A stretch of 64,000 nucleotides of DNA, taken from Amycolatopsis nigrescens CSC17Ta-90 (lineage in GTDB: Bacteria; Actinomycetota; Actinomycetes; Mycobacteriales; Pseudonocardiaceae). Position numbers and translations under genes: made by a program. Below the pieces are notes generated by a model. It saw only the letters and a program-made list of their open reading frames with translations, was not told the origin of the DNA and ran no database searches. This document shows, one piece after another, positions 1 through 64,000 of this stretch (positions are counted from its first letter, which is position 1; the number at the start of each line of letters is the position of its first letter). Location: contig NZ_ARVW01000001.1 in assembly GCF_000384315.1 (NCBI RefSeq), positions 3,534,157-3,598,156 of the forward strand. Reading direction: 5' to 3'.

Positions 1-190
1 TGGTGACCAGTCCGGCCTCGCGCAGCACCTTGAGGTGCTGGCTGATCGTCGGCTGGCTGACCCCGAACACCTCGGCGAAGTCGCAGGCGCAGGTCTCCGG
101 TTCCCTGGCCAGCTGCCGCATGATGCCGAGCCGCACCGGGTGACCGAGGGCGCGGAACATCGCCGCGTTCCGGTCCGCTTCGTCGGTCAT
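1..190 (-). CDS. ArsR-family transcriptional regulator, N-terminal part (gene runs off the left edge)
   Basis: The visible 63 residues form the start of a winged helix-turn-helix repressor. Residues 10-28 (AMFRALGHPVRLGIMRQLA) are the typical ArsR opening and residues 44-60 (GVSQPTISQHLKVLREA) are the recognition helix. A C34-x-C36 pair in E-T-C-A-C-D-F sits where metal-sensing ArsR/SmtB proteins hold metal or arsenite, so metal(loid) sensing is possible; in other family members these cysteines are not sensory. The ATG at 190 has no ribosome-binding site, but a TAAACT box lies 7 nt upstream, which suits a leaderless mRNA. A palindromic operator lies just upstream, consistent with autoregulation. 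The C-terminal part and any target gene are outside the window. Confidence 0.88.
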   Translation of the reverse strand, partial: MTDEADRNAAMFRALGHPVRLGIMRQLAREPETCACDFAEVFGVSQPTISQHLKVLREAGLVT

Positions 191-197
191 GCCGTCC

Positions 198-203
198 AGT
201 TTA
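198..203 (-). promoter_or_regulatory. Probable -10 box of the arsR gene
   Basis: TAAACT fits the actinobacterial TANNNT -10 pattern and lies 7 nt before the ATG at 190, so transcription could start at the start codon. Confidence 0.5.
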
Positions 204-230
204 GCAAAGCTATATAGCCGGATGGCTAAA
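200..230. promoter_or_regulatory. Palindromic operator candidate upstream of arsR
   Basis: An AT-rich island in GC-rich DNA. It holds a perfect 10-bp palindrome GCTATATAGC at 209-218 and an outer inverted repeat TTTAGC (200-205) / GCTAAA (225-230). ArsR repressors usually bind AT-rich imperfect palindromes overlapping their own promoter. The last codons of the convergent-side LysR gene overlap this site. Confidence 0.6.
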
Positions 231-1122
231 TCGGATCCCGGTTCGACAGGCGGTGGAAGTACTCGCCCGCGAACTCGGTGAGCCGCTGAGCCGCGACCGA
301 GGAATAGGTGTCCGCGCGCCAGACCAGGGTCAGGCTGCGGTAGCAGTCCGGGGCGTCCAGCCGCATCCAGGAAACCGGGGTGTGCAGGGCGGAGTGGCGG
401 GAAAGCGCGGGCACCAGCCCGACGCCGAGGCCCGCGCCGATCAGGTCTCCGGTGACGCCGGGTTCGTCGCTTTCGCAGGTGTAGTCGGGTTGTAGCCCGG
501 CCGCCGCGAACAGCCGGTCGGCCAGCTCGCGCGGCCAGTAGCCGGGGCGGGTGGTGACGAACGGTTCGCCGGCGAGGTCTTCGGGCCGCACGCGTTCCCG
601 CCCGGCGAGGTGGTGCCCCGGCGGCACCGCGAGCAGCACCTCCTCGCGCAGCAGTTGGCGCGTCCGCAGGTCCGGGCCGGGTAGTGGCTGGGAGGCGAAG
701 CAGAGATCGACCTCGCCGGTGCGCAGCTGTTTCGCCATGGTCGCGGCGGAGGACTGGTAGAGCCGGATGTCGACGCCGGGGTGTTCCGCGCGGAACTCCC
801 GGACCAGCCCGGTGAGCGTGAGCAGGGTTTCCGCGGCGACGGCGATGCTGCCGTGGTCGAGGCCGGCGGCGTCGGCGAGCTCGCGGCGGGCGTCGTCCAG
901 CTCGCGCAGCACCCGCTCGACGCGGCGGAGGAACCCGGCGCCGAACCGGTTGAGCCGCAGCCCGCGGCCGGTCCGGTCGAACAGCGGCACGCCGAGGTCG
1001 GCCTCCAGCCTGGCGATCGCGCGGCTGAGCGAGGGCTGGGCGACGCGCAGCTCGGTCGCGGCCTGGCTGAGGTGCTCGCGGCGGGCGACCGCCTGGAAGT
1101 AGCGGAGCTGCAGCAGGTCCAT
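226..1122 (-). CDS. LysR-family transcriptional regulator
   Basis: A 298-residue protein, normal length for LysR. The N-terminal winged helix is textbook: MDLLQLRYFQAVARREHLSQAA, then QPSLSRAIARLEADLGVPLFDR around residues 29-51. The rest is a periplasmic-binding-protein-like effector domain from about residue 90. The effector is unknown. It is divergent from the small membrane protein and multicopper oxidase starting at 1234, with about 110 bp between them, the usual geometry for a LysR regulator and its target operon; that regulation is inference. The ATG at 1122 has a TAGGCT box 7 nt upstream and no ribosome-binding site, so it is probably leaderless. Confidence 0.93.
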   Translation of the reverse strand: MDLLQLRYFQAVARREHLSQAATELRVAQPSLSRAIARLEADLGVPLFDRTGRGLRLNRFGAGFLRRVERVLRELDDARRELADAAGLDHGSIAVAAETLLTLTGLVREFRAEHPGVDIRLYQSSAATMAKQLRTGEVDLCFASQPLPGPDLRTRQLLREEVLLAVPPGHHLAGRERVRPEDLAGEPFVTTRPGYWPRELADRLFAAAGLQPDYTCESDEPGVTGDLIGAGLGVGLVPALSRHSALHTPVSWMRLDAPDCYRSLTLVWRADTYSSVAAQRLTEFAGEYFHRLSNRDPI

Positions 1123-1129
1123 TTTTCAT

Positions 1130-1135
1130 AGCCTA
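1130..1135 (-). promoter_or_regulatory. Probable -10 box of the lysR gene (leaderless start)
   Basis: TAGGCT on the minus strand, 7 nt before the ATG at 1122. The surrounding AT-rich stretch 1121-1165 separates lysR from the divergent operon and is where a LysR site would be expected. Confidence 0.5.
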
Positions 1136-1233
1136 TACGTCATGATTACATGCTGATTCTGGTCTTGGACAGCATGGATCTCCCGGCCATAACGTCGATC
1201 GCGAATGGCGTGCTGACCAGGAGAGGGTGTGCG

Positions 1234-1644
1234 ATGGCTGGGGCGATCGAGACCGAGGAGGCGCCTCCGCGGGTGCCCGGACGGAGGCTGCTGGGGGTGG
1301 TGCGCGGGTTCATCACGGTGCATGTCGTCGCGATCTTCGCCCAGCCGGTGTTCGCCGGCAGCTACCTGGTCGGCGACTACGACATGCTGGCGCTGCACGC
1401 ACTCGGCGCCGACCTGGTCAGCTACCTCGGGCTGGCGCAGCTGGTGCCGACCGCGCTGCTCTGGCGGCGCGGTGGCCCGCGCTGGCCGTTCTGGGCGAGC
1501 CTGGTGTTGATCCTCGGCGAGACCGGCCAGTACTTCGCCGGCCTCGCCGGTGCGCTGGACCTGCACGTCCCGCTGGGCGTCGCGCTGGTCACCTGCGCGT
1601 CGATCATGCTGTTCGCGATCTGGCGGACCGGAGCACGGCGATGA
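1234..1644 (+). CDS. Small four-helix membrane protein, co-transcribed with multicopper oxidase
   Basis: A 136-residue protein starting MAGAIETEEAPPR, with about four hydrophobic helices (roughly residues 24-48, 52-76, 84-105 and 112-132) and no recognised domain. An upstream in-frame ATG at 1150 exists, but AGGAGAGG at 1218-1225 sits 8 nt before 1234 and the protein looks natural from there. Its TGA overlaps the ATG of the multicopper oxidase gene (ATGA), so the two are translationally coupled. A role in the membrane next to the exported oxidase is plausible but not shown by sequence. Confidence 0.75.
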   Translation: MAGAIETEEAPPRVPGRRLLGVVRGFITVHVVAIFAQPVFAGSYLVGDYDMLALHALGADLVSYLGLAQLVPTALLWRRGGPRWPFWASLVLILGETGQYFAGLAGALDLHVPLGVALVTCASIMLFAIWRTGARR

Positions 1645-3215
1645 GCGGGCTGTCCCGGCGCCGGTTCCTCGGCCTTACCGGCGGCGCGGGCGCACTGGTC
1701 GTCGCCGGGCTCGCCGGGCCACGCCTGTTCAGGTCGGCCGCGGCCACCGGCGAACTGCTCACCAGCGAAGTGCCGCTGCCGGCGCCGTTCGGAGTGCCGC
1801 TGCCGATCCCGGCGGTGCTGACCCCGGTCTCGCGGGACGTGGACGCGGACCGGTACGAAATCGTCCAGCGGCCGGCCACCGCGGAGATACTGCCCGGGCT
1901 GCGCACCCCGATCTGGGGCTACCAGGGCACTTTCCCCGGGCCGACCATCGAGTCGCGCAGCGGTAGGACGGCGATCGTCCGACACCGCAACGAACTCCCG
2001 GTGCCGACCGTGGTCCACCTGCACGGCGGCCGCACCCCACCGGAGTCCGACGGCTACACCACCGACCTGGTGCTGCCAGCCGACGGCTCGTACTCGGTGC
2101 GTTCCCACGGCGGACATTCGGACATGCACGACCCGGACGCGAAGATCACCCATGGCGAGCGGGACTACGTGTACCCGTTGCAGCAGAAGGCATCCGCGCT
2201 CTGGTACCACGATCACCGGATGGACTTCACCGGGCCGGCCGTTTACCGCGGACTGGCCGGTTTCCACCTGGTCCGGGACGAGGAGGAGGACGCGCTGCCG
2301 CTGCCGCACGGCGAGCGGGAGCTGCCGTTGATGATCACCGACCGGGCGTTCGCCGCGGACGGCTCGATGCACTACCCGTCCGTGGACCGGTCGCTGAAGA
2401 CCGTGCCCGGCGTCGAGGAGCCCTACGTCGAAGGGGTGCTCGGCGACGTGATCCTGGTGAACGGTGCGCCGTGGCCGGTGGCCGAGGTGTCCGCGACCAG
2501 GCACCGGCTGCGGGTGCTCAACGCGTCCAACGCCCGCCGCTACGACCTCGCGCTCGACCCGCCACCGCCGGGCGGCCAGGCGTTCACGCAGATCGGCTCG
2601 GACCAGGGCCTGCTGGACGCGCCGCGGGTGCACGAGCACCTGCCGATCGCCCCGGCCGAACGGTACGACCTGGTGGTGGACTTCGGCCGGTACCCGGTCG
2701 GCACCGAGGTCACCCTGGTCAACCGGCTCGGCACCGGATCGACCGCGCAGGTGATGCGGTTCCGCGTCGCCCGCAGCGGCATCGAGGACAGCCACATCCC
2801 GGACCGGCTCGCCGAAATCGAGCCGCTCGACCGGGCGCAGGCGACCGTGACCAGGGAGTTCTCCTTCCGCGGCGGGCAGGTCGACGGCCGGCACGGCTGG
2901 ACCATCGACGGCAAGCCGTACTCGCCGACCCGGATCGACGCCCGGCCACGGCTCGGCGACGTGGAGATCTGGCGTTTCGTGGTGGACCTGCACCATCCGA
3001 TCCACCTGCACCTGGTGAACTTCCTGGTGCTCTCCCGCGGCGGCCGCGAGCCGGGGCCGTTCGACGCCGGCCGCAAGGACACCGTGGACCTGCGCCCCGG
3101 CGAGGCGGTGGAGGTGATCGCCAGGTTCGACGGTTACCGCGGCCGGTACATGTTCCACTGCCACAACGTCGAGCACGAGGACATGGGCATGATGGGCAAC
3201 TTCGAAACGGTCTGA
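1641..3215 (+). CDS. Tat-exported multicopper oxidase (CotA / bilirubin-oxidase type)
   Basis: A 524-residue laccase-like enzyme that would oxidise a phenolic, metal or tetrapyrrole substrate and reduce O2 to water outside the cell. The N-terminus SRRRFLGLTGG is a twin-arginine signal with a hydrophobic stretch to about residue 27. The copper motifs are intact: HLHGG at 126-130, WYHDH at 188-192, HPIHLH near 452-457 and HCHNVEHEDMGMM near 505-517, giving trinuclear and type 1 centres with an apparent axial Met. Spacing resembles CotA-like oxidases rather than two-domain laccases. It overlaps the preceding gene by 4 bp. The substrate cannot be read from sequence; copper or redox response through the divergent LysR protein is inference. 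Confidence 0.92.
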   Translation: MSGLSRRRFLGLTGGAGALVVAGLAGPRLFRSAAATGELLTSEVPLPAPFGVPLPIPAVLTPVSRDVDADRYEIVQRPATAEILPGLRTPIWGYQGTFPGPTIESRSGRTAIVRHRNELPVPTVVHLHGGRTPPESDGYTTDLVLPADGSYSVRSHGGHSDMHDPDAKITHGERDYVYPLQQKASALWYHDHRMDFTGPAVYRGLAGFHLVRDEEEDALPLPHGERELPLMITDRAFAADGSMHYPSVDRSLKTVPGVEEPYVEGVLGDVILVNGAPWPVAEVSATRHRLRVLNASNARRYDLALDPPPPGGQAFTQIGSDQGLLDAPRVHEHLPIAPAERYDLVVDFGRYPVGTEVTLVNRLGTGSTAQVMRFRVARSGIEDSHIPDRLAEIEPLDRAQATVTREFSFRGGQVDGRHGWTIDGKPYSPTRIDARPRLGDVEIWRFVVDLHHPIHLHLVNFLVLSRGGREPGPFDAGRKDTVDLRPGEAVEVIARFDGYRGRYMFHCHNVEHEDMGMMGNFETV

Positions 3216-3252
3216 GCACTGGACCGCTCGAACCACCGAAGGAGAGTGCCGC

Positions 3253-3336
3253 ATGCGACCGGAACCAGGCCAGGTACTGCATTTCTCCGAAGATCCCACG
3301 ATCACACGCTTCGTCGCGGTCGTCTTCACCCACTGA
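3253..3336 (+). pseudogene. 5' remnant of a DUF6886-like gene
   Basis: A 27-codon reading frame, MRPEPGQVLHFSEDPTITRF..., preceded by a strong GAAGGAGAG ribosome-binding site 5 nt before the ATG. The first 20 or so residues match, from memory, the start of DUF6886 proteins (about 180 residues), in which H-x-S-E-D-P is characteristic; after residue 21 the sequence diverges and stops. It faces the shortened YdeI gene, and both have lost their 3' ends, as one deletion across a convergent junction would produce. The family assignment rests on a short match. Confidence 0.55.
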
Positions 3337-3386
3337 CGTCGGCATCCGCCTGGCCGACCGGCGACCAGAGGCGCTGAGCGCGCCAT

Positions 3387-3758
3387 TCAGAGCTGCAGCG
3401 GTGCGGGCCAGCGCCCTGTCCGCTTGGCCAGGTCGATCTGGGCCTGGCCGGCCGGGCGCATGAGGGCCGCGGCGATGAGTTTCTCGGCGCGGGCGCGGTT
3501 GATCTGGCTCCAGTTGCTGCGCGGGCGGCGTGGGGTGAAGCGGAGGTAGAAGCTCTCGGCGTCGCGCTTTCTGGCGTGGCTGTCGATCCAGCCGAAGCAC
3601 AGGGCCTGCTCGACGGCCTCGGGCACCAGGATGCTCGGAGTGGGACTGCGCTTGTGGTAGATGATCAGCCAGATGGCGCGTTGCGAGGCGGCGTGCTCGT
3701 CGAGCCAGGCGCGCCAGTCGGTCGCGGTCCGCGCGTGCAGGTCGGGTTCGCCGTTCAT
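3387..3758 (-). CDS. YdeI/OmpD-associated-like protein, shortened at the C-terminus
   Basis: A 123-residue protein with the N-terminal signature of the YdeI-like family: W16-R-A-W-L-D-E-H, then the V-E-Q-A-L-C-F-G-W-I-D-S block (residues 49-60), F-T-P-R-R-P-R-S-N-W-S-Q-I-N (74-87), and the A-K-R-T-G-R-W segment at the end. Family members normally continue for another 60-70 residues after the G-R-W motif; here the frame stops after PAPLQL. Its ATG overlaps the TGA of the upstream VOC remnant. Function of the family is poorly defined. The protein may be a decaying copy, because both neighbours are also broken. Confidence 0.7.
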   Translation of the reverse strand: MNGEPDLHARTATDWRAWLDEHAASQRAIWLIIYHKRSPTPSILVPEAVEQALCFGWIDSHARKRDAESFYLRFTPRRPRSNWSQINRARAEKLIAAALMRPAGQAQIDLAKRTGRWPAPLQL

Positions 3759-3910
3759 CGCTGCTGCCCCATGATCTCGGCGAACAGCGGGTTGTAGATG
3801 ACGGCGAGGATGTTGCCGAAGGGGTACGGCTCGATGCCCAGCAGTTCGGCGTACCAGCGCTTGGCCGCGTCGAGGTCGTCGGCGAAGACGGTGGCCATTC
3901 CCTGCAGCAT
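3755..3910 (-). pseudogene. Internally deleted VOC (glyoxalase/bleomycin-resistance) family gene
   Basis: A 51-residue frame that joins the two ends of a VOC protein: MLQGMATVFADDLDAAKRWY plus AELLGIEPY is the usual N-terminal strand-helix, followed directly by PFGNILAVIYNPLFAEIMG, the usual C-terminal end of the same family. The middle (normally about 70-80 residues with most metal ligands) is missing in frame. The start at 3910 has AAGGAG 7 nt upstream; an ATG nine codons earlier lacks one. The gene is divergent from the YafY regulator, a common pairing. It is unlikely to be an active enzyme. Confidence 0.72.
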
Positions 3911-3951
3911 TGGGTGCTCCTTGTCGTTGTTGGTCAAGCCAGCATCGCGGT

Positions 3952-3978
3952 CAAAGTGCTCACCAACTGATCACTTTG
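3952..3978. promoter_or_regulatory. Inverted repeat between the VOC remnant and the YafY regulator
   Basis: CAAAGTG (3952-3958) and CACTTTG (3972-3978) form a perfect 7-bp inverted repeat with a 13-nt spacer in the divergent intergenic region. It is a good candidate binding site for the adjacent YafY-type regulator, 19 bp from its start codon. Confidence 0.55.
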
Positions 3979-3996
3979 TTTGACACACTTGTCGAC

Positions 3997-4968
3997 ATGC
4001 GTGCGGATCGACTAGTGGCGGCCCTGCTGGTGCTGCAGTCGCGGGTCCAGGTGACCGCGGCTGAGCTGGCCGAGGAGCTGGAGGTGTCGGTGGCGACCGC
4101 GCGGCGGGACCTGGAGGCGCTGTCGGCGGCGGGCATCCCGGTGTACCCGCAGGCCGGGCGGGGTGGCGGATGGTCGCTGCTGGGTGGGGCCCGGACGGAC
4201 CTGACCGGGCTGAACGCGACCGAGGCGCAGGCGTTGTTCCTGCTGCTCGGGCCGGCGGCGTCGGCGGCACCGGACATCCGCTCGGCGCTGCGCAAGCTGG
4301 TGCGGGCGCTGCCCGGCACGTTCCGCGCGGACGCCGAGGCGGCGAGGGAGGCCGTCGTGGTGGATCCGACGCGGTGGAGCGAGCCGGACCGGGCGCGGCC
4401 GGAGCTGGTCGACGCGCTGCAGGCGGCCGTGATCCGGCGGCGCCGGGTGCGGCTGGAATACGCGAACCGGACGCGGCAGCGCAGCGAGCGGGTGGTGGAC
4501 CCGTGGGGCCTGGTCGACAAGGACGACATCTGGTACCTGGTGGCCGGCACGGAGAAAGGGCAGCGGACGTTCCGGGTGGACCGGATCGTCGACGCGACCG
4601 TGACCGATGAGCCTGCCCGCCGGCCGGCCGATTTCGACCTGTCCCGTGCCTGGGGCGAGGTGGTCGAGCACGTGGAGGCGCAGCGCTCGCTGACCTGGGC
4701 GACCGTGCTGGTCGATGCCGCGCGGGCGTGGGTGCTGAGCGGGCAGTTCGGGCGGCACTGCGAGGTCGAGGCCACGCTCGAGGACGGCCGGGCCCGGGTG
4801 CGGCTCGCCGCGCCGACCCCGCTCATGATCGCCCAGCACCTCGCCGGGTGGGGCGCCGCGATCGAGGTGCTCGACCCGAAGCCGGTGCGCGCCGAGCTGG
4901 CCCGGATCGGGGCCGAGCTCACCGGCCGCTACCCGGACGAGTCCACGGCCGGAACTCCTCCGGGTTGA
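3997..4968 (+). CDS. YafY/DeoR-like transcriptional regulator with WYL domain
   Basis: A 323-residue protein. Residues 1-58 are a DeoR-type helix-turn-helix (MRADRLVAALLVLQSR, then VSVATARRDLEALSAAGIPV) followed by YPQAGRGGGWSLLGG, the YafY hallmark. Residues about 135-210 hold the WYL-type ligand-binding region (RRRVRLEY, WGLVDKDDIWYLVAG, TFRVDRI), in which D-I-W-Y-L is the core motif. Such regulators sense small molecules or nucleic acid and often control a divergent VOC gene; here that target is a remnant, so the regulator may be orphaned. An upstream in-frame ATG at 3910 would add 29 unlikely residues across the operator, so 3997 is preferred. Confidence 0.9.
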   Translation: MRADRLVAALLVLQSRVQVTAAELAEELEVSVATARRDLEALSAAGIPVYPQAGRGGGWSLLGGARTDLTGLNATEAQALFLLLGPAASAAPDIRSALRKLVRALPGTFRADAEAAREAVVVDPTRWSEPDRARPELVDALQAAVIRRRRVRLEYANRTRQRSERVVDPWGLVDKDDIWYLVAGTEKGQRTFRVDRIVDATVTDEPARRPADFDLSRAWGEVVEHVEAQRSLTWATVLVDAARAWVLSGQFGRHCEVEATLEDGRARVRLAAPTPLMIAQHLAGWGAAIEVLDPKPVRAELARIGAELTGRYPDESTAGTPPG

Positions 4969-5013
4969 CGACCGCCCGAACGGCCGACAGCTGAAGTCGC
5001 TACGAAGAACGCC

Positions 5014-6423
5014 TCAGGTCTGCGCCAGGTCGGCGAACCGGCTGTAGTGCAGCTGGTGCGCGACGACCACCGTGCTGGTCGGGCCGGCACGGTGCTTGGC
5101 CAGGATCAGGTCCGCCTCGCCGGCGCGCGGGTCGTCCCGCTCCCAGGCATCCGGCCGGTTGATCAGCAGCACGATGTCCGCGTCCTGCTCCAGCGAACCG
5201 GACTCACGCAGGTCGGAGAGCATCGGGCGCTTGTCCGTCCGCTGTTCCGGACCACGGTTCAGCTGGCTGATCGCGATCACCGGCACCTCGATCTCCTTGG
5301 CCAGCAGCTTGAGCTGCCGGGAGAACTCGGAGACCTCCTGCTGCCGGGACTCGACCCGCTTGCCCGAAGTCATCAGCTGGAGGTAGTCGACCACCACCAG
5401 GCGGAGGTCGTTGCGCTGCTTGAGCCGCCGCGCCTTCGCCCTGATCTCCATCATGGTCATGTTCGGCGAGTCGTCCACGAACAGCGGTGCCTCGGAGATC
5501 TCGCTCATCCGCCTGGCCAGCCTGGTCCAGTCGTCGTCGGTCATCCGGCCACCGCGCATGTCCGCCAGCCGGATCCTGGCTTCGGCGGAGAGCATGCGCA
5601 TCACGATCTCGGTGCGGCTCATTTCCAGCGAGAAGATCACGCTGGTCAGGCCGTGCTTGATGGAGGCGGATCTGGCGAAGTCCAGGCCAAGCGTCGACTT
5701 GCCGACACCCGGTCGGGCGGCCACGATCACCATCTGCCCGGCGTGCAGGCCGTTGGTCACCTCGTCCAGGTCCATGAACCCGGTCGGGATGCCCTGCGCC
5801 GATCCGCCGCGCGAGGCGATCGCGTCGATCTCGTCCATGGTCGGCTGGAGCAGCTCTTCCAGCGCGATGTAGTCCTCGCTGGTGCGGCGCTCGGTGACGT
5901 CGTAGATGGCCGCCTGCGCGCGGTCCACCACCTCGTCGATATTGGCGCCGTCGCTGGCGTTCGCGCCGTAGCCGTACTGCACGATCCGGGTGCCCGCCTC
6001 GACCAGCCGGCGCAGCACGGCCTTCTCCGCGACGATTTCCGCGTAGTAGCCGGCGTTCGCGGCGGTGGGCACGGTGGCGATCAGCGTGTGCAGGTACGGC
6101 GCGCCGCCCACCCGGCCGAGCTCGCCGCGGCGTTCCAGCTCCGCGGACACGGTGATCGGGTCGGCCGGCTCGCCGCGGCCGTAGAGGTCCAGCACGCAGT
6201 CGTAGACCGCCTGGTGCTTCGGCAGGTAGAAGTCGCCCGGCCCGAGCGCCTCGATCACGTCCGCGATGGCGTCCTTGGACAGCAGCATGCCGCCGAGCAC
6301 CGACTGCTCGGCGGCGATGTCCTGTGGCGGTTGGCGGTCGTACTCGCCCGCCCGGGGGCCCGGGTCGCCTGGACCGGGGTCTTCCGGGGGGAACAAGGGA
6401 CTGCGGTCGTCGGTCAGCGCCAC
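5014..6423 (-). CDS. dnaB: Replicative DNA helicase DnaB
   Basis: A 469-residue hexameric 5'-3' helicase that unwinds DNA at the fork. The N-terminal primase-interacting domain (PQDIAAEQSVLGGMLL, near residues 33-48) follows a short Pro/Gly/Asp-rich leader. The RecA-like domain has Walker A ARPGVGKST near 235-243, Walker B LVVVDYLQLM and the SQLNRGPEQR and DLRESGSLEQDAD motifs. It has no intein, unlike DnaB of some mycobacteria. A GTG four codons upstream abuts the AGGAGG sequence, so the GTG at 6423, 11 nt from AGGAGG, is the better start. It follows the rplI operon and the EspG module in the same direction. Confidence 0.98.
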   Translation of the reverse strand: MALTDDRSPLFPPEDPGPGDPGPRAGEYDRQPPQDIAAEQSVLGGMLLSKDAIADVIEALGPGDFYLPKHQAVYDCVLDLYGRGEPADPITVSAELERRGELGRVGGAPYLHTLIATVPTAANAGYYAEIVAEKAVLRRLVEAGTRIVQYGYGANASDGANIDEVVDRAQAAIYDVTERRTSEDYIALEELLQPTMDEIDAIASRGGSAQGIPTGFMDLDEVTNGLHAGQMVIVAARPGVGKSTLGLDFARSASIKHGLTSVIFSLEMSRTEIVMRMLSAEARIRLADMRGGRMTDDDWTRLARRMSEISEAPLFVDDSPNMTMMEIRAKARRLKQRNDLRLVVVDYLQLMTSGKRVESRQQEVSEFSRQLKLLAKEIEVPVIAISQLNRGPEQRTDKRPMLSDLRESGSLEQDADIVLLINRPDAWERDDPRAGEADLILAKHRAGPTSTVVVAHQLHYSRFADLAQT

Positions 6424-6557
6424 CGCCGCGGACACCTCCTCATGATGCGAACACCAGTTCGATTATGCCGGATCTTCGCCCGGCATGCGGTCGTTTCCGG
6501 TCGGCGTTTCGCCGTGAGCCGGCACACCCGCAGGCCTCTGCGGATCCCCGGAACGGA

Positions 6558-6868
6558 CCTGTGGACGGACACGGATCGTCCACACCAGGCGGGACGCTAG
6601 ATCGCCCGGAAGGTGTAGTGCAAACCTGGCTGGGGACCAGCCTGTGCACTACCTGTGGATGAATCGGGACAACTAATCACATGATTCGGATCCCCTGTGT
6701 ACAACCTGGGGACAACAACTGCGAGGCGGGATAAAAAGCCTGGTCAAACCCTGTGAGCAAGCTGGGGACAGATTTGTCAAAACTCGCCCGGCGTGTCGTG
6801 GCGGGGTGCCCGCTCGGCGTGTCGCGCCCCGGCCGGCCGGCTCGGCGGCGAACTGCCTGTGGATGAAT
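6558..6868. promoter_or_regulatory. dnaB upstream region with a cluster of DnaA-box-like repeats
   Basis: The 494-bp gap between dnaB and the EspG gene holds no convincing gene. It is rich in variants of the actinobacterial DnaA box: an inverted pair TGTGGACG (6560-6567) / CGTCCACA (6577-6584), TGTGGATGAAT at both 6654-6664 and 6858-6868, and five CCTGTG cores (6558, 6641, 6652, 6694, 6750, 6856 region). CTGGGGAC recurs at 6629, 6705 and 6762. None is a perfect TTGTCCACA. The cluster could tie dnaB expression to DnaA; that is inference. Confidence 0.4.
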
Positions 6869-6917
6869 GCTACGGAGGGTAGACGCGTCGCTCGCTAGGC
6901 CGTGTGAGTGGACGGCC

Positions 6918-7709
6918 TCAGGACGGTGCGAGCTTGCCCTGCGCGTTCCGTAGCCGGTCGCCGAGTAGCTCGGCGGTGGCCGGGGTGAACACGATGGACG
7001 GCTCGCCGCTGCCCGGAACTTCCTCCATCAGCCAGCGTCCTTCGACGGTGTCGATGAAGTTCAGCGGCCGCTGGATCCGGGTCCTGCCCCCGGCCCGGTC
7101 GCGCGCCGCCACGTACAGGCTGCCGGCGCCGATTCGCTTCGCCCCCATGATCCGCTGGATCCGCTCGCCCGCCGGTTGCCCGGTGGCCTGCGGCGCGCCC
7201 TGCAGGACCGAAAAGCCGTCCTCGGCGGGCCGGGCGCGGCCGGTGGTGAACTCGGTCTTGCCGACGGCGAGCGGCTCGCCGTCACCTGGCCGGCATTTCG
7301 GGAGCTGGTTGAGGAAGCCGCGCAGCAGCTCCTCCGGGCGTTCCGGCGCGACGACCACCACCTCGTCGCCGACCGTGCGCAGCAGCACGAACGCGCCGCC
7401 GCCGGCACTACCGGCGTACACCGTGAAGTTGGCGGGCGCGTCGGGGAATTCGCCTTCGAACCAGCCGTAGTACTCCAGCTCCGGCTTGGCGATCGCTTCG
7501 ACCGTGGCGATGAGGCCGCGGTCCATGCCGCGCGCGGTCAGCAGCCCGTGCTCGGTGAGCACGGCGTTCACCTGCTCGTCGAGCTCGCGGCTCGCCTCGG
7601 CGCTGTACCAGGTTGGCGTGCTCGCCAGCGTGTTGTGCGGTTCGCCGCCCCTGCGCTTGATCAGGTTGAGCAGGGTGGGCGTGGTGAACTTCAACTGCCT
7701 GTCGAGCAC
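6918..7709 (-). CDS. ESX secretion-associated protein EspG family
   Basis: A 263-residue protein of the EspG family, cytosolic chaperones that bind PE/PPE-type substrates and keep them soluble for type VII secretion. Recognisable features are the opening that reads as a strand-helix (LDRQLKFTTPTLLNLIKRRG), the mid-protein E-Y-Y-G-W-F-E-G segment near residue 80, and the C-terminal F-I-D-T-V-E-G-R-W-L-M-E followed by the P-A-T-A-E-L-L-G-D-R-L helix. It starts at GTG 7709, 44 bp after the PPE-like gene, and closes a four-gene block transcribed together, which supports a chaperone-client pair. No ESX ATPase or membrane component lies in the window. Confidence 0.85.
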   Translation of the reverse strand: MLDRQLKFTTPTLLNLIKRRGGEPHNTLASTPTWYSAEASRELDEQVNAVLTEHGLLTARGMDRGLIATVEAIAKPELEYYGWFEGEFPDAPANFTVYAGSAGGGAFVLLRTVGDEVVVVAPERPEELLRGFLNQLPKCRPGDGEPLAVGKTEFTTGRARPAEDGFSVLQGAPQATGQPAGERIQRIMGAKRIGAGSLYVAARDRAGGRTRIQRPLNFIDTVEGRWLMEEVPGSGEPSIVFTPATAELLGDRLRNAQGKLAPS

Positions 7710-7753
7710 GGTGTTCCCTGGGGTTGGTCCGGAGCGGGTTTGCTGGTGACGAT

Positions 7754-9154
7754 CTACTCGCCGATGACCGGCGGCGCGGTCAGCTCGTCGGTGCCGAAGA
7801 TCTCGTTGGGATCTTCGCCGACCAGGAACTTCGCCTGACGGTCCTCGTCCTCGCTGCCCTTGCCGCGACCGGCGCCACCCATGGCGCCCATCCCGCCCAT
7901 GGCACCCATGCCGCCACGGCCGGCCGCGGCGGCGCCACCTGGCCCGGCGCCCATGCCACCCGGCTTGCCGGCACCCGCGGGCGGCGCGCCGGAACCGGTG
8001 GCCGAGCCGCCGCCGGGGCCGAAACCGCCGGCGCCGTAGCTTCCGCCTGGCCCGAAACCACCCGAGCCACCCGAGCCGGTGCCGCCCGGCCCGAATCCGC
8101 CGGAACCTCCGGTGCCGCCCGGCCCGAAACCACTGCTGTCGAAGGTGGGCGGGGTGTAGTTCGAGGCGCCGGTCGAATCGTCGAAGCGCGGCAGGTCCGG
8201 GCGCGGCAGGTCCGGCCTTGGCAGGTCGGGCCGCGGCATGTCCGGGCGGGGAACGTTGGTACCGGGCAGATCCGGGCGCGGCAGGTCACCGCGCGGCAGA
8301 TCGCCGGGCTTCGGGTAGTCGGGCTTGGGCATCGGGGGCATGCCGCCCGGTGCCGGGCCGCCGCCGATCGGCGGCATCCCACCGGGACCACCGGGTCCGC
8401 CAGGGCCGGGCCCGCCAGGACCGCCGGGCCCGCCAGGACCTCCGGGCTCGGGCCCCGGCTTGCCGGGATCCTTGCCGGGATCGTCGTCGGAGAAGCGGTT
8501 GCCGTCCCAGGCGCTGTAGCGCGGCATCCCGGCCGCGTTCTCGGAGCTCTCCTTGAAGTACTGGTTGAAGGCGTCGATGTTGGTCTGGCCCTGCTTGTTG
8601 TACTTCTCGATCTCCTCGTCGGTGTCGCTGAACGGGTTCACCGAGTCCCAGAACCCGCTCTCCGGCGGCTTCTGCGCGATCTCCTGCACCTTCGGCTTCA
8701 CGGTGTCGAAGGACTCGGCCTGCGCGCCGAGGTAGCGCCCGCTGTTGTCGAGGTTCTTCGACGAGTCCTTGAGCCAGGTCTCCAGCGGGTGCGCGCCGGC
8801 CTGCGCGGCCGCCGAAGCGTTGCCCTGCCAGGCGGCGTCCATCTCCTTGTTCAGCGCCGCGACCTGGTCGACCCTGGCCTGGTGCGTCTTCGCGAGCTCC
8901 TTCGCGGCGCCGTGGCCCTGATGCAGGGACGCGGATCCTTCGCCGCCGGTGATCTGCTCCCACACCTGGCGCGCGTCGATCGACCGGTTGCCGAACTGCG
9001 CCTTGTGCTGCTCGGCTTCCTCACCGCCGGAGAAAAGACCGACCAGGCCGCCGACCACCGCGCCGACGGCGGTGCCGACGCCCGGCACCACGGAACCGAT
9101 CACCGCACCGGTGGCGGCACCCTTGGCGGCACCGGTCAGCGAGTCATTCGCCAC
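7754..9154 (-). CDS. PPE-like / WXG-type substrate with Pro-Asp and Gly-rich tail
   Basis: A 466-residue protein. Residues 7-44 form a glycine zipper (repeated G-x3-G, e.g. GAATGAVIGSVVPGVGTAVG), which suggests a membrane-contacting helix hairpin. Residues 85-175 are helical and contain W109-Q-G111, the WXG motif of ESX/PPE substrates. Residues about 225-420 are disordered, first Gly-Pro, then an R-P-D-L-P repeat array, then Gly-Phe-Ser rich. The C-terminal 25 residues (KFLVGEDPNEIFGTDELTAP) resemble conserved ends of actinomycete PPE-domain proteins. The downstream EspG gene is the likely chaperone. It is probably exported by a type VII system encoded elsewhere; function at the surface is unknown. 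Confidence 0.75.
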   Translation of the reverse strand: MANDSLTGAAKGAATGAVIGSVVPGVGTAVGAVVGGLVGLFSGGEEAEQHKAQFGNRSIDARQVWEQITGGEGSASLHQGHGAAKELAKTHQARVDQVAALNKEMDAAWQGNASAAAQAGAHPLETWLKDSSKNLDNSGRYLGAQAESFDTVKPKVQEIAQKPPESGFWDSVNPFSDTDEEIEKYNKQGQTNIDAFNQYFKESSENAAGMPRYSAWDGNRFSDDDPGKDPGKPGPEPGGPGGPGGPGGPGPGGPGGPGGMPPIGGGPAPGGMPPMPKPDYPKPGDLPRGDLPRPDLPGTNVPRPDMPRPDLPRPDLPRPDLPRFDDSTGASNYTPPTFDSSGFGPGGTGGSGGFGPGGTGSGGSGGFGPGGSYGAGGFGPGGGSATGSGAPPAGAGKPGGMGAGPGGAAAAGRGGMGAMGGMGAMGGAGRGKGSEDEDRQAKFLVGEDPNEIFGTDELTAPPVIGE

Positions 9155-9160
9155 GGCAGT

Positions 9161-9760
9161 TCATCCCCTCAGGTTCTCGACCATCGCGGTGGCGGCCCGC
9201 TGGGCCACCGGGCACGGGTTGGTCTTGTTCTGGCCGAACGAGATCTGCGCGCCGACGCTGACCGCGAGCTGATCGGTCGCGCCGACCCAGAGCACGCAGG
9301 TGCCGCTCGGCCTGGCGTCCAGGTTGCTGGTGTAGACGGCCGGCTGACCGCCGATCTGCACCGGCTCGAAGTAGGCGCTCTGCGGTTTGGTGAAGTAGAT
9401 GTCGTCCAGGCCGCCCTTGTTCGCGGTGACCGCCTGGATGGTGATGGTGTTGTTCCGGTCGCTCGCCGAGCGCCACCGGCATTGCGGCCCGGTCGCGGTC
9501 TGCGAGCTCTGCGGGTCGACCATGCCGATCTCGGTGGTCTGCGCCGCGGACAACGCGTCGCACGGTCGGTTGAGCAGGGCGTCGGTGGGCAGCGGGGTGG
9601 ACACCCGTGGTGCTTCCGAAGGCCCGGTCGCGGACGACGACTGCGCGGGCGGCGCCGAAGTGGTGTTCGGCGTGCCGGCCACCTCGCCGCCGCCGGAGCA
9701 GGCGGCGAGCAGGGCGGCCGACGCGGCGAGCCCGAGTGCGCCCAGCAGGGTCCGTGCCAT
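9161..9760 (-). CDS. DUF3558-family lipoprotein
   Basis: A 199-residue secreted lipoprotein. The signal peptide MARTLLGALGLAASAALLAACSG ends in a clear lipobox (L-A-A-C, Cys near 20). A Ser/Thr/Pro linker to about residue 55 leads into a domain beginning R-P-C-D-A-L-S-A-A-Q and containing G-P-Q-C-R-W-R and C-V-L-W-V, the two-disulfide pattern of DUF3558, a family found mainly in type VII secretion-bearing actinomycetes. The TGA lies 7 nt before the PPE-like GTG, and the ATG is 2 nt after the previous stop, so the module is one operon. Molecular function is unknown. Confidence 0.88.
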   Translation of the reverse strand: MARTLLGALGLAASAALLAACSGGGEVAGTPNTTSAPPAQSSSATGPSEAPRVSTPLPTDALLNRPCDALSAAQTTEIGMVDPQSSQTATGPQCRWRSASDRNNTITIQAVTANKGGLDDIYFTKPQSAYFEPVQIGGQPAVYTSNLDARPSGTCVLWVGATDQLAVSVGAQISFGQNKTNPCPVAQRAATAMVENLRG

Positions 9761-9762
9761 GT

Positions 9763-10170
9763 TCAAAACCCCTGCCCCTGCTTCTGCACGGCCTGCACGG
9801 CGTCGTCTTCTCCTTGCTGCAGCCCCTTCTGGGCACTTTCCAGCGCGCTGATGTAGTTCTGCACGTACTGGATCATCCGCTCGTTCTGCTCCAGCAGCGT
9901 CTGGCCGGACGGGTTCGCGACCTTGACGAAGTCGCCGCTGGCGAACTCCTCGCCCGGCGCCCGCACCTTGGCCACCATCTCCGCCTGGTACCGGTCCTTG
10001 GTCAGCTCGTCCAGCAGATCGCGCCATTTGGTGATCACGGCGCCGACCTGTTCCGGCTCGAACTTGAAACCACCGGGCTGGCCGCCGGTGCCGACCTGGA
10101 TCGGGGGTGGCGGGGGCACGTCCTTCAACGTGTCCGTCGCCGCCACCACCTGCTGCCCTGGCTGAGTCAT
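9763..10170 (-). CDS. Small helical protein heading the type VII secretion-associated module
   Basis: A 135-residue, signal-less, mostly helical protein with a P-P-P-P-P stretch near residues 19-23, followed by a helical pair from about residue 38 to 125 (EPEQVGAVITKWRDLLDELT and ERMIQYVQNYISALESAQKG). Size, helix pair and operon position resemble WXG100-like partners, but there is no true W-x-G turn, so the assignment is by context. Start at ATG 10170 is preceded by GGGGAA. It probably forms a complex with the PPE-like protein; that is inference. Confidence 0.7.
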   Translation of the reverse strand: MTQPGQQVVAATDTLKDVPPPPPIQVGTGGQPGGFKFEPEQVGAVITKWRDLLDELTKDRYQAEMVAKVRAPGEEFASGDFVKVANPSGQTLLEQNERMIQYVQNYISALESAQKGLQQGEDDAVQAVQKQGQGF

Positions 10171-10267
10171 CTGCGAGATTCCCCTTTTCGTCCAACCCGC
10201 TGTTCGGACGATAGCGCGCCGTGCCCGGTTCCCCGCCGGAATCCCTCCGATCGGTACGGACCGGAAA

Positions 10268-10299
10268 CAGGGCCCCTTCCTGGTGTGGAAGGGGCCCTG
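10268..10299 (-). terminator. Terminator hairpin after the rpsF-ssb-rpsR-rplI operon
   Basis: A perfect 13-bp inverted repeat, CAGGGCCCCTTCC (10268-10280) and its complement (10287-10299), loop TGGTGT, 27 bp beyond the rplI stop. There is no long T-tract, as is usual in GC-rich actinobacteria. Confidence 0.85.
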
Positions 10300-10326
10300 C
10301 CAGTGGTTTTCGCCGGTTTTCGCCGG

Positions 10327-10785
10327 TTACTGCTTCGGCTTGACCTCGAGCCGGATACCGGCCTGGACGTCCGGGTGCAGCCGGGCGTTGACCTGGTGCT
10401 TGCCCACGGTCTTGATGTGCTCGCGCAGCTCGATCACGCGCTTGTCGAGCAGCGGACCGCCGGCGGCCTTCACGGCCGACACGATGTCACCGGTGGTCAC
10501 CGAGCCGAACAGCTTCTTCGAGCCCTCGGCGGCCTTGGCGAACAGCTGGATGGTCTCCAGCGACTCCAGGGTCGCCTTGACCTCCTTGGCGTGGTCGAGG
10601 TCGCGGATGCGGCGACCTTCCTGCGCCCGGCGGATGGTCCGCACGTTCTTCTCCGCGCCCTTGGAGGACGGGATGGCGTAGCCGCGCGGCAGCAGGTAGT
10701 TGCGCGCGTAGCCGTCCTTGACCTCGACGATGTCGCCGGGGCCGCCGAGGTTCGCCACGTCGGTGGTCAGAATGATCTTGGCCAT
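10327..10785 (-). CDS. rplI: 50S ribosomal protein L9
   Basis: A 152-residue L9, normal length. The N-terminal domain MAKIILTTDVANLGGPGDIV and G-Y-A-R-N-Y-L-L-P-R-G-Y-A (residues 25-37) bind 23S rRNA; a long connecting helix leads to the C-terminal domain with L-F-G-S-V-T-T-G-D-I. It is the last gene of the rpsF-ssb-rpsR-rplI operon, starting 12 bp after rpsR, and is followed by a strong hairpin terminator. Confidence 0.99.
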   Translation of the reverse strand: MAKIILTTDVANLGGPGDIVEVKDGYARNYLLPRGYAIPSSKGAEKNVRTIRRAQEGRRIRDLDHAKEVKATLESLETIQLFAKAAEGSKKLFGSVTTGDIVSAVKAAGGPLLDKRVIELREHIKTVGKHQVNARLHPDVQAGIRLEVKPKQ

Positions 10786-10797
10786 TGGCTTACCTCC

Positions 10798-11046
10798 TTA
10801 GCGGGCGGTCGAGGTGTAGGGCAGCAGTGCCATTTCGCGGGAGTTCTTGACCGCGATGGCGATGTCGCGCTGGTGCTGGCTGCAGTTGCCGGTGACCCGG
10901 CGGGCGCGGATCTTGCCTCGGTCCGAGATGTACTTGCGGAGAAGGTTGGTGTCCTTGTAGTCGATCGACTCCGGACGGCCCTTCTTCTCGGCCTTGCAGA
11001 ACACGCAGACCTTCTTCTTCGGCTTGCGAATGGGTGGCTTGGCCAC
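10798..11046 (-). CDS. rpsR: 30S ribosomal protein S18, zinc-binding form
   Basis: An 82-residue S18. Cys14-V-F-Cys17 and the later N-C-S-Q-H-Q-R-D segment give a possible zinc site, the C+ form; zinc-independent paralogues used in zinc starvation lack these cysteines. The core [12 protein letters not shown] and [10 protein letters not shown] are intact. It partners S6 on the 30S platform, in line with rpsF at the head of the operon. Confidence 0.99.
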
Positions 11047-11102
11047 GATTGACTCCTGGGATCCTCAAAAAGTGGTTGTGTGTCGCGTCTGAAAAGGGTT
11101 CG

Positions 11103-11600
11103 TCAGAACGGGGGCTCGTCGGAGAAACCGCCGCCGCCACCGCTGCTCGCGGCCGGTGCGGAACCCCACGGGTCGTCGGCGGGCGCACTGTTCCCGCCGC
11201 CGCCACCACCGAAACCGCCGCCGCCACCGCTGCCCCGGCTCACCTTGTTCACCTTGGCCGTGGCGTAGCGCAGCGAGGGCCCGATCTCTTCCACTTCGAG
11301 CTCGACGACGGTGCGCTTTTCGCCCTCTTTGGTCTCGAACGAACGCTGCTTGAGCCTGCCCTGCACGACGACCCTGGCCCCACGGGTGAGGCTCTCCGCG
11401 ACGTTCTCCGCCGCCTGCCGCCAGATGTTGCAGCGCAGGAACAGCGCCTCGCCGTCCTTCCACTCCCCCGACTGCTTGTCGAACATGCGGGGGGTGGACG
11501 CGACGGTGAAGTTCGCGACCGCAGCGCCGGACGGGGTGAAACGCAGCTCGGGGTCGGCGGTCAGGTTGCCGATCACCGTGATGACCGTGTCTCCAGCCAT
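11103..11600 (-). CDS. ssb: Single-stranded DNA-binding protein
   Basis: A 165-residue SSB. The OB fold covers residues 1-112 ([20 protein letters not shown], then [16 protein letters not shown] and [13 protein letters not shown]). A glycine-rich linker (about 120-145) leads to the acidic tip F-S-D-E-P-P-F that recruits replication and repair partners. Its place between rpsF and rpsR is the standard bacterial arrangement. This is the chromosomal essential SSB type with full tail. Confidence 0.99.
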
Positions 11601-11610
11601 GGCCGCCGCC

Positions 11611-11958
11611 TCAGACCTTCGCGGCCGGCTTGGCCGCGGGCTTCCGCAGCTTGCGGGAACCGGGCTTGGGGGCCTCGCGCCGCATCACCTTGGTGCGCAG
11701 CACGGTCTCCTGCAGGGACAGCTGCCGGTCGAGCTCCTTGACGGCTTCCACCGAGGAGTTCAGGTCGAGCAGCACGTAGATGCCCTCGGCGTGCTTGGCG
11801 ATCTCGTAGGACAGCCGCCGCCGGCCCCACACGTCGACCTTCTCAACGCTGCCGCCGGACGTGCGGATCACGTTGAGGAACGTGTCCAGCGTCGGGGCGA
11901 CCGTGCGCTCGTCGAGCGTGGGATCGAGGATGACCATTACCTCGTAATGGCGTGACAC
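11611..11958 (-). CDS. rpsF: 30S ribosomal protein S6
   Basis: A 115-residue S6, [20 protein letters not shown], with the W-G-R-R-R-L-S-Y motif and a basic Ala/Lys/Pro tail ([18 protein letters not shown]) typical of actinobacteria. Two GTG codons are possible: the one at 11964 lies only 3 nt from AGGAGG, while 11958 has 9 nt spacing and gives the conserved start, so 11958 is chosen. First gene of the operon; a palindrome lies in its leader. Confidence 0.97.
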
Positions 11959-11984
11959 AACCACTCACCTCCTGTGGGCTCGCG

Positions 11985-12003
11985 GCCACGGACTGTCCGT
12001 GGC
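11985..12003. promoter_or_regulatory. Hairpin in the rpsF leader
   Basis: GCCACGGAC (11985-11993) and GTCCGTGGC (11995-12003) form a perfect 9-bp palindrome 27 bp before the S6 start. rpsF leaders in several phyla carry an S6:S18-binding structure with a CCG element; a CCG follows this stem, but I cannot confirm that motif by eye. Confidence 0.4.
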
Positions 12004-12063
12004 AGGAGGGTTTGTCCCGCCAAGCGTAACCGGAGGGACCGACAGTCCCGCTCCCGGCCCTGC

Positions 12064-12972
12064 TCAGGTCCTGCGCAGCACCCAGGTGCGGACCAGCGCG
12101 GCGGTCACCCCGGCCAGCGCGACCACGGCGAGCAGCATGGGCAGCTGCACGGTGTTCGAGGAGGATGCGGGTGCGGCCAGCGCGTCGGCCTGGCCGGCGT
12201 TGCGCACGTCCGCCTGGCCGCTGGTGTTGTCGGTGCCGAGGATGCCGAACTCCGGGGACTGCTGGCCCGGCATCGGGGCACCGGCCGGGTACCGCGCGCC
12301 GGGCGGCAGCGCGACACCGGGCACAGCGGCCGGGATGTTGCCGTAGTCCCGCGGCGGGGCGATACCGGTGCCGCCGGTACCGAGCGACACGCCGGGCAGG
12401 CCGGTACCGGTGCCGCCGTTCGCCGAGCCGGGGCTGTTCGAGGGGCTGCCGGTCGTGCTGGGGGTGTTCGGCGTCGGGACGCTGTAGTTGCTGGCGAAGG
12501 TGTTCAGCCCGCAGGCTGCGGTCACCGTGTCCCGGATCACCTTCCGGGTGTCGCTCTTGGTCTGGTCGAGCACGCCGAGCCCGTTCGCGTTGCCGAGGGC
12601 CTGCACCACGGCGTCGCCGACGGCCTGGCCAGCCACGTTCCCGCTGGCGCCCTCCGGGATCTGGCCGACCGGGATGGCGCCCTTGCTCTCGATGGCCTTC
12701 CCCAGCTCTTCCGGGTGCACGGTGAGGAAGGTGAGCGCGTTGACGTTCTTCTGCGCGCCCTGGCGCACCAGGCTCTTCAGCGCGGGACCGTTCACCGCGA
12801 CCTGGTCGCCCATGCTGCCGATCACCGAGCCGGAGCAGCCATCCGCGAGCACCGTGCTGGCCGAGGCGGTGCCGCCGGTCAGCAGGATGCCGCCGGTGAA
12901 CAGCGCCGCGAGCGCGGTCGCGGTCACCGCCCGGGATGCGTTCTTGGCAAGTTCGGCGCGTCGAATCCGCAC
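12064..12972 (-). CDS. Secreted, C-terminally membrane-anchored protein (paralogue 1 of 3)
   Basis: A 302-residue protein with a signal peptide (cleavage near A-S-A, residue 38), a short ectodomain with two well-spaced cysteines (GCSGS near 46 and AACGL near 153), a Ser/Thr/Gly/Pro-rich linker, the segment S-P-E-F-G-I-L-G-T-D, and a C-terminal helix QLPMLLAVVALAGVTAALVR plus TWVLRRT. The same layout occurs in the next two genes, so the three are tandem paralogues. No known domain was recognised. The C-terminal Leu-Pro, hydrophobic helix and basic end looks like an anchor or sorting signal but lacks an LPXTG motif. Confidence 0.75.
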   Translation of the reverse strand: MRIRRAELAKNASRAVTATALAALFTGGILLTGGTASASTVLADGCSGSVIGSMGDQVAVNGPALKSLVRQGAQKNVNALTFLTVHPEELGKAIESKGAIPVGQIPEGASGNVAGQAVGDAVVQALGNANGLGVLDQTKSDTRKVIRDTVTAACGLNTFASNYSVPTPNTPSTTGSPSNSPGSANGGTGTGLPGVSLGTGGTGIAPPRDYGNIPAAVPGVALPPGARYPAGAPMPGQQSPEFGILGTDNTSGQADVRNAGQADALAAPASSSNTVQLPMLLAVVALAGVTAALVRTWVLRRT

Positions 12973-13058
12973 GAGCGAGTTCCTTCGGTCGGGGCGGGCA
13001 GGCAGGGCTCTATTGGTTCAAGCTCTATTGGATCAACGAGCCGGCTGTGCCGAAGATA

Positions 13059-13958
13059 CTAGTCAGTAATTCGCCGCAGTACCCAGGTGCGCACCAAACC
13101 CGCGCTTACTCCGGACAGCGCGAGTACCGCGAGCAGCAGCGGAAGGCCGGTGCTGTCCCCGAGTCCGCCCGAATTCGCGGGCAGTGCCTCCGCGTTTCCC
13201 GCATTCTGGACGCCGTTCGCCGGTGCCTTTCGCGCGTCTTGGCCGAGAATGCCGAACTCGGGGGCGTAGCCGGGGACCTGACCGCCGTAGCGGACGCCGG
13301 GTGCGGGGGAGAAAAGCCCGGCGGTGGCGAAAGGAAGTCCGTTGTAGCTGCGCATCGGGGCGTAGCCGAACGAGCCGGGCAGCCCGGCGAAGGTGAACGG
13401 GGTGCCGCCGTAGACCTCGCTGTTCGGTGCCGGGATGAAGGAGTCCGGCGCGGAGCCGCCGATCGGGCCGGTCGCGCCGTCCGGCGGGGTCTGCGGCGGG
13501 CGCCCGTCAGCCGGCGGTTTCTCCGGTGCGGGTTTCTTGCCAGGGTTGAACGCCTTGCCCGCCGCCTCACCGACCGCCTTCGCGGTGTCGCCGACCGCTT
13601 TGTTCACCGCGCTGGCGCCGGACTCGGCCGGCGCGGCGGCGGCGTTCACCCCGGTCACGGTGACCGAGCAGAGCTTGGTCAGCAGGCTGCCGACCAGCGG
13701 CACGGCCTGGGACAGGGTCTTCGTGCCGAGCGAGATGAAGCCGAGGTCGAGTGCGGGCAGGGTGCCCTTCGGCAGGCCGAGCAGGCTGGACGGGTCGACC
13801 TTGATCTTGTCGCCCGGTGAGCCGGTGATGGTGCTGCCGCAGCTGCCGGTGAGTACCGCCGCTTCTGCCGGCGCGGGCACGGCCAGTGCGGCCGAGCCCG
13901 CCAGTACGAAGGCCGCCGCTCCGACCGCTGCCGTCTTACGTGCTCGACCCTGCGTCAC
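13059..13958 (-). CDS. Secreted, C-terminally membrane-anchored protein (paralogue 2 of 3)
   Basis: A 299-residue paralogue of its downstream neighbour. Signal peptide to about residue 33 (A-E-A cleavage), ectodomain with cysteines in GSCGST and KLCSVTV, Pro-rich linker, P-E-F-G-I-L-G-Q-D, V-Q-N-A-G-N-A-E-A-L-P, then the anchor GLPLLLAVLALSGVSAGLVR and TWVLRRITD. ORF start at GTG/ATG 13958 is followed by a basic n-region MTQGRARKT. Function unknown; the family seems confined to this actinomycete group as far as I can recall. Confidence 0.75.
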   Translation of the reverse strand: MTQGRARKTAAVGAAAFVLAGSAALAVPAPAEAAVLTGSCGSTITGSPGDKIKVDPSSLLGLPKGTLPALDLGFISLGTKTLSQAVPLVGSLLTKLCSVTVTGVNAAAAPAESGASAVNKAVGDTAKAVGEAAGKAFNPGKKPAPEKPPADGRPPQTPPDGATGPIGGSAPDSFIPAPNSEVYGGTPFTFAGLPGSFGYAPMRSYNGLPFATAGLFSPAPGVRYGGQVPGYAPEFGILGQDARKAPANGVQNAGNAEALPANSGGLGDSTGLPLLLAVLALSGVSAGLVRTWVLRRITD

Positions 13959-14096
13959 CGTGCACCCTCCCAGCGCTTTCTGCTCTGGTACTCGCCCTCA
14001 CCAGTGCACAACGACGCTAATCGCGTGCGGTGACGCGTGCCCACTCGAACCGGGGTGGCAAACGGGTGGAAACGTTGGTCACTCTGCGTCGCGGTT

Positions 14097-14957
14097 TTAG
14101 TTGGTCCGGCCGCGCATCCAGGAACGCACCAGCGCGGCGGCCACGATGGCCAGCGCGAGCACGGCCAGCAGCAGCGGCAGCCGGTCCTGCGCGTTCATCG
14201 GCGCGGGCAGTGCCTCCGCGGAGCCGGAGTCCTGCGCGATCACCGTCGGCGGCTGCTCCGGCACGCCGACCCCGGGTGCCACGGCGGGCGGCACCACGCC
14301 GGGGGCCACCACCGCCGGCGGCAGCGGGGGCAGCGGGGCGATGGCCGCGCCGGGGAACGGGAAGGACGCGATGATCGGCTCGACCGAGCCGTCGGTCCCG
14401 CCGACCACCGGGCCGAGCGAATCGTCACCGCCCGGCGGGATCTCGCCAGGAGGGTTCTCACCCGGCGGAATCGGAGTGCCGTTGTCCGGGGGCGGTGTGG
14501 GTGTCGGCGGTGTGGGCGGCTTCGGCTCGTCGCCGGGAGGCGCGGGCTGGTTGTCGTCCGGGGTCAGGTTCTGCAAGCCATCGCTCAGGCCGTTCACGGT
14601 GGGCTTGGCGACCTCGCAGACGCCGGTGGTGGCGTCGTTGACCACCGGCACCTTGTTCACGCCGAGCGCGTCCACGGTGTCGGACACCGGCAGCGACAGC
14701 AGCGGCTTGCCGTCCTCGCCACCACCGGCGGACTCGCTGCCGAGGCCGACGTCGAGCTGACCGGGCTGCCCGAGCAGCGCGCCCGCGTCGAGGGTGAGCG
14801 GCTTGCCGTCCTTGTCGTGCAGGGTGGCCGCGCAGTCGCCGTGCAGTGCCGGATCCGGGCCGGGAGCGGCGGAGGCGGGGAAGATCATCGCGGCGGAGAA
14901 CGCCGCGGCGAAACCCAGTGCGATTCCCTGCTTGTTGCGGGTGACGTGCTTCCCCAT
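14097..14957 (-). CDS. Secreted, C-terminally membrane-anchored protein (paralogue 3 of 3)
   Basis: A 286-residue protein starting MGKHVTRNKQGIALGF; GGAGGG 7 nt before this ATG favours it over the ATG six codons upstream. Signal cleavage near A-S-A (about residue 30). Cysteines in G-D-C-A-A-T and G-V-C-E-V match those of the two paralogues. A long Pro/Gly linker leads to D-S-G-S-A-E-A-L-P-A-P and the anchor DRLPLLLAVLALAIVAAALV with RSWMRGRTN. It lacks the P-E-F-G-I-L-G element seen in the other two. No known function. Confidence 0.75.
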   Translation of the reverse strand: MGKHVTRNKQGIALGFAAAFSAAMIFPASAAPGPDPALHGDCAATLHDKDGKPLTLDAGALLGQPGQLDVGLGSESAGGGEDGKPLLSLPVSDTVDALGVNKVPVVNDATTGVCEVAKPTVNGLSDGLQNLTPDDNQPAPPGDEPKPPTPPTPTPPPDNGTPIPPGENPPGEIPPGGDDSLGPVVGGTDGSVEPIIASFPFPGAAIAPLPPLPPAVVAPGVVPPAVAPGVGVPEQPPTVIAQDSGSAEALPAPMNAQDRLPLLLAVLALAIVAAALVRSWMRGRTN

Positions 14958-15059
14958 GCGTTTGCCCTCCGGCATTTGGCCCAGTACGGCTCACGGAACG
15001 CGCCCACGGTACTCCACCAGCGTCACCGCGATGGCCACAACCGCGCAAATTCACTCCAC

Positions 15060-15065
15060 TACCCT
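15060..15065 (+). promoter_or_regulatory. Probable -10 box of the endonuclease IV gene (leaderless start)
   Basis: TACCCT, ending 7 nt before the ATG at 15073; no ribosome-binding site is visible before either possible ATG. Confidence 0.5.
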
Positions 15066-15072
15066 GATGCGA

Positions 15073-15849
15073 ATGCAGATCGGTGCACATGTCCGAGACG
15101 ACGACCCGCTAGCCGCCGCCCGCGACCGCGACGGGGAGGTGGTGCAGTTCTTCCTCGCCGATCCGCAGGGCTGGAAGGTCCCGGTCGCGCATCCGCAGAC
15201 CGAGGAGCTGCTGGACTCCGACGTCGAGGTGTTCATCCACTCGCCATACGTGCTGAACGTGGCGTCGCTGAACAACCGGATCCGGATCCCGTCCAGGAAG
15301 GGCGTCGCACAGCACGCGAAGGCCGCGGCGACGGTCGGCGCGAAGGGCCTGGTCGTGCACGGCGGGCATGTGCGCAAGGACGAGGATCCGGTGAAGGGAC
15401 TGGAGAACTGGCGCAAGCTGTTCGAGCGCCAGGCCGACCATGGCGGGTTCGACGTGCCGATCCTGATCGAGAACACCGCGGGCGGGGACAACGCGATGAC
15501 CCGCGAGCTGGACATGATCGCCAGGCTGTGGGAGTACGTCGGCGAGTTCGGCGCCGGGTTCTGCCTGGACACCTGCCACGCCTTCGCGGCGGGCTGGGAC
15601 CTGGACGACGCGGTCGGCCGGGTCAGGTCCATCACCGGCCGGATCGATCTGGTGCACCTGAACAACTCCCGCGACGAGTTCGGCTCCACCCGCGACCGGC
15701 ACGCGAACGTCATCGGCGGTGACGGCACCATCGACCCGGAACAGCTGGTCGCGGTGGCGAAGGAGGCGGGTGCGCCGGTGGTGGTGGAAACCCCGGCCGA
15801 GGGGCAGGCCGCCGACATCAAGTTCGTCCGCGAGGCACTCGCGCGGTGA
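15073..15849 (+). CDS. nfo: Endonuclease IV-type AP endonuclease
   Basis: A 258-residue TIM-barrel enzyme that cuts DNA 5' to abasic sites in base-excision repair. The zinc-ligand segments are all present in order: I-H-S-P-Y-V-L-N, V-V-H-G-G-H, L-I-E-N-T-A-G-G, C-L-D-T-C-H-A-F-A-A-G, V-H-L-N-N-S-R-D-E-F-G-S-T-R-D-R-H-A-N and V-V-E-T-P. ATG codons at 15067 and 15073 are both possible; the -10 box spacing favours 15073. The stop overlaps the GTG of the following GT87 gene. About the usual length for actinobacterial members. Confidence 0.9.
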   Translation: MQIGAHVRDDDPLAAARDRDGEVVQFFLADPQGWKVPVAHPQTEELLDSDVEVFIHSPYVLNVASLNNRIRIPSRKGVAQHAKAAATVGAKGLVVHGGHVRKDEDPVKGLENWRKLFERQADHGGFDVPILIENTAGGDNAMTRELDMIARLWEYVGEFGAGFCLDTCHAFAAGWDLDDAVGRVRSITGRIDLVHLNNSRDEFGSTRDRHANVIGGDGTIDPEQLVAVAKEAGAPVVVETPAEGQAADIKFVREALAR

Positions 15850-17171
15850 CCAGGCGGCTCACCACCGGCGCGCTGCTGGTGCTGACGCTGCTCTGCGGGC
15901 TGACCTTGGCGCTCGGTTTCGCGAACAAGGACCGGTGCACCGGCCCGTTCTTCGACGAGCACGGCCGGAGCGCACCGGACTACGGGCAGCGCGGCAACGC
16001 CGACGTCTGCTACTCCGACATCCAGCACCTGTGGCTGGGCCGCGACGTCGACAAGCATGCTTTCCCCTATGTCGACGGCGGCCTCAACGAGCAGGGCAGG
16101 CTGGTCGGCGGCACCGTCGAATACCCGGTGCTGACCGGGATGCTGATCTGGGCGGGCGCGGCCTTCGCGAACACGGACGCCGGTTTCCTGTCGCTGTCCG
16201 CCATCCTGCTGGCGCCGTTCGGCCTGCTCACCGCCTGGTTGCTGGGCCGGATGGCCGGCTGGCGCGCGTTGTTGTGGGCGATCGGGCCGCCGCTGGTGCT
16301 CTACGCGTTCCACAACTGGGACCTGGCCGCGGCGGCCGCCACGGTAGCCGCGTTCGCCGTGCTGCTGACTTCGAACGGCACCCTGCGCCGGCGGGCGACC
16401 TGGGCCGCGGTGCTGCTCGGCGCCGGGTTCGCGCTGAAGCTGTATCCGGCCATTTTCGTGCCCCCGCTCGCCTTGTACGTGCTGACCGGCGGTGACGGCA
16501 GCAGAGCAGGCAGAGATGTGCGCGGTGCGCTGCGGGTGCTGGGTGCGGCGGCGGGTACCGCGCTGGCGGTGAACCTGCCGTTCGCGCTGGCCGGGTTCGA
16601 CGGCTGGTGGGCGTCCTTCCGGTTCCAGGCCGACCGCGCGGTGGACCTGACCACGAACTCGGTGTGGTTCTGGGCGTTCCGGCCGGACTCCGACACCGAC
16701 GACACCGGTTTCCAGGACCTGGTCGGGGTGGCATCACCGGTGTTGGTGCTGGCGTCGTTCGTGCTGGCCTGCGTGCTCGGCTGGCAGCGCTACCGACGTG
16801 AAGGCAGCTACCCGGTGCTCGCCGTCTCGGCCGCGATGCTGTGCGGTTTTCTGTTGCTGCACAAGGTGCATTCCCCGCAGTACACGCTGTGGCTGCTGCC
16901 CTTCTTCGTGCTGCTGCGGATCCGGCTCACCTGGGTGTTCGCTTATTTTGTCGCGGACCTGGCGATGGGCATCGGGATTTTCCGCTGGTACTCGGCGATC
17001 CAGACCACCGGCAAGGGCGGCATCTACGACGGTTTCGCCGCGCAGGCCGTGATGATCGGCGTCTGGGGCCGGGCCGCCCTGCTGGCCGCGCTGTTCTTCG
17101 CCTTCCTCGCCGCCAAACCCGCCGTTACCGCCTCGTCTCCGCAGGGTCGCGTGGAGAAGGGCGGCGGGTGA
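15846..17171 (+). CDS. GT87-family integral membrane mannosyltransferase-like protein
   Basis: A 441-residue polytopic protein with about 10-11 helices, of the DUF2029/GT87 group: polyprenyl-phosphate-mannose-dependent transferases that extend lipoglycans or arabinomannan on the outer face of the membrane. Family marks are the early C-Y-S-D-I, E-Y-P-V-L-T-G (residues about 95-101), L-K-L-Y-P, V-N-L-P-F-A and [10 protein letters not shown]. The GTG overlaps the preceding stop. It resembles the oppositely oriented neighbour at 17125-18693 in each of these motifs, so the two are paralogues, and their 3' ends overlap by 47 bp. Exact acceptor unknown. Confidence 0.88.
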
Positions 17172-18693
17172 AGGGTTTGAGCACGAAGACGTCGGGGGCG
17201 CGGTCCAGCACTCCGCCCGCGGGGTCGTCGTCGCCGGCCACCCGGACCAGGTCCTTGGCCGGGGCGTAGATCTCGCGGACGACCAGCGCGCACAGCCCGA
17301 GCACGGCCAGGTCGCGCGCCACCACGGTGCCGAGGAACCAGCCCTCCGGCAGGCCCTTGCCGCTTTCGCCGAGGTAGTAGAACATCCGCGGCGCCCAGAC
17401 CAGCGCGTCCAGCACCATCCAGCCGAGCAGCGGTTTCCAGCGCGGCACCGCCAGCACCGCCAGCGGTACCAGCCACAGCGAGTACTGCGGGCTCCACACC
17501 TTGTTGGTCAGCAGGAACGCGGCGACCACCAGGAAACCGAGCTGGCCGAGCCGCGGCCGGACCGGCGCGGTGAGCCCGACGTAGCCGATTCCCGCGCAGC
17601 AGAGCAGGAACAACAGCGCGCTGACGATGTTCAGCGCGGTCGGTGTCTCGCCGGTGCCGAGCACCCCGTCGAAACCTGACCAGCCGGAGAAGTACGAGAT
17701 CACGTTGTACAGCGAGTCCGGGTCCATCGGGCGTTCGGTGTTGAGCCGGAAGAACTCGCCCCAGCCGTCCGGCAGGTTCACCGCGATCGGCAGGTTCACC
17801 GTCAGCCAGATACCGACCGCGGCGGCGGCCGCCTTGCCCCACTCGCGGAGCTTCCCGGCCCGCAGGCAGAGCACCAGCAACGGGCCGAGCAGGAACAACG
17901 GATAGAGCTTCGCCGCCGCACCGAGCCCGATCAGCAGCCCGGCCAACGCCGGTTTCCGTCTCGACCAGGCGAGCACCCCGGCCGCGGCGAAGGCGGCGGA
18001 AATGGTGTCGAAGTTGGTGAACGCGTGCACCAGCACCAGCGGTGATACGGCCACCAGCGCGGCGTCCCAAGGTCTGCGGCGCATGGTTCTGGCCACCGCC
18101 CACACGGTGACCAGCCAGGCGAGCGCGAGGAAGAACGCGGTGATGTTGAAGTACACCGCCACCGGCAGCGCGCCGGGCAGCCAGCCGGTGTCGGCGATGG
18201 ACAGCCAGCCGTGCGTCAGCTTCGCGTTCACCCACTGGAAAAGCCCGGTCAGCACCGGGTATTCCATGTAGCGCTCCTGCGCCTGCGGGGTGCCCTCGTT
18301 CTCCACCCACTTGGTGGCGTACGGGAAGGTGTCCGGGTTGTTCAGCCGTTCCGCGCCGTAGAGCGGCACGATGTCGGAGTAGCACATCGCCACGTACGGC
18401 CGCCCGGACCGCCAGTCCAGCTCGGCCTCGCCCTGGTCGTTGGTGAACTGCTGGATGCAGGCGGCCTTGCCGAACCAGCTCAGCGTCAGGGTCAGTACCG
18501 CGAGCATCAGGCAGACCCGCAGCGGTGTCCAGAACCAGTGTCTGCCGATGGTCGCGTGTTCCCCGAGCGGCCCGCCGAGCGGACCGGAAGCCCCGGCGAT
18601 GAAGGGCTCTTCGAGGCTCGGAGCGATGCGCTGCCGGGTGGACAGCGACACCGGCGCCGGCCGGTTCGTGGTGTGTTCGGTCGGGCTGGACAC
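17125..18693 (-). CDS. GT87-family integral membrane glycosyltransferase, paralogue
   Basis: A 522-residue membrane protein with an 80-residue cytosolic N-terminus and about 10 helices. Shared motifs with its partner: [30 protein letters not shown] and [10 protein letters not shown]. It corresponds in position to the membrane glycosyltransferase gene next to ponA1 in mycobacteria (Rv0051). The GTG at 18693 has TACCAT 6 nt upstream and no ribosome-binding site, so a leaderless mRNA is likely. The last 15 codons are antisense to the end of the partner gene. Confidence 0.9.
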
Positions 18694-18699
18694 GGCCGG

Positions 18700-18705
18700 A
18701 TGGTA
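18700..18705 (-). promoter_or_regulatory. Probable -10 box of the GT87 gene at 17125-18693
   Basis: TACCAT on the minus strand, 6 nt before the GTG start codon, matching the leaderless pattern seen elsewhere in the window. Confidence 0.5.
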
Positions 18706-18739
18706 TCCGTGTCCCCGCGAACGCGAGGTGAGCCGCCGG

Positions 18740-19801
18740 TCACCCGGGCTCGGCGGCGTCCTCGTAGAACCCGGCGAGCACCTCGGCGGCGGCTCCTGCG
18801 GCCACCAGGTCCCGGCCGAGTTCGTCCAGGTCGAGCCGCACCCGCTGCCAGTGCGGCGACGGCAGGAGTTCGCCGAGCCGCGCCGCGACCGAGTCGCGGT
18901 ACAGCTCCGGTGCGCCGCGCACCGCCCGGCCGGCCAGCACGATCCGTTCCAGGTCGAGCACCTGCACCAGATCGGCGAGGCCGATGCCGAGCAGCCGGGC
19001 CGCCTCCGCCGGATCGCCGCGGCCGGCGGCCGCGTTGTGCAGCACCTCGACGCAGCCGCGCCGGCCGCAGGCGCAGCGCGGGCCGTCGAAGGCGAGGGTG
19101 GTGTGCCCGAACTCGCCCGCGTTCGTGCGCGGCCCTCGGTAGACCGAGCCGTCGATCAGCAGCCCGGCGCCGATCCCGGTGCCGGCCAGCACCACCGCGG
19201 TGGCCGGCACCGGCCCGTCCGCGCGCCAGCCGTGCGCGAAGGCGGCCGCGTTGGAGTCCTTGTCCAGCAGCACCGGCAGCCCGACGGCTTCGGTGAGTCG
19301 GTCCCGCAGCGGAACCTCGCGCCAACCGGGCAGGTTGGTCGCGTCGCGCAGCACGCCGGTCCGGTGGTCCAGCGGGCCGAGCGCGCCGACCCCGATGCCG
19401 AGCAGGCCGTCCCCGTGCAGCCGGTGCGCGCACTCGCCGATTGCGGACACCGCTTCGGCCGGGGAGTAGCCGCGTGGCAGCGCGATGGAGGCGCGGGCCT
19501 GCACGTCGCCGAGCAGGTCGGTGCGGACCGCGTGCACCTCGTCGCGGTCCAGCTGCACGCCGATCGCACTGCGCGCGTCGGCCCTGATCGTCAGTCGTGT
19601 CCGCGGTTTGCCGACGCCCGCGGCCGGCTGCCGCTGTTCGGTGAGCACTCCGGCCGCCAGCAGTGCCGGCACGATCTTCGAGACGGCCTGCTGGGTGAGC
19701 CCGCTGCGCGCGGCCAACTCGATCCGGCTCAGCCCGCCGGCCCGGCGGATCTCGCCGAGCAGCAACGCGCTGTTGCGCCGGCGCAGGCCGCGCAGGTTCA
19801 C
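18740..19801 (-). CDS. ROK-family transcriptional regulator
   Basis: A 353-residue repressor from GTG 19801. Residues about 1-60 are a winged helix ([20 protein letters not shown], then [18 protein letters not shown]). The ROK sugar-kinase-like domain follows, with G-I-G-V-G-A-L-G-P, the C-A-C-G-R-R-G-C zinc motif and G-T-G-I-G-A-G-L. Ligand is probably a sugar. It is divergent from a Gfo/Idh/MocA dehydrogenase with a palindrome between them. A TTG at 19855 would extend the protein by 18 residues, but that TTG lies inside the operator, so the GTG preceded by GGAGAG is preferred. Confidence 0.88.
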
Positions 19802-19846
19802 CCCGGTCGCTCTCTCCACCCGGCTCAGCCTGCCACCGGGTAGCCT

Positions 19847-19869
19847 ATTAATCAAAAGTGTTGTTTAAT
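19847..19869. promoter_or_regulatory. Imperfect palindrome between the ROK regulator and the dehydrogenase
   Basis: A 23-bp AT-rich palindrome with half sites ATTAA-n-CAA (19847 on) and TTG-n-TTAAT (ending 19869), unlike the GC-rich surroundings. It overlaps the likely promoters of both divergent genes and resembles the CAA/TTG-centred operators of ROK proteins such as Mlc and NagC. Confidence 0.6.
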
Positions 19870-19876
19870 TGGCCGT

Positions 19877-20938
19877 ATGACTGCTGCGGACCTTCGGGTG
19901 GCCATCCTCGGATACGGCATCGGCGGCCGGGTCTTCCACGCCCCGCTGGTGGCCGCCACCCCGGGACTGACCGTGGCCACCATCGTCACCGGGAACCCCG
20001 AGCGGGCCGGGCAGGCCAGGGCGGACTACCCGGAGGCCGAGGTGGTCGCCGACGCCGGGCAGGTCTTCGATGACACGGCCGGTCCGGCGGACCTGGTGGT
20101 GGTGAGCACGCCGAACCGCACCCATGTGCCGCTGGCCCTGCGCGCCATCGAGGCGGGCAAGGCGGTGGTGGTGGACAAGCCGTTCGCGCCAACCGCCGCC
20201 GAGGCCGAACGCGTGCTGCACGCCGCCGAGGCGGCCGGCACCGGGCTGACCGTGTTCCAGAACCGCCGGTTCGACTCGGACTTCCGCACGGTGCGCGCAC
20301 TGCTGGCCGCCGGACGGCTCGGCGAGGTGTTCCGGTTCGAGTCGCGCTACGACCGCTGGCGGCCGGAACCGCGCGACAACTGGCGCGAGCACGGCGACCC
20401 GGCCGAGGCCGGCGGCCTGCTCTACGACCTCGGCGCGCATATCGTCGACCAGGCGCTGCAACTGTTCGGCCCGGTGGCCGAGGTGTACGCGGAGCTCGAC
20501 CGGCGGCGGCCGGGAGTGCAGGTGGACGACGACACCTTCGTCGCGCTGCACCACGAAAACGGGGTGCGCTCGCACCTGTGGGCTTCCGCGCTGGCCGGCA
20601 CGCTCAACCCGCGGTTCCGAGTGCTCGGCGACCGGGCGACCTTCACCAAGTACGGGCTGGACGTGCAGGAGCCGCAGGTGCTCGCCGGAAAGCGGCCGGG
20701 CGACCCCGGCTGGGGCGTGGAGCCGGAGTCCGACTCCGGGGTGCTCGGCGCGGGCTCGCACACCGAGCGCGTGCCCACCGAAACCGGTTGCTACGAACGT
20801 TTCTACGCCGAGGTGCGGGACGCGCTGCTCGGCAAGGGCGCTTTCCCGGTGGACCCGGCCGGCTCGGTGGCGACCCTTCGCGTCATCGAAGCCGCCCGCA
20901 CTTCCGCCCTTACCCGCTCTGTCGTCACCCTGCCCTGA
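19877..20938 (+). CDS. Gfo/Idh/MocA-family NAD(P)-dependent oxidoreductase
   Basis: A 353-residue dehydrogenase. The Rossmann domain starts V-A-I-L-G-Y-G-I-G-G-R (residues 8-18) and includes V-S-T-P-N-R-T-H and the catalytic E/D-K-P variant V-D-K-P-F-A (about 98-103). The C-terminal domain carries Q-N-R-R-F-D-S-D-F and G-G-L-L-Y-D-L-G-A-H-I-V-D-Q, as in scyllo-inositol or glucose-fructose type enzymes. Control by the divergent ROK regulator is likely, which suggests a sugar or inositol substrate. TTTAAT ends 7 nt before the ATG and there is no ribosome-binding site, so it may be leaderless. Confidence 0.9.
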   Translation: MTAADLRVAILGYGIGGRVFHAPLVAATPGLTVATIVTGNPERAGQARADYPEAEVVADAGQVFDDTAGPADLVVVSTPNRTHVPLALRAIEAGKAVVVDKPFAPTAAEAERVLHAAEAAGTGLTVFQNRRFDSDFRTVRALLAAGRLGEVFRFESRYDRWRPEPRDNWREHGDPAEAGGLLYDLGAHIVDQALQLFGPVAEVYAELDRRRPGVQVDDDTFVALHHENGVRSHLWASALAGTLNPRFRVLGDRATFTKYGLDVQEPQVLAGKRPGDPGWGVEPESDSGVLGAGSHTERVPTETGCYERFYAEVRDALLGKGAFPVDPAGSVATLRVIEAARTSALTRSVVTLP

Positions 20939-20941
20939 AAG

Positions 20942-20992
20942 CCCTTAAGGCCACCTTTGCTACCTCAGAGGTAGCAAAGGTGGCCTTAAGGG
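20942..20992. terminator. Perfect 51-bp palindrome (family B, divergent copy), bidirectional terminator
   Basis: Two 25-bp arms (CCCTTAAGGCCACCTTTGCT... from 20942; complement ending 20992) separated by a single A at 20967. It starts 3 bp after the dehydrogenase stop and ends 13 bp before the stop of convergent ponA, so it can serve both. The core AAGGCCACCTT is shared with the elements at 26344 and 58368. Confidence 0.85.
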
Positions 20993-21005
20993 ACTGGGGC
21001 CAGGG

Positions 21006-23870
21006 CTAGTTGTCGTCCGGGGGTCTGGAGAAGAAGGCGCCGCCGCCGCTCTCGTTGCCCCGGTTGCCGCCATTTCCGTTGTTGCCGCCGTTGTTGCCGC
21101 CGATCGGCCAGCCGGGCAGGCCGGTGGTCGGCCTGCCGGTCTCGGAGGTGGAGGTCTCCGGGGTCGAGGTCTCCGGCGTGGACGTCTCCGGGGTGGAGGT
21201 CTCCGACGACTGGTTGGGCGTGCTGCTCGGTGGCGGCCGCTGCGAGCTGGACGGCGGTGCCTCCTTCGCCGGCGCCTTGCCGATCATCTTGACGTCCGCG
21301 AACTTCTCGTTCGGCTTGCCCTTCAGGTAGCCGTCCATGAACTTCTGCCAGAGCTGCGCCGGCAGCCCGCTGCCGTAGATCGACTTGCCGGTCTTCTTGT
21401 CGCGGATCACTTCCTTCGGGCCCCCGTAGGTGCCCACCCAGGACGCGACCGAGATCGACGGGGTGTAGCCGGCCATCCAGGCCTGGTTGTTGTCCTTGCT
21501 GTCGTCGGCCTGCTGGGTACCGGTCTTGCCGGCGCACTCGTGCCCGTTCGCGCAGCGCAGCTTCGAGTGGGTGATCACCGGCTGCAGGGACCTGGTGACG
21601 TTCCCGGCGATCTGCTTGCTCTGCTCGGGGGTGTCCGAGAAAGCCGGCTTCGCTTCGGTGGGCGTCTCCAGCACGACTTCGCCGTCCGGCTTGGTCACCT
21701 TGGCCACGAAGTGTTGCTGCCGGCGCATGCCGTCGGCGGCGAAGGTGGCGTAGGCGCCGGCCATGTCCTCGGTGGTGACCGAGGTCTGGCCACCGCCGAT
21801 CGCGACGTTGTAGTCGCCCTGCACCATCGACGGCACGTTGCCGTGCTTCTCCGGGATGCCGGCCGCCTGCGCCGCGTCGATCACCGCGGGCACCTTGAGG
21901 TCGTTGACCACCATGTCCACGAACACGGAGTTCACCGACTTCTCCATGCCCTCGGCGACCGTGCACTTCGGGCTGTCGCAGTTGTCCACGTTGTTGATCG
22001 GCTGGGTCTGGAACCCCGGCGGGCCGAACCGCTTGCCCGCCATGCCCTCGTACGTCTCGCCGAGTCCCTTTCCGCGCTGCAGCAACGCGACCAGGTCGAA
22101 CGGCTTGTAGGAGGAACCGGGGCTGCGCGGGGTGTTCGCCCCGTCCCTGGCGTCTTCCTTGGTGTTGGGCCCGCCGTAGTAGGCGACGATTCCGCCGGTC
22201 TTCGGATCGACGGCGACCAGCGCCTCCTTGAGGTCGACCTTCTGGCCGTCCTGGCCCTTCATCACCTCGTCCACCGTCTCCACCGCGAGCTGCTGCGCCT
22301 TGGGGTCGATGGTGGTCTGGATGACGTAGCCGCCGGCCTGGACCTTCTCCTCCGGGTAGCCCTGCGCCTCGAGCTCGGCCAGGATCCGCTTCTGGATCTG
22401 CGCGTTCGGGCCCTTCATCGACTGCGGCTTGGCGTCCTCGGCGGAGATCATCGCGGGGAACTGGGCCGCCGCGCGGTCCGCCTTGGCCAGCCAGTTGTTC
22501 TGCACCATCTGGTCCATCACGTAGGTCCAGCGGCGGTTGGCGTACTCCATGTTCTCGGACTTGCCGGGACCCTGGATCATGCCGGCCAGCAGTGCGGCCT
22601 CGGACGGGCCGATGTCCTGCACGTTCTTGCCGAAGTACGCCTGCGAAGCGGTCTGGACCCCGTACGCGCCACGGCCGAAGTAGATGGTGTTCAGGTAGGC
22701 CGTGATGATGTCCGACTTGGACTGCTCGTTGTTCATCTTGAAGGCCTTCACCAGCTCGGTCGCCTTACGGGTGATCGTGGCGTCCTCGTTCTCGGTGGCC
22801 TTCTTGATGTACTGCTGGGAAATGGTCGAGCCACCACCGGTACCGCCGGTGAGCTGGTTCTTGACCGCGCCCAGGATGCCCATGATGTCGAAGCCGGGGT
22901 TCGTCTCGAAGCTCGAGTCCTCCGCCGCGTAGACCGCGTGCTTGACCACGTCCGGGATCTCGTTCGGCTTCATGATCTGGCGGTTGCCGCCCTGCGGCGC
23001 CACCTTGCCCATTTCCGAGCCGTCCGCGTAGTTGAAGGTGACCACCTGGTTCTGCTGGGCGGCGACCTCTTCCGGGGTGGGCACGTCCACGAAGAAGTAC
23101 ATGATGGTGAACGCCAGCGCCGGCAGCACCACGAACAGCCCGACCAGCACGTACAGCGTGCGGCGGACCCGCCGCCAGCGGCGCTTCTTGCGCTGCGCGG
23201 GGGTCAGCGGGGGCTTGTTCTTGCCGCCCTTCCCGTCACCGGCTGCGTCGGCCGGGTCATCTTGGTCGTCCGCGCCGAATTCGTTGAACCTGGCCTGCTC
23301 GCCGGAATGCCAGTCGTCATAACCATAACCGTCGTCGTACCCGTCGTTGTCGACACGGCTGTCGTAGCGGTCGTCGAAACGGTCGTTCGGCCCGGTGCCG
23401 TTGTGCTCGTGGTGCGTGAGCAGCTCGGGTTCGCGGTCGGTCGGGCCGAGCCGCTGGCCGATCATGCCGGTCGGCTGCTCCACCATCGGCCGCCGCGGCG
23501 GGGGCGGCGGGGGCGGCGGGGATTGCGGCGGCTGCACGGGAGGCGGCATCGGGGGCGGTGGCTGCCGGTAGCCGCCGCGCGGCGGGGTGCCGGGCGGCGG
23601 GCCCATCGGGCGGCCGGGCGGTGGCTGCCGGGGCCTTGCCGGTGGGCGCAGGTCCGGGTCGCCGCCGGTGGGCCAGCCGGGGCCGGCGTCCTCGCCGCCG
23701 GGCCACTGGGGTGCCTGCGGCGCCGGGGGTGCTGCCTGCCGCGGCCGGCGGGGCGGCTCGTCACCGGACGGCCACTGGGGCGCGTACTGCTCGTCGCCGG
23801 TCGGCCATTGGGCGCGACGGTGTTGATCAGGCTCCTGGCCTGGCCAGGAGCGGTTGCGATGGTCGTTCAC
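21006..23870 (-). CDS. ponA: Bifunctional penicillin-binding protein (class A)
   Basis: A 954-residue peptidoglycan glycosyltransferase/transpeptidase. The first 236 residues are cytosolic and disordered: four W-P-x-G-[DE] repeats in the first 70, a Pro-rich stretch to 130, then an acidic stretch. A basic patch (AQRKKRRWRRVRR) precedes the single helix at about 239-261. GT51 motifs include the A-V-Y-A-A-E-D-S-S-F-E segment and G-G-G-S-T-I-S-Q-Q-Y-I-K. Transpeptidase motifs are S-S-Y-K near 584, S-V-N near 646 and K-T-G-T near 781. The tail (about 880-954) is Ser/Thr/Pro-rich with an E-T-S-T-P repeat. Position next to DUF5318, PadR and ino1 matches mycobacterial ponA1. Confidence 0.96.
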   Translation of the reverse strand: MNDHRNRSWPGQEPDQHRRAQWPTGDEQYAPQWPSGDEPPRRPRQAAPPAPQAPQWPGGEDAGPGWPTGGDPDLRPPARPRQPPPGRPMGPPPGTPPRGGYRQPPPPMPPPVQPPQSPPPPPPPPRRPMVEQPTGMIGQRLGPTDREPELLTHHEHNGTGPNDRFDDRYDSRVDNDGYDDGYGYDDWHSGEQARFNEFGADDQDDPADAAGDGKGGKNKPPLTPAQRKKRRWRRVRRTLYVLVGLFVVLPALAFTIMYFFVDVPTPEEVAAQQNQVVTFNYADGSEMGKVAPQGGNRQIMKPNEIPDVVKHAVYAAEDSSFETNPGFDIMGILGAVKNQLTGGTGGGSTISQQYIKKATENEDATITRKATELVKAFKMNNEQSKSDIITAYLNTIYFGRGAYGVQTASQAYFGKNVQDIGPSEAALLAGMIQGPGKSENMEYANRRWTYVMDQMVQNNWLAKADRAAAQFPAMISAEDAKPQSMKGPNAQIQKRILAELEAQGYPEEKVQAGGYVIQTTIDPKAQQLAVETVDEVMKGQDGQKVDLKEALVAVDPKTGGIVAYYGGPNTKEDARDGANTPRSPGSSYKPFDLVALLQRGKGLGETYEGMAGKRFGPPGFQTQPINNVDNCDSPKCTVAEGMEKSVNSVFVDMVVNDLKVPAVIDAAQAAGIPEKHGNVPSMVQGDYNVAIGGGQTSVTTEDMAGAYATFAADGMRRQQHFVAKVTKPDGEVVLETPTEAKPAFSDTPEQSKQIAGNVTRSLQPVITHSKLRCANGHECAGKTGTQQADDSKDNNQAWMAGYTPSISVASWVGTYGGPKEVIRDKKTGKSIYGSGLPAQLWQKFMDGYLKGKPNEKFADVKMIGKAPAKEAPPSSSQRPPPSSTPNQSSETSTPETSTPETSTPETSTSETGRPTTGLPGWPIGGNNGGNNGNGGNRGNESGGGAFFSRPPDDN
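21151..21210 (-). repeat. Four 15-bp tandem repeats in the ponA tail
   Basis: Units of gaggtctccggggtc with 1-4 changes at 21151, 21166, 21181 and 21196 encode the E-T-S-T-P array in the extracellular tail. Such in-frame arrays commonly vary in copy number between strains. Confidence 0.85.
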
Positions 23871-23952
23871 GAATGAGCCTCCCAGACCGGCGCACCGGGG
23901 TACGTCGTTCTGCGGTCAAGAGTCGTGCGCCTGTGCGCACCGTTGGCTACCG

Positions 23953-24351
23953 TCACTGCCCCGCGGTCCTCTTGGTAGGGCGCTGCGGTGTTCCCGTGCC
24001 CAGGACGTACGACTGCACCAGGTGGTTCCAGCTGCAAGATCGGCACACCTCCACCACGTAGACGGTGAACTCCCCGAAGAGGTTGGCCATCCTGGCGAGT
24101 TCGTCACGGGTCCTGGCCGAACCGGCCGCGTGCTTGAGCTCGTCGCCGTACACCCAGGAGACCAGGGTGAGTGCCTCCTTGCGGCACAGCGGGCAGCTCG
24201 CCTCGGTCGGTTCACCGTGGAACTTCGCAGCTCGGAGCAGGTACGGACTGGCGTCGCAGACGTCCGACGTGCCGACTCGGCCGGCATAGACGCCGGCGAG
24301 CAGCGCACGACGCTGCAACGCGTAGTCCACGACCTGCCGCTGGTTTCGCAC
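23953..24351 (-). CDS. DUF5318 protein (mycobacterial Rv0049-like)
   Basis: A 132-residue cytosolic protein beginning MRNQRQVVDYALQRRALLAG. It carries three cysteine clusters, V-C-D-A (about 28), C-P-L-C-R-K and C-R-S-C-S-W-N-H, that look like a zinc-binding site, and ends Y-V-L-G-T-G. Sequence and position between ponA and PadR match DUF5318 of mycobacteria. The GTG at 24351 is preferred over an ATG 25 codons upstream because the conserved region begins there and a TACTCT box ends 6 nt before it. Function unknown. Confidence 0.88.
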   Translation of the reverse strand: MRNQRQVVDYALQRRALLAGVYAGRVGTSDVCDASPYLLRAAKFHGEPTEASCPLCRKEALTLVSWVYGDELKHAAGSARTRDELARMANLFGEFTVYVVEVCRSCSWNHLVQSYVLGTGTPQRPTKRTAGQ

Positions 24352-24357
24352 GCTGAC

Positions 24358-24363
24358 AGAGTA
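24358..24363 (-). promoter_or_regulatory. Probable -10 box of the DUF5318 gene (leaderless start)
   Basis: TACTCT on the minus strand, 6 nt before the GTG at 24351. It supports the shorter start. Confidence 0.5.
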
Positions 24364-24516
24364 CGTGCCCGGAGTAGGGCTGCCATGAGCCGTTCTGCCT
24401 AGTGATCGCCGGCCGTCTCGCGACACGCCGGCTTTTCCATAACACTCCGGTGAACTTCAGGGGGTAATTCGTTCACTCGGACGGTCGGCTGAAAGGTTAC
24501 GTACACCACTTCGATG

Positions 24517-24533
24517 TATCGGCGCGATATACT
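24517..24533 (+). promoter_or_regulatory. padR promoter with overlapping palindrome
   Basis: TATACT (24528-24533) is a good -10 box. It overlaps the right arm of TATCG (24517-24521) / CGATA (24525-24529), a short palindrome placed where a PadR repressor would block its own promoter. The rest of the 263-bp gap between DUF5318 and padR shows no gene. Confidence 0.5.
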
Positions 24534-24614
24534 CGGCCGGTAGGTTGCGAGAGTCGGCAGGCAGATCCATGGCAACGCCTGACGCGGCCGTTTGTTCCCG
24601 GAAGGGGGTGCGTC

Positions 24615-25178
24615 GTGCTGGAGTTCGCGGTACTCGGGCTGCTGCATGAGGCCCCCATGCACGGCTATGTGCTGCGGAAACGGCTGCACGACACGCTTGG
24701 CATGTTTCGCACGTTCTCCTACGGCTCGCTGTACCCGACGCTGCGCCGGTTGCAACGAGCCGACTTCATCGTCGAAGAGCTGGACGAGGCGGGCGAGCCA
24801 GGCCGGCCGCAGAGCAGGCCGTACACCCGGCGGGCCCGGCGGGTGTACAAGCTCACGGCCGAGGGCAAGGAACGTTTCGCCGAACTGCTGGCCGATGCCG
24901 GCCCGCAGACCTGGGACGACGAAGGCTTCGGTGTGCACCTGGCGTTTTTCTCCAGGACACCGGCCGACGTCAGGATGCGCATATTGGAAGGTCGGCGCCG
25001 CCGGGTGGAGGAACGGCGTGAAGGTCTTCGCGCGGCCATGGCCAGGGCCGAGGAGAAGATCGATCGCTACACCCGGGAGCTGCATCGGCTCGGCCTGGAG
25101 AGCAGCGAGCGAGAGGTGCGCTGGCTCAACGAGCTGATCGCGCACGAGCAAGCCGAGCAACGCGGCGAGTCGACCTGA
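24615..25178 (+). CDS. PadR-family transcriptional regulator
   Basis: A 187-residue regulator. The winged helix [20 protein letters not shown] with [12 protein letters not shown] (about 40-51) and [14 protein letters not shown] (75-88) is typical PadR; the C-terminal helices from about 115 to 180 form the dimerisation region. GTG start with GGAAGGGGG upstream. It lies 58 bp upstream of ino1 in the same direction, the same order as Rv0047c/ino1 of M. tuberculosis except that both genes face the same way here too, so control of inositol synthesis is plausible. Confidence 0.94.
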
Positions 25179-25236
25179 GCCGCCGCGATTCGGCGTCACC
25201 TACATCACAGACAAACGAGTTGAAGGAGAAACCGGC

Positions 25237-26328
25237 ATGGGCGAGCACCGCCGCAGCGTTCGGGTGGCCATCGTTGGCGTCGGCAATTGTGCAGCGTCGC
25301 TGGTGCAGGGCGTGGAGTACTACCGCGACGCCGACCCCGGCGCGCGCGTGCCGGGCTTGATGCACGTGCAGTTCGGTCAGTACCACGTGCGTGACATCGA
25401 GTTCGTCGCCGCTTTCGACGTGGACGCCAAGAAGGTCGGCCGCGACCTGTCCGAGGCCATCGTGGCCAGCGAGAACAACACGATCAAGATCGCCGACGTG
25501 CCGCCGGCCGGGGTCACCGTGCAGCGCGGGCACACCTTCGACGGGCTCGGCCGGTTCTACCGCGAGACCATCGAGGAGTCCGACGAGAAGCCGGTGGACG
25601 TGGCCGCGGCGCTGCGCGCGGCCGAAGTGGACGTGCTGGTCGCCTACCTGCCGGTTGGCTCGGAGGAGGCGGACAAGTTCTACGCGCAGGCCGCCATCGA
25701 CGCGGGGGTCGCGTTCGTCAACGCGCTGCCGGTGTTCATCGCCTCCGACCCGGAGTGGGCCGCCAAGTTCACCGAGGCCGGCGTGCCGATCGTGGGCGAC
25801 GACATCAAGTCGCAGGTCGGCGCCACCATCACGCACCGCGTGCTGGCCAGGCTGTTCGAGGACCGCGGTGTCCAGCTCGACCGCACCATGCAGCTGAACG
25901 TGGGCGGCAACATGGACTTCCTGAACATGAAGGAACTGGAGCGCCTGGAGTCGAAGAAGATCTCCAAGACCCAGTCGGTGACCTCGCAGGTGGACCGCGA
26001 CCTCGGCAAGGGCAACGTGCACATCGGCCCGTCCGACTACGTGCAGTGGCTGGACGACCGGAAGTGGGCCTACGTCCGGCTCGAGGGTCGCGCCTTCGGT
26101 GACGTGCCGTTGAACATGGAGTACAAGCTCGAGGTGTGGGACTCGCCGAACTCGGCCGGCATCATCATCGACGCGGTGCGTGCCGCGAAGATCGCGCTGG
26201 ACCGCGGCATCGGCGGGCCGATCCTGTCCGCGTCCTCGTACTTCATGAAGTCGCCGCCGGAGCAGTACGACGACTCCACCGCCCGCGACTCCATCGACAA
26301 GTTCATCCGCGGCGAACTCGACCGCTAG
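25237..26328 (+). CDS. ino1: Inositol-3-phosphate synthase
   Basis: A 363-residue NAD-dependent enzyme converting glucose 6-phosphate to inositol 3-phosphate, the first step to phosphatidylinositol, lipoglycans and mycothiol. The dinucleotide motif is [12 protein letters not shown] (residues 9-20). Other family marks are [33 protein letters not shown] and the C-terminal [12 protein letters not shown] follows GAAGGAGAA. It is the short prokaryotic form. A palindromic terminator follows. Confidence 0.97.
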
Positions 26329-26343
26329 CTTTCTCCTCCAAGG

Positions 26344-26398
26344 TGCAGCGAAGGCCACCTTGCCTGCGTTGGATGCAGGCAAGGTGGCCTTCGCTGCA
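26344..26398. terminator. Palindromic repeat, family B (24-bp arms)
   Basis: Arms TGCAGCGAAGGCCACCTTGC... (26344-26367) and complement (26375-26398) pair perfectly around a 7-nt loop. It sits between convergent ino1 and the HAD gene, 15 bp from one stop and 3 bp from the other. It is 50/55 identical to the element at 58368. Confidence 0.85.
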
Positions 26399-26400
26399 TT

Positions 26401-27051
26401 TCAAGCGCTGGGGATGCCGAGGGTGGTGGGGAGGTCGCGGATGTGCGTGAGGACGGTGTCGGCTTCGGCTAGGGCCGAGGGGTCCGGCGGGAAGTGCGGG
26501 TTCGGCACCGCGTAGACGGTCATCCCGGCGGCTTTCGCCGAGCGCAGCCCGTTCGTGCTGTCCTCCACCGCCGCACAGGCCGTCGCCGGCACGCCCAGCC
26601 GGCCGGCCGCTTCGAGGTAGACGTCCGGCGCCGGTTTGCCGGCCGCGACCTGCTCGCTGGACAGCGCCACCCGGACCAGGCCGGTCAGCCCGGTGGCGTC
26701 CAGGAAAGCCTTGATCAGTACCGGTGGTGACGAGCTGGCGATGGCCACCGGGTACCGCTCGCCGACCGCGCGCACGACCTCCGCTGCGCCCGGCAGCACC
26801 GGCGGGCCACCGGAGTAGCGCTCGGCCATCCGGTCCACCACCACCTCGGCGATCCGCTCCGGGGTCAGCCGCGCGCCGAGTTCTTCGACCAGGTATCGCG
26901 CCCATTCCGGGGTGCTCATCCCCTGCTGCGCCCTGGTCGCCTCCGGCCGCCAGCTGCCGCCGTGCTCGGCGACCACCGCCCGGCGCACCTCGTCCCAGGT
27001 CTGTTCGGAGTCGACCAGCACCCCGTCCAGGTCGAAAACCACCGCGTCCAT
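26401..27051 (-). CDS. HAD-superfamily phosphatase / beta-phosphoglucomutase-like
   Basis: A 216-residue HAD hydrolase. Motif I is M-D-A-V-V-F-D-L-D-G-V-L-V-D-S (nucleophile D7, D9), motif II is A-S-S-S near 105, motif III the Lys of A-A-G-K-P-A-P-D-V-Y near 136, motif IV V-E-D-S-T-N-G near 161. The alpha-helical cap between motifs I and II puts it with phosphoglycolate phosphatase and beta-phosphoglucomutase-like enzymes. A GTG three codons upstream is possible, but a TAGCGT box 7 nt before the ATG at 27051 favours the latter. Substrate unknown. Confidence 0.9.
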   Translation of the reverse strand: MDAVVFDLDGVLVDSEQTWDEVRRAVVAEHGGSWRPEATRAQQGMSTPEWARYLVEELGARLTPERIAEVVVDRMAERYSGGPPVLPGAAEVVRAVGERYPVAIASSSPPVLIKAFLDATGLTGLVRVALSSEQVAAGKPAPDVYLEAAGRLGVPATACAAVEDSTNGLRSAKAAGMTVYAVPNPHFPPDPSALAEADTVLTHIRDLPTTLGIPSA

Positions 27052-27058
27052 GCCCCGC

Positions 27059-27064
27059 ACGCTA
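27059..27064 (-). promoter_or_regulatory. Probable -10 box of the HAD gene (leaderless start)
   Basis: TAGCGT on the minus strand, 7 nt before the ATG at 27051. Confidence 0.45.
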
Positions 27065-27077
27065 CCTGTGCGGCAAA

Positions 27078-27111
27078 TTACTTCGACAGGCTAAGTAAAT
27101 ATTGTTAGGGT
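27078..27111 (+). promoter_or_regulatory. marR promoter with MarR operator
   Basis: TTCGAC (-35, 27082-27087) and TAGGGT (-10, 27106-27111) are 18 nt apart, and the -10 ends 6 nt before the GTG at 27118, so the mRNA is probably leaderless. A perfect inverted repeat TTACTT (27078-27083) / AAGTAA (27093-27098) covers the -35 box, the expected place for a MarR repressor. Confidence 0.65.
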
Positions 27112-27117
27112 AGCTAA

Positions 27118-27603
27118 GTGATTTCCGGAGTGGGCGAACTGGCGGGTGAACTGCGGCCGTTGGTGTTCCGGCTGTACTACGTGGTGCGCCGGCAGACGCC
27201 GCAGCTGCGGCTCACCCTCACCCAGGGCTCGGTGCTCGCCGAGCTGATGCGCGGCGGGCCGCGGCGGATGACCGCGCTGGCCGAGTTCGAGGGCGTGAAG
27301 CTGCCGTCGATGACCGACGTGGTGGCCAGGCTGGAACGGCTCGGGCTGGTGCGCCGCGCGCCCGATCCGGACGACCGCCGCGCGGTACTGGTCCGGGTCA
27401 CCGAGGAGGGCGCGCGTTTCTACCAGGAGCTCGTGGCGGCGCGGGAGGAGTTCCTGCGCGAGCGGCTGACCCGGCTCGACCCGGCCGAACGGGACGCCAT
27501 CGAGGCGGCGCTTCCCGCGCTGCGGCGGCTATTGGACCCCACCGTGGACCCCGTGGATCCGACTGTGAAACCGAAGGAGGAATTGATCGGCGATGAGCGC
27601 TGA
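27118..27603 (+). CDS. MarR-family transcriptional regulator
   Basis: A 161-residue regulator with the winged helix at about 35-110 (LTQGSVLAELMRGGPRRMTA, L-P-S-M-T-D-V-V-A-R-L-E-R-L-G-L-V, then the wing D-P-D-D-R-R-A-V-L-V). MarR proteins repress efflux or catabolic genes and release DNA on binding a small phenolic or drug-like ligand. It overlaps the MFS transporter gene by 11 bp, so it almost certainly controls that transporter as well as itself. The last 20 residues are Pro/Val/Asp-rich. Confidence 0.93.
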   Translation: MISGVGELAGELRPLVFRLYYVVRRQTPQLRLTLTQGSVLAELMRGGPRRMTALAEFEGVKLPSMTDVVARLERLGLVRRAPDPDDRRAVLVRVTEEGARFYQELVAAREEFLRERLTRLDPAERDAIEAALPALRRLLDPTVDPVDPTVKPKEELIGDER

Positions 27604-28810
27604 AAGTCATTCGAGCCTGCTGGACGCGGTGAAGGGGCAGCCGAAGCAGGTGTGGATCACCGCCTTCGCCGCGGTGATCGCGTTCATGGGCATCGGCCTG
27701 GTCGACCCGATCCTGCTGTCCATCGCCGAAGGGCTGCACGCGACCCCGTCCGAGGTCACCCTGCTGTTCTCGTCCTATCTCGGCGTGCAGGTGATCGCCA
27801 TGCTGGTCACCGGCGCGGCGAGCGCGCGGTTCGGCGCCAAGCGGACCGTGCTGACCGGGCTCACCCTGATCGTGCTGGCGACCGCGTTGTGCGCGGCGGC
27901 CGGTTCGATCGAGCAGCTGGTCGGCCTGCGCGCGGTATGGGGCCTCGGCAACGCCTTCTTCATCGCGACCGCGCTGTCGGTGATCGTCGGCGCGGCCACC
28001 GGCGGGCAGTCGGGCGCGATCCTGCTTTACGAGGCGGCGCTCGGGGTCGGCCTGGCGGTCGGCCCGCTGCTGGGCGCGCTGCTCGGCAGCATCTCCTGGC
28101 GTGGTCCGTTCGTTGGCACCGCGGTGCTGATGGCCGGCGCGCTGGTGCTGTGCGCGGTCTTCCTCTCCGGTGACGCGAGGGAGAAGCGTGCACCGATCAG
28201 GCTGCTCGACCCGTTGCGCGCGCTCCGGCACACCGGCCTGCTGCGCACGTCGATCGGGTCCGCGCTCTACACCGCCGCCTTCTTCACCGTGCTCGCCTGG
28301 TCCCCGTTCGTGCTGGAGTGGAACGCGATCGCGGTCGGCCTGGTGTTCTGCGGCTGGGGTCTCTGCGTCGCGGTGGCCGGGGTGGTGCTGGCGCCGAAGC
28401 TGGCCGGCCGGCTCGGTGAACGGCACGCCGCCGCGCTCTCGGTGTTCGGCTACGCCTTGCTGATGATGGTCATGGTGGTGCCGGCCAAGCCGGTGCTGGT
28501 GGTCGCGATCGTGCTCAGCGGGCTGGTCTCCGGGCTGCTGAACACCCTGTTCACCGGTACCGCGATGTCGATCAGCGACGCGCCGCGGCCGGTGGCCAGC
28601 GCGGGCTACAACTTCTGCCGCTGGCTGGGCGGCGCGGTGGCGGCGACCCTGGTGGGGCATGTCGCCGAGTGGTTCGGCTCGCCGCGGGCGCCGTTCGTGG
28701 CGGCCGCCGTGCTCTGCGTGCTGGCCGGTGGGCTGCTGTCGCTGCGGACCCGCGCCGGCGACCCGCACCGGGTACCGGCCGAGGCCGCGCTGGTCGGCGA
28801 GGAGTTCTGA
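27593..28810 (+). CDS. MFS efflux transporter, 12 helices
   Basis: A 405-residue major facilitator protein with about 12 membrane helices. The helix 2-3 loop carries a degenerate motif A (G-A-A-S-A-R-F-G-A-K-R), and helix 5 has the G-x-x-x-G-P-x-x-G pattern (V-G-L-A-V-G-P-L-L-G) of drug:H+ antiporters. The ATG lies within the last codons of marR, after GGAGGAATT. Export of a toxic compound under MarR control is the simplest reading; substrate unknown. Confidence 0.9.
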   Translation: MSAESHSSLLDAVKGQPKQVWITAFAAVIAFMGIGLVDPILLSIAEGLHATPSEVTLLFSSYLGVQVIAMLVTGAASARFGAKRTVLTGLTLIVLATALCAAAGSIEQLVGLRAVWGLGNAFFIATALSVIVGAATGGQSGAILLYEAALGVGLAVGPLLGALLGSISWRGPFVGTAVLMAGALVLCAVFLSGDAREKRAPIRLLDPLRALRHTGLLRTSIGSALYTAAFFTVLAWSPFVLEWNAIAVGLVFCGWGLCVAVAGVVLAPKLAGRLGERHAAALSVFGYALLMMVMVVPAKPVLVVAIVLSGLVSGLLNTLFTGTAMSISDAPRPVASAGYNFCRWLGGAVAATLVGHVAEWFGSPRAPFVAAAVLCVLAGGLLSLRTRAGDPHRVPAEAALVGEEF

Positions 28811-28866
28811 ACTTCCGGTAAATGGCAGGCAAACGTCGGGTATTCCCATCCCGGGACGATTGGCTT

Positions 28867-28900
28867 AACGTCGGACCTCCGAACTGGGAGGTCCGACGTT
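28867..28900 (+). promoter_or_regulatory. Perfect 14-bp hairpin containing the phoX ribosome-binding site
   Basis: AACGTCGGACCTCC (28867-28880) and its complement GGAGGTCCGACGTT (28887-28900) pair fully around GAACTG. The right arm contains the GGGAGG ribosome-binding site and the first two bases of the TTG start codon at 28899. A TAACGT -10-like box (28866-28871) overlaps the left arm, so whether the full stem is in the mRNA depends on the transcription start. It could also terminate the upstream MFS transcript. Confidence 0.6.
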
Positions 28901-30947
28901 GGTCGCCAGGAAAATGCTGCCGCTGCTCACCGCGCACGCCCCGAGCCGCGCGTCGCTCACCTGCAAGTACAAGTGCGGTGACGCCTGTGCGCACGAACCG
29001 CCGAACCCTTCGGGCAACCGGTACTTCGCGGACGTGGTGACCGAGGTGCTCAGCCGGCGCGGTGTGCTGCGGGCCGGTGCGGTGGTGGCCATCGCGGGAG
29101 CAACGCTCGGCGGCGGAGTGGCCGCTGCCCAGCCCACCCGGCCGGGCAAACCCGCCCCCGGCACGGACTTCACCCCGGTCACGCCGAACACCCTGGACGC
29201 CGTGGTGGTGCCGGAGGGCTACCGGCAGGCGATCGTGATCCGCTGGGGCGACCCGCTCTTCCCGGACGCACCGGAGTTCGATTTCGCGAACCAGACCGCC
29301 GAAGCGCAGGCGAAGCAGTTCGGCTTCAACAACGACTTCGCGGCCCTGCTCCCGCTGGACCGCCACGGGCTGCGCTCGCTGCTGGTGACCAACCACGAGT
29401 ACACCACCGAGTCGTCCATGTTCTTCGGCTACGACGAGCGGAACCCGACCGAGGAACAGGTGAAGATCGCCTGGGCGGCGCACGGCCTGTCCGTGGTGCA
29501 GGTGGAGCGGGACCGTCGTTCGGGCGGGCTGACGCCGAAGTTCTCCCGGTACAACCGGCGGATCACGCTGCACACCGAGTTCGAGGTGCGCGGCCCGGCG
29601 GCGGGCGGCGAGCTGCTCCGGACCTCGGCGGATCCCAGCGGTACCAAGGTCTTCGGCACCATGAACAACTGCGCCGGCGGGATCACCCCGTGGGGCACCA
29701 TTCTTTCCGGCGAGGAGAACATCAACCAGTACTTCGGCAACGCCGAGCTGGTGCCGGATCCCGCGGTGCGCGCCAGGCTCGCCCGCTACGGCATCAAGGG
29801 CACCGAGACGGTCCGCAAGTGGGAGCGGTTCGACCCGCGGTTCGACCTGGCGAGGGAGCCGAACGAGGCGAACCGGTTCGGCTGGGTCGTGGAGCTGGAC
29901 CCGGAGGACCCGCACTCCACCCCGGTCAAGCACACCGCGCTCGGCCGGTTCAAGCACGAGTGCGCGAACGTGCGGGTGGCCGGGGACGGGCGGGTGGTCG
30001 CCTACTCCGGCGACGACGAGCGCTTCGAATACATCTACAAGTTCATCTCCACCAAGAAGATGAAGCGCGGGGACAGCAAGGCGGCCCGCCGGCACAACAT
30101 GACGCTGCTCGACGAAGGCACGCTGTACGTCGGCAGGTTCACCGGGGACAGCCCGGCGGCCGAGATCGACGGCACCGGGAAGCTGCCGTCGGACGGCGAG
30201 TTCGACGGCGTCGGCGAATGGATCCCGCTGGCCGCCGGGAAACGGTCCTTCGTGCCGGGCATGACCGCGGAGGAGGTCTACGTCTACACCCGCGAGGCGG
30301 CGGACAAGGCGGGCGCGACCAAGATGGACCGTCCGGAGGACATCCAGGCGCATCCGCGGACCGGCCGGATCTACTGCGCGCTGAGCAACAACGTGGAGCG
30401 GGGCAACGCGGGCAAGGAAGGCGCCACCGAACCGAACCCGCGCAACAACAACAAGCACGGGCAGGTGCTGGAGTTCGAAGAGTGGCACGGAGACGCGCTG
30501 GCCACCAGGTTCTCCTGGCGGCTGCTGCTGGTCTGCGGTGACCCGGCGGCGCCGGACACCTATTTCGCGGGTTTCCCGAAGGACCAGGTCAGCCCGATCT
30601 CCAGCCCGGACAACGTGGCCTTCGACTCCCACGGGAACCTGTGGATCTCCACCGACTCGGCCGGTGCGCTGGGCATCAACGACGGGCTGTACGTGGTTCC
30701 GCTGGAGGGTAGGGAACGTGGTCACTGCAAGCTCTTCCTCACCGTTCCGCACGGCGCGGAGACCTGCGGGCCGGTGATCGGCGACCAGGTGGTCACCGTC
30801 TGTGTGCAGCATCCCGGCGAGGTGGACGGGGCGAGCGCGGACAAGCCGGTCTCGCACTGGCCTGATGGCGGTGGCAGCCAGCCGCGGCCGTCCGTGGTGG
30901 CGGTGTGGAAACCGGGCAGGGACGGGCTTTCCGGTATCGGAGAGTAA
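28899..30947 (+). CDS. phoX: PhoX-type alkaline phosphatase (DUF839), copy 1
   Basis: A 682-residue exported phosphatase of the PhoX family, a calcium- and iron-dependent monoesterase used in phosphate starvation. A 50-residue extension with C22-x3-C26-x3-C30 precedes the Tat signal S-R-R-G-V-L-R-A-G (Arg 53-54). Metal-ligand segments N-N-C-A-G-G (Cys near 258) and S-G-E-E-N (near 271-275) are intact, with A-Y-S-G-D-D-E-R-F and P-D-N-V-A-F-D further on. TTG start with GGGAGG 7 nt upstream. It is a tandem paralogue of the next gene. Confidence 0.93.
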   Translation: MVARKMLPLLTAHAPSRASLTCKYKCGDACAHEPPNPSGNRYFADVVTEVLSRRGVLRAGAVVAIAGATLGGGVAAAQPTRPGKPAPGTDFTPVTPNTLDAVVVPEGYRQAIVIRWGDPLFPDAPEFDFANQTAEAQAKQFGFNNDFAALLPLDRHGLRSLLVTNHEYTTESSMFFGYDERNPTEEQVKIAWAAHGLSVVQVERDRRSGGLTPKFSRYNRRITLHTEFEVRGPAAGGELLRTSADPSGTKVFGTMNNCAGGITPWGTILSGEENINQYFGNAELVPDPAVRARLARYGIKGTETVRKWERFDPRFDLAREPNEANRFGWVVELDPEDPHSTPVKHTALGRFKHECANVRVAGDGRVVAYSGDDERFEYIYKFISTKKMKRGDSKAARRHNMTLLDEGTLYVGRFTGDSPAAEIDGTGKLPSDGEFDGVGEWIPLAAGKRSFVPGMTAEEVYVYTREAADKAGATKMDRPEDIQAHPRTGRIYCALSNNVERGNAGKEGATEPNPRNNNKHGQVLEFEEWHGDALATRFSWRLLLVCGDPAAPDTYFAGFPKDQVSPISSPDNVAFDSHGNLWISTDSAGALGINDGLYVVPLEGRERGHCKLFLTVPHGAETCGPVIGDQVVTVCVQHPGEVDGASADKPVSHWPDGGGSQPRPSVVAVWKPGRDGLSGIGE

Positions 30948-30963
30948 CCGGACGGATCGTGGC

Positions 30964-31018
30964 GTTCGCCCTCTGTTCACCTGGAGGACCCGGTCACCTC
31001 GTTTTGGGCGCTTAGCGT
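30964..31018 (+). promoter_or_regulatory. PHO box and promoter of the second phoX gene
   Basis: Two direct repeats in 11-bp register, GTTCGCCCTCT (30964) and GTTCACCTGGA (30975), match the PhoP-binding PHO box of Streptomyces (GTTCACC-type units). A TAGCGT -10-like box at 31013-31018 is 27 bp further, so PhoP would bind over the -35 region. Phosphate-starvation control is inferred. Confidence 0.65.
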
Positions 31019-31060
31019 CGGGCCGTTCCCCGACTGAGTGATGCCCGACCTGGAGGACCC

Positions 31061-33148
31061 TTGTCCACCCGCTTTGACCTGCCGTTATTTCCCCACCACT
31101 CCGGCGGTCGTTCGGCCGTCACCTGCGAGTACCGCTGCGGCAACGCCTGTGCGCACGACGCGCCGAACACCTCCGGCAACGAGTACTTCGGCGATGTCGT
31201 CAAGGACGTCGTTTCCCGTCGTGGCGCGCTGAAGGCCAGTGCGGTGATGGCGGTGGCGGCGGGCGGGTTCGCCGCGTTGTCTCCTACCGCGGCCGCCGCC
31301 GAGCCGGAGGTCCCCGCACCGCTGGCCGGGAAGCGTCCCGGTCGCCCGGTGCGCGGCACCGACTTCGACGCGGTGCCGCCGAACAAGGCGGACGCGGTCA
31401 CCATCCCGGACGGCTACGCGCAGAACGTGGTCATCCGCTGGGGGGACGCGGTGGTGCCGGGCGCACCGAAGTTCGACTTCACCAAGCAGACCGCGGCCGC
31501 GCAGGAGAAGCAGTTCGGCTACAACAACGACTTCGTCGGGCTGATCCCGCAGGACCCGCTCGGCCTGCGCAACCTGCTGGTGGTCAACCACGAGTACTCC
31601 ACCGAAGTGCACATGTTCCCGGCGGATCAGTACGACAAGAACAATCCGACCGAGGAGCAGGTCAAGATCGCCTGGGCTGCGCACGGGCTGAGCGTGGTGC
31701 AGGCCTGGCGCGACCCGGTGGCCGGCGGGCTGCGCGTGGTGCCCAGCAGGCAGAACCGGCGGATCACGCTGAACACCGAGTTCGAGGTGCGCGGCCCGGC
31801 GGCGGGCTCGAAGTTCCTGCAGACCTCCGCCGACCCGAGCGGGCGCAAGGTGTTCGGCACCCAGAACAACTGCGCCGGCGGGGTCACCCCGTGGGGCACC
31901 GTGCTCTCCGGTGAGGAGAACTTCAACCAGTACTTCGCGAACGCGGACAAGGTGACCGACCCGGTAGCGCAGGCAAGGCAGAAGCGGTACGGCCTCGCCG
32001 GCGGCGCGAGCACCCGGAAGTGGGAGCGGTTCGACAAGCGATGGGACATCGCGCAGGAGCCGAACGAGCCGAACCGGTTCGGCTGGGTGGTGGAGATCGA
32101 CCCGAACGACCCGCACTCCACCCCGGCCAAGCACACCCACCTCGGCCGGTTCAAGCACGAGGCGGCCAACATCAAGATCACCAAGGACGGTCGGGTCGCG
32201 GTCTACTCCGGTGACGACGAGCGGTTCGACTACATCTACAAGTACGTGTCCAAGGGCAAGTACAAGAAGGGCAGCAGCGCACTGGCGCGGCGGCACAACT
32301 CGGCCCTGCTCGACGACGGCACGCTGTACGTCGCGAAGTTCACCGGCGACAGCCCGGCCGCGGAGATCGACGGCACCGGCAAGCTGCCCGCGGACGGCGA
32401 GTTCGACGGCACCGGCGAGTGGATCCCGCTTGCCAGCGGCGACAAGTCCTTTGTGGACGATTTCACCGCGGAGGAGGTGTACGTGTTCACCCGGCTCGCC
32501 GCGGACAAGGCCGGGGCCACCAAGATGGACCGCCCGGAGGACATCGAGCCGAACCCGGTGAACGGCCGGATCTACGCCGCGCTGACCAACAACACCGACC
32601 GCGGCGCGGCCGGCAAGGCCGGGGCGGACGAGCCGAACCCGCGGGTGCGCAACAAGAACGGCCACGTGCTGGAGTGGGAGGAGGCCGGTGGCGACTCGGC
32701 CGCCACCCGGTTCTCCTGGCGGCTGCTGCTGGTCTGCGGTGACCCCAAGGCCGCGGACACCTACTTCGGCGGCTTCCCCAAGGACCAGGTCTCGCCGATC
32801 TCGTGCCCGGACAACGTGGCCTTCGACCGGCACGGCAACCTGTGGATCTCCACCGACGGCAACACCCTCGGCGCAAACGACGGGCTGTTCTCGGTGCCGG
32901 TGGACGGCCCCGAGCGCGGCCACGTGAAGCAGTTCCTTTCGGTGCCGGTCGGTGCCGAAACCTGCGGCCCGGTGGTCACCGACCATCTGGTCCTGGTCGC
33001 CGTGCAGCACCCCGGTGAGGACGCGGAGAACTCGGCGAACCCGACCTCGCACTGGCCCGACGGCGGCAAGTCGCAGCCGCGCCCGTCCATCGTCTCGGTC
33101 TGGAAGAAGGGCCATTTCGGCTTCCCCGGCCAGATCGGCGTCCGCTAA
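31061..33148 (+). CDS. phoX: PhoX-type alkaline phosphatase (DUF839), copy 2
   Basis: A 695-residue paralogue of copy 1 with the same layout: C22-x3-C26-x3-C30, Tat motif at Arg 53-54 (VSRRGALKAS), an A-x-A region near 75-80, the N-N-C-A-G-G-V-T-P-W-G-T segment (Cys near 271) and S-G-E-E-N-F-N-Q-Y-F. Identity to copy 1 is high over the whole mature protein, so this is a fairly recent tandem duplication. TTG start with GGAGG 5 nt upstream. Unlike copy 1 it has a clear PHO box upstream. A palindromic repeat follows the stop by 5 bp. Confidence 0.93.
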   Translation: MSTRFDLPLFPHHSGGRSAVTCEYRCGNACAHDAPNTSGNEYFGDVVKDVVSRRGALKASAVMAVAAGGFAALSPTAAAAEPEVPAPLAGKRPGRPVRGTDFDAVPPNKADAVTIPDGYAQNVVIRWGDAVVPGAPKFDFTKQTAAAQEKQFGYNNDFVGLIPQDPLGLRNLLVVNHEYSTEVHMFPADQYDKNNPTEEQVKIAWAAHGLSVVQAWRDPVAGGLRVVPSRQNRRITLNTEFEVRGPAAGSKFLQTSADPSGRKVFGTQNNCAGGVTPWGTVLSGEENFNQYFANADKVTDPVAQARQKRYGLAGGASTRKWERFDKRWDIAQEPNEPNRFGWVVEIDPNDPHSTPAKHTHLGRFKHEAANIKITKDGRVAVYSGDDERFDYIYKYVSKGKYKKGSSALARRHNSALLDDGTLYVAKFTGDSPAAEIDGTGKLPADGEFDGTGEWIPLASGDKSFVDDFTAEEVYVFTRLAADKAGATKMDRPEDIEPNPVNGRIYAALTNNTDRGAAGKAGADEPNPRVRNKNGHVLEWEEAGGDSAATRFSWRLLLVCGDPKAADTYFGGFPKDQVSPISCPDNVAFDRHGNLWISTDGNTLGANDGLFSVPVDGPERGHVKQFLSVPVGAETCGPVVTDHLVLVAVQHPGEDAENSANPTSHWPDGGKSQPRPSIVSVWKKGHFGFPGQIGVR

Positions 33149-33153
33149 CCCGC

Positions 33154-33197
33154 TCGTGAGTGAAAAGTGTTGTCCCGGCAACACTTTTCACTCACGA
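33154..33197. terminator. Palindromic repeat, family A, copy 1
   Basis: TCGTGAGTGAAAAGTGTTG (33154-33172) and its exact complement (33179-33197), 6-nt loop. It lies between convergent phoX and the MFS gene, and the MFS stop codon (33188-33190) is inside the right arm. Related copies occur at 42782 and 53352. Confidence 0.85.
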
Positions 33198-34504
33198 CGG
33201 CTGACCTGCGGTTTTGCTCCGAGGGCGAGCGCGACGCAGGCGGCGGCGACCATGCAGGCGCCGACCGCCCACATCCCGGTGCGCTGGCTGCCGGTCAGGT
33301 CCCGCAGCCAGCCGGTGATGTAGGGCGCGGCGAACCCGCTGATGTTGCCCAGCGAGTTGATCAGCGCGATGCCGCCAGCCGCGGCCGCGCCGGAGAGGAA
33401 GTTCGACGGCAGCGCCCAGAAGGTGGGCAGTGCCGCGCACACGCCGACCGCGCAGACCGTCACCGCCACCATGGCGGCGAACGGGTTGCCGAGGTAGAGC
33501 GCGATCGGGATGGCCAGCCCGCCGAGCAGCATCGGCAGCGCCACATGCCATTTCCGCTCGCCGGTCCGGTCGCCGTGGCGCGCCCACAGCACCATCGCCA
33601 CCGCGCCGATCACATACGGGATGGCGTTGATCAGGCCGGACTCCCAGGTGCTGAAGTTCGTCCCGAACTGCTGCTTGAACCCGGCGATGATGGTGGGCAG
33701 GAAGAAACCGAGCGCGTACAGGCCGTACGCGATTCCGAAGTAGACAAAGGCGAGGCCGAGGATGCGCGGGTGGGTCAGTGCCTTGCGCAACGGCCAGTGG
33801 TGCTCGGCTTCGGTGGCCCGCCGTTCGGCGTCCAGCTCGGCGGCCAGCCAGCTCCGTTCGTCTTCGCTCAGCCATTTCGCCTGCTCGGGCCGGTCGGTCA
33901 GGTAGTACCAGGTGACCACCGCGAGCAGGATCGCCGGGATGCCCTCCACCAGGAACATGAACCGCCAGCCGGACAGCCCGAACACCCCGTGCCCGCCGCT
34001 GATCAGCAGGCTGGACACGGTGGAGCCGATCGCCGAGGACACCGGGACCGCCGCCATGAACAGCGCGACCGCCTTCGCCCGCTGCGACGCCGGGAACCAG
34101 TAGGTCAGGTACAGGATGATGCCGGGGAAGAAACCGGCCTCCGCCACGCCGAGCAGGAAACGCAGGATTACCAGGGTGGTCGGATTCGGCACGAAGGCCA
34201 TCACGGTGGCCACCACACCCCAGGTGATCATGATCCGGGCCAGCCAGCGGCGGGCGCCGAACCGGTGCAGCGCCAGGTTGCTCGGCACTTCCAGTACCAG
34301 GTAGCCGAGGAAGAACACACCCGAGGCGAAACCGAAGGCGGTGGCGGTCAGGCCGAGTTCTTTGTTCATCCCGTTCGGCCCGGCGAAGCCGATGTTGACC
34401 CGGTCCAGGTAGTTCACGAAGTACAGCAGCGCCAGGAACGGCATGATGCGCAGCGCGACCTTGCGCAGCACCCGGTTGCCGTGCTGATCAACGGGAGAGT
34501 CCAT
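33188..34504 (-). CDS. MFS transporter, anion:cation symporter (ACS) type
   Basis: A 438-residue, 12-helix uptake transporter. N-Y-L-D-R-V-N-I-G-F-A-G (residues about 31-42) in helix 1 and F-L-L-G-V-A-E-A-G-F-F-P-G in helix 4 are the signatures of the phthalate/tartrate/glucarate permease group, which take up organic acid anions. Helix 2-3 loop is L-A-L-H-R-F-G-A-R-R-W. The last codons (V-S-R-R-E-stop) run into the family A palindrome. No catabolic gene or dedicated regulator is adjacent, so the substrate is open. Confidence 0.92.
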   Translation of the reverse strand: MDSPVDQHGNRVLRKVALRIMPFLALLYFVNYLDRVNIGFAGPNGMNKELGLTATAFGFASGVFFLGYLVLEVPSNLALHRFGARRWLARIMITWGVVATVMAFVPNPTTLVILRFLLGVAEAGFFPGIILYLTYWFPASQRAKAVALFMAAVPVSSAIGSTVSSLLISGGHGVFGLSGWRFMFLVEGIPAILLAVVTWYYLTDRPEQAKWLSEDERSWLAAELDAERRATEAEHHWPLRKALTHPRILGLAFVYFGIAYGLYALGFFLPTIIAGFKQQFGTNFSTWESGLINAIPYVIGAVAMVLWARHGDRTGERKWHVALPMLLGGLAIPIALYLGNPFAAMVAVTVCAVGVCAALPTFWALPSNFLSGAAAAGGIALINSLGNISGFAAPYITGWLRDLTGSQRTGMWAVGACMVAAACVALALGAKPQVSRRE

Positions 34505-34549
34505 TGCGGAATCTCATGCCCGCGACCGGCGTCCCGTCAAGCCCGGCTT

Positions 34550-34555
34550 TAGGGT
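34550..34555 (+). promoter_or_regulatory. Probable -10 box of the SDR gene at 34563 (leaderless start)
   Basis: TAGGGT ending 7 nt before the ATG at 34563, no ribosome-binding site. Confidence 0.5.
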
Positions 34556-34562
34556 CGGTCCC

Positions 34563-35240
34563 ATGGCAGACAATCCACTGGCACTGGTCACCGGCGCGTC
34601 GCGGGGCATCGGCGCGGCCGTCGCACACGCTTTGGAGCCCACCCACCGGCTGCTGCTCGGCGGCCGGGATGCGACCGCGCTGGCCGAGCGTGCCGCGGAC
34701 CTGCCCGGTGCGCAGCCGTGGCCGGTGGACCTGACCGACCCGGCCGCTTTGCGGGCCGCGGCCGAGCCGATCGACGAGCTGGCGGTGCTCGTGCATTCGG
34801 CGGGCACCGCCCGGCTCGGCACCGTCGAGCAGGCGGACTCTTCGGCGTGGCGGACGAACTTCGAGGTCAACCTGCTGGCCGTGGTCGAGCTGACCCGGCT
34901 GCTGCTGCCCGCGCTGCGTGCCGCCGGCGGGCACGTGGTGCTGATCAATTCGGGTCAGGGGATCAACGCGCGGGAGGGCTGGGGTCCGTACGCGGCGAGC
35001 AAGTTCGGGCTGCGGGCGTTCGCCGATGTGCTGCGGGCCGAGGAGCCGTCGATCCGGGTGACCTCGGTGTTCCCCGGCCGCACGGACACCGAGATGCAGC
35101 AGGCGGTGGTCCGCGGTGAGGGCAAGGAGTACACCCCGGATCAGTATCTGCGACCGGATTCGGTGGCGATGGCCGTGCTGGCCGCGGTCTCCGCGAGCCC
35201 GGAGGCGCATCTCACCGAACTGGTCCTCCGCCCGCGCTGA
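34563..35240 (+). CDS. Short-chain dehydrogenase/reductase
   Basis: A 225-residue classical SDR. Cofactor loop T-G-A-S-R-G-I-G (residues 10-17), H-S-A-G (77-80), and the catalytic Ser (I-N-S-G-Q-G) and Y-A-A-S-K near 144-148. Residue after strand 2 (L-L-G-G-R-D) suggests NADP(H) preference through the Arg. It is slightly shorter than typical 240-260 residue members. No neighbour indicates the substrate. Confidence 0.9.
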   Translation: MADNPLALVTGASRGIGAAVAHALEPTHRLLLGGRDATALAERAADLPGAQPWPVDLTDPAALRAAAEPIDELAVLVHSAGTARLGTVEQADSSAWRTNFEVNLLAVVELTRLLLPALRAAGGHVVLINSGQGINAREGWGPYAASKFGLRAFADVLRAEEPSIRVTSVFPGRTDTEMQQAVVRGEGKEYTPDQYLRPDSVAMAVLAAVSASPEAHLTELVLRPR

Positions 35241-35257
35241 CCGGTCGTGCGCGCGAG

Positions 35258-35287
35258 TTGTGCACAGTTGCCCCGCCCTGTGGACAA
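35258..35287. promoter_or_regulatory. Inverted pair of DnaA-box-like sites in the 190-bp gap
   Basis: TTGTGCACA (35258-35266) and TGTGGACAA (35279-35287); the second is a perfect reverse complement of the actinobacterial DnaA box TTGTCCACA. The gap 35241-35430 shows no gene; it also has a TAGGCT box near 35328 with no obvious start behind it. Confidence 0.4.
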
Positions 35288-35400
35288 CCGCCCTTCGCGC
35301 GCCCGCCGCGTCGCGGGGTGGCGATAGGCTGGAGCGGGGTCGCCCCCCGGGAGTGGTGGGGGCTGCGCGGGTGGGGTTTGCGCGGATTTCGGCGGCGGAT

Positions 35401-35426
35401 TTCCAGCAGCGGACTTCCAGCAGCGG
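35401..35426. repeat. Short direct repeat, TTCCAGCAGCGG twice
   Basis: The 12-bp sequence occurs at 35401-35412 and 35415-35426, just beyond the stop of the nucleotidyltransferase-like gene. Probably slippage; no function suggested. Confidence 0.6.
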
Positions 35427-35430
35427 CTGT

Positions 35431-35877
35431 TCAGCGGGTGAGCCAGGTGTCGAGCAGGGCGGCCTTTTCCGGTCTGCCGAGGTGGCGGTAGGCATTGGCC
35501 CAGACCTCGGGGTCGGCCAGCGGCAGGCCGCGCCAATGGCCGGTGACGCGGGTCGGGAACTCGACGACGCCATTCTCGGTGCGCAGCGCGAAGCCGACGA
35601 GCAGGTCCACCGGGCCGTCCGGCAGCACGAAACGTTCGCGGGTCGCGTAGGCGCCGTCGCGCACGGCAGCGGGAGTGAAGGCGAGGCCGGCGGCGGTCAG
35701 GGCGGAGGACACCTGGTCCACGGGCGCGTCCGTGGTGACATCCCAATCGTGCACCCGCGAGACCAGGCCCAGCGCGGCCAGCAGGCCGGAGCCGCCGACC
35801 GCGGCCACCAAGCCGCGGGCGTGCACCGCGGCGAGCACCGCGCGCACCCCGGTCATCGGCGGCAGGTCCTGGGTCAT
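35431..35877 (-). CDS. Minimal nucleotidyltransferase-fold protein
   Basis: A 148-residue protein with V-G-G-S-G-L-L-A-A-L-G-L (residues 27-38) followed by V-H-D-W-D-V-T-T-D (42-50). This Gly-Ser loop plus D-x-D pattern is that of polymerase-beta-like nucleotidyltransferases; a third acidic residue may be in G-P-V-D-L-L-V. Length fits a catalytic domain without a tail. It overlaps the amidohydrolase stop region (GTG/ATG at 35877 against stop at 35877-35879), so the two form an operon. Substrate unknown; assignment is by motif only. Confidence 0.6.
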   Translation of the reverse strand: MTQDLPPMTGVRAVLAAVHARGLVAAVGGSGLLAALGLVSRVHDWDVTTDAPVDQVSSALTAAGLAFTPAAVRDGAYATRERFVLPDGPVDLLVGFALRTENGVVEFPTRVTGHWRGLPLADPEVWANAYRHLGRPEKAALLDTWLTR

Positions 35878-37187
35878 CAGCCCCGGATCCTGGCCGCCGC
35901 CTCAGCCACCTCGGCCTGCGCCTTGGCGCGGTCCACCCGCAGCGACTCGCCCTCGCCGATCACCTGCTCCCCGGCCACCCACACGTCCCGCACCCGGCGG
36001 GAGCCGGCGCCCCACACCAGGTTCGACAGCAGCTGGTCGTCCGGCACGTCGAGGCCGGTGGCGAAGGTGGGATCGTCCAGGTCGATGTGCACCAGGTCCG
36101 CCCACCGGCCCGGCTCCAGCGCGCCGATGTCATCCCGGCCGAGCGCGGCCGCGCCGTCCCTGGTGGCCAGCAGCAGCGCCGATGCCGCACCGAGCGCGGT
36201 GGAGTCGCCGGTGGCGAGCCTGCTGAGCATCGCGGCGAGCTGAACCTCCTCCCACAGGTCCAGGTCGTCGTTGCTGGCCGGGCCGTCCGTGCCCAAACCG
36301 ACCGGGACCGCGGCCGCGCGCAGCTCCCGCAGCCTGGCCATGCCGGAGGCCAGTTTCGCGTTGGAGCCGGGACAGTGCGCGACCCCGACCCGCCGCTCGG
36401 CGAACAACGCGATGTCCTCATCGGACAGATGGATCGCGTGCGCGGCGATCACCCTGCCCGCCAACATGCCGACCCGGTCGAGCAGCTTCGGCACCGAACC
36501 GAACTCGGCGCGCTGCGCCAGGTCCTCGTCGGCGGCCTCGGCAACGTGGATCTGCACCAGCGCACCCCGCGCGGCCGCCGACTCCGCGGTCAGCCGGAGC
36601 GCCTCCACCGGCAGCATGTAGGCCGAGTGCGCGGTGTAGGTCAGCTCGACCCGCTCGCCGGGCCCCCAGCGCAGCCCGTCCGCGTCGATCCAGCGCTCGG
36701 TCGCGGTGATCATCTCGCGCCAGTCCAACCCGGGCAGGTCGATGATCGGGGTGCCGAGCAGCACCCTGGCGCCGGTGCTGAGCACCGCGTCCGCCATCTG
36801 CTCGGAATGGAAGTACATCTCCGCGCTGGTGGTCACCCCGTGCCGGAGCATCTCCACCGAGCCGAGCACCATCCCGGTGCGCACGTCCGACGGCCGCAGC
36901 CGCGCCTCGGCCGGCCAGATGATCTCCCGCAGCCAGCGCAGCAGCGGCAGCTCACCGCCCATCCCGCGCAGCAACGTCATCGGGCTGTGCGCGTGCGTGT
37001 TCACCAGTCCTGGCAACAGGATCCCGGGCAGCTCGGTGACCAGCAGGTCCGGCCAGGGCGGTGCATCCGCGGCCAGGCCGCAGAAAACGATCCTGCCGTC
37101 GTCGCCGATGTCCACCACCCCGTCGCGAAGGACCGAGCAGGACGGATCGGCGGGCAGGACGACCGGGGCGCGGAAACGGCGAGGCAT
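35877..37187 (-). CDS. Amidohydrolase, SAH/MTA deaminase-like
   Basis: A 436-residue metal-dependent deaminase of the amidohydrolase superfamily. Metal and substrate segments: P-G-L-V-N-T-H-A-H-S-P-M-T-L-L-R-G (His 64, 66), Q-I-H-V-A-E (near 210), A-H-A-I-H-L (near 243) and L-G-T-D-G-P-A-S-N-N-D-D (near 297). This pattern fits the 5'-methylthioadenosine/S-adenosylhomocysteine deaminase and related nucleoside deaminase group; guanine or other aminohydrolase specificity is not excluded. Its 3' end touches the nucleotidyltransferase-like gene. Confidence 0.88.
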   Translation of the reverse strand: MPRRFRAPVVLPADPSCSVLRDGVVDIGDDGRIVFCGLAADAPPWPDLLVTELPGILLPGLVNTHAHSPMTLLRGMGGELPLLRWLREIIWPAEARLRPSDVRTGMVLGSVEMLRHGVTTSAEMYFHSEQMADAVLSTGARVLLGTPIIDLPGLDWREMITATERWIDADGLRWGPGERVELTYTAHSAYMLPVEALRLTAESAAARGALVQIHVAEAADEDLAQRAEFGSVPKLLDRVGMLAGRVIAAHAIHLSDEDIALFAERRVGVAHCPGSNAKLASGMARLRELRAAAVPVGLGTDGPASNDDLDLWEEVQLAAMLSRLATGDSTALGAASALLLATRDGAAALGRDDIGALEPGRWADLVHIDLDDPTFATGLDVPDDQLLSNLVWGAGSRRVRDVWVAGEQVIGEGESLRVDRAKAQAEVAEAAARIRG

Positions 37188-37206
37188 GCCTTGACCTTAC
37201 GACGCC

Positions 37207-37860
37207 CTAGTCGTCCATCAACCCGCTGCGCCAAGCCCAGGCCGCGATCTCCACCCGGTTCCTGGCGTCGATCTTGTTCTGCACCGACGCCAGGTGCGTC
37301 TTCACCGTGGACAGCGAAAGGTAGAGCTCCTCGCCGATCTCGGTGTTCGTCAGCCCCCGCGCCGCCGCCCGCACCACGTCCAGCTCCCGCGCGGTGAGCG
37401 GATCCTTCGGCGGCTTGACGTCCCGTTTCGCGCCGCCGCCGTCGAAATGCTTGAGCAGCCGCACGGTGATCTGCGGGGACACCAGCGCGTCACCCCTGGC
37501 CGCCGCCCGCACCGCTTCGATCAGCAGCGCCGGGCCGGCGTCCTTGAGCAGGAACCCGCTCGCCCCGTTGCGCAGCGCGGTGTGCACGTATTCGTCCAGG
37601 TCGAACGTGGTCACCACGACCACCTTCAGCGGATCGGTCACCTCCGGCCCGGCCAACTGCCTGGTCACCTCGAGCCCGTCCAGGCCGGGCATCCGGATGT
37701 CCAGCAGGCAGACGTCCGGCCGCAGCTCCCTCGCCTTTCCCATGGCCGCGACCCCGTCCGGCACGTCGGCCACCACCTCGATGTCCTCCTGCGCGTCGAG
37801 GATCATCCGGAAGCCGGTGCGCACCATGTCCTGGTCGTCGGCGATGAGTACCCGAATCAC
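37207..37860 (-). CDS. NarL/LuxR-type response regulator
   Basis: A 217-residue regulator. Receiver domain 1-120 with D8-D9, phosphoacceptor D54 (C-L-L-D-I-R-M-P-G), T-T-F near 87 and K109 (F-L-L-K-D). LuxR-type helix-turn-helix at about 150-212 (LTARELDVVRAAARGLTNTE, then L-S-L-S-T-V-K-T-H-L-A). The GTG overlaps the kinase stop (GTGA), so kinase and regulator are translationally coupled. Its likely target is the ABC exporter divergently encoded beyond the kinase. Confidence 0.95.
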   Translation of the reverse strand: MIRVLIADDQDMVRTGFRMILDAQEDIEVVADVPDGVAAMGKARELRPDVCLLDIRMPGLDGLEVTRQLAGPEVTDPLKVVVVTTFDLDEYVHTALRNGASGFLLKDAGPALLIEAVRAAARGDALVSPQITVRLLKHFDGGGAKRDVKPPKDPLTARELDVVRAAARGLTNTEIGEELYLSLSTVKTHLASVQNKIDARNRVEIAAWAWRSGLMDD

Positions 37861-39614
37861 TGTTCCCCTTCTCCAGCAAGCGGCAGCCACGCCTCGACCC
37901 GCCAGCCGCCGTCCGGCCCCGGACCGGCGGTGAGCCTGCCGTGCAGCAGCTCGACCCGTTCGCGCATGCCGATCAGACCGTAGCCGCCCGAGCCTCCGGC
38001 GGGTCGCTCGTCCCGCTTTTGGCCGTCGTCGCTCACCCAGAGGTGCAGCTCGCCTTCGAGCACTTCGGCGAGTACGACCGCCTTCTTCGCCCCGGCCGCG
38101 TGCTTGCCGACGTTCGTCAGCGACTCCTGGACCAGGCGCAACGCCGAGCGCGCGACCTCCTGCGGCACGTCCGGCGGCAGCTCGAGCTCGACCTCGGTTG
38201 GCACGCCGTGATTCGAACCGTCCACCAGCCGGCGCAGGTCCGCGGCCAGATCGGTGGTGGCCTGCTCGGCGAAACCGCTGCTGCCCGCGGGCGCGTCCCC
38301 GCGCATGCTGCGCACCAGCCGGCGCATCGCGGCCAGCGCCTCGGTGCCCGCGTTCTCGATCCGGCCCATCGCCTCCAGCGCGATCCGCGGATCCTTCTCC
38401 CCCATCATCTTCGCCGCCTGCGCCTGCACCACGATCCCGGTGACGTGATGCGCGACCACGTCGTGCAGCTCCCTGGCCAGCGCCATCCGCTCGGAGGTCT
38501 GCGCATCGGTGACCGCCGACTGCACCACCTGCTTGCGCTCGGAGTCGCGGGAACGCAGATAGAGCCCGATGGCCACCGAGATGCCGAGCAGCAGCACGGC
38601 CGCGACGAACGACTGCTGCAACTCGGTGGTCGTCCCGCCCCGCGAAGCCCGGACGGTGTTCACGCCGGAGGCCCCCGCCACCACGACGGTCAGCACCCCG
38701 ATGCAGGTCCACGCCCTGGACGGCTTGATCCAGCGGATCAGGTAGGTGACCACCACCATGCCGGCGGCAACCTGGGTGATCGGTACCCAGCCGGTGACCG
38801 AGTAGCTGCTGCCCTTCAGGTTCGTCACCACGGCGGCGGCGCCGGACAACGCGATCAGTCCCGCGGTGAGCAGCGCGGCCACCACGGTGCGGCGCACGGC
38901 GTACAGCGCGGTGGCCGCGGCGGCGATCGAGCAGAGCAGTACCGGGTAGGCGCGCGCCCCGGTGTTGGAGGCCGCGGTGAGCTCCAGGAACAGCAGCAGG
39001 GACAGCCCGCCCACCACCGGCCACTGGCCGCGGAGCAGCTCGGTCAGCGGGTTGTCCTGGCCCTTCGGCTGCGGATGGCGGCCGCGCACCCCGGCCGCGA
39101 TCGCCGCGCCCAGGATGACAAGGCCGATCACCAGCGACTGAAGGAGCCGGTTGGCGTACTCGGTCCGGCTGAACGCCGCCAGCAGGCCGGCGATCACCAG
39201 CGACGCGATGGCGGTGAAGGCGACCCCGGCCCGCACCCGGCGGACGCAGAAGAAGACCAGTTCGAACCCGGCGACCACCTCGGTGATCGAGAGGTCGGTC
39301 AGCACGGTCGAATACGGCGACGCGTCGCCGAGCCGGATCAGCACAGTGGAGAGCACCAGCACCGCGGCCCCGGCGAAGGCGGCCACCGCCGGCCGGGTCC
39401 GCGCCCACAGCGCGCAGCCCGCCATCGCCAGAATGCCGGGCAGCAACAGCAGGTCGCGCCCGGCCGGACCGGTGTCGTCGAAGGCGGCGGGCAGCACGAT
39501 CGCCAGGTCGCAGAGCAACGCCGCGGCCAGCACCACGCCGGGCAGGCCGAGCCACCGCCAGGTGCTGGCGGCCTGTTCTCGGATGGGGTTCGGCCCTGTG
39601 TTCCCTGTGCTCAC
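37857..39614 (-). CDS. Two-component sensor histidine kinase with large membrane sensor
   Basis: A 585-residue HisKA_3-type kinase. The first ~350 residues are almost entirely hydrophobic, with about ten or more predicted helices and very short loops, an intramembrane-sensing arrangement. The dimerisation box is M-A-L-A-R-E-L-H-D-V-V-A-H-H-V (His near 381), followed by the ATPase domain with R-L-V-Q-E-S-L-T-N-V-G-K-H-A (N box), V-S-D-D-G-Q and G-G-Y-G-L-I-G-M-R-E-R. GTG 39614 is chosen over a TTG seven codons earlier because a TACCGT box ends 6 nt before it. Confidence 0.93.
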   Translation of the reverse strand: MSTGNTGPNPIREQAASTWRWLGLPGVVLAAALLCDLAIVLPAAFDDTGPAGRDLLLLPGILAMAGCALWARTRPAVAAFAGAAVLVLSTVLIRLGDASPYSTVLTDLSITEVVAGFELVFFCVRRVRAGVAFTAIASLVIAGLLAAFSRTEYANRLLQSLVIGLVILGAAIAAGVRGRHPQPKGQDNPLTELLRGQWPVVGGLSLLLFLELTAASNTGARAYPVLLCSIAAAATALYAVRRTVVAALLTAGLIALSGAAAVVTNLKGSSYSVTGWVPITQVAAGMVVVTYLIRWIKPSRAWTCIGVLTVVVAGASGVNTVRASRGGTTTELQQSFVAAVLLLGISVAIGLYLRSRDSERKQVVQSAVTDAQTSERMALARELHDVVAHHVTGIVVQAQAAKMMGEKDPRIALEAMGRIENAGTEALAAMRRLVRSMRGDAPAGSSGFAEQATTDLAADLRRLVDGSNHGVPTEVELELPPDVPQEVARSALRLVQESLTNVGKHAAGAKKAVVLAEVLEGELHLWVSDDGQKRDERPAGGSGGYGLIGMRERVELLHGRLTAGPGPDGGWRVEAWLPLAGEGEQ

Positions 39615-39620
39615 ATCGAG

Positions 39621-39626
39621 ACGGTA
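39621..39626 (-). promoter_or_regulatory. Probable -10 box of the kinase gene (leaderless start)
   Basis: TACCGT on the minus strand, 6 nt before the GTG at 39614. Confidence 0.5.
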
Positions 39627-39672
39627 GAGGATCAAGCCCGGTCCGCGCCTTGGCCTTCCGGCTGGACGGGGT

Positions 39673-39756
39673 CGGCCGATCGGCCGATGCCCGCGTCCGG
39701 CACACCGGCCTTCTGCCCGAAGTGGACGGACCCGCCCCTCGGTGAAGCTGCTTCAC
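39673..39756. promoter_or_regulatory. Two palindromes between the kinase and the ABC exporter
   Basis: CGGCCGATCGGCCG (39673-39686) is a perfect 14-bp palindrome and GTGAAGCTGCTTCAC (39742-39756) a perfect 15-bp one. Both lie in the 170-bp divergent region. The second is 29 bp before the ABC start, a reasonable response-regulator site. Confidence 0.45.
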
Positions 39757-39784
39757 GAGCAGATGACAACCAACGAGGGAGAAC

Positions 39785-40501
39785 GTGGTGCACGCACAGC
39801 GACCACCGGGTCCAATCAGGACGGACGGCACGCCGGTGCTCACCGGCCGAGGACTGGTCAAGCGGTACGGGACGGCGAACGCGCTGGCCGGGGTCGACAT
39901 CGACATCCAGGCGGGCGAGGCGGTCGCGATCGTCGGGCCCTCCGGCTCCGGCAAGACCTCTCTGCTGCACGTGCTGGCCGGCATCCTGCGGGCCGACGCC
40001 GGGCAGATCTTCCTGTCCGGCCAGCGGGTGGACCAGCTCAGCGAGCGCAAGCGCAGCGAGCTGCGCCGCAGCGAGTTCGGGTTCGTGTTCCAGTCCGGCA
40101 TGCTCGTCGCCGAGCTGACCGCCGAGGAGAACGTGGCGCTGCCGCTGCTGCTCGGCGGCACGGGGCGGCGCGAAGCGGTCACCCGGGCCGGTGAATGGCT
40201 CGGCAGGCTCGGCCTCGGCGGCAAGGAGGGCAGGCGCCCCGGTGAGCTCTCCGGCGGCGAGGCGCAGCGGGTGGCCATCGCGCGGGCGCTGACCCACCGG
40301 CCGAAGGTGATCTTCGCCGACGAGCCGACCGGCGCGCTGGACACCCGCACCGGGCACGAGACGATGAACGCGCTGCTCGGTGCCGCGCACGAGACCGGAG
40401 CCGCGGTGATCGTGGTGACCCACGACCGCGAGCTGGCCGACTCGATGCCCCGCACGGTGGGCATCCGGGACGGCCTGATCGCCGTCGGTGTGCCGTCGTG
40501 A
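39785..40501 (+). CDS. ABC transporter ATPase (MacB/LolD-like)
   Basis: A 238-residue ATPase with Walker A G-P-S-G-S-G-K-T (51-58), Q-loop F-V-F-Q-S-G, signature L-S-G-G-E-A-Q-R near 153-160, Walker B V-I-F-A-D-E-P-T near 173-180 and the switch His in V-T-H-D. The family pairs with FtsX-type permeases in lipoprotein release, antimicrobial efflux or sensing. It overlaps the permease gene (GTGA). GTG codons at 39785 and 39788 are both possible after CGAGGGAG. Confidence 0.93.
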   Translation: MVHAQRPPGPIRTDGTPVLTGRGLVKRYGTANALAGVDIDIQAGEAVAIVGPSGSGKTSLLHVLAGILRADAGQIFLSGQRVDQLSERKRSELRRSEFGFVFQSGMLVAELTAEENVALPLLLGGTGRREAVTRAGEWLGRLGLGGKEGRRPGELSGGEAQRVAIARALTHRPKVIFADEPTGALDTRTGHETMNALLGAAHETGAAVIVVTHDRELADSMPRTVGIRDGLIAVGVPS

Positions 40502-42735
40502 ACGCGCTGAAGCTCGCCGTCCGGGTACTCCGGGTGGACCGCCGGACCCGCACCTCGGCGATCCTCACCACGGTCGGCGTGGCGGTGGCGACCGGGCTGG
40601 TGCTGCTGCTGGTCAGCCTGCCGTTCGCGACCCAGGTGCGGGCGCAGCGCGCGCTGTGGCAGGAGCCCTCCTACGCCGGCGGGCAGGAGCAGGCGAGTCT
40701 GCTGCTGGCGGCCAGCACGGACTACAGCGGCGGCCAGAAGATCGTCCGGGTGGACGTCGCCGCGGTCGGCGATTCGTCCACAGTGGAGCTTCCGCCCGGG
40801 GTGCCGAAGCTGCCGGCGCCCGGTGAGGCGCTGGTGTCCCCGGAGCTGGGCGAGCTGATGCACCGGCTGCCGGCCGCGCAGCTGGGCGACCGCTTCGGCG
40901 GCGACCTGGCGGGGGCGCTCGGCCAGGACGCGCTGAAGTTCCCGGAACAGCTGGTCGCGCTGGTCGGGCACACCCCGGAGGACATGCCGGCGAACGCGTC
41001 CCCGATGCGGGGGTTCACCACGGGCACCGCGTCTCCGGACTCCGAGCTGCAACTGCTCGCCGGGGTCGGCGTGGTGGTGCTGCTGGTGCCGAGCCTGGTG
41101 CTGGTGGCCTCCTCGGCCAGGCTGACCGCGGCCCGCCGGGAACGCCGGCTCGCCGCGCTGCGCCTGGCCGGTGCCACCCCGGGGCAGGTCACCGGCATGG
41201 TGGCCGCGGAGACCGCGATCAGCTCGGTGGCCGGCACCCTGCTCGGATTCGCGCTGAGCCCGGTGCTGCACGGGCTGGCCACGCTGGTGCCGTGGGACGG
41301 CGGCACCTGGCAGTCCACCGACTTCGCCCTGCCGCCGGTGCTGACCGCGGTGATCGTGGCCGCGATGCCGGTGCTGGTGGTGCTGGCCGGGGTGCTCGGC
41401 CTGCGCCGGGTGCTCAGCAACCCGCTGATCGCGTCCGGCGGGCACACCCGCAAACCGCTGCACTGGTGGCGGTTGCTGGCCCTGCCGGTGGCCGGCCTGT
41501 TCTTCCTGTACGCGGTGACGTCGTCCGGCGACTCTGGCGGGCTGATGATGGTGCTGCTCGGCCTGGTGCTGGTGGTCGGCGCGGCAGCGGTGGTCGGGCC
41601 GTGGCTGACTTCGGCGGTCGGCGGCAGCTTCGTCCGCGGCTGGCGCCGCCCGTCCGGGCTGCTGGCCGGTCGGCGGCTGCGCGACGATCCGAGGGGCGCC
41701 TACCGCGCGTCCGCCGGGGTGGTGCTCGCGGTGTTCACCGGCTCGATGGCGCTCACCCTGCTGCCCAGCCTGGAGGCGCTGGCCGGTGGCGGGCGGTCGT
41801 ACCAGGACTCGGTGCTCTACGCGGACACCGACCCGGAGCACGCCGCGACCATGGTCGGCCAGGCGAACGACGGGCTGGCCAAGTACGGGCAGAGCGTCCG
41901 GGCGGTCGAGATCCCGAAGGTGATGCTGACCGCGCCGAGCGGCTCCAGCCAGCAGGCGCTGGTGCTGGACTGCGCCAAGGCGGCCGAGCTGACCAGGTTC
42001 GTGCTGGCCGGCTCGTGCACCGGGGCACCGGGCGTCTACGGCACCTACGCGGTGGACCTGAACGAGGTGAAGGTGTCCGGCACGGGGGCTCCCGGCGATC
42101 CGGCGATGCCGTTCGCGGCGGGTACGCCGATGACGGTGGTGCGGGCGGATGCCGACCTGGCCGGCTCCGGGTCGCTGCTGATCGACCCGGCTGCGCTGCC
42201 GCCGGGGGTACAACCGGAGCGGAGCACGGTGGCCGTGCAGACCACCGACGCGAACCGCGAGGTGGTGCGCACCGCGCTGGTCGGGGCCGCGGCCGGTGAG
42301 CAGGTGGAGAGCCGGGAGCTGACCTTGGACAGCCAGCAGACCCAGCTCGCGGACCTGCGCCGGGTAACGGTGATCGGGCTGGTCGCGGCCGCGATACTGG
42401 CCGGCTGCAGTGCGGCGGTGGCCACCGCCGGCTCGGTGATGGACCGGCGGCGCACCTTCGGCGCGCTGATCGCGGCCGGTACTCCGGTGAAGGTGCTGGC
42501 CAGGGCGTTGCGCACGGAGGCGGCGATGCCCGCGATGGTGGCCACCGTCGGTGCCGGGGTGGCCGGGACGCTGGTCGGGCTCGGCTTGTTCAGCCTGGTC
42601 AACGAGGGCTCGGTGGTGCTCAGCCCGTGGATCCTGGCGCCGGTGGTGCTCGGCATCGGGGTCGCCGTGCTGGCCGCTTCGGTGTGCACCCCGGCGCTCA
42701 ACCGGGTGCGGGCCGAGCCCCTCGCCGACGAGTGA
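40498..42735 (+). CDS. FtsX-like ABC transporter permease
   Basis: A 745-residue permease with 10 helices: helix 1 near 20-45, a ~140-residue external domain, three helices near 180-310 forming the first FtsX module, further helices near 320-360, a second external domain (about 430-600) and a closing FtsX module from about 610. A-A-L-R-L-A-G-A-T-P-G-Q-V in the first module and L-I-A-A-G-T-P-V-K-V-L in the second are typical coupling regions. With the neighbouring kinase and regulator this looks like a cell-envelope-stress or antimicrobial-resistance exporter. Confidence 0.92.
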   Translation: MNALKLAVRVLRVDRRTRTSAILTTVGVAVATGLVLLLVSLPFATQVRAQRALWQEPSYAGGQEQASLLLAASTDYSGGQKIVRVDVAAVGDSSTVELPPGVPKLPAPGEALVSPELGELMHRLPAAQLGDRFGGDLAGALGQDALKFPEQLVALVGHTPEDMPANASPMRGFTTGTASPDSELQLLAGVGVVVLLVPSLVLVASSARLTAARRERRLAALRLAGATPGQVTGMVAAETAISSVAGTLLGFALSPVLHGLATLVPWDGGTWQSTDFALPPVLTAVIVAAMPVLVVLAGVLGLRRVLSNPLIASGGHTRKPLHWWRLLALPVAGLFFLYAVTSSGDSGGLMMVLLGLVLVVGAAAVVGPWLTSAVGGSFVRGWRRPSGLLAGRRLRDDPRGAYRASAGVVLAVFTGSMALTLLPSLEALAGGGRSYQDSVLYADTDPEHAATMVGQANDGLAKYGQSVRAVEIPKVMLTAPSGSSQQALVLDCAKAAELTRFVLAGSCTGAPGVYGTYAVDLNEVKVSGTGAPGDPAMPFAAGTPMTVVRADADLAGSGSLLIDPAALPPGVQPERSTVAVQTTDANREVVRTALVGAAAGEQVESRELTLDSQQTQLADLRRVTVIGLVAAAILAGCSAAVATAGSVMDRRRTFGALIAAGTPVKVLARALRTEAAMPAMVATVGAGVAGTLVGLGLFSLVNEGSVVLSPWILAPVVLGIGVAVLAASVCTPALNRVRAEPLADE

Positions 42736-42741
42736 CCCGCG

Positions 42742-42772
42742 GGGCCGCCCTGCTGTCGGGGGAGGGCGGCCC
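42742..42772 (+). terminator. Hairpin terminator after the FtsX permease
   Basis: GGGCCGCCC (42742-42750) and GGGCGGCCC (42764-42772), 13-nt loop, 6 bp after the stop, followed by TTC. It lies immediately before a family A palindrome, so the permease has two hairpins in series. Confidence 0.75.
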
Positions 42773-42781
42773 TTCACCTAG

Positions 42782-42827
42782 GTCGTGAGTGGAAAGTGTT
42801 GCCCAAGCAACACTTTCCACTCACGAC
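42782..42827. terminator. Palindromic repeat, family A, copy 2
   Basis: GTCGTGAGTGGAAAGTGTTG (start 42782) pairs perfectly over 21 bp with the arm ending 42827, loop CCAA. The trmB stop (42821-42823) is inside the right arm. The 20 bp beyond the palindrome also match copy 3 at 53396. Confidence 0.85.
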
Positions 42828-43534
42828 GTCTGAGCTGGGGAAACGCGCTCGAAGACGAGGTCGTGGGAGACGCGGCCCTCGGCGTTGGCGCGGTTTTCGA
42901 ACTTGGTGACCGGCCGCCAGTCCGGCCGCGGCGCCCAGCCGTCGTGCCGGTTGCGCAGCAGTGGCTCGGCCGAGCACACCGCGAGCATCTGCTCCGCGTA
43001 GTGCTCCCAGTCGGTGGCCAAGTGCAGGGTCGCCCCCGGCGCCAGCCGGGACGCCACCAGCGCGACGAACGCGGGCTGCACCAGCCGCCGCTTGTGGTGC
43101 TTCTTCTTCGGCCAGGGGTCCGGGAAGAAGATCCGCACCCCGGACAGCGAGTCCGGCTCGATGTGCCTGGTCAGCAGCACCACGGCGTCCCCGTGCAGCA
43201 GCCGCAGGTTCGCCACGCCGAGGTTGTCCGCGCGGAGCATCAGCTGGCCGAGCCCGGCCTCGTACACCTCGACCGCGACGTAGTTGAGCTCCGGCGCGGC
43301 CGCGGCCAGCTGGGACGTGGTCTCGCCCATGCCGGAGCCGATCTCCAGCAGCACCGGCGCCGGGCGGCCGAACCATTCGGTGAAGTCCACCGGACCGGGG
43401 GGAAGTTCGGCCACTTTCCGGCCGAGCTCCGGCCACCGGTCCCGCCAGGCCCGCTCCTGGCCGACGGTCATCCGACCGCCGCGCTGCACGTAACTGACCA
43501 CGCTGCGCAGGCGTGGTTGCCGCTCACTCTCCAC
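42821..43534 (-). CDS. trmB: tRNA (guanine-N7-)-methyltransferase
   Basis: A 237-residue SAM-dependent enzyme that makes m7G46 in tRNA. SAM loop L-L-E-I-G-S-G-M-G-E-T-T (about 61-72), the TrmB hallmark I-F-F-P-D-P-W-P-K-K-K-H-H-K-R-R (near 133-148), and V-T-K-F-E-N-R-A near the end. GTG 43534 gives the conserved V-E-S-E-R-Q-P-R-L-R-S-V-V-S-Y-V start; a more upstream ATG would add ten residues rich in Cys/Arg. The final V-S-P-A-Q-T-S and stop are encoded partly by the family A palindrome and its flank. Confidence 0.95.
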   Translation of the reverse strand: MESERQPRLRSVVSYVQRGGRMTVGQERAWRDRWPELGRKVAELPPGPVDFTEWFGRPAPVLLEIGSGMGETTSQLAAAAPELNYVAVEVYEAGLGQLMLRADNLGVANLRLLHGDAVVLLTRHIEPDSLSGVRIFFPDPWPKKKHHKRRLVQPAFVALVASRLAPGATLHLATDWEHYAEQMLAVCSAEPLLRNRHDGWAPRPDWRPVTKFENRANAEGRVSHDLVFERVSPAQTS

Positions 43535-43591
43535 CCGGCAAGTCCAGCACGACCGCCGCCGCACCGGCTCGGCCGGGGTGAACCGGCTAGC

Positions 43592-44170
43592 TCAGCGGAC
43601 TGCTTCGAACTCGCCCAGCCTGGCCCGCAGCCCGGCCAGCCCGGCCACCGCGATCGGTGCCGGGGTCGGCCCGCTGTGCGCGGGCAGTACATCGATCCAC
43701 CCCGGGTGTCGGTCGGTGTTCAGCACCGTGGTGGGAATGGAATGGCCGGCCTGGCCGCGTTCGGACGGCATGAACTCCCAGTAACCGGACTCGCCGTCGG
43801 CCGCCCACGGCACGAACTCCCAGCCGGGACGCGGCCCGAGCAGCAGGGCGATGCGGTCTTCGATGCGGAACCCGTCGATCCGCGAGCCGAGGTCGCCGTT
43901 CGCGACCGCGCGCAGCCACCACGGGGATGGCACCGGTTCGTGCCCGGCGCTGACCGAGCGGAACAACGCGAGCACGTGGTCCTCTGGCGCCCGGTGCACC
44001 CAGGCGCGGCGGATCTCGGACGGCCTGCCGGCGGACGCCGCGATCCTGGGCAGCTCGATAGCCTGTGACCATTCGAGGCCGACCATGGCCTCGAGCCGCG
44101 GTTGTGGCACCGCGCCGTTAGCAGGGGATGGGATGGGACTGTCGACTCCTCGGCCGGTATCCACCGTCAA
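43592..44170 (-). CDS. Hypothetical protein, tryptophan-rich
   Basis: A 192-residue soluble protein that I do not recognise. It has a ~30-residue flexible start, then a mixed domain with several Trp (A-W-V-H-R-A-P-E-D-H-V, S-P-W-W-L-R-A-V, G-W-E-F-V-P-W-A-A-D-G-E-S-G-Y-W). There is no signal peptide or membrane helix. The TTG start at 44170 has GGAGG 6 nt upstream. It lies 57 bp upstream of trmB in the same direction. Codon use is normal for the region, so it is likely a real resident gene. Confidence 0.6.
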   Translation of the reverse strand: MTVDTGRGVDSPIPSPANGAVPQPRLEAMVGLEWSQAIELPRIAASAGRPSEIRRAWVHRAPEDHVLALFRSVSAGHEPVPSPWWLRAVANGDLGSRIDGFRIEDRIALLLGPRPGWEFVPWAADGESGYWEFMPSERGQAGHSIPTTVLNTDRHPGWIDVLPAHSGPTPAPIAVAGLAGLRARLGEFEAVR

Positions 44171-44416
44171 GGGTCACCTCCGTAGTGTCGGTGACGGGAC
44201 CTGCCGTCCATACCACCGGGCCGGCGGCGGTTAGTCCGCACCCTGTGTGAGACGCCACAGTCTCTTAACGTGGTCTTAATCCGCCGTCTTGCGCTAGGGG
44301 CATGGATCGCACTCGTTATGTCGTCTTGATCTTGCGGTTTGTTACCGCCAGGCGAAAACGTGGACGAGCTGCGGGGATCGACCGTCCGAAGTGGATCAGC
44401 GGGCCGGCGCACGAGA
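44171..44416. other. Intergenic region, no gene seen
   Basis: About 250 bp, somewhat AT-richer near 44255-44350 (TTAACG, TCTTAATC, GTTTGTTACC), which must hold the promoter of the hypothetical gene at 44170. A weak GAGAC/GTCTC inverted repeat lies near 44240-44256. No reading frame with credible start and codon use. Confidence 0.5.
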
Positions 44417-44417
44417 A

Positions 44418-44453
44418 AGGCCCGGGTCGCCCCCCGAATGGCGACCCGGGCCT
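44418..44453 (-). terminator. Hairpin terminator after the ABC-2 permease
   Basis: AGGCCCGGGTCGCC (44418-44431) and its complement (44440-44453), 8-nt loop, followed on the minus strand by TTTCTC. It lies about 80 bp after the permease stop. Confidence 0.85.
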
Positions 44454-44531
44454 ACCTTTCCCCGTACCGGCTGTTGCCGCGCCCCGAATTCCGCGACGGT
44501 CGCCGGTTATATCCCCTGTGGTGGTTCTTGT

Positions 44532-45293
44532 TTACGCATCCCGCTTCTTGGCGGTGCTGATCGCGATGATCAGCATGAGCGCCGCGAAGCCGGCGAAGAA
44601 GGCGAGTGAGCCCCACTGGCTCAGCGTCGCGGTGGACAGCGGCGGCCCGGCCATCTCGATCCCCCTGGAGGCGCCGTCGCCGGTGAGGAACTTGTTGGCC
44701 ACGTTGAACGGCATCCACTTGTAGATGTCGTCACCCACATTGGGGATCATCGGCACCAGCGACTCCACCACCAGGCTGTAGATCAGCAGCAGCGCGATGG
44801 CGCCGGCGCTGTGCCGGATCAGGATGCCGACGGCCACCGCGACCACCGCGGACAGCGCGTACACCGCGCCGACCCCGGCGACGTTGATCCAGTCCGCCGA
44901 GCTGTTCAGCGCGAAGTCGCCGGCGGGCTTGATCAGCGCGGCCACGCCGAGCGAGCCGAACGCGGACAGCTCGCCGATGACCAGCGCCAGCACCGCGACC
45001 ACGGTGGTCTTGGCGAGCAGCATCCTGCCGCGCGCCGGCACCGCCTGGAAGGTGGTGCGGATGGTGCCGAAGCGGTACTCGGTGGTGACCGCCAGCGCGG
45101 CCAGCACCATCACCACCGGCAGCCCGAACTGGTAGCCGAACTGGCTGGTGGCGACGGAGAGGTCGCCACCGCCCTCGCTGGTGCCGGCGATCAGCGCGCC
45201 GAAGCCGACCATCACGGCCAAGGCGATCAGGGCGCACCACCACGGCGACCGGGTGGTGAACAGTTTGATGCGTTCCGTTGCGAGCAAGGTCAT
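44532..45293 (-). CDS. ABC-2 type transporter permease
   Basis: A 253-residue six-helix permease: MTLLATERIKLFTTRSPWWC, then helices near 20-42, 55-75 (with the T-T-E-Y-R-F-G-T-I-R-T-T amphipathic loop after it), 100-125, 135-160, 167-185 and 230-250. T-E-Y-R-x-G-T-I-R is a common mark of actinobacterial ABC-2 drug or lantibiotic-type exporters. It follows its ATPase gene by 39 bp. Substrate unknown. Confidence 0.9.
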   Translation of the reverse strand: MTLLATERIKLFTTRSPWWCALIALAVMVGFGALIAGTSEGGGDLSVATSQFGYQFGLPVVMVLAALAVTTEYRFGTIRTTFQAVPARGRMLLAKTTVVAVLALVIGELSAFGSLGVAALIKPAGDFALNSSADWINVAGVGAVYALSAVVAVAVGILIRHSAGAIALLLIYSLVVESLVPMIPNVGDDIYKWMPFNVANKFLTGDGASRGIEMAGPPLSTATLSQWGSLAFFAGFAALMLIIAISTAKKRDA

Positions 45294-45332
45294 GGTCTTC
45301 TCGAATCCCCTGGGTTTCGGTGCTGGTGGGCG

Positions 45333-46277
45333 TCAGTTGCCGGCCGGCTCGAGCACGTGCCGCGCCTCGGTCTCCAACCCGGTGTGGTACTCCACCGAGT
45401 CGCCGGTGATCTGCATGAACGCCTGCTCCAGCGAGCCGGTCTGCGGGCTCAGCTCGTGCAGCACGATGCCATCGCGGGCGGCCAGTTCGCCGATCTTGTC
45501 ACTGTCCATTCCGGACACGAGGATGCCGCCGTCCTCGCCGGCCGCGATGGTGGCGCTGGCCCCCTCCAACGCGCCGCGGAGCTGGTCGAGCTGGGGGCTG
45601 CGCACCTTCACCGTGTTCTCCGCCGCCCGCGCCACGAAATCCTTCGTCGACGACTGCGAAATCAACTGCCCCCGCCCGATCACCACCAACTGCGTCGCCG
45701 TCAACGCCATCTCCGAGAGCAAATGCGACGACACGAACACCGTCCGCCCCTCATCCGCCAACCGGTGCATGAACTTCCGGATCCACAAAATCCCCTCCGG
45801 ATCCAAACCGTTCACCGGCTCATCGAACAGCAGCACCTCCGGATCCCCCAACAACGCCGCCGCGATCCCCAACCGCTGCGACATCCCCAGAGAAAAACCA
45901 CCCGCCCGCTTCGAGGCCACATTCGACAGCCCCACCGTCTCCAACACCTCATCCACCCGACGAGCAGGCAACTTGTTCGACTTCGCCATCCACGCCAGAT
46001 GCGACCGCGCCGACCGGTTCGGATGCACCCACTTCGCATCCAACAACGCCCCCACCGTCCGCAACGGCTGCTTCAACTCGTGATACCGCTTCCCCCCGAT
46101 CCGCACCTGCCCCGCCGACGGATTGTCCAACCCCAAGATCATCCGCATCGTCGTCGACTTCCCAGCACCATTCGGCCCCAGAAACCCCGTCACCCGACCC
46201 GCCTCGACGTTGAACGACAAATTGTTCACCGCCACCGTCTTGCCATACCTCTTGGTGAGGCCAGACGCCTCGATCAT
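45333..46277 (-). CDS. ABC transporter ATPase (CcmA/BcrA-like drug exporter type)
   Basis: A 314-residue ATPase: MIEASGLTKRYGKTVAVNNL, Walker A G-P-N-G-A-G-K-S-T near 38-46, signature S-L-G-M-S-Q-R-L near 133-140, Walker B V-L-L-F-D-E-P-V-N-G near 153-162, and the C-terminal extension of DrrA/BcrA-like exporters. The ATG has GAGGAG upstream. Codons in the part encoded by about 45610-46270 end mainly in G or T (TTG, GGG, GAT, ACG), whereas the last third ends in C like the neighbours, which points to a mosaic gene. Function: energises the ABC-2 permease. Confidence 0.93.
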   Translation of the reverse strand: MIEASGLTKRYGKTVAVNNLSFNVEAGRVTGFLGPNGAGKSTTMRMILGLDNPSAGQVRIGGKRYHELKQPLRTVGALLDAKWVHPNRSARSHLAWMAKSNKLPARRVDEVLETVGLSNVASKRAGGFSLGMSQRLGIAAALLGDPEVLLFDEPVNGLDPEGILWIRKFMHRLADEGRTVFVSSHLLSEMALTATQLVVIGRGQLISQSSTKDFVARAAENTVKVRSPQLDQLRGALEGASATIAAGEDGGILVSGMDSDKIGELAARDGIVLHELSPQTGSLEQAFMQITGDSVEYHTGLETEARHVLEPAGN

Positions 46278-46516
46278 GAGTTCTCCTCCTGGTTGCGGTT
46301 CGCCCCCGCGCTGGCATTGGCCGGATCGTTTCCCCGTATTTCCGACGATCACGATCCTGTCCGATCCGGTGGTCGCGGCGCGTCATCCTGCGGACCGAAC
46401 TTGCCCCCGACCTGAGTAGTAGCTAAGCGCGCTTTGTCGCTCAGAGCGATCGGTGATGACCCTGACTCCGACCCTGAACGGACCCCGGGATCGGCAGGGG
46501 GTACCGCTTGCGCTCA

Positions 46517-46538
46517 TTAATGAACCGTGGTTCAATAA
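46517..46538. promoter_or_regulatory. TetR operator candidate
   Basis: A 22-bp near-perfect palindrome with arms TTAaTGAACC / GGTTCAaTAA (46517-46526, 46529-46538). It ends 5 bp before the TetR start codon. The preceding 240 bp from the ABC ATPase start show no gene. Confidence 0.65.
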
Positions 46539-46543
46539 CTCTC

Positions 46544-47131
46544 GTGGTCAGACCTCGCACGATCACCGACGAACGGCTGCTGAGCGCGGCGGCACTGGTG
46601 ATCGGCCAGGTCGGGCCCGGTTTCACGCTCGCTCAGGTTGCCGCGGAGGCGGGCACCGCGGTGGGCACGGTGGCGCAGCGCTTCGGTTCCAAGAACGGAT
46701 TGCTGCAGGCGGTGAGCCGGGAGAACACCCGGGCCGTGGTGGCGGAAATGGCGGCGGCGGTCGTCGGCGCGACTAGTCCGTTGGAGGGACTGCGGGCGGC
46801 ACTGCGATGCGTGTACGCCGGCCTCGGTGACGCCGAGACCGCGGCCAACCATCTCGGCCAGCTCGGCGTCGACATCGGCGACCCCGTCCTGCGGGCGTTG
46901 CTCGGCGAGCATTTCGCCGCGGTGGAGAAGGAACTGCGACGGCTGGTCCGGGACGTCGCGCCGGAACTTCCGGGTGCGCCACCGCCGGCCCGCGCGGCAA
47001 GGGTGTTGGTGTCGGTGCTCAACGGAATCGCGCTCGACTGGTCGGTGCGGCCGGTGGGGCGGCTGGCCGATCGGGTGAATCAGGACGTTGATGCGGTACT
47101 AGCCGGCTGGCGCCGGGGAGGAGAAGGCTGA
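46544..47131 (+). CDS. TetR-family transcriptional regulator
   Basis: A 195-residue regulator. N-terminal helix-turn-helix R-L-L-S-A-A-A-L-V-I-G..., then F-T-L-A-Q-V-A-A-E-A-G-T-A-V-G-T-V-A-Q-R-F (about 26-46). The ligand domain occupies the rest. GTG 46544 is preferred over an ATG twelve codons earlier because that would include the operator. The stop is directly followed by the ATG of the SDR gene, so both form an operon; the TetR protein may also regulate the divergent ABC exporter. Confidence 0.9.
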   Translation: MVRPRTITDERLLSAAALVIGQVGPGFTLAQVAAEAGTAVGTVAQRFGSKNGLLQAVSRENTRAVVAEMAAAVVGATSPLEGLRAALRCVYAGLGDAETAANHLGQLGVDIGDPVLRALLGEHFAAVEKELRRLVRDVAPELPGAPPPARAARVLVSVLNGIALDWSVRPVGRLADRVNQDVDAVLAGWRRGGEG

Positions 47132-48052
47132 ATGAACGAGCTGGCTGGCGCGGTGGCCGTGGTCACCGGTGCGACCAGGGGTTGTGGCCGGGCGATCGCG
47201 GTCGAGTTGGGCAGGCAGGGGGCGACCGTGTTCGTCACCGGGCGCACCACCAGGGACGCCGGTTCGCCGATGAAGCGCGCGGAGACCATCGAAGACACCG
47301 CCGAACTGGTCGACGCGGCCGGCGGGCGCGGGATCCCGGTGCGCTGCGACTTCACCTCGGTGTCCGATGTGGACGCGCTGCGGGCCAGGATCGAGTCCGA
47401 AGTGGACGGGCGGCTGGACATCCTGGTCGACGACGTCTGGGGCGGCGACCCGTTCGTCGACTTCGAGTCGACGTATTGGGACTCCGACCTGGACAACGCG
47501 CTGCTGGTGGTGCGCAACGCGGTGGACACCCACCTGATCGCGCTGCACCGGCTGCTGCCGCTGGTGGTGCGCCGCGAGGGCGGCCTGGTGATCGAGGTGA
47601 CCGACGGCGACAACGACGACTACGTCGGTGCCGGCGTCCCCTACTACCTGGCGAAATGCAGCGTGCGGGCGATCGGCAGGGCGCTCGGTGCCGAGCTGGC
47701 CAAGGTCGGCTGCACCGGGATGACCGTGACGCCGGGGTTCCTGCGGTCGGAGTCGATGCTGGAGCTGTTCGGCGTCACCGAGGAGAACTGGCGGGACGCG
47801 GTGTCCACCAGCGCGCCGGCCGACTTCGCGATCTCCGAGACGCCGACCCTGCTCGGCCGCGGGGTGGCGGCGCTGGCCACCGACCCGAAGGTCTCCCGCT
47901 TCGCCGGGCAGACGCTGGCCTCGTGGACGCTGATGCACGAGTACGGCCTCACCGACGTCGACGGTTCACGGCCGGACTTCGGCCGCTGGATGGCCGAGGT
48001 CCGCACCCCCGGCCTCGACCCCGTCACCACCGACCCCACCCCCTTCCGCTAA
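47132..48052 (+). CDS. Short-chain dehydrogenase/reductase, 306 residues
   Basis: An SDR with T-G-A-T-R-G-C-G-R-A-I-A (residues 12-23), V-T-G-R-T-T (cofactor-discriminating Arg, suggests NADPH), and Y-Y-L-A-K near 171-175 supplying Tyr and Lys. The usual N-N-A-G is replaced by V-D-D-V-W-G-G-D, a variant seen in a subgroup of about 300-residue bacterial SDRs. It is about 50 residues longer than classical forms at the C-terminus. Controlled with the TetR gene ahead of it. Substrate unknown. Confidence 0.88.
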   Translation: MNELAGAVAVVTGATRGCGRAIAVELGRQGATVFVTGRTTRDAGSPMKRAETIEDTAELVDAAGGRGIPVRCDFTSVSDVDALRARIESEVDGRLDILVDDVWGGDPFVDFESTYWDSDLDNALLVVRNAVDTHLIALHRLLPLVVRREGGLVIEVTDGDNDDYVGAGVPYYLAKCSVRAIGRALGAELAKVGCTGMTVTPGFLRSESMLELFGVTEENWRDAVSTSAPADFAISETPTLLGRGVAALATDPKVSRFAGQTLASWTLMHEYGLTDVDGSRPDFGRWMAEVRTPGLDPVTTDPTPFR

Positions 48053-48054
48053 CC

Positions 48055-48110
48055 GGCAAATAGCCGACTTCTTGCCCTTTCGGTGTGGGGCAAAAAGTCG
48101 GCTATTTGCC
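48055..48110. terminator. Palindromic repeat, family C, copy 1
   Basis: GGCAAATAGCCGACTTCTTG... (48055-48077) pairs with 48088-48110 over 23 bp with one mismatch, 10-nt loop. It begins 2 bp after the SDR stop. Copy 2 lies 1,050 bp further, at the end of the next gene. Confidence 0.85.
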
Positions 48111-48130
48111 CTTGAGGGCGTTGGGCGATT

Positions 48131-48166
48131 TGTGGACAACTGGCCGGGAGGGGTGAGTTGTCCACA
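48131..48166. promoter_or_regulatory. Perfect inverted pair of DnaA boxes / operator upstream of the DUF559 gene
   Basis: TGTGGACAACT (48131-48141) and AGTTGTCCACA (48156-48166) form a perfect 11-bp inverted repeat, 14-nt spacer. Each arm contains the consensus actinobacterial DnaA box TTGTCCACA. It is 54 bp before the DUF559 start, so it could also be that protein's own operator. Confidence 0.55.
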
Positions 48167-48206
48167 GGCACGCTCGCGATCGGTCCCGTCGGAGCGCCCC
48201 GGCCTG

Positions 48207-48212
48207 CACGAT
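48207..48212 (+). promoter_or_regulatory. Weak -10 box of the DUF559 gene
   Basis: CACGAT, one change from TANNNT, ending 7 nt before the GTG at 48220; no ribosome-binding site. Confidence 0.3.
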
Positions 48213-48219
48213 TCGCAGG

Positions 48220-49113
48220 GTGAGAACACCAAGATGCATGCCGGACATCACCGGACCATTCCTCGGCAGCCATGCCCTGTCCGAGGGCTGGCTGACCGCG
48301 AAGCAGCTCCGCTCACCCGCACTGGGACGACTGTTTCGCGGCGTGTACGTACCGGCCAAGATGCCGGTCACCCACGAGCTGCGTTGTCAGGCAGCCGCCT
48401 TGATCGCGCCAGGTCCGGCGGTGCTCACCGGCTGCTCGGCGGTCACGGTGCGCGGCCTGCCGCTTGCCGACGCCAGAGACCCGGTCGAATTTCTGGTTCC
48501 CGACCTGGCGAAGTTCGTCGCGCAGCCCGGCCTCGACATCAAACGCACCGATCTGGCCAAGGCCGAGTTCGAGGATTGGGAACCGGTACGGCTGGCCACC
48601 CCGTTGCGTGCGACTCTGGACATCCTGACCAGCACCAGGCTGCGGAAGTCGCTGATGCGCACGGTGGCGTTGCTGGATTCGCTGCTCCGCGCCGAGTTCG
48701 TCGAACGCGCGGCGCTGCGGACCTTTCTCGAGCACAGGCATGACCACGGCGTGGTCCGCGCTCGCCGGGCGCTGGAGCTCGCCGACCCGCGTGCCGAGTC
48801 GATCCCCGAATCGGAGTTGCGTGTCCTGCTGAAACTGAACGGGTTCGACTTCGTGCCGCAACTCGATGTGGTCGTGCACGGCCAGTTCCTGGCCAGGCTC
48901 GACCTGGCTGTCGAGGAGTGCCGGCTCGCGGTCGAGTACGACGGTCAATGGCATCAGGAAGCCGCGCAGACGGAACGGGACATCGAGCGCCGGAGGCGTT
49001 TGGCGGCGGCGGGCTGGGAGGTCATCGTCGTGACCAAGGAGTGGCTGTACGGCGCTCCGCTCGACCTGGTCGACACCGTCCGCCTGGCACTGGCCCGCCG
49101 TACCGGCAAATAG
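48220..49113 (+). CDS. AbiEi-like / DUF559 nuclease-fold protein
   Basis: A 297-residue protein. Residues about 15-110 resemble the winged-helix antitoxin-like domain common in these actinobacterial proteins (G-W-L-T-A-K-Q-L-R-S, F-R-G-V-Y-V, L-T-G-C-S-A-V-T-V-R-G-L-P-L). The C-terminal 100 residues are a DUF559/Vsr-like PD-(D/E)XK fold: P-E-S-E-L-R-V-L-L near 192, R-L-D-L-A-V-E-E near 228, and V-E-Y-D-G-Q-W-H near 241-248, with R-R-R-R-L-A-A-A-G-W-E-V-I-V after it. Cleavage activity is not established for such proteins. The stop codon TAG lies inside family C copy 2. Starts further downstream (ATG 48235) are possible. Confidence 0.78.
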   Translation: MRTPRCMPDITGPFLGSHALSEGWLTAKQLRSPALGRLFRGVYVPAKMPVTHELRCQAAALIAPGPAVLTGCSAVTVRGLPLADARDPVEFLVPDLAKFVAQPGLDIKRTDLAKAEFEDWEPVRLATPLRATLDILTSTRLRKSLMRTVALLDSLLRAEFVERAALRTFLEHRHDHGVVRARRALELADPRAESIPESELRVLLKLNGFDFVPQLDVVVHGQFLARLDLAVEECRLAVEYDGQWHQEAAQTERDIERRRRLAAAGWEVIVVTKEWLYGAPLDLVDTVRLALARRTGK

Positions 49114-49160
49114 CCGACTTTTTGCCCTTTCGATCGAGGGCGAAAAGCCGGCTATTTGCC
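49105..49160. terminator. Palindromic repeat, family C, copy 2
   Basis: GGCAAATAGCCGACTTTTTG... (49105-49127) pairs with 49138-49160 over 23 bp, one G-U type and one true mismatch, 10-nt loop. It contains the DUF559 stop (49111-49113) and ends 5 bp before the stop of the convergent response regulator. Confidence 0.85.
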
Positions 49161-49165
49161 TTGGG

Positions 49166-49822
49166 TCAGCCGGTGCCGGGGCGGGTGAGGCCGGTTTCGT
49201 AGGCGAGCACCACAGCCTGCACCCGGTCTCGCAGCTCCAGCTTCGACAGGATGCGCCCCACGTGCGTTTTCACCGTGGCTTCGGACAGGAACAGCGCCTC
49301 CGCGATCTCGATGTTCGACAGGCCCTTCGCGATCAGCACCAGCACCTCGCGCTCCCGGTCGGTGAGCACGTTCAGCACCGCCGCGTCGCGCAGCGGCTGC
49401 CCGCCGGTGCCGACGAACCGGTCCAGCAGCCGCCGGGTCACCGACGGCGAAACCACCGCCTCGCCACTGGCCACCGCGCGCAACGCGGACACCAGGTGCG
49501 ACGGCGGGGTGTCCTTGAGCAGGAAGCCGCTGGCCCCGCCGCGCAGCGCCGCGTAGACGTACTCGTCCAGGTCGAAGGTGGTCATCACGAGCACCCTCGC
49601 GGTACCCGCGGCGACGATCCGTTTCGTCGCCTCCACCCCGTCCAGCACCGGCATCCGGACATCCATCAGCACCACGTCCGGTCGCAGCTTCTCGGCCAGC
49701 CGGATCGCTTCGGCGCCGTCCCCGGCCTCCCCGGTGACCTCGATGTCCTCCTGCGCGCCGAGCACCATGCGCAGCCCGCCCCGCATCAGCTCCTGGTCGT
49801 CCACGACCACTACGGAAATCAT
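49166..49822 (-). CDS. NarL/LuxR-type response regulator
   Basis: A 218-residue regulator: D8-D9, phosphoacceptor D54 (V-L-M-D-V-R-M-P), T-T-F near 85, K107 (F-L-L-K-D-T), and LuxR helix-turn-helix at about 152-212 (LTDREREVLVLIAKGLSNIE, L-S-E-A-T-V-K-T-H-V-G). It is downstream of a cognate kinase with a 60-bp gap. A perfect 20-bp duplication of its start region lies in that gap and creates a short upstream frame that overlaps its ATG. Confidence 0.95.
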   Translation of the reverse strand: MISVVVVDDQELMRGGLRMVLGAQEDIEVTGEAGDGAEAIRLAEKLRPDVVLMDVRMPVLDGVEATKRIVAAGTARVLVMTTFDLDEYVYAALRGGASGFLLKDTPPSHLVSALRAVASGEAVVSPSVTRRLLDRFVGTGGQPLRDAAVLNVLTDREREVLVLIAKGLSNIEIAEALFLSEATVKTHVGRILSKLELRDRVQAVVLAYETGLTRPGTG

Positions 49823-49870
49823 GCCGCCTCCGCGGGAGTGAGTACGTCGGCGGAAATCATGCCGCCTCCG
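49813..49870 (-). repeat. 20-bp direct repeat duplicating the response regulator start region
   Basis: CGGAAATCATGCCGCCTCCG occurs at 49813-49832 and 49851-49870, 38 bp apart. Each copy contains a GGAGGC ribosome-binding site and an ATG-ATT-TCC start on the minus strand. Confidence 0.9.
49819..49860 (-). CDS. Possible 13-codon upstream frame overlapping the response regulator start
   Basis: The upstream copy of the duplicated start opens MISADVLTPAEAA and ends in TGA that overlaps the regulator ATG (ATGA). It has the same ribosome-binding site as the real gene. It may be a by-product of the duplication, but it would couple translation of the regulator to ribosomes leaving this frame. Confidence 0.35.
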   Translation of the reverse strand: MISADVLTPAEAA

Positions 49871-49882
49871 TGAGGTAAGGAA

Positions 49883-51079
49883 TCATCGCGCCAACCTAAC
49901 CGGCAGGGTCGCGTGCACCCGCCAGCCGCCGCCGGGCTGCGGGCCCACCTCCAGCTCGCCGCCGAAGACGTGCGCCCGTTCCCGCATGCCGATCAGCCCG
50001 TTGCCGCCGGGCAGCGGACCCGCCACCGCCGGCGGCACCAGCTGCCGCGCCCGCCCGGCGCCGTCGTCGCACACCTCGACCTCCACCACGTCGTCGTCCT
50101 GGCGCACCCGCACCTCGGCCCTTGCCCCCGGCCCGGCGTGCTTGAGCGTGTTGGTCAGCGCCTCCTGCACGATCCGGTACACCCCGAGCGAAACCCCGGC
50201 CGGCAGCCCGGTCAGCTCGCCGGTCAGCTCCAACCGCACCGGCACCCCCGCGGTGCGCACCCGCTCGGCCAGCTCGCCGAGCGCCTCGGTGTCCGGCTGC
50301 GGCACCCGCGGCTCGCCGTCGGAATCCTCGTTGCGCAGCACGTCCAGCAGCCGCCGCAGGTCACCGAGCGCTTCCCGACCGGTCTCCGAGATGGTCTGCA
50401 CGGCGCGTTCGGCCAGCGCCGGGTTGGACTTGATCGCGTAGGACGCGCCGTCGGCCTGCACCACCATCACGCTCACCGCGTGCGCGACCACGTCGTGCAG
50501 CTCGCGGGCGATCCGACTGCGCTCCTCGCCGACCGCGATCCTGGTCGCCTGGTCGCGCTCGGTCTCCAGCAGGTGCAGCCTGGCCTCCACCTCGACGTGG
50601 TAGGCGCGCCGGGCGCCGACGAACTCGCCGAGCACCCAGGCCAGCGCCAGCGACAGCGCGGTCATCAGCGCGATGACCACGACGTCATCTTCCATCGGGG
50701 GCAGCGTGAACTGGCCGGCGGTCACCAGTACCAGCGCGACGAGGTAGATCGCCGCCTGTCGCCGCCTGGCGTAGACGACCACGGTGTACAGCGCGATCGC
50801 ACCGGTCATCAGGCTGGCCGCGCCGAGTTGCAGCACGCTGTGCGGTACGCCGATGACCAGCACCGCGTAGGCCATCTGCAGCGGGTACTTGCGCCGGACC
50901 ACCAGCGGCAGCACGATCGCCAGGTCCAGCGGCACGGTGATGTACCAGGGCGGCATCCGCTGGCCGGGCACGTCCGCGTCGGCCACGAAGAGCAGCAGGT
51001 CGAAGAGCCCGAACAGCAGGGCGATCAGGCTGTCCCCGACGATCGGGTGTGCCCGCATCCACAGGCTTAGCCGTCGCAC
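49883..51079 (-). CDS. Two-component sensor histidine kinase
   Basis: A 398-residue HisKA_3 kinase with four to six helices in residues 15-150 and a short linker. Dimerisation box R-S-R-I-A-R-E-L-H-D-V-V-A-H-A-V (His near 191); N box V-Q-E-A-L-T-N-T-L-K-H-A; V-C-D-D-G-A-G and G-N-G-L-I-G-M-R-E-R complete the ATPase. The GTG at 51079 has TAGGCT 6 nt upstream, a leaderless pattern. It is divergent from the dynamin-like gene at 51227; a functional link is not evident. Confidence 0.95.
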   Translation of the reverse strand: MRRLSLWMRAHPIVGDSLIALLFGLFDLLLFVADADVPGQRMPPWYITVPLDLAIVLPLVVRRKYPLQMAYAVLVIGVPHSVLQLGAASLMTGAIALYTVVVYARRRQAAIYLVALVLVTAGQFTLPPMEDDVVVIALMTALSLALAWVLGEFVGARRAYHVEVEARLHLLETERDQATRIAVGEERSRIARELHDVVAHAVSVMVVQADGASYAIKSNPALAERAVQTISETGREALGDLRRLLDVLRNEDSDGEPRVPQPDTEALGELAERVRTAGVPVRLELTGELTGLPAGVSLGVYRIVQEALTNTLKHAGPGARAEVRVRQDDDVVEVEVCDDGAGRARQLVPPAVAGPLPGGNGLIGMRERAHVFGGELEVGPQPGGGWRVHATLPVRLAR

Positions 51080-51085
51080 CGGTTC

Positions 51086-51091
51086 AGCCTA
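51086..51091 (-). promoter_or_regulatory. Probable -10 box of the kinase at 49883-51079
   Basis: TAGGCT on the minus strand, 6 nt before the GTG at 51079. Confidence 0.5.
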
Positions 51092-51226
51092 GGTCGCGCA
51101 CCGCCGCCGCGCGTCGCCCCGCGGTAGCACCCGTGATCCGACCGCGGGATGACGCCGCGTTCCCGCCGATCCGGGACATGGCACGATTCGGGCAGCAGGT
51201 TCGGTTATCGGGAGGGGCTCGGGCTC

Positions 51227-52798
51227 GTGACGGCAGCGAATGAGCAGGGCCGTTTCGCGGGCCCGCTGTCGATGTCGGTCGCGAACCTGTGCCGCCGGCT
51301 CCAGCCGCAGGTCTCCGCGCGCACCGCGGCCGGGTTCGGTGAGGTGCTGCGCCGGCTCGGTGCGCCGCTGCAGGTCGCCGTCGCCGGGCGGATCAAGTCC
51401 GGTAAGTCCACCCTGGTCAACGCGCTGATCGGGCGCCGGGTGGCGCCGACCGACGTTGGCGAGTGCACCCGCCTGGTCACCCGGTTCCAGTACGGCACCG
51501 TGGACCGGGTCGAGGTGGTCTTCGCCGACGGCCGCAAGCAGGTGCTGCCGTTCGCCGCGGACGGCATGATCCCGGCCGAGCTTGGCGTGGACATCGCCGA
51601 GGTCTCCCATCTCGAGGCGTACCTGACCAATGCGGTGCTGCAGGACATGACCGTGATCGACACCCCCGGCCTCGGCTCGCTGGACGCCGCATCGGTGTCC
51701 AGGACCGAGCAGCTGCTGGGCGCGGCCGGCAGCGGTGACTCCGGAGACGACCCCGACGAGGACGGCACCGAGCTGGACGACACCTCGCGCAGCGCGGTGG
51801 CCGGCGCGGAGGCCGTGCTCTACGTGGTCACCCAGGGCATCCGGGCGGACGACCAGCAGGCACTGGCCGCGTTCACCGCGGCCACCGCCAGCCGCGAGGC
51901 CGGTCCGGTGAACGCGATCGCGGTGCTGAACAAGGCGGACACCATCGCGCCGGAGTCGGTGGCCGGTGCCGAGGAGACCGGCAACCCGGTGTGGACGGCG
52001 GCCACCGTGCTCGCCGAAAAGCAGGCCGCCACCCTGAAACCGCGGGTGGCCGACGTGCTGCCGGTGATCAGCCTGGTCGCCGAGTCCGCCGAGTCCGGCG
52101 GGTTCACCTCGGCCGACGCCGAGGCGCTGCGCGGACTGGCCGCGCTCGAGCCGGACGTGCTGGAGACCATGCTGCTCTCCGCGGACATCTTCACCACCTG
52201 GGAATGCGATGTCCCTTCCGGAACCAGGCTGCGGCTGCTGGAGAAACTCGACCTCTACGGCGTGCGCTGCGCGGTGGACGCGATCAGGGCGGAGCCGTCG
52301 ATCACCGCCGGCGCGCTGCGCCGCACCCTGCTCGACTCCTCCGGCCTCGCCGCCGTGCGGGCCAGGTTGAACGTGGTGTTCGCGGCACGCGCGGACGGGA
52401 TCAAAGCCGCCGCGGCGCTCGCTTCGGTGACCGCGCTGGCGCACGCTTCGGGCGATCCCGCCGAGCGGCAGCGGGTGCACGACGCGATCGAGGTGCTGCT
52501 GGCCAAGCCGGAGGCGCACCAGCTCCGGCTGCTGGAAGCGCTCACCCTGGTCGCCTCCGGGGCGGTGGACATGCCCGAAGACCTCACCGAGGAGGTGCTG
52601 CGGGTGGGCAGCAACGCCGACCTCGGCGCGCAGCTCGGCCTGCCGGGCGGCTCGCGCGAGGAGCTGGCCGCGTTCTCGCTGGAGCGGGCCGGCTGGTGGC
52701 GTTCCTTCGCGTCCTTCGGCGCGACCCCGGCGCAGAGCCGGGTGGCGCATGTGGTGCACCGCGCCTACTTCCTGATCTGGCAGCAACTCCGCGCGTGA
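51227..52798 (+). CDS. Dynamin-like GTPase, first of a pair
   Basis: A 523-residue large GTPase of the bacterial dynamin group (IniA/IniC and DynA/B relatives). G1 is G-R-I-K-S-G-K-S-T (54-62), G3 D-T-P-G-L-G (145-150), G4 N-K-A-D (235-238); an acidic insert (G-D-S-G-D-D-P-D-E-D-G-T-E-L-D-D) follows G3. The C-terminal half is helical, as in dynamin stalks, but has no clear membrane helix. GTG 51227 follows GGAGGGG by 9 nt. It forms a run with a GrpE-like gene 14 bp away and a second dynamin-like gene. Such proteins remodel membranes; partner 2 carries the membrane anchor. Confidence 0.85.
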   Translation: MTAANEQGRFAGPLSMSVANLCRRLQPQVSARTAAGFGEVLRRLGAPLQVAVAGRIKSGKSTLVNALIGRRVAPTDVGECTRLVTRFQYGTVDRVEVVFADGRKQVLPFAADGMIPAELGVDIAEVSHLEAYLTNAVLQDMTVIDTPGLGSLDAASVSRTEQLLGAAGSGDSGDDPDEDGTELDDTSRSAVAGAEAVLYVVTQGIRADDQQALAAFTAATASREAGPVNAIAVLNKADTIAPESVAGAEETGNPVWTAATVLAEKQAATLKPRVADVLPVISLVAESAESGGFTSADAEALRGLAALEPDVLETMLLSADIFTTWECDVPSGTRLRLLEKLDLYGVRCAVDAIRAEPSITAGALRRTLLDSSGLAAVRARLNVVFAARADGIKAAAALASVTALAHASGDPAERQRVHDAIEVLLAKPEAHQLRLLEALTLVASGAVDMPEDLTEEVLRVGSNADLGAQLGLPGGSREELAAFSLERAGWWRSFASFGATPAQSRVAHVVHRAYFLIWQQLRA

Positions 52799-52812
52799 AG
52801 GGGTGATAGACG

Positions 52813-53349
52813 GTGTCTTCGTGGTTCCGCAGGGAGAGCCGGGCGGGTCAGCGGAAGCTGGAGGACCTGCCGACCGGCAAGATCCCGGCCAAGGTCATCG
52901 CGGACGCCGAGGCCGAGATGGACAAGCAGCAGGACAAGCCTGCCGAGCAGCCGGAAGAGCAGGGAACCGCCGAGCGGGCCGATGCGTCGGACTCCGATGT
53001 GGACCCCGTACCAGCAGTCGTCACGCATGCCACCGGTGCCGGCCCCGGCGCGCTCGAGCAGGCGCTGGCCGACCGGCTGGCGCTGATCCACCTCTGCCTC
53101 TACGCGATGGACCGGGCGCGCAGCGGCGGCGTGGTGGAACGATTGCAGCAGGGGCTCGCCGGGATCGGGGTGACCGCGCTGCGGCCGGACGGCCAGCGGT
53201 TCGACCCGGCGCTGCACGAGGCTGGCGGTGCGGTGGTGACCGACGACGAGTCGCTGGTCGGCACCGTGGCGGAGACCGAGGTGGTCGGCTTCAGCGACCA
53301 GGACCGGCTCCTCCGCGCGCCCATCGTCACCGTCTACACCCAGCGCTGA
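52813..53349 (+). CDS. GrpE-like nucleotide exchange factor
   Basis: A 178-residue protein. After a basic start (SSWFRRESRAGQRKL) and an acidic, Gln/Glu-rich 60-residue stretch, residues about 85-178 read as the C-terminal half of GrpE: L-Q-Q-G-L-A-G-I-G-V, L-R-P-D-G-Q-R-F-D-P-A-L-H-E-A, D-E-S-L-V-G-T-V, and D-R-L-L-R-A-P-I-V-T-V-Y. The long paired helix of true GrpE is short or missing. GrpE accelerates nucleotide exchange on Hsp70; no Hsp70 gene is in the window. Its place between two dynamin-like genes is striking. Confidence 0.75.
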   Translation: MSSWFRRESRAGQRKLEDLPTGKIPAKVIADAEAEMDKQQDKPAEQPEEQGTAERADASDSDVDPVPAVVTHATGAGPGALEQALADRLALIHLCLYAMDRARSGGVVERLQQGLAGIGVTALRPDGQRFDPALHEAGGAVVTDDESLVGTVAETEVVGFSDQDRLLRAPIVTVYTQR

Positions 53350-53351
53350 CC

Positions 53352-53395
53352 TCGTGAGTGGAAAACGTTGTCCGGACAACACTTTCCACTCACGA
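53352..53395. terminator. Palindromic repeat, family A, copy 3
   Basis: TCGTGAGTGGAAAACGTTGT... (53352-53373) pairs with 53374-53395 over 22 bp with two mismatches. It starts 2 bp after the GrpE-like stop and separates it from the second dynamin-like gene. The 20 bp after it match the flank of copy 2. Confidence 0.8.
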
Positions 53396-53434
53396 CGTCT
53401 GATCTGGGGAAACCTGCGGGCGAGCGGTAGCCGT

Positions 53435-53440
53435 TAGGCT
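53435..53440 (+). promoter_or_regulatory. Probable -10 box of the second dynamin-like gene (leaderless start)
   Basis: TAGGCT ending 7 nt before the GTG at 53448, so this gene probably has its own promoter despite the tight spacing. Confidence 0.5.
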
Positions 53441-53447
53441 CAGCGCC

Positions 53448-55280
53448 GTGACCGCACCCGCCACCCTGAACCTGCCCGCACAGGTGAAGCAGGCCCGTGA
53501 GGCGCTGTTCACCCTGCTGCGCGAAACCGACCCGAAGGCGGCGAGCTGGGTCGAGGAGATCCGCCGCGCCAGGCCGCGGAAACCGTCCGTGGTGGTGGTC
53601 GGCGAGACCAACCGCGGCAAGAGCTCGCTGGTCAACGCGCTGCTCGCGACCCCGGGCCTGTCGCCGGTGGACGCGGACGTTTCCACCGCCACCTACCTGG
53701 TGTTCGAGCATGCCGAGCAGTGGGCCGCGCAGGCCTGCTACCCGGGGCAGCTGGCCCCGGTCCCGGTCCGGCTGGACGAGCTGATCCGCTGGGTGTCCGC
53801 CGCGCACGAGCTGCCCGAAGGCCAGCTCCCGCCCCGTTACGTCGAGGTCGCCGGGCCGGTGCCGCTGCTGGAGCGGGTGACCGTGGTGGACACGCCCGGC
53901 GTCGGCGGGCTGGACGCGATGCACGGCGAGCTGGCCATGGAGGCGGCCGCCAGCGCCACCGCGCTGCTGTTCGTGGTGGACGCCTCGGCCCCGTTCACCG
54001 CCGGTGAGCTGCAGTTCCTGCGCACCATGGGCGAGCGGGTGGAGACCGTGCTGTTCGCGCTGTCCAAGGTCGACCAGTTCCGCGGCTGGCGCGAGGTGCT
54101 GGAGGCGGACCGGCGGCTGCTGGCCGAGCACGCGCCGCGGTTCACCGGCGCGGTGTTCCACCCGGTGTCCGCGCGGATGTTCGAGATGGCGGCCAAGGCG
54201 CCGAACGAGCAGGCCGCCGCCATGCTGCGGGAACGATCCGGGGTCGCCGAGCTGCAGGCCGCGTTGCAGGAGGAGCTGGTCGGCAAGTCCGCGATGCTCG
54301 GTGAGGCGAACACGCTGCGGGCCCTGTCCAGCGCGCTCGGCGAGCAGCACGCCAGGCTGCAGGCGGAACGCCGCGCGTTGTCCTCCGGTGAGGCGGAGGC
54401 CGAGTCGCTGCGCGAGCGCCGGGACGCCCTCGCCGTCGAGCGCAGGTCCTCCACCCGTGGCTGGCAGGTGAAGCTGCGCGGCGAGATCCAGCGGACCAGG
54501 GTGGAGATCGGGCACGAGGGCGCCAGGCAGATGCGGGACGCGCAGGCATGGTTCCGCTCCCAGATCGACGCCGCCAAACGGGAACAGCTGCAGGACCTGC
54601 CCCGGCAAGTGGACCTGGCGCTGCAGACCATTTCGCAGCGGGCTTCCGGCGCGTTGTCCGAGCGGCTCAACCGGGTGACCGACGTGGCGCTGTCCGAGCT
54701 GTTCTCGGCGGAGGAGCTGGACGTGATCCGCGCCCAGTTCGCCAGGGCGGGCGGGCCGGCGGTGGTGCTGCGCCCGCCGGAGAAGCGCCCGCCCACCGCC
54801 GAGGACAAGCTGCTGGTGTTCATGGGCGTCTCGGGCGGGGTCGGGGCCGGCAAGCTGGTGGCAGCGCCGCTGGTCGGCGTGCTGGTCAGCCCGATCATCC
54901 TGCCCGCCACCATCGTGATCGGCCTCGGTGCCGGCTGGTGGATGGCGCGGACCCGGCGGCACGCCGCGGACAAGCAGCACCTGAAGCAGTGGCTGGTGGA
55001 GTCGATCGCGGATGCCAGGTCCACCCTGGACCAGCTGGTCGCCGAGCAGCTGATCGAGGCGGAGCAGCAGCTTTCGCTGGCGCTCGACGAAGCGCTCGGC
55101 AGGCGGATCGAAGCGATCGAAGCCGAACTGAAAGATGTCGACAAGACGATAAAAATGGGCGATCAGGAGCGGGCCAGGCAGCTGGCCGCGGTGACCCGGC
55201 GGCTCAAGGACGTCACCGAGGGTCGCGATCGGGCGGAGGCCTTCCTCGCCAAGATGCGGACGCTGCGCGACCAGCGCTGA
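53448..55280 (+). CDS. Dynamin-like GTPase with membrane hairpin, second of a pair
   Basis: A 610-residue dynamin-family protein. G1 G-E-T-N-R-G-K-S-S (52-60), G3 D-T-P-G-V-G (148-153), G4 S-K-V-D (206-209). A long helical stalk follows; residues about 460-500 are hydrophobic (VAAPLVGVLVSPIILPATIV then GLGAGWWMA), consistent with a membrane paddle or hairpin, and the last 100 residues form a charged coiled coil. Layout resembles mycobacterial IniA and Streptomyces DynA. Together with the soluble partner upstream it may form a hetero-complex that shapes or seals membrane. Confidence 0.87.
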   Translation: MTAPATLNLPAQVKQAREALFTLLRETDPKAASWVEEIRRARPRKPSVVVVGETNRGKSSLVNALLATPGLSPVDADVSTATYLVFEHAEQWAAQACYPGQLAPVPVRLDELIRWVSAAHELPEGQLPPRYVEVAGPVPLLERVTVVDTPGVGGLDAMHGELAMEAAASATALLFVVDASAPFTAGELQFLRTMGERVETVLFALSKVDQFRGWREVLEADRRLLAEHAPRFTGAVFHPVSARMFEMAAKAPNEQAAAMLRERSGVAELQAALQEELVGKSAMLGEANTLRALSSALGEQHARLQAERRALSSGEAEAESLRERRDALAVERRSSTRGWQVKLRGEIQRTRVEIGHEGARQMRDAQAWFRSQIDAAKREQLQDLPRQVDLALQTISQRASGALSERLNRVTDVALSELFSAEELDVIRAQFARAGGPAVVLRPPEKRPPTAEDKLLVFMGVSGGVGAGKLVAAPLVGVLVSPIILPATIVIGLGAGWWMARTRRHAADKQHLKQWLVESIADARSTLDQLVAEQLIEAEQQLSLALDEALGRRIEAIEAELKDVDKTIKMGDQERARQLAAVTRRLKDVTEGRDRAEAFLAKMRTLRDQR

Positions 55281-55410
55281 GCGTCGAAGATTGCCTGGAC
55301 GTGCCCGGTTGTGCGGCGGAACCGAACCGGCATACGGTGAGTCAGAGGTTTCGACTGGTTTCGACAAGATGGACCCCGGCCACGGCCGGTGACGAGATGG
55401 GGAGTCTCCT

Positions 55411-56106
55411 GTGTGGGTCGACGAAAGCGGTAGTGCCGACACAACCGACACCACCGGCGCCTCGGACCAGATGGCGATCAGCGTGGAGGGTCAGGAGTAC
55501 TCCGCCGAGGTCAACTTCGACCTCGACCAGGACGGCACCGACGAGACCGCCCGGATCGAGCACGAGGACGGCACGGTGGTCGGCTACTCCGACACCGACC
55601 ACGACGGCCGCGCGGACCAGTACCTGCACGTGGACGCGCAGGGCAACGTGCTGGAGAGCGCCCGGTTCGACGAGGCCAGCGGCCAGTGGGTGGCCACCGA
55701 TCCGGAAGGGCCTGGCGCGCCGGGCGACAGCACGGACACCAGCGGCGACGGCGGCATGACCGCCGACATGCAGGAGGGCGACGTCAACGTCGGCCCGGCC
55801 ACCGTCGACTCGGACCACGACGGCCGCAACGACACCGCCGTGGTGCAGGACGACCAGGGCAACACCCGGATGTTCACCGACGTGGACGGCGACGGCAAGG
55901 CCGACGTGCAGACCATCGTCGACCCGAGCGGCAACTCCACCACCTACAGCCACACCGGCGACGGCGAGTGGACCGAGATGCCGCCGTCGAGCGGGGTCGC
56001 GCCGGCGCCGAGCAGCGACCAGGTGTGGGGCTGGTCCAGCCAGGACACCGTGGAGGGCGTCGCCAAGATCGACTCCGCCACCGGGCAGTGGATCAGCCAG
56101 AACTAG
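55411..56106 (+). CDS. DUF6802-like protein with four calcium-binding-type loops
   Basis: A 231-residue acidic protein. D-x-D-x-D-G loops occur at 37-42 (D-L-D-Q-D-G), 61-66 (D-T-D-H-D-G), 133-138 (D-S-D-H-D-G) and 157-162 (D-V-D-G-D-G), in two pairs, resembling dockerin/EF-hand or FG-GAP-type calcium loops. A linker (95-125) separates the pairs, and a Trp-containing tail W-G-W-S-S-Q-D ends the protein. There is no signal peptide, so export would need a type VII or other route. From memory it fits DUF6802. GTG start after GGGGAG. A strong terminator follows. Confidence 0.72.
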   Translation: MWVDESGSADTTDTTGASDQMAISVEGQEYSAEVNFDLDQDGTDETARIEHEDGTVVGYSDTDHDGRADQYLHVDAQGNVLESARFDEASGQWVATDPEGPGAPGDSTDTSGDGGMTADMQEGDVNVGPATVDSDHDGRNDTAVVQDDQGNTRMFTDVDGDGKADVQTIVDPSGNSTTYSHTGDGEWTEMPPSSGVAPAPSSDQVWGWSSQDTVEGVAKIDSATGQWISQN

Positions 56107-56123
56107 CGGCTCATCGGCGACCC

Positions 56124-56153
56124 AAAGCCCGGCACTTCGGTGCCGGGCTTTTT
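56124..56153 (+). terminator. Intrinsic terminator with TTCG tetraloop
   Basis: AAAGCCCGGCAC (56124-56135), TTCG, then the complement (56140-56151) and a short T-run. Classic rho-independent form after the DUF6802-like gene. Confidence 0.95.
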
Positions 56154-56308
56154 GCGCTGCCGGACGGCGCTGAACCGCAGGTGAACGCCCCTTTTCCGGC
56201 AATCCGCCCTAGTTGTTCAGGCTAAGCATTCGGCGCTGGCTGCACCGATGGGGTGACCAAGGTCAAAACCGCTGCTCCGAACGGGGAGGAAAGTCTTTCG
56301 TTCTGGCG

Positions 56309-56330
56309 CGATTCAGGCGGATCTGAATCG
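56309..56330. promoter_or_regulatory. Inverted repeat in the pckG upstream region
   Basis: CGATTCAG (56309-56316) and CTGAATCG (56323-56330), perfect 8-bp arms with 6-nt spacer, in the 375-bp gap before pckG, which holds no gene. It is a candidate site for a regulator of gluconeogenesis. Confidence 0.5.
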
Positions 56331-56420
56331 ATTCCCTGATCGTTCCTGTGAGAGAACCGACAGGACAGCCCTCGGTTACCTGCTGGCCACCCCGCTACGC
56401 TCGGGGAATCCCAAAAACCT

Positions 56421-56444
56421 GCACACCGGTTCCCGCCGGTGTGC
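56421..56444 (+). promoter_or_regulatory. Hairpin in the pckG leader
   Basis: GCACACCGG (56421-56429) and CCGGTGTGC (56436-56444), 6-nt loop, 87 bp before the start codon. It may stabilise or control the leader; no riboswitch class recognised. Confidence 0.4.
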
Positions 56445-56530
56445 GAAGCCATTCGGTCGCCGGCGATGGAGCCCGCTTCGGACGTAGTCGTTCGGTGTGG
56501 GCTTCTTCTCGTCGGAGTTCAGGAGAAGAG

Positions 56531-58354
56531 ATGACTGCAGTAGCCATCCCCGGGCTGGACAAGGCACCCACGTCGCACAGTGGTGTGTTGTCCTGGGTCC
56601 GGGAGGTCGCTGAGCTGACCACCCCGGACCGAGTGGTGTGGGTGGACGGCTCCGACGAAGAAGCCGCGCGCATCAACGCCGAACTCGTCGAAGCAGGCAC
56701 GTTCGTGCCGCTGAAGTCGAAGCCGAACTCCTACTGGGCCGCCTCGGACCCCGATGACGTGGCGAGGGTCGAGGAGCGCACCTTCATCTGCTCGGAGAAC
56801 GAGCAGGACGCCGGGCCGACCAACCACTGGCGGGACCCGGTCGAGATGAAGGCGACCATGACCGAGCTCTACCGGGGCTGCATGCGCGGTCGCACGATGT
56901 ACGTCATCCCGTTCTGCATGGGCCCGCTCGGCGACGAGAACCCGAAGCTGGGCATCGAGATCACCGACTTCGCCTACGTGGTCGCCTCGATGAACGTGAT
57001 GACCCGCGCCGGCAAGAAGGCGCTGGACAAGTTCGTCACCGAGGACGGCACCGAGCGCGAGTTCGTGCCCGCGCTGCACTCGGTCGGCGCGCCGCTGGAC
57101 GAGGGCCAGCAGGACGTGCCGTGGCCGTGCAACACCACCAAGTACATCACCCACTTCCCGGAGAGCCGCACCATCTGGAGCTACGGCTCCGGCTACGGCG
57201 GCAACTCGCTGCTCGGCAAGAAGTGCTACTCGCTGCGCATCGGTTCGGTGATCGCGCGGGACGAGGGCTGGCTCGCCGAGCACATGCTGATCCTGAAGCT
57301 GATCTCGCCGGAGAACGAGGTGCACTACGTCGCGGCGGCCTTCCCGTCCGCCTGCGGCAAGACGAACCTCGCCATGCTGCAGCCGACCATTCCCGGCTGG
57401 CGCGCGGAGACCCTCGGCGACGACATCGCGTGGATGCGCTTCGGCGACGACGGCAGGCTGTACGCGGTGAACCCGGAGTTCGGGTTCTTCGGCGTGGCGC
57501 CGGGCACCGACTGGCACACCAACCCGAACGCGATGCGCACCATCGAAAAGGGCAACACCGTGTTCACCAACGTCGCGCTGACCGACGACGGGGACATCTG
57601 GTGGGAGGGCATGGAGAACACGCCTTCGCACGCGACTTCGTGGAAGAAGCAGGACTGGACCCCCGACTCCGAGGAGAAGGCGGCGCACCCGAACTCGCGC
57701 TACTGCACGCCGATGTCGCAGTGCCCGATCCTGGCGCCGGAGTGGGACGACCCCAAGGGTGTGCCGATCTCGGCGATCCTGTTCGGCGGCCGCCGCAAGA
57801 CCACCGTGCCGCTGGTGAACGAGGCCCGCGACTGGCAGCACGGCGTGTTCATGGGCGCCACCATGTCCTCGGAGAAGACCGCGGCCGCGGCCGGCACGGT
57901 CGGCGAGGTGCGCCGCGACCCGATGGCCATGCTGCCGTTCCTCGGCTACCACGCCGGTGACTACTTCAAGCACTGGCTGGACCTCGGCAAGAACGCCGAC
58001 GCGGCGAAGCTGCCGAAGATCTTCTACGTGAACTGGTTCCGCCGTGGCGACGACAAGCGCTTCCTGTGGCCGGGATTCGGTGAGAACTCGCGGGTGCTGA
58101 AGTGGATCATCGACCGGGTCGAGGGCCGCGGCAACGCGGTGGAGACCCCGGTCGGGTTCGTGCCCACCGCGGCGGACCTGGACACCGAGGGCCTCACCGA
58201 GCCGATCGAGGACATCCAGGCCGCGCTCGCCGTGGACCCAGCGGAATGGCGCGAGGAGCTCCCGCTGATCGAGGAGTGGTTCGAGAAGATCGGTGACCGC
58301 GTCCCGGCCGGTCTCCGCGACGAACTCGACCAGCTCGCCCAACGCCTCGCCTGA
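56531..58354 (+). CDS. pckG: Phosphoenolpyruvate carboxykinase (GTP)
   Basis: A 607-residue enzyme making PEP from oxaloacetate with GTP, the first step of gluconeogenesis. GTP-class marks: [10 protein letters not shown], the H-S-V-G-A-P and [15 protein letters not shown] segments, the kinase loop [11 protein letters not shown] near 275-285, L-G-D-D-I-A-W-M-R near 297, and [10 protein letters not shown] near 423. ATG follows AGGAGAAG; upstream in-frame codons are leader. Full length. A family B palindrome follows the stop by 13 bp. Confidence 0.98.
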
Positions 58355-58367
58355 CCCAGCCCTATAT

Positions 58368-58420
58368 GCAGTGAAGGCCACCTTGCCTGCGTTCAACGCA
58401 GGCAAGGTGGCCTTCGCTGC
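58368..58420. terminator. Palindromic repeat, family B (26-bp arms)
   Basis: GCAGTGAAGGCCACCTTGCC... (58368-58393) pairs with 58395-58420 around a single C; the one non-identity gives a G-U pair in RNA. Nearly identical to the element after ino1. Confidence 0.85.
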
Positions 58421-58452
58421 GTTAATGGAGTGCGGGGGTGGAGGGGAAAGGG

Positions 58453-58458
58453 CAGGGT
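58453..58458 (+). promoter_or_regulatory. Weak -10 box of the F420-type oxidoreductase gene
   Basis: CAGGGT, one change from TANNNT, ends 6 nt before the ATG at 58465. Confidence 0.3.
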
Positions 58459-58464
58459 GGGGTT

Positions 58465-59343
58465 ATGAGCAAGAGCAGGCCGTTTCGCTTCGCGGTCAAC
58501 ATGCACGTGCCGGCTTCGCGCAAGGAGTGGGTGGAGAAGTGCCGCAAGGCCGAGGAGCTCGGCTACCAGGTGATCGGGGTCGCCGACCATCTCGGCATGC
58601 CGCCGCCCTTCCCGTCGCTGGTGCTCGCGGCCGAGGCGACCGAGCGGGCTCGGCTGAACACCTACGTGCTCAACGCGCCCTTCTACAACCCGACCCTGCT
58701 GGCCCGTGAGGCCACCGGCACCGACCAGTTCACCGACGGCAGGCTCGAACTCGGCCTCGGCGCCGGTTACGTGCAGGCCGAGTTCGAGGCCGCCGGCATC
58801 CCCTTCGAACGCCCGGGGCTGCGGATCGACCACCTGGAGCGGACCATCACCGAGCTCCAGCGGCTTTACGCCGATCCGGAGCACAAGCCGCGCCCGGTGC
58901 AGCAGCCCGGCCCGCCGCTGATGATCGCCGGTGGCGGGGACCGGCTGCTCACCCTGGCCGCGCGGTACGCCGACATCATCGGTTTCGCGGGCGGACGGCC
59001 GGTCGCCAAGGGTGCCGCACCGTCCTTTGAGGACGACGACGGCATGCTCGAGCGGGTCGAGTTCGTCCGCGACCGCTTGCACGGCCGGGACGCGGAGCTG
59101 AACCTGCTGCTCCCGTTCCTGGACCTCACCGGCGACCGAGCCGGCTCGCTGGAGAAGCTGCGGCAGTTCGCGCCCGGAATGACCGAGGAGTTGCTCGACC
59201 GGACCCCCAGCGTGCTGATCGGCGACGAGCGGCACGCCGCGGATCGGCTGCACGAGCTGCGGGAGCGGTTCGGGTTCAGCTACTTCACCGTGCTGGAGGA
59301 CAACCTGGAGCCGTTCTCGCGGATCGTCGGGCTGCTGCGTTAA
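58465..59343 (+). CDS. LLM-class F420-dependent oxidoreductase
   Basis: A 292-residue luciferase-like monooxygenase-fold enzyme: F-R-F-A-V-N-M-H-V-P at the start, A-D-H-L-G near 45, G-R-L-E-L-G-L-G-A-G-Y-V near 93-104, then E-F-E-A-A-G-I-P-F, and P-P-L-M-I-A-G-G-G near 150. These are the marks of the actinobacterial F420-using group. It likely reduces or oxidises an organic hydride acceptor; substrate unknown. The next gene on the other strand ends 7 bp away. Confidence 0.9.
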   Translation: MSKSRPFRFAVNMHVPASRKEWVEKCRKAEELGYQVIGVADHLGMPPPFPSLVLAAEATERARLNTYVLNAPFYNPTLLAREATGTDQFTDGRLELGLGAGYVQAEFEAAGIPFERPGLRIDHLERTITELQRLYADPEHKPRPVQQPGPPLMIAGGGDRLLTLAARYADIIGFAGGRPVAKGAAPSFEDDDGMLERVEFVRDRLHGRDAELNLLLPFLDLTGDRAGSLEKLRQFAPGMTEELLDRTPSVLIGDERHAADRLHELRERFGFSYFTVLEDNLEPFSRIVGLLR

Positions 59344-59349
59344 CCGGCG

Positions 59350-60243
59350 CTAGATGGCACGACCTCGCTGGAACGCTTTGCTCAGCGCCAAATCGATCGG
59401 CCCGGAGAGCATCGTGGTGGCCGCCGAGGTGGCCTTGGTCCAAAGCGGTTCCATCGACTTCGGCCGCCGCACGATCGCGTCGCAGAGCACCCCGGCCGCG
59501 GTGGCAGGGGAGATGCCGGGGATCTGCCGGACGCTCGGTGACGGCGCGCTCATCCTGGTGTGCACGAGTCCCATGTAGACACTCGTGGCGGTCACCCCGT
59601 CGCCCTTGGCCTCCAGCGCCATGGTGCGCAACCACCAGTCGAAGGCGACCTTGGAGGACAGGTAGGCGCCCCACAGCGGGACGGCCGGCATGCCGGGGGC
59701 GACCCCGTGCGTGGCCACCGAGACCACGTGGCCGGACCGCCGTTCCCGCATCGACGGCAGCAGGCCGAGGGTGAGCCGGACCGGCCCGAGGTAGTTGATC
59801 GCCATGGTGCGCTCGTAGTCGTGCGCCCGGTCGTAGGAGTCCTCGACGGAGCGCCGGATGGACCGGCCCGCGTTGTTCACCAGCACGTCCACGTGGCCGT
59901 GCTTGTCCAGCACCTGCTCGACCAGCGCCTGCACCGCCGGGCCGTCGGTGAGGTCGGCCGGGTAGCCGTGCGCCTCGCCGCCGGCCGCGGTGATCGAGCC
60001 GGCCACCTCACGTAGCCGGTCGTCGCTGCGCGCCACCAGCAGCACGGTCGCGCCGGCGGCGCCGAGCCGCCGGGCGGTGGCCTCGCCGATCCCGAAGGAC
60101 GCGCCGGTGAGCAGCACCGTCTTGCCGCGTACCGCCGCCGCCAGCTCCTGGTCGGTGCAGTGCCCGCGCATGGTGAACAGCGACCGGGCGGTGCGCCATG
60201 CCGCGGTTCGGGCCAGGGAGAGCGGAGACAGGGCCACGGTCAC
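59350..60243 (-). CDS. Short-chain dehydrogenase/reductase, extended N-terminus
   Basis: A 297-residue SDR with a 40-residue helical, basic leader (ALSPLSLARTAAWRTARSLF) suggesting membrane contact, then T-G-A-S-F-G-I-G (46-53), N-N-A-G (122-125), S-V-A-T-H and Y-L-S-S-K near 192-196. R-S-D at the end of strand 2 suggests NADPH. The long leader and W-W-L-R-T-M-A are typical of actinobacterial ketoacyl/lipid-active SDRs. It is divergent from a TetR gene that probably represses it. Confidence 0.9.
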   Translation of the reverse strand: MTVALSPLSLARTAAWRTARSLFTMRGHCTDQELAAAVRGKTVLLTGASFGIGEATARRLGAAGATVLLVARSDDRLREVAGSITAAGGEAHGYPADLTDGPAVQALVEQVLDKHGHVDVLVNNAGRSIRRSVEDSYDRAHDYERTMAINYLGPVRLTLGLLPSMRERRSGHVVSVATHGVAPGMPAVPLWGAYLSSKVAFDWWLRTMALEAKGDGVTATSVYMGLVHTRMSAPSPSVRQIPGISPATAAGVLCDAIVRRPKSMEPLWTKATSAATTMLSGPIDLALSKAFQRGRAI

Positions 60244-60274
60244 TCCTTGGATAATATCAATATTTGAGTAGCAA

Positions 60275-60313
60275 CGTAATCCGGATAACGACGAATTGTC
60301 AACGAGCTACCAT
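60275..60313 (+). promoter_or_regulatory. Operator palindrome and tetR promoter
   Basis: CGTAATCCGGATAACG (60275-60290) is a 16-bp palindrome with one mismatched pair, central in the divergent SDR/TetR gap. TACCAT at 60308-60313 ends 7 nt before the TetR ATG, a leaderless pattern. Confidence 0.6.
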
Positions 60314-60320
60314 CAGCGGC

Positions 60321-60920
60321 ATGGCCCGACTGAGCCGCGCCGAGAGCCAGGCGCGCACCCGCGAGCTGCTGGTGGACACCGCGCGCGAGCTGTTCCTCCG
60401 CGACGGCTACAGCGCCACGTCGCTGGCCAAGGTGGCCGAGGTGGCCGGCTTCTCCACCGGTGCGGTGTACTCGAACTTCGAGAACAAGAGCGCGCTGGCG
60501 CTGGTCGTGCTGGACCGGATCCAGGAGGAGAAGCTCGGCGAGGCCGGGGTGATCTTCGCGGACCGGGCCGGCCTGGACGAGAAGCTGGACGCGATCCGGG
60601 AGTGGGCCGACCGCACGCTGGACAGCGGCTGGGCCAGGCTGGAGCTGGAGTTCGCGCTGGAGGCCAGGGCGGATCCGCAGCTGGTGCGGGCGCTGGTGGA
60701 CCGCGAGGCGCAGGTGGTCGCGCTGGTCGCCAGGACCCTGGAGCAGCCGCTGGCCGACCTCGGCCTGGACGGGGTGGTGCCGCCAAAGGTGCTGGCCGGC
60801 GGGTTGATCAGCCTCGCGGTCGGACTGGCCATGCAGCGCCTCGTCGACCCCAAGGTGTCCACCAGCGGGCTGATCGACCTGCTGCGCAGTGTGCTCGGCT
60901 TCGCCGCGAAAGCGCGCTAA
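60321..60920 (+). CDS. TetR-family transcriptional regulator
   Basis: A 199-residue regulator. Helix-turn-helix at about 10-58 (RTRELLVDTARELFLRDGYS, then L-A-K-V-A-E-V-A-G-F-S-T-G-A-V-Y-S-N-F-E-N-K). It is divergent from the SDR gene with a palindrome between, so it likely represses that gene and itself. The 3' end overlaps the XRE gene stop by 3-4 bp, tail to tail. Confidence 0.95.
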   Translation: MARLSRAESQARTRELLVDTARELFLRDGYSATSLAKVAEVAGFSTGAVYSNFENKSALALVVLDRIQEEKLGEAGVIFADRAGLDEKLDAIREWADRTLDSGWARLELEFALEARADPQLVRALVDREAQVVALVARTLEQPLADLGLDGVVPPKVLAGGLISLAVGLAMQRLVDPKVSTSGLIDLLRSVLGFAAKAR

Positions 60921-61177
60921 CCCGCCTGCGCGAAGCGGAGGTCCACGGTGCCGCGCAGGGTGTCCAAGGAAAGGCCGACCGCGTCGGCGACCGCGACCAC
61001 GGTGAAGAACGCCGGGGTGGGGATGCGGCCGGTTTCGATCTTGCGCAGGGTCTCCACCGAGATCCCGGCCTCGGCGGCCACGTCGACCATGCTGCGGGCG
61101 CCGCGGGCGGTGCGGAGCACGGCTCCCAGCCGCTCCCCGCGTTCGCGTTCGGCTTCGGTCAGCGGCACTCGCACCAT
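60917..61177 (-). CDS. XRE-family helix-turn-helix regulator, small
   Basis: An 86-residue protein consisting of little more than a lambda-repressor-like domain: E-R-L-G-A-V-L-R-T-A-R-G-A-R-S-M, V-A-A-E-A-G-I-S-V-E-T-L-R-K-I-E-T-G-R-I-P, F-F-T-V-V-A-V-A-D-A-V-G-L-S-L. ATG 61177 with a TAGTAT box 7 nt upstream is preferred to a GTG/ATG 26 codons earlier. Such solitary regulators often autoregulate. Target unknown; a strong inverted repeat lies 28 bp upstream. Confidence 0.85.
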   Translation of the reverse strand: MVRVPLTEAERERGERLGAVLRTARGARSMVDVAAEAGISVETLRKIETGRIPTPAFFTVVAVADAVGLSLDTLRGTVDLRFAQAG

Positions 61178-61184
61178 GCCACCA

Positions 61185-61190
61185 ATACTA
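61185..61190 (-). promoter_or_regulatory. Probable -10 box of the XRE gene (leaderless start)
   Basis: TAGTAT on the minus strand, 7 nt before the ATG at 61177. Confidence 0.5.
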
Positions 61191-61204
61191 ATCCCACCGG
61201 TTGC

Positions 61205-61240
61205 CCACAACCTGTGGACAACCTTGTGCACAGGTTGTGG
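61205..61240. promoter_or_regulatory. 12-bp inverted repeat with DnaA-box-like sites upstream of the XRE gene
   Basis: CCACAACCTGTG (61205-61216) and CACAGGTTGTGG (61229-61240) are perfect complements with a 12-nt spacer. TGTGGACAA (61213-61221, a consensus DnaA box) and TTGTGCACA (61224-61232) overlap it. It could be an XRE operator or a DnaA site. Confidence 0.5.
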
Positions 61241-61361
61241 AGTAACGGACCGCAACCAGAACGCAACCTTCGTCCTGCATCAAACCCGGACCTCGTGCGT
61301 CTTATTCAGTGACGGCGGCCACAGCGAGTGGCCGCGACACAAGCACAGGGGAGGTCCGAAC

Positions 61362-61520
61362 ATGTTGATCGCAGCAGCCGCGATGCTGGTCCTCGCGCTT
61401 GGTGCCGCGTTGTTCCTGGTGCTCACCGGCGCCTTCGTGCCCGAGTCGCAGATCCCGGAGCAGCGGAAAACGGAAAGCCCCGCCGAGCCGAAGCTCGACG
61501 GGGCCGCGAAACAGCGTTAG
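61362..61520 (+). CDS. Small single-helix membrane protein
   Basis: A 52-residue protein, MLIAAAAMLVLALGAALFLV and L-T-G-A-F-V-P-E-S-Q, one membrane helix followed by a charged cytosolic or external tail (EQRKTESPAEPKLDGAAKQR). The ATG has GGGGAGG 7 nt upstream, which argues that it is translated although short. It is convergent with the hydrolase gene, 5 bp away. No family recognised. Confidence 0.6.
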   Translation: MLIAAAAMLVLALGAALFLVLTGAFVPESQIPEQRKTESPAEPKLDGAAKQR

Positions 61521-61525
61521 CCGGA

Positions 61526-63139
61526 TTACGCGCCGGGTGGTACCGGCAACGGCAGACCGGGCAGGCTCTGGTCGGCCGGCACCTTGCCGTCCACGAGGTA
61601 GTCCTCCACCACCTTGTCCACACCCGTGTTGCCACCGGCGTAGATGCCGTGGTCACCCTCGTCGGTGACGGTCAGCATCCGCGAGTTCGCGAACGCCTGG
61701 TGTGCGCGCGTCGCGCCTTCGATCGGGGTGGCCGGGTCGTGCGTCGCCTGCACGATCAGCACCGGCGGCACGCCATGGCCGTTGAGCACCGGCAGCGGTG
61801 CGGGCTGGTTCTTCCAGAAGATGCACGGCTGGATCAGCCAGCCCGCCCCGAGCAGCGGCAGCTGCTGGTCGATCAGCTTCTGCGACTGCCGGATCACCGT
61901 GTTGCGGTTCCCGGTCCACGGTCCCTCGTTGCACGGGATGGTCCAGAAGCTCGCGTCGTAGGCGTCGTCGTAGTCGGTCGGCACCATCAGCGGCTGCGGG
62001 CCGTTGACCTCGGAGTCGGCCTGCCGGTCCACCTTGACCTGCTGCGCCGCCGCGGCCTTCTGCGCCTCCGGTGCGTCGCCCTGGGTCAGCGTGCGGACGT
62101 TCACCAGCCGGGTGGCCGTGGCCGCGAAGCGGCTCTTGGCGTAGAGCTGGCCGGCGATGTAGGAGTCCAGCTCGTTCGCGGACAGCGGCGCGCCGTCGAT
62201 CACCACCGGGTTCTTGGTGAGCGCGTAGCGGACCTGCTCGTAGGTCTGCCTTGCCGCCTCACCGGAGGTGCCGAAGTGGTACACCGAGTCGTACTTCGCC
62301 ATCCACGGCAGGAAGTCCTGCCGGAAGCGGCGCTCGAAGCCGAGCGGCTGCCAGTCGAAGGACTTCTGCCAGGTGGTGGTGAATTCGGTGGCCGAGTCCA
62401 GCACGAACCGGCCGGTGCGGTCCGGGTAGGCCTGCGCGTAGTGCGCGCCCATCCAGGTGCCCGCCGAGTAGCCCACCCAGTTGATCTTGTCCCGCTTGAG
62501 CAGAGCCCGCAGCAGGTCGATGTCCTTGACCGTCTGGTCGGTGTTGATCAGCGGGCCGAGCTCACCGGACTTCACCTGGCAGGAGTTCGCCGCGTACCGG
62601 GTGGCGTCCAGGATCAGGTTCAGGTTCTTCCGGTCGCGGTCCCGCGGGTCCAGCGTGCTGCCGGTGCCGATCGCGCCACCGCAGGTGATGTTCGTGCTCT
62701 TCCCGGTGCCGCGCGGGTCGAAGCCGACGATCTCCTGGTTCACCCGCAGCTTGGCCTGGTTGCGCAGCCGCGCCGGGAAGCTGCGGCCGGGCGCGCCGGG
62801 GCCGCCCGGGTTGGTGATCACGCTGGCGGTGGCCTTGTCGCCGGTTGCCTTGAGCCTGCTCACCGCGATGGTCAGGTCGATCCGGTCGTCCGGCCGGTAC
62901 CAGTCGCGCGGGGTGGTGAAGGTCGCGCACTCGATGCCTTCGGCACCGGGCGGTGGTGCGCTGGGCAGTTCGTCCGGTCCGCAGGTGTGCCAGTTCAACG
63001 CCTGGCTCGCGTAGCGGTCCGGGATGTTCGTGGAGTTCAGCGGCGGTGCCCCCGCCTCGGCGGCGAACGCCGGTGTGAACCCCGCCAGCAGGGTGCCCGC
63101 CATCGCCGGGATCACCACCGCATAGCGCAGTTTTCGCAT
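61526..63139 (-). CDS. Secreted alpha/beta hydrolase, tripeptidyl-aminopeptidase-like
   Basis: A 537-residue exported serine hydrolase. Signal peptide MRKLRYAVVIPAMAGTLLAG ending near A-F-A-A (residue 26). The N-terminal strand W-H-T-C-G...I-E-C-A-T-F-T-T-P-R-D-W and N-P-G-G-P-G-A-P-G oxyanion region are typical of the SlpD/SlpE and tripeptidyl aminopeptidase group; nucleophile Ser in V-G-Y-S-A-G-T-W near 202; Asp in A-T-H-D-P-A-T-P near 476; His in E-G-D-H-G-I-Y near 503. Paired cysteines suggest disulfides. ATG 63139 follows AAGGGG. Likely releases short peptides from proteins outside the cell. Confidence 0.92.
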   Translation of the reverse strand: MRKLRYAVVIPAMAGTLLAGFTPAFAAEAGAPPLNSTNIPDRYASQALNWHTCGPDELPSAPPPGAEGIECATFTTPRDWYRPDDRIDLTIAVSRLKATGDKATASVITNPGGPGAPGRSFPARLRNQAKLRVNQEIVGFDPRGTGKSTNITCGGAIGTGSTLDPRDRDRKNLNLILDATRYAANSCQVKSGELGPLINTDQTVKDIDLLRALLKRDKINWVGYSAGTWMGAHYAQAYPDRTGRFVLDSATEFTTTWQKSFDWQPLGFERRFRQDFLPWMAKYDSVYHFGTSGEAARQTYEQVRYALTKNPVVIDGAPLSANELDSYIAGQLYAKSRFAATATRLVNVRTLTQGDAPEAQKAAAAQQVKVDRQADSEVNGPQPLMVPTDYDDAYDASFWTIPCNEGPWTGNRNTVIRQSQKLIDQQLPLLGAGWLIQPCIFWKNQPAPLPVLNGHGVPPVLIVQATHDPATPIEGATRAHQAFANSRMLTVTDEGDHGIYAGGNTGVDKVVEDYLVDGKVPADQSLPGLPLPVPPGA

Positions 63140-63254
63140 TTTTGCCCCTTTTTCCTTTTGACTTGCCCCGCGGCCGTTACTTGATATCCGGACCAGGAAT
63201 GGCTTTGCAACCGCCGTTAGTCGTATGGCCAGCGGTTTCGCCGTTCGGGAGAGC

Positions 63255-64000
63255 TCATTTCGGTAACGGGCCACCGCGCACGTTACGTAGTGGAAGGGTT
63301 ACCGGAGTCTGCGGTTCGGCATAGCAGACCAGGTAGACGTTGCCATTCGCGTACTGCTGCGCGCTCGGCCATCGCCAGGCGTAGAACACGTCCTTGCGCC
63401 CGTCCCGGATACCGAGATAGTCGTCGATCTTCGGTTTGCAGTGCGGCTCCCCCTGCGCGTTGATCGCGTCCGCCGACGGCATCGGCTGGCCGGGCTCGCC
63501 CAGCTTCAGCACGCCGGGCACGGTCTCCGCGACATGCGTGGTGTTGCACGGCACCCGCTGGACCGCCGCGTCGCGCGCCTTGACCGAAGAGCAGATCTGG
63601 TAGTTGAAGATCCCGTCGCCGGCCAGCACGCCGCTCAGCGAGCCGGTGCGCGAGGTGCCCTTACCGTCCACATTGATCTCGGAGACCCCGCAGAGCTGCC
63701 AGCGCTCGCCACCGGCCCACTGCTGCTTGTTCGGCCAGGCCATCCAGGCGTCCAGGCTGGTCACCGCGAACTCGCCGCTGCCGAGGTAGCCGGTTAGCGC
63801 GGCGTAGCAGTCCGGCATCTCGGCGTTCAGCAGCGCGGTCTGCTCCGGATAGCCCGCACCGGCGGCCTGGCCGATCTCGGTGACTGCGGTGATCTCCACG
63901 GTGTGCGCCGCACTGCACTGGCGCGGGGTGATGTTGTCGTCCAGCACGCATTCGCCGACCTTCGGCAGCACGGTCGGCTTGGGCTTCGGCGGCGCGGGTG
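63255..64000 (-). CDS. Septum-formation-domain protein, C-terminal part (gene runs off the right edge)
   Basis: At least 248 residues; the frame continues to the window end as P-A-P-P-K-P-K-P-T-V-L-P-K-V, a Pro/Lys-rich linker likely following a membrane helix outside the window. Two repeats of a cysteine-containing domain are visible: V-G-E-C-V-L-D-D...R-Q-C-S-A-A-H-T-V-E-I and Q-I-C-S-S-V...V-P-C-N-T-T-H-V-A-E-T, each ending in a C-H-x-x-E-type strand, as in the septum formation domain of actinobacterial envelope proteins. Function in division is by family name only. No internal start should be used. Confidence 0.75.
   Translation of the reverse strand, partial: PAPPKPKPTVLPKVGECVLDDNITPRQCSAAHTVEITAVTEIGQAAGAGYPEQTALLNAEMPDCYAALTGYLGSGEFAVTSLDAWMAWPNKQQWAGGERWQLCGVSEINVDGKGTSRTGSLSGVLAGDGIFNYQICSSVKARDAAVQRVPCNTTHVAETVPGVLKLGEPGQPMPSADAINAQGEPHCKPKIDDYLGIRDGRKDVFYAWRWPSAQQYANGNVYLVCYAEPQTPVTLPLRNVRGGPLPK

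Follow-up and report, generated by a model that had tools for sequence, protein, structure and literature searches.

Eight palindromes in the window

The DNA analysed here, referred to as the window, is a stretch of 64,000 nucleotides from the soil actinobacterium Amycolatopsis nigrescens CSC17Ta-90. It contains eight palindromes that fall into three sequence families, A, B and C, and lie at the 3' ends of genes. The palindromes, the one-sided tails of the family A copies and the flanking genes are listed below, with strand given where it applies.

20942..20992: B1, family B palindrome of the CCCTTAAGGCCACCTTTGCTACCTC subfamily; its neighbours, a Gfo/Idh/MocA-type oxidoreductase gene and a penicillin-binding protein gene, are convergent, and it takes up the larger part of the space between them
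26344..26398: B2, family B palindrome; flanked by ino1 (plus strand, ends at 26328; Pfam-confirmed) and, converging with it, a HAD hydrolase gene (minus strand, stop at 26401)
31061-33148, plus strand: phoX
33154..33197: A1, family A palindrome of 44 bp, fold of -36.1 kcal/mol; between convergent phoX (plus strand, ends at 33148) and an MFS gene (minus strand, stop at 33188-33190 within the right arm)
33198..33215, plus strand: A1 one-sided tail, consensus CGCTGACCTGCGGAAAC
42782..42827: A2, family A palindrome of 46 bp; between an FtsX-type permease gene (plus strand, ends at 42735) and a trmB-type methyltransferase gene (minus strand, stop at 42821-42823 in the right arm)
42828..42844, plus strand: A2 tail
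48055..48110: C1, family C palindrome; 2 nt past the stop of a short-chain dehydrogenase gene, with the next gene codirectional and 310 nt off
49105..49160: C2, family C palindrome; a DUF559-type gene on the left is convergent with a response-regulator gene (stop at 49166)
53352..53395: A3, family A core of a whole inverted repeat at 53339-53408 with an imperfect inner stem; between codirectional genes, 2 nt past the stop of a GrpE-domain gene
53396..53413, plus strand: A3 tail
56348-58354: pckG, Pfam-confirmed
58368..58420: B3, family B palindrome; 13 nt after the end of pckG (58354), which is codirectional with a luciferase-like monooxygenase gene

All eight palindromes are present where an earlier note had placed them, A3 being the core of a longer repeat (53339-53408). 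When the inverted repeats of the window are ranked by length, they take places 1 to 6, 8 and 10; they have arms of 19-26 nt and give folds of -36 to -56 kcal/mol (z -7.4 to -11.8). The earlier note had described the copies within a family as nearly identical. For B2 and B3 at the ends of ino1 and pckG, the 50 of 55 bases it reported are recovered in reversed orientation (49 matches direct, 50 reversed). The family A copies have 38-39 bases in common per pair, C1 and C2 match at 49/56 bases, and B1 belongs to a more distant B subfamily and has 33 matches to B2. No known RNA family was found in the window, where no Rfam family reached its gathering score.

Each of the eight starts or ends no more than 15 bp from a stop codon, as had been claimed, and A1, A2 and C2 each contain one. 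For example, A2 lies 46 nt off the stop of its left gene, yet the stop of its right gene is inside A2, and the DUF559-type gene ends in a TAG stop (49111-49113) provided by GGCAAATAG of C2. Element sequence also reaches into proteins: on the minus strand, the A1 tail together with the arm forms the codons for the last residues of the MFS protein (QVSRRE), and the A2 tail and adjoining arm encode six extra C-terminal residues of TrmB (SPAQTS) that are missing in 3/3 orthologues. By eye, an ordinary hairpin is also seen to the left of A2; it resembles the hairpin of relatives and is still there beside the added A copy.

Copy number and placement in the genome

The families extend far beyond the eight copies. 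In the A. nigrescens genome (9.11 Mb), strict patterns match A at 157 places, B at 107 and C at 35, and the controls, for which the same pattern was read backwards in the same genome, have 0 matches. Chance is ruled out by these controls and by the z-scores of the folds. The A half-pattern has 361 matches, of which 314 belong to the 157 strict pairs. A de novo survey of 1.25 Mb for strong hairpins (15 or more net pairs) yielded 118, comprising 40 of A, 38 of B, 17 of C, 4 of a family D and 19 others, such that A, B or C make up 95/118. Copies of A are mostly 44-46 bp long, those of B mostly about 50-57 bp and those of C about 56 bp. Some A copies carry a conserved 20-bp one-sided tail outside the palindrome; it is weak (<14/20 matches) in 34/60 A copies. 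Hybrids of B subfamilies exist as well, for instance at 2582380 (by eye).

Placement was assessed in five blocks covering 1.25 of 9.11 Mb, of which those at 0.9-1.1, 2.2-2.6 and 3.44-3.69 Mb were picked after hits had been seen or as near the window and those at 5.0-5.2 and 7.5-7.7 Mb independently of hits; gene ends came from a simple codon-usage caller, by which some foreign genes were missed. Among A-C elements adjoining a gene 3' end, 91/93 lie within 20 nt of the stop, extending the position relative to stop codons described for the window copies to these blocks. Flanking stops overlap an element at 42/153 gene ends, with the whole stop codon inside in 39, and the arm can supply the in-frame stop, TGA in A and TAG in C. 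The A-D elements (n=99) occupy 63 convergent, 34 codirectional and 2 divergent junctions, compared with 212, 673 and 210, respectively, for background junctions (n=1,095). When codirectional, they are found within 20 nt of the upstream stop in 32/34 cases, against 10.9 expected under uniform placement.

The protein to the right of the C copy at 3684809 is 5-20 residues shorter than in 3/3 orthologues. The gene to the right of the A copy at 3602186 is 11 residues shorter than its orthologue in the relative G021 but only 2 shorter than that in G008, and hence is not counted as a clear truncation. The earlier remark that a good T-tract is missing is borne out in the 1.25 Mb, where at least 3 T in the 8 nt past the stem occur at just 8/80 (A), 13/76 (B) and 9/34 (C) ends.

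Orthologous junctions and relatives

Comparable junctions in three relatives hold the same family in 0/27 cases, another hairpin in 13/27 and no hairpin in 11/27, the last class hinging on a cut-off of 12 net pairs; replacement is thus as common as an empty site. For example, the orthologous gap of A3 is free of any hairpin in 3/3 relatives. Judged from sequence comparison, the A, B and C copies are insertions, given the 0/27 junctions with the same family, the 11/27 without a hairpin and the TrmB extension, with the reservation that some comparisons could represent loss in the relatives and not gain here, since the closest relative is 89% identical in PhoX. The earlier note had taken the palindromes for copied units and had named two signs of chance or ancestral terminators, a genome with no further copies and conservation of the same elements at the same loci. 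Neither applies, as the genome has many more copies than the eight and the loci compared in three relatives lack the same elements. The hundreds of copies, the absence of the same family at all 27 junctions, the hairpin-free sites and the element sequence in protein C-termini support the reading as copied units.

Among 80 genomes of the genus, the inner A sequence is found in A. nigrescens alone, and the C arms are likewise private to it. The A outer arms are present in 62/80, with up to 356 copies per genome and 10-bp arms that are exactly alike, and a B-type pattern with other inner stems is present in 55/80, with up to 488 copies per genome. Outside the genus, copies occur in 46/232 sampled genomes of the same taxonomic family. 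By these patterns, many relatives have their own versions of some of the element families.

The inner A stems differ in the sampled rows of four relatives, and cross-genome pairing is poor. Inner pairing in A. nigrescens is 0.93 within elements and 0.87 between them, and in G021 it is 0.68 within and 0.73 between; it should be noted that the searches used exact outer arms, which are therefore invariant by design in these comparisons, and that the rows were hand-picked among the matches listed, with repeats, rows of a length other than 46 bases and some further rows left out. The rows used for inner pairing were 14/14 in G031, 20/80 in G021, 12/25 in G082, 6/104 in G006 and 26/60 in A. nigrescens; further arm comparisons used 8/57 in G014, 8/70 in G007, 9/55 in G020 and 6/42 in G088. 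The inner arms in G014 also pair no better within than between elements, and the results for G021 and G014 tell against the full stem being under selection in those genomes. Besides symmetric versions, relatives have asymmetric ones with two different arm types (e.g., G014, 8 rows).

Known systems and possible explanations

None of the open-licence literature matches listed describes A, B or C repeats, those listed as containing any of five element words concern other organisms, and the closest likenesses are to several kinds of gene-end palindrome. The REPs described in PMC3733652 are likewise small, high-copy palindromes that occupy convergent and codirectional gaps, usually no more than 20 bp from a 3' end. 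The stop codon of a flanking ORF often comes from a GTAG REP (PMC3733652), and the elements described here share both the proximity to 3' ends (91/93) and the supply of stops (42/153). The end opposite the tail in the 26 tailed A copies reads CGTC in 11, CCTC in 8 and GCTC or GGTC in the rest; the CGTC and CCTC forms (19/26) are also named in PMC3733652, as is TGTC. The tail end itself is mostly GGTC (17/26), and bare A copies have CGTC or CCTC at one end in 21/34. In contrast to tagged REPs, the last two letters of this reading are part of the A stem, the reading is not fixed, no CGTC-type tag was seen by eye in B and C, and a RAYT gene is missing: a PF01797 search for the RAYT/Y1 transposase gave 0 matches in the A. 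nigrescens genome and positives in 5/14 control genomes, which rules out a REP with RAYT. CGTC REPs are described in PMC3733652 as having no dedicated transposase and stems of 8-9 bp, whereas the stems here have about 19-27 pairs. The text of PMC3733652 contains no word beginning "actino", and the RepRanger candidates given in PMC12306157 come from three actinobacterial species, none of Amycolatopsis.

Pneumococcal SPRITE, thought to be non-autonomous mobile DNA, is similarly a terminator-shaped repeat enriched between convergent genes and near 3' ends (PMC3049150). However, SPRITE is AT-rich with AAAA/TTTT ends, whereas A, B and C stems are without T-tracts; its authors found no easily comparable empty site (PMC3049150), whereas hairpin-free junctions and protein fusions are found here; and A and B, unlike SPRITE, have genus-wide relatives. 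The DNA-uptake-sequence terminators of Neisseria and Pasteurellaceae are also inverted repeats of conserved sequence that lie at gene ends and act as terminators as well (PMC1852404). Uptake sequences are about 9-11 nt long and generally number 1,000 or more (PMC1852404), unlike whole palindromes of 44-57 bp with tens to hundreds of copies and species-specific sequence; the A half-pattern falls short of such numbers, and 314 of its 361 matches are within strict pairs. The U-poor, I-shaped terminators (HS-U-lack) of Streptomyces share the stable 3'-end hairpin and the missing U-tract, and are defined by fold (PMC8269248), whereas here it is the sequence that recurs, and a stop codon can fall within the stem. 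Compared with an intrinsic terminator, the stable 3'-end hairpin is present and the U-tract after the stem is missing.

We consider it probable that A, B and C are REP/MITE-like palindromes, copied in this lineage by a transposition-like process and acting at gene 3' ends. The sequence comparisons show the copying and insertion, the placement at gene 3' ends, often right on the stop codon, the supply of stops, and relatives of A and B across the genus with other inner stems. A putative enzyme would carry out the copying, and the position at stop codons may result from targeting or from selection. Besides an in-frame stop that was not there before (TGA in A, TAG in C), an arm can provide a highly stable hairpin whichever strand is transcribed, which would let a single element close two convergent genes. 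The hairpin is inferred to serve as a two-way mRNA 3'-end structure, either a U-poor terminator or a barrier to 3' exonucleases behind Rho-dependent termination. The REP/MITE-like examples offered in the earlier note are less certain than the copying itself. Dispersed copies, empty sites and 3' ends agree with them, a REP in the strict sense fails for lack of RAYT, and no target duplication was seen for A. The target duplication not seen for A, the missing PF01797 match and the absence of a U-tract after the stems count against our preferred reading, as does the weak tail in 34/60 A copies, by which the mobile unit may be with or without the tail. If transcription and translation are coupled, a terminating ribosome would hold a stop-overlapping hairpin open; tR2 is repressed near a stop codon in E. 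coli (PMC4824070).

Classical MITEs, internally deleted copies of an insertion sequence mobilised in trans, would be a sub-case of this explanation that we regard as rather unlikely. A transposase would recognise the outer arms GTCGTGAGTG ... CACTCACGAC as terminal inverted repeats, consistent with identical 10-bp arms in up to 356 copies per genome (62/80 genomes of the genus) around inner parts that vary in the sampled rows, with the dispersed copies and hairpin-free junctions (11/27, against 0/27 with the same family) and with the copies in 46/232 genomes beyond the genus. However, the flanks of the 26 tailed and 34 bare A copies, with their uncertain boundaries, are no more alike than shuffled ones, the unit measures no more than about 44-66 bp, a tail on one side does not resemble a simple MITE, and no transposase lies in two inspected intervals between neighbouring A copies. 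In the 1.1 kb from 2291216 to 2292369 there is an AbiEi-like gene, which scores below the Pfam cut-off, and between 946470 and 947653 there are a DUF397 gene and an XRE-type regulator (the latter by eye). Against a plasmid or phage origin, A2 and B2 had no match in plasmid records, nor B2 in phage records. A similar degree of doubt attaches to quasipalindrome correction, in which a nascent strand bends back on itself and takes the opposite arm as template, so that arms match with no selection for a hairpin and the elements may be neutral. The asymmetric versions with two arm types in G014 and the arms of G021 (0.68 within, 0.73 between) agree with it, whereas the inner pairing of 0.93 within elements of A. 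nigrescens (0.87 between) does not, and for neutral DNA such placement at stop codons is extreme. Such correction accounts for palindromy and not for copying, and is compatible with the mobile part of the REP/MITE-like explanation.

Ordinary two-way terminators whose sequences were equalised by gene conversion, with no insertion, seem distinctly improbable. Convergent placement, stable stems, the other hairpins at 13/27 orthologous junctions, where hairpins often are anyway, and the B hybrids such as that at 2582380, which by eye suggest recombination between copies, would fit. They are opposed by the 11/27 junctions with nothing to convert (<12 net pairs), by C-terminal residues encoded by the element, by the relatives-like hairpin that still flanks A2 and by the missing T-tract. 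We give very little credence to the palindromes being binding sites of a nucleoid protein, of gyrase or of a DNA-uptake system, retained at gene ends as places where they do no harm. The A outer arms are indeed alike letter by letter across species, beyond the needs of base-pairing, and PMC3733652 and PMC1852404 tie other gene-end palindromes to supercoiling or DNA uptake; but such sites would have three to four unrelated sequences in one genome, their 35 to about 160 strict copies fall below the 1,000 or more of uptake sequences (PMC1852404), the A inner part and C arms are private to one species, and binding would presumably not need placement a few bases from stops.

As a tentative extension of the REP/MITE-like reading, which we hold as a possibility only, this actinobacterial family may have mobile gene ends, in which a putative enzyme reads the outer arms, the inner stem is lineage-specific and insertion occurs at stop codons. 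If so, each insertion would rewrite the stop codon and mRNA 3' end of one or two genes together, and if the hairpins terminate despite a stop inside the stem, RNA polymerase must outrun the ribosome in these bacteria. A stop inside a strong stem would make U-tract-free gene ending and transcription-translation coupling testable in an actinobacterium, and recently copied gene ends that are empty in relatives would be a clean system for how 3' ends are born and for whether small palindromes are selfish, useful or both. For annotation, some C-terminal residues in this genome are element sequence and do not stem from the ancestral protein.

Copy number of the palindrome families

The eight near-perfect palindromes described in the earlier note as families A (A1-A3), B (B1-B3) and C (C1, C2) were recovered at ranks 1-6, 8 and 10 among the longest inverted repeats of the window, whose GC content is 70%. 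The genome of A. nigrescens, a single contig of 9,111,009 bases, contains 157 strict copies of A (361 matches to the half-pattern), 107 strict copies of B and 35 copies of C with its outer arms, with a searched core of 40 bases in all listed matches of A and 41 bases among those listed for B. Reversed-pattern controls gave 0 matches in this genome for each of the three families. An unbiased search for hairpins of at least 15 net pairs in 1.25 Mb of the same genome (five blocks) returned 118 strong hairpins: 40 of A, 38 of B, 17 of C, 4 of another family, termed D, and 19 others. Four repeated sequences thus account for 99/118 in this sample. Family D, GCCCAACGTGACGTTTGGC, is perhaps a recently copied family, its four copies being identical, loop included, when orientation is set aside.

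Family D in the A. nigrescens genome (49-bp palindromes with an identical 11-nt loop, two per orientation)
2406163, palindrome of family D
2508964, palindrome of family D
2534769, palindrome of family D
5003771, palindrome of family D

Look-alikes of D with internally palindromic arms are present in G041 and G008, two relatives used for comparison.

Stop codons and traces of insertion

The 99 A-D elements of the 1.25-Mb sample lie in 63 convergent, 34 codirectional and 2 divergent junctions, as compared with 212, 673 and 210, respectively, among all 1,095 junctions. The proximity to stop codons claimed for the window holds beyond it: a stop lies within 20 nt for 91/93 A-C elements adjoining a gene 3' end (A 37/39, B 37/37, C 17/17), and in codirectional gaps the upstream stop is this close for 32/34 A-D elements, versus 10.9 expected under uniform placement. 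In contrast, perfect inverted repeats surveyed in 118,019 genomes are, in bacteria, most frequent 50-80 bp downstream of the stop codon (PMC13155455). The gene end overlaps the element at 42/153 gene ends (A 25/63, B 9/62, C 8/28), and in 39 of these 42 the whole stop codon lies inside it; the A arm, CGTGAGTGA, holds TGA in two frames, and the C arm reads GGCAAATAG. Strong hairpins within 20 nt of a stop were also found in the relatives G008 (21/32), G021 (15/16) and G041 (12/16), where a stop inside the hairpin is rare (2/43, 2/25 and 1/25 gene ends, respectively).

The elements were inserted, and proteins carry direct traces of the event. Synteny with G021 spans 250 kb around the window, and 16 A, B and C elements of this block provided 27 comparable junctions in G021, G041 and G008 (a further 2 were not adjacent and 19 had no orthologue). 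Orthologous gaps were inspected for empty sites, as proposed in the earlier note: the same family was found at 0/27 junctions, 11/27 had no hairpin at the cut-off of at least 12 net pairs, 13/27 had another hairpin and 3/27 a short motif belonging to a different one of the families. For example, the site of A3 (53352..53395, after a GrpE-domain gene) is empty in all three relatives, and at 3661605, where A. nigrescens has A with its tail (a conserved sequence adjoining one side of the palindrome), the aligned ends lie just 6 and 13 bases apart in two relatives. The TrmB protein beside A2 (42782..42827) ends ...FERV-SPAQTS, whereas each of its three orthologues closes with ...FE(R/K)V; the additional SPAQTS derives from the element. 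At the C copy 3684809, the right-hand gene stops at an element-encoded GK, and its protein is shorter than the orthologues by 8 (G021), 20 (G041) and 5 (G008) residues; the left protein at C2 (49105..49160, at the end of a DUF559-type gene) is 7 residues shorter than the sole orthologue found. The right protein at A copy 3602186 is a weak case of truncation because it is 11 residues shorter than that of G021 but only 2 shorter than that of G008. Together with the hundreds of copies, these data support the view that the palindromes are copied units, and make the finding larger than the first look at the sequence had indicated.

Affinities and possible role at 3' ends

Among the open-licence papers listed, no earlier description of these families was found. 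The available text of one REP paper has no word beginning 'actino' (PMC3733652), the actinobacterial REP candidates of RepRanger come from three species, all outside Amycolatopsis (PMC12306157, available part), and stem-loop family surveys, as far as available, cover mycobacteria and Corynebacterium, not Amycolatopsis (PMC1590033, PMC2267715). Among published proposals of mobile repeats that resemble terminators, SPRITE comes nearest (PMC3049150). Terminators built on uptake sequences have a different unit and a different copy number (PMC1852404), and prokaryotic MITEs are reviewed in PMC10969869.

A REP/MITE-like element, one example offered in the earlier note, is the best-supported account. 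Like the elements described here, REPs lie at gene ends and also provide stop codons (PMC3733652, available text), and the hairpin-free junctions in relatives agree with the account. Against it, the genome has no gene for RAYT/Y1, the transposase associated with REPs, and target duplications were seen around neither tailed nor bare A copies. The stems also exceed the 8-9 bp given for CGTC REP families (PMC3733652). A REP-type tag was not seen in B or C, and the end opposite the tail is CGTC or CCTC in 19/26 tailed A copies. In this account the element is copied by some transposition-like process, and its copies, found at gene ends, supply a stop codon there as well as a two-way hairpin.

Position and predicted folds of -36 to -56 kcal/mol suggest a role of the hairpins at 3' ends. 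The stems are not followed by a U-tract, in keeping with the poor T-tracts first reported. In a Streptomyces clavuligerus study, 353 of the 535 mapped 3' ends with a high degree of structure are poor in uridines; these may represent I-shaped terminators or else Rho ends after trimming (PMC8269248). In E. coli, the ribosome represses a terminator located within a few bases of a stop codon (PMC4824070). Termination by the elements would therefore call for transcription and translation to be uncoupled at these sites; otherwise, their role may be limited to the protection of trimmed ends. Mycobacterial polymerase reportedly needs a U-tract, which would favour protection over termination.

Relatives and anatomy of the elements

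Extending the search to sister genomes, as had been proposed, revealed genus-wide relatives of two families. Judged by the PhoX protein, the nearest named relatives among the matches listed are species of Amycolatopsis and Prauserella. The A outer arms, GTCGTGAGTG ... CACTCACGAC, occur in 62 of the 80 genomes of the genus, with up to 356 copies and a total span of usually 46 bp among the matches listed, and a B-type pattern in 55/80 (up to 488 copies). In the remaining 79 genomes, the inner A sequence does not exceed chance (0-2 matches each, like the control) and the C outer arms are absent. Among 249 genomes sampled from the family, 61 have the A outer arms (15/17 within the genus and 46/232 from elsewhere in the family, the latter mostly at 1-4 copies); the 32 matches in one sampled genome, G138, are not a safe count, with 20 reversed-control matches unlike all other genomes of the table, and probably represent a different kind of repeat.

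Correction between arms during replication is a possible mechanism for palindromy. Inner-stem pairing in the sampled matches is 0.68-0.93 within an element versus 0.25-0.57 across genomes; in the relatives G021 (0.68 vs 0.73) and G014 (0.53 vs 0.50), pairing of the arms within an element is no stronger than pairing across elements, and many G014 matches have two different arm types. This counts against a reading based purely on structure, and arm correction could therefore give palindromy without selection. A-type elements with two inner arm types, beside symmetric ones, occur in G014, G007 (another relative) and G021, and look like exchanged or corrected halves.

In A. nigrescens, the tail (at least 14/20 matches to ACCGCTGACCTGCGGAAACG) is present on one side of 26/60 A copies and gives them an orientation; the tail end is mostly GGTC. 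By eye, B divides into subfamilies whose two arms have changed in concert; copy 2582380 joins the left arm of one to the right arm of another. The arms of B, C and D also appear to be small inverted repeats (AAGG..CCTT, GGC..GCC and AACGT..CGTT), forming nested palindromes. Two A palindromes (547303, 926380) contain GC-rich inserts that resemble each other, CGGGTGCGGGTGTCCCGC..CACCG, within the loop or an arm, which gives the impression that a second small repeat inserted there. A lone half A palindrome without partner arm lies near the contig start (502, L001 502-518). An AbiEi-like gene (under the Pfam cut-off; 2291216-2292409), missed by the gene caller used for gene ends, lies between two A elements, and the last residues of its product, VSGRE, match tail and arm. 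Within the window, an inverted pair of 17 bp at 61205-61240 contains TTGT(C/G)CACA, which we take to resemble actinobacterial DnaA boxes.
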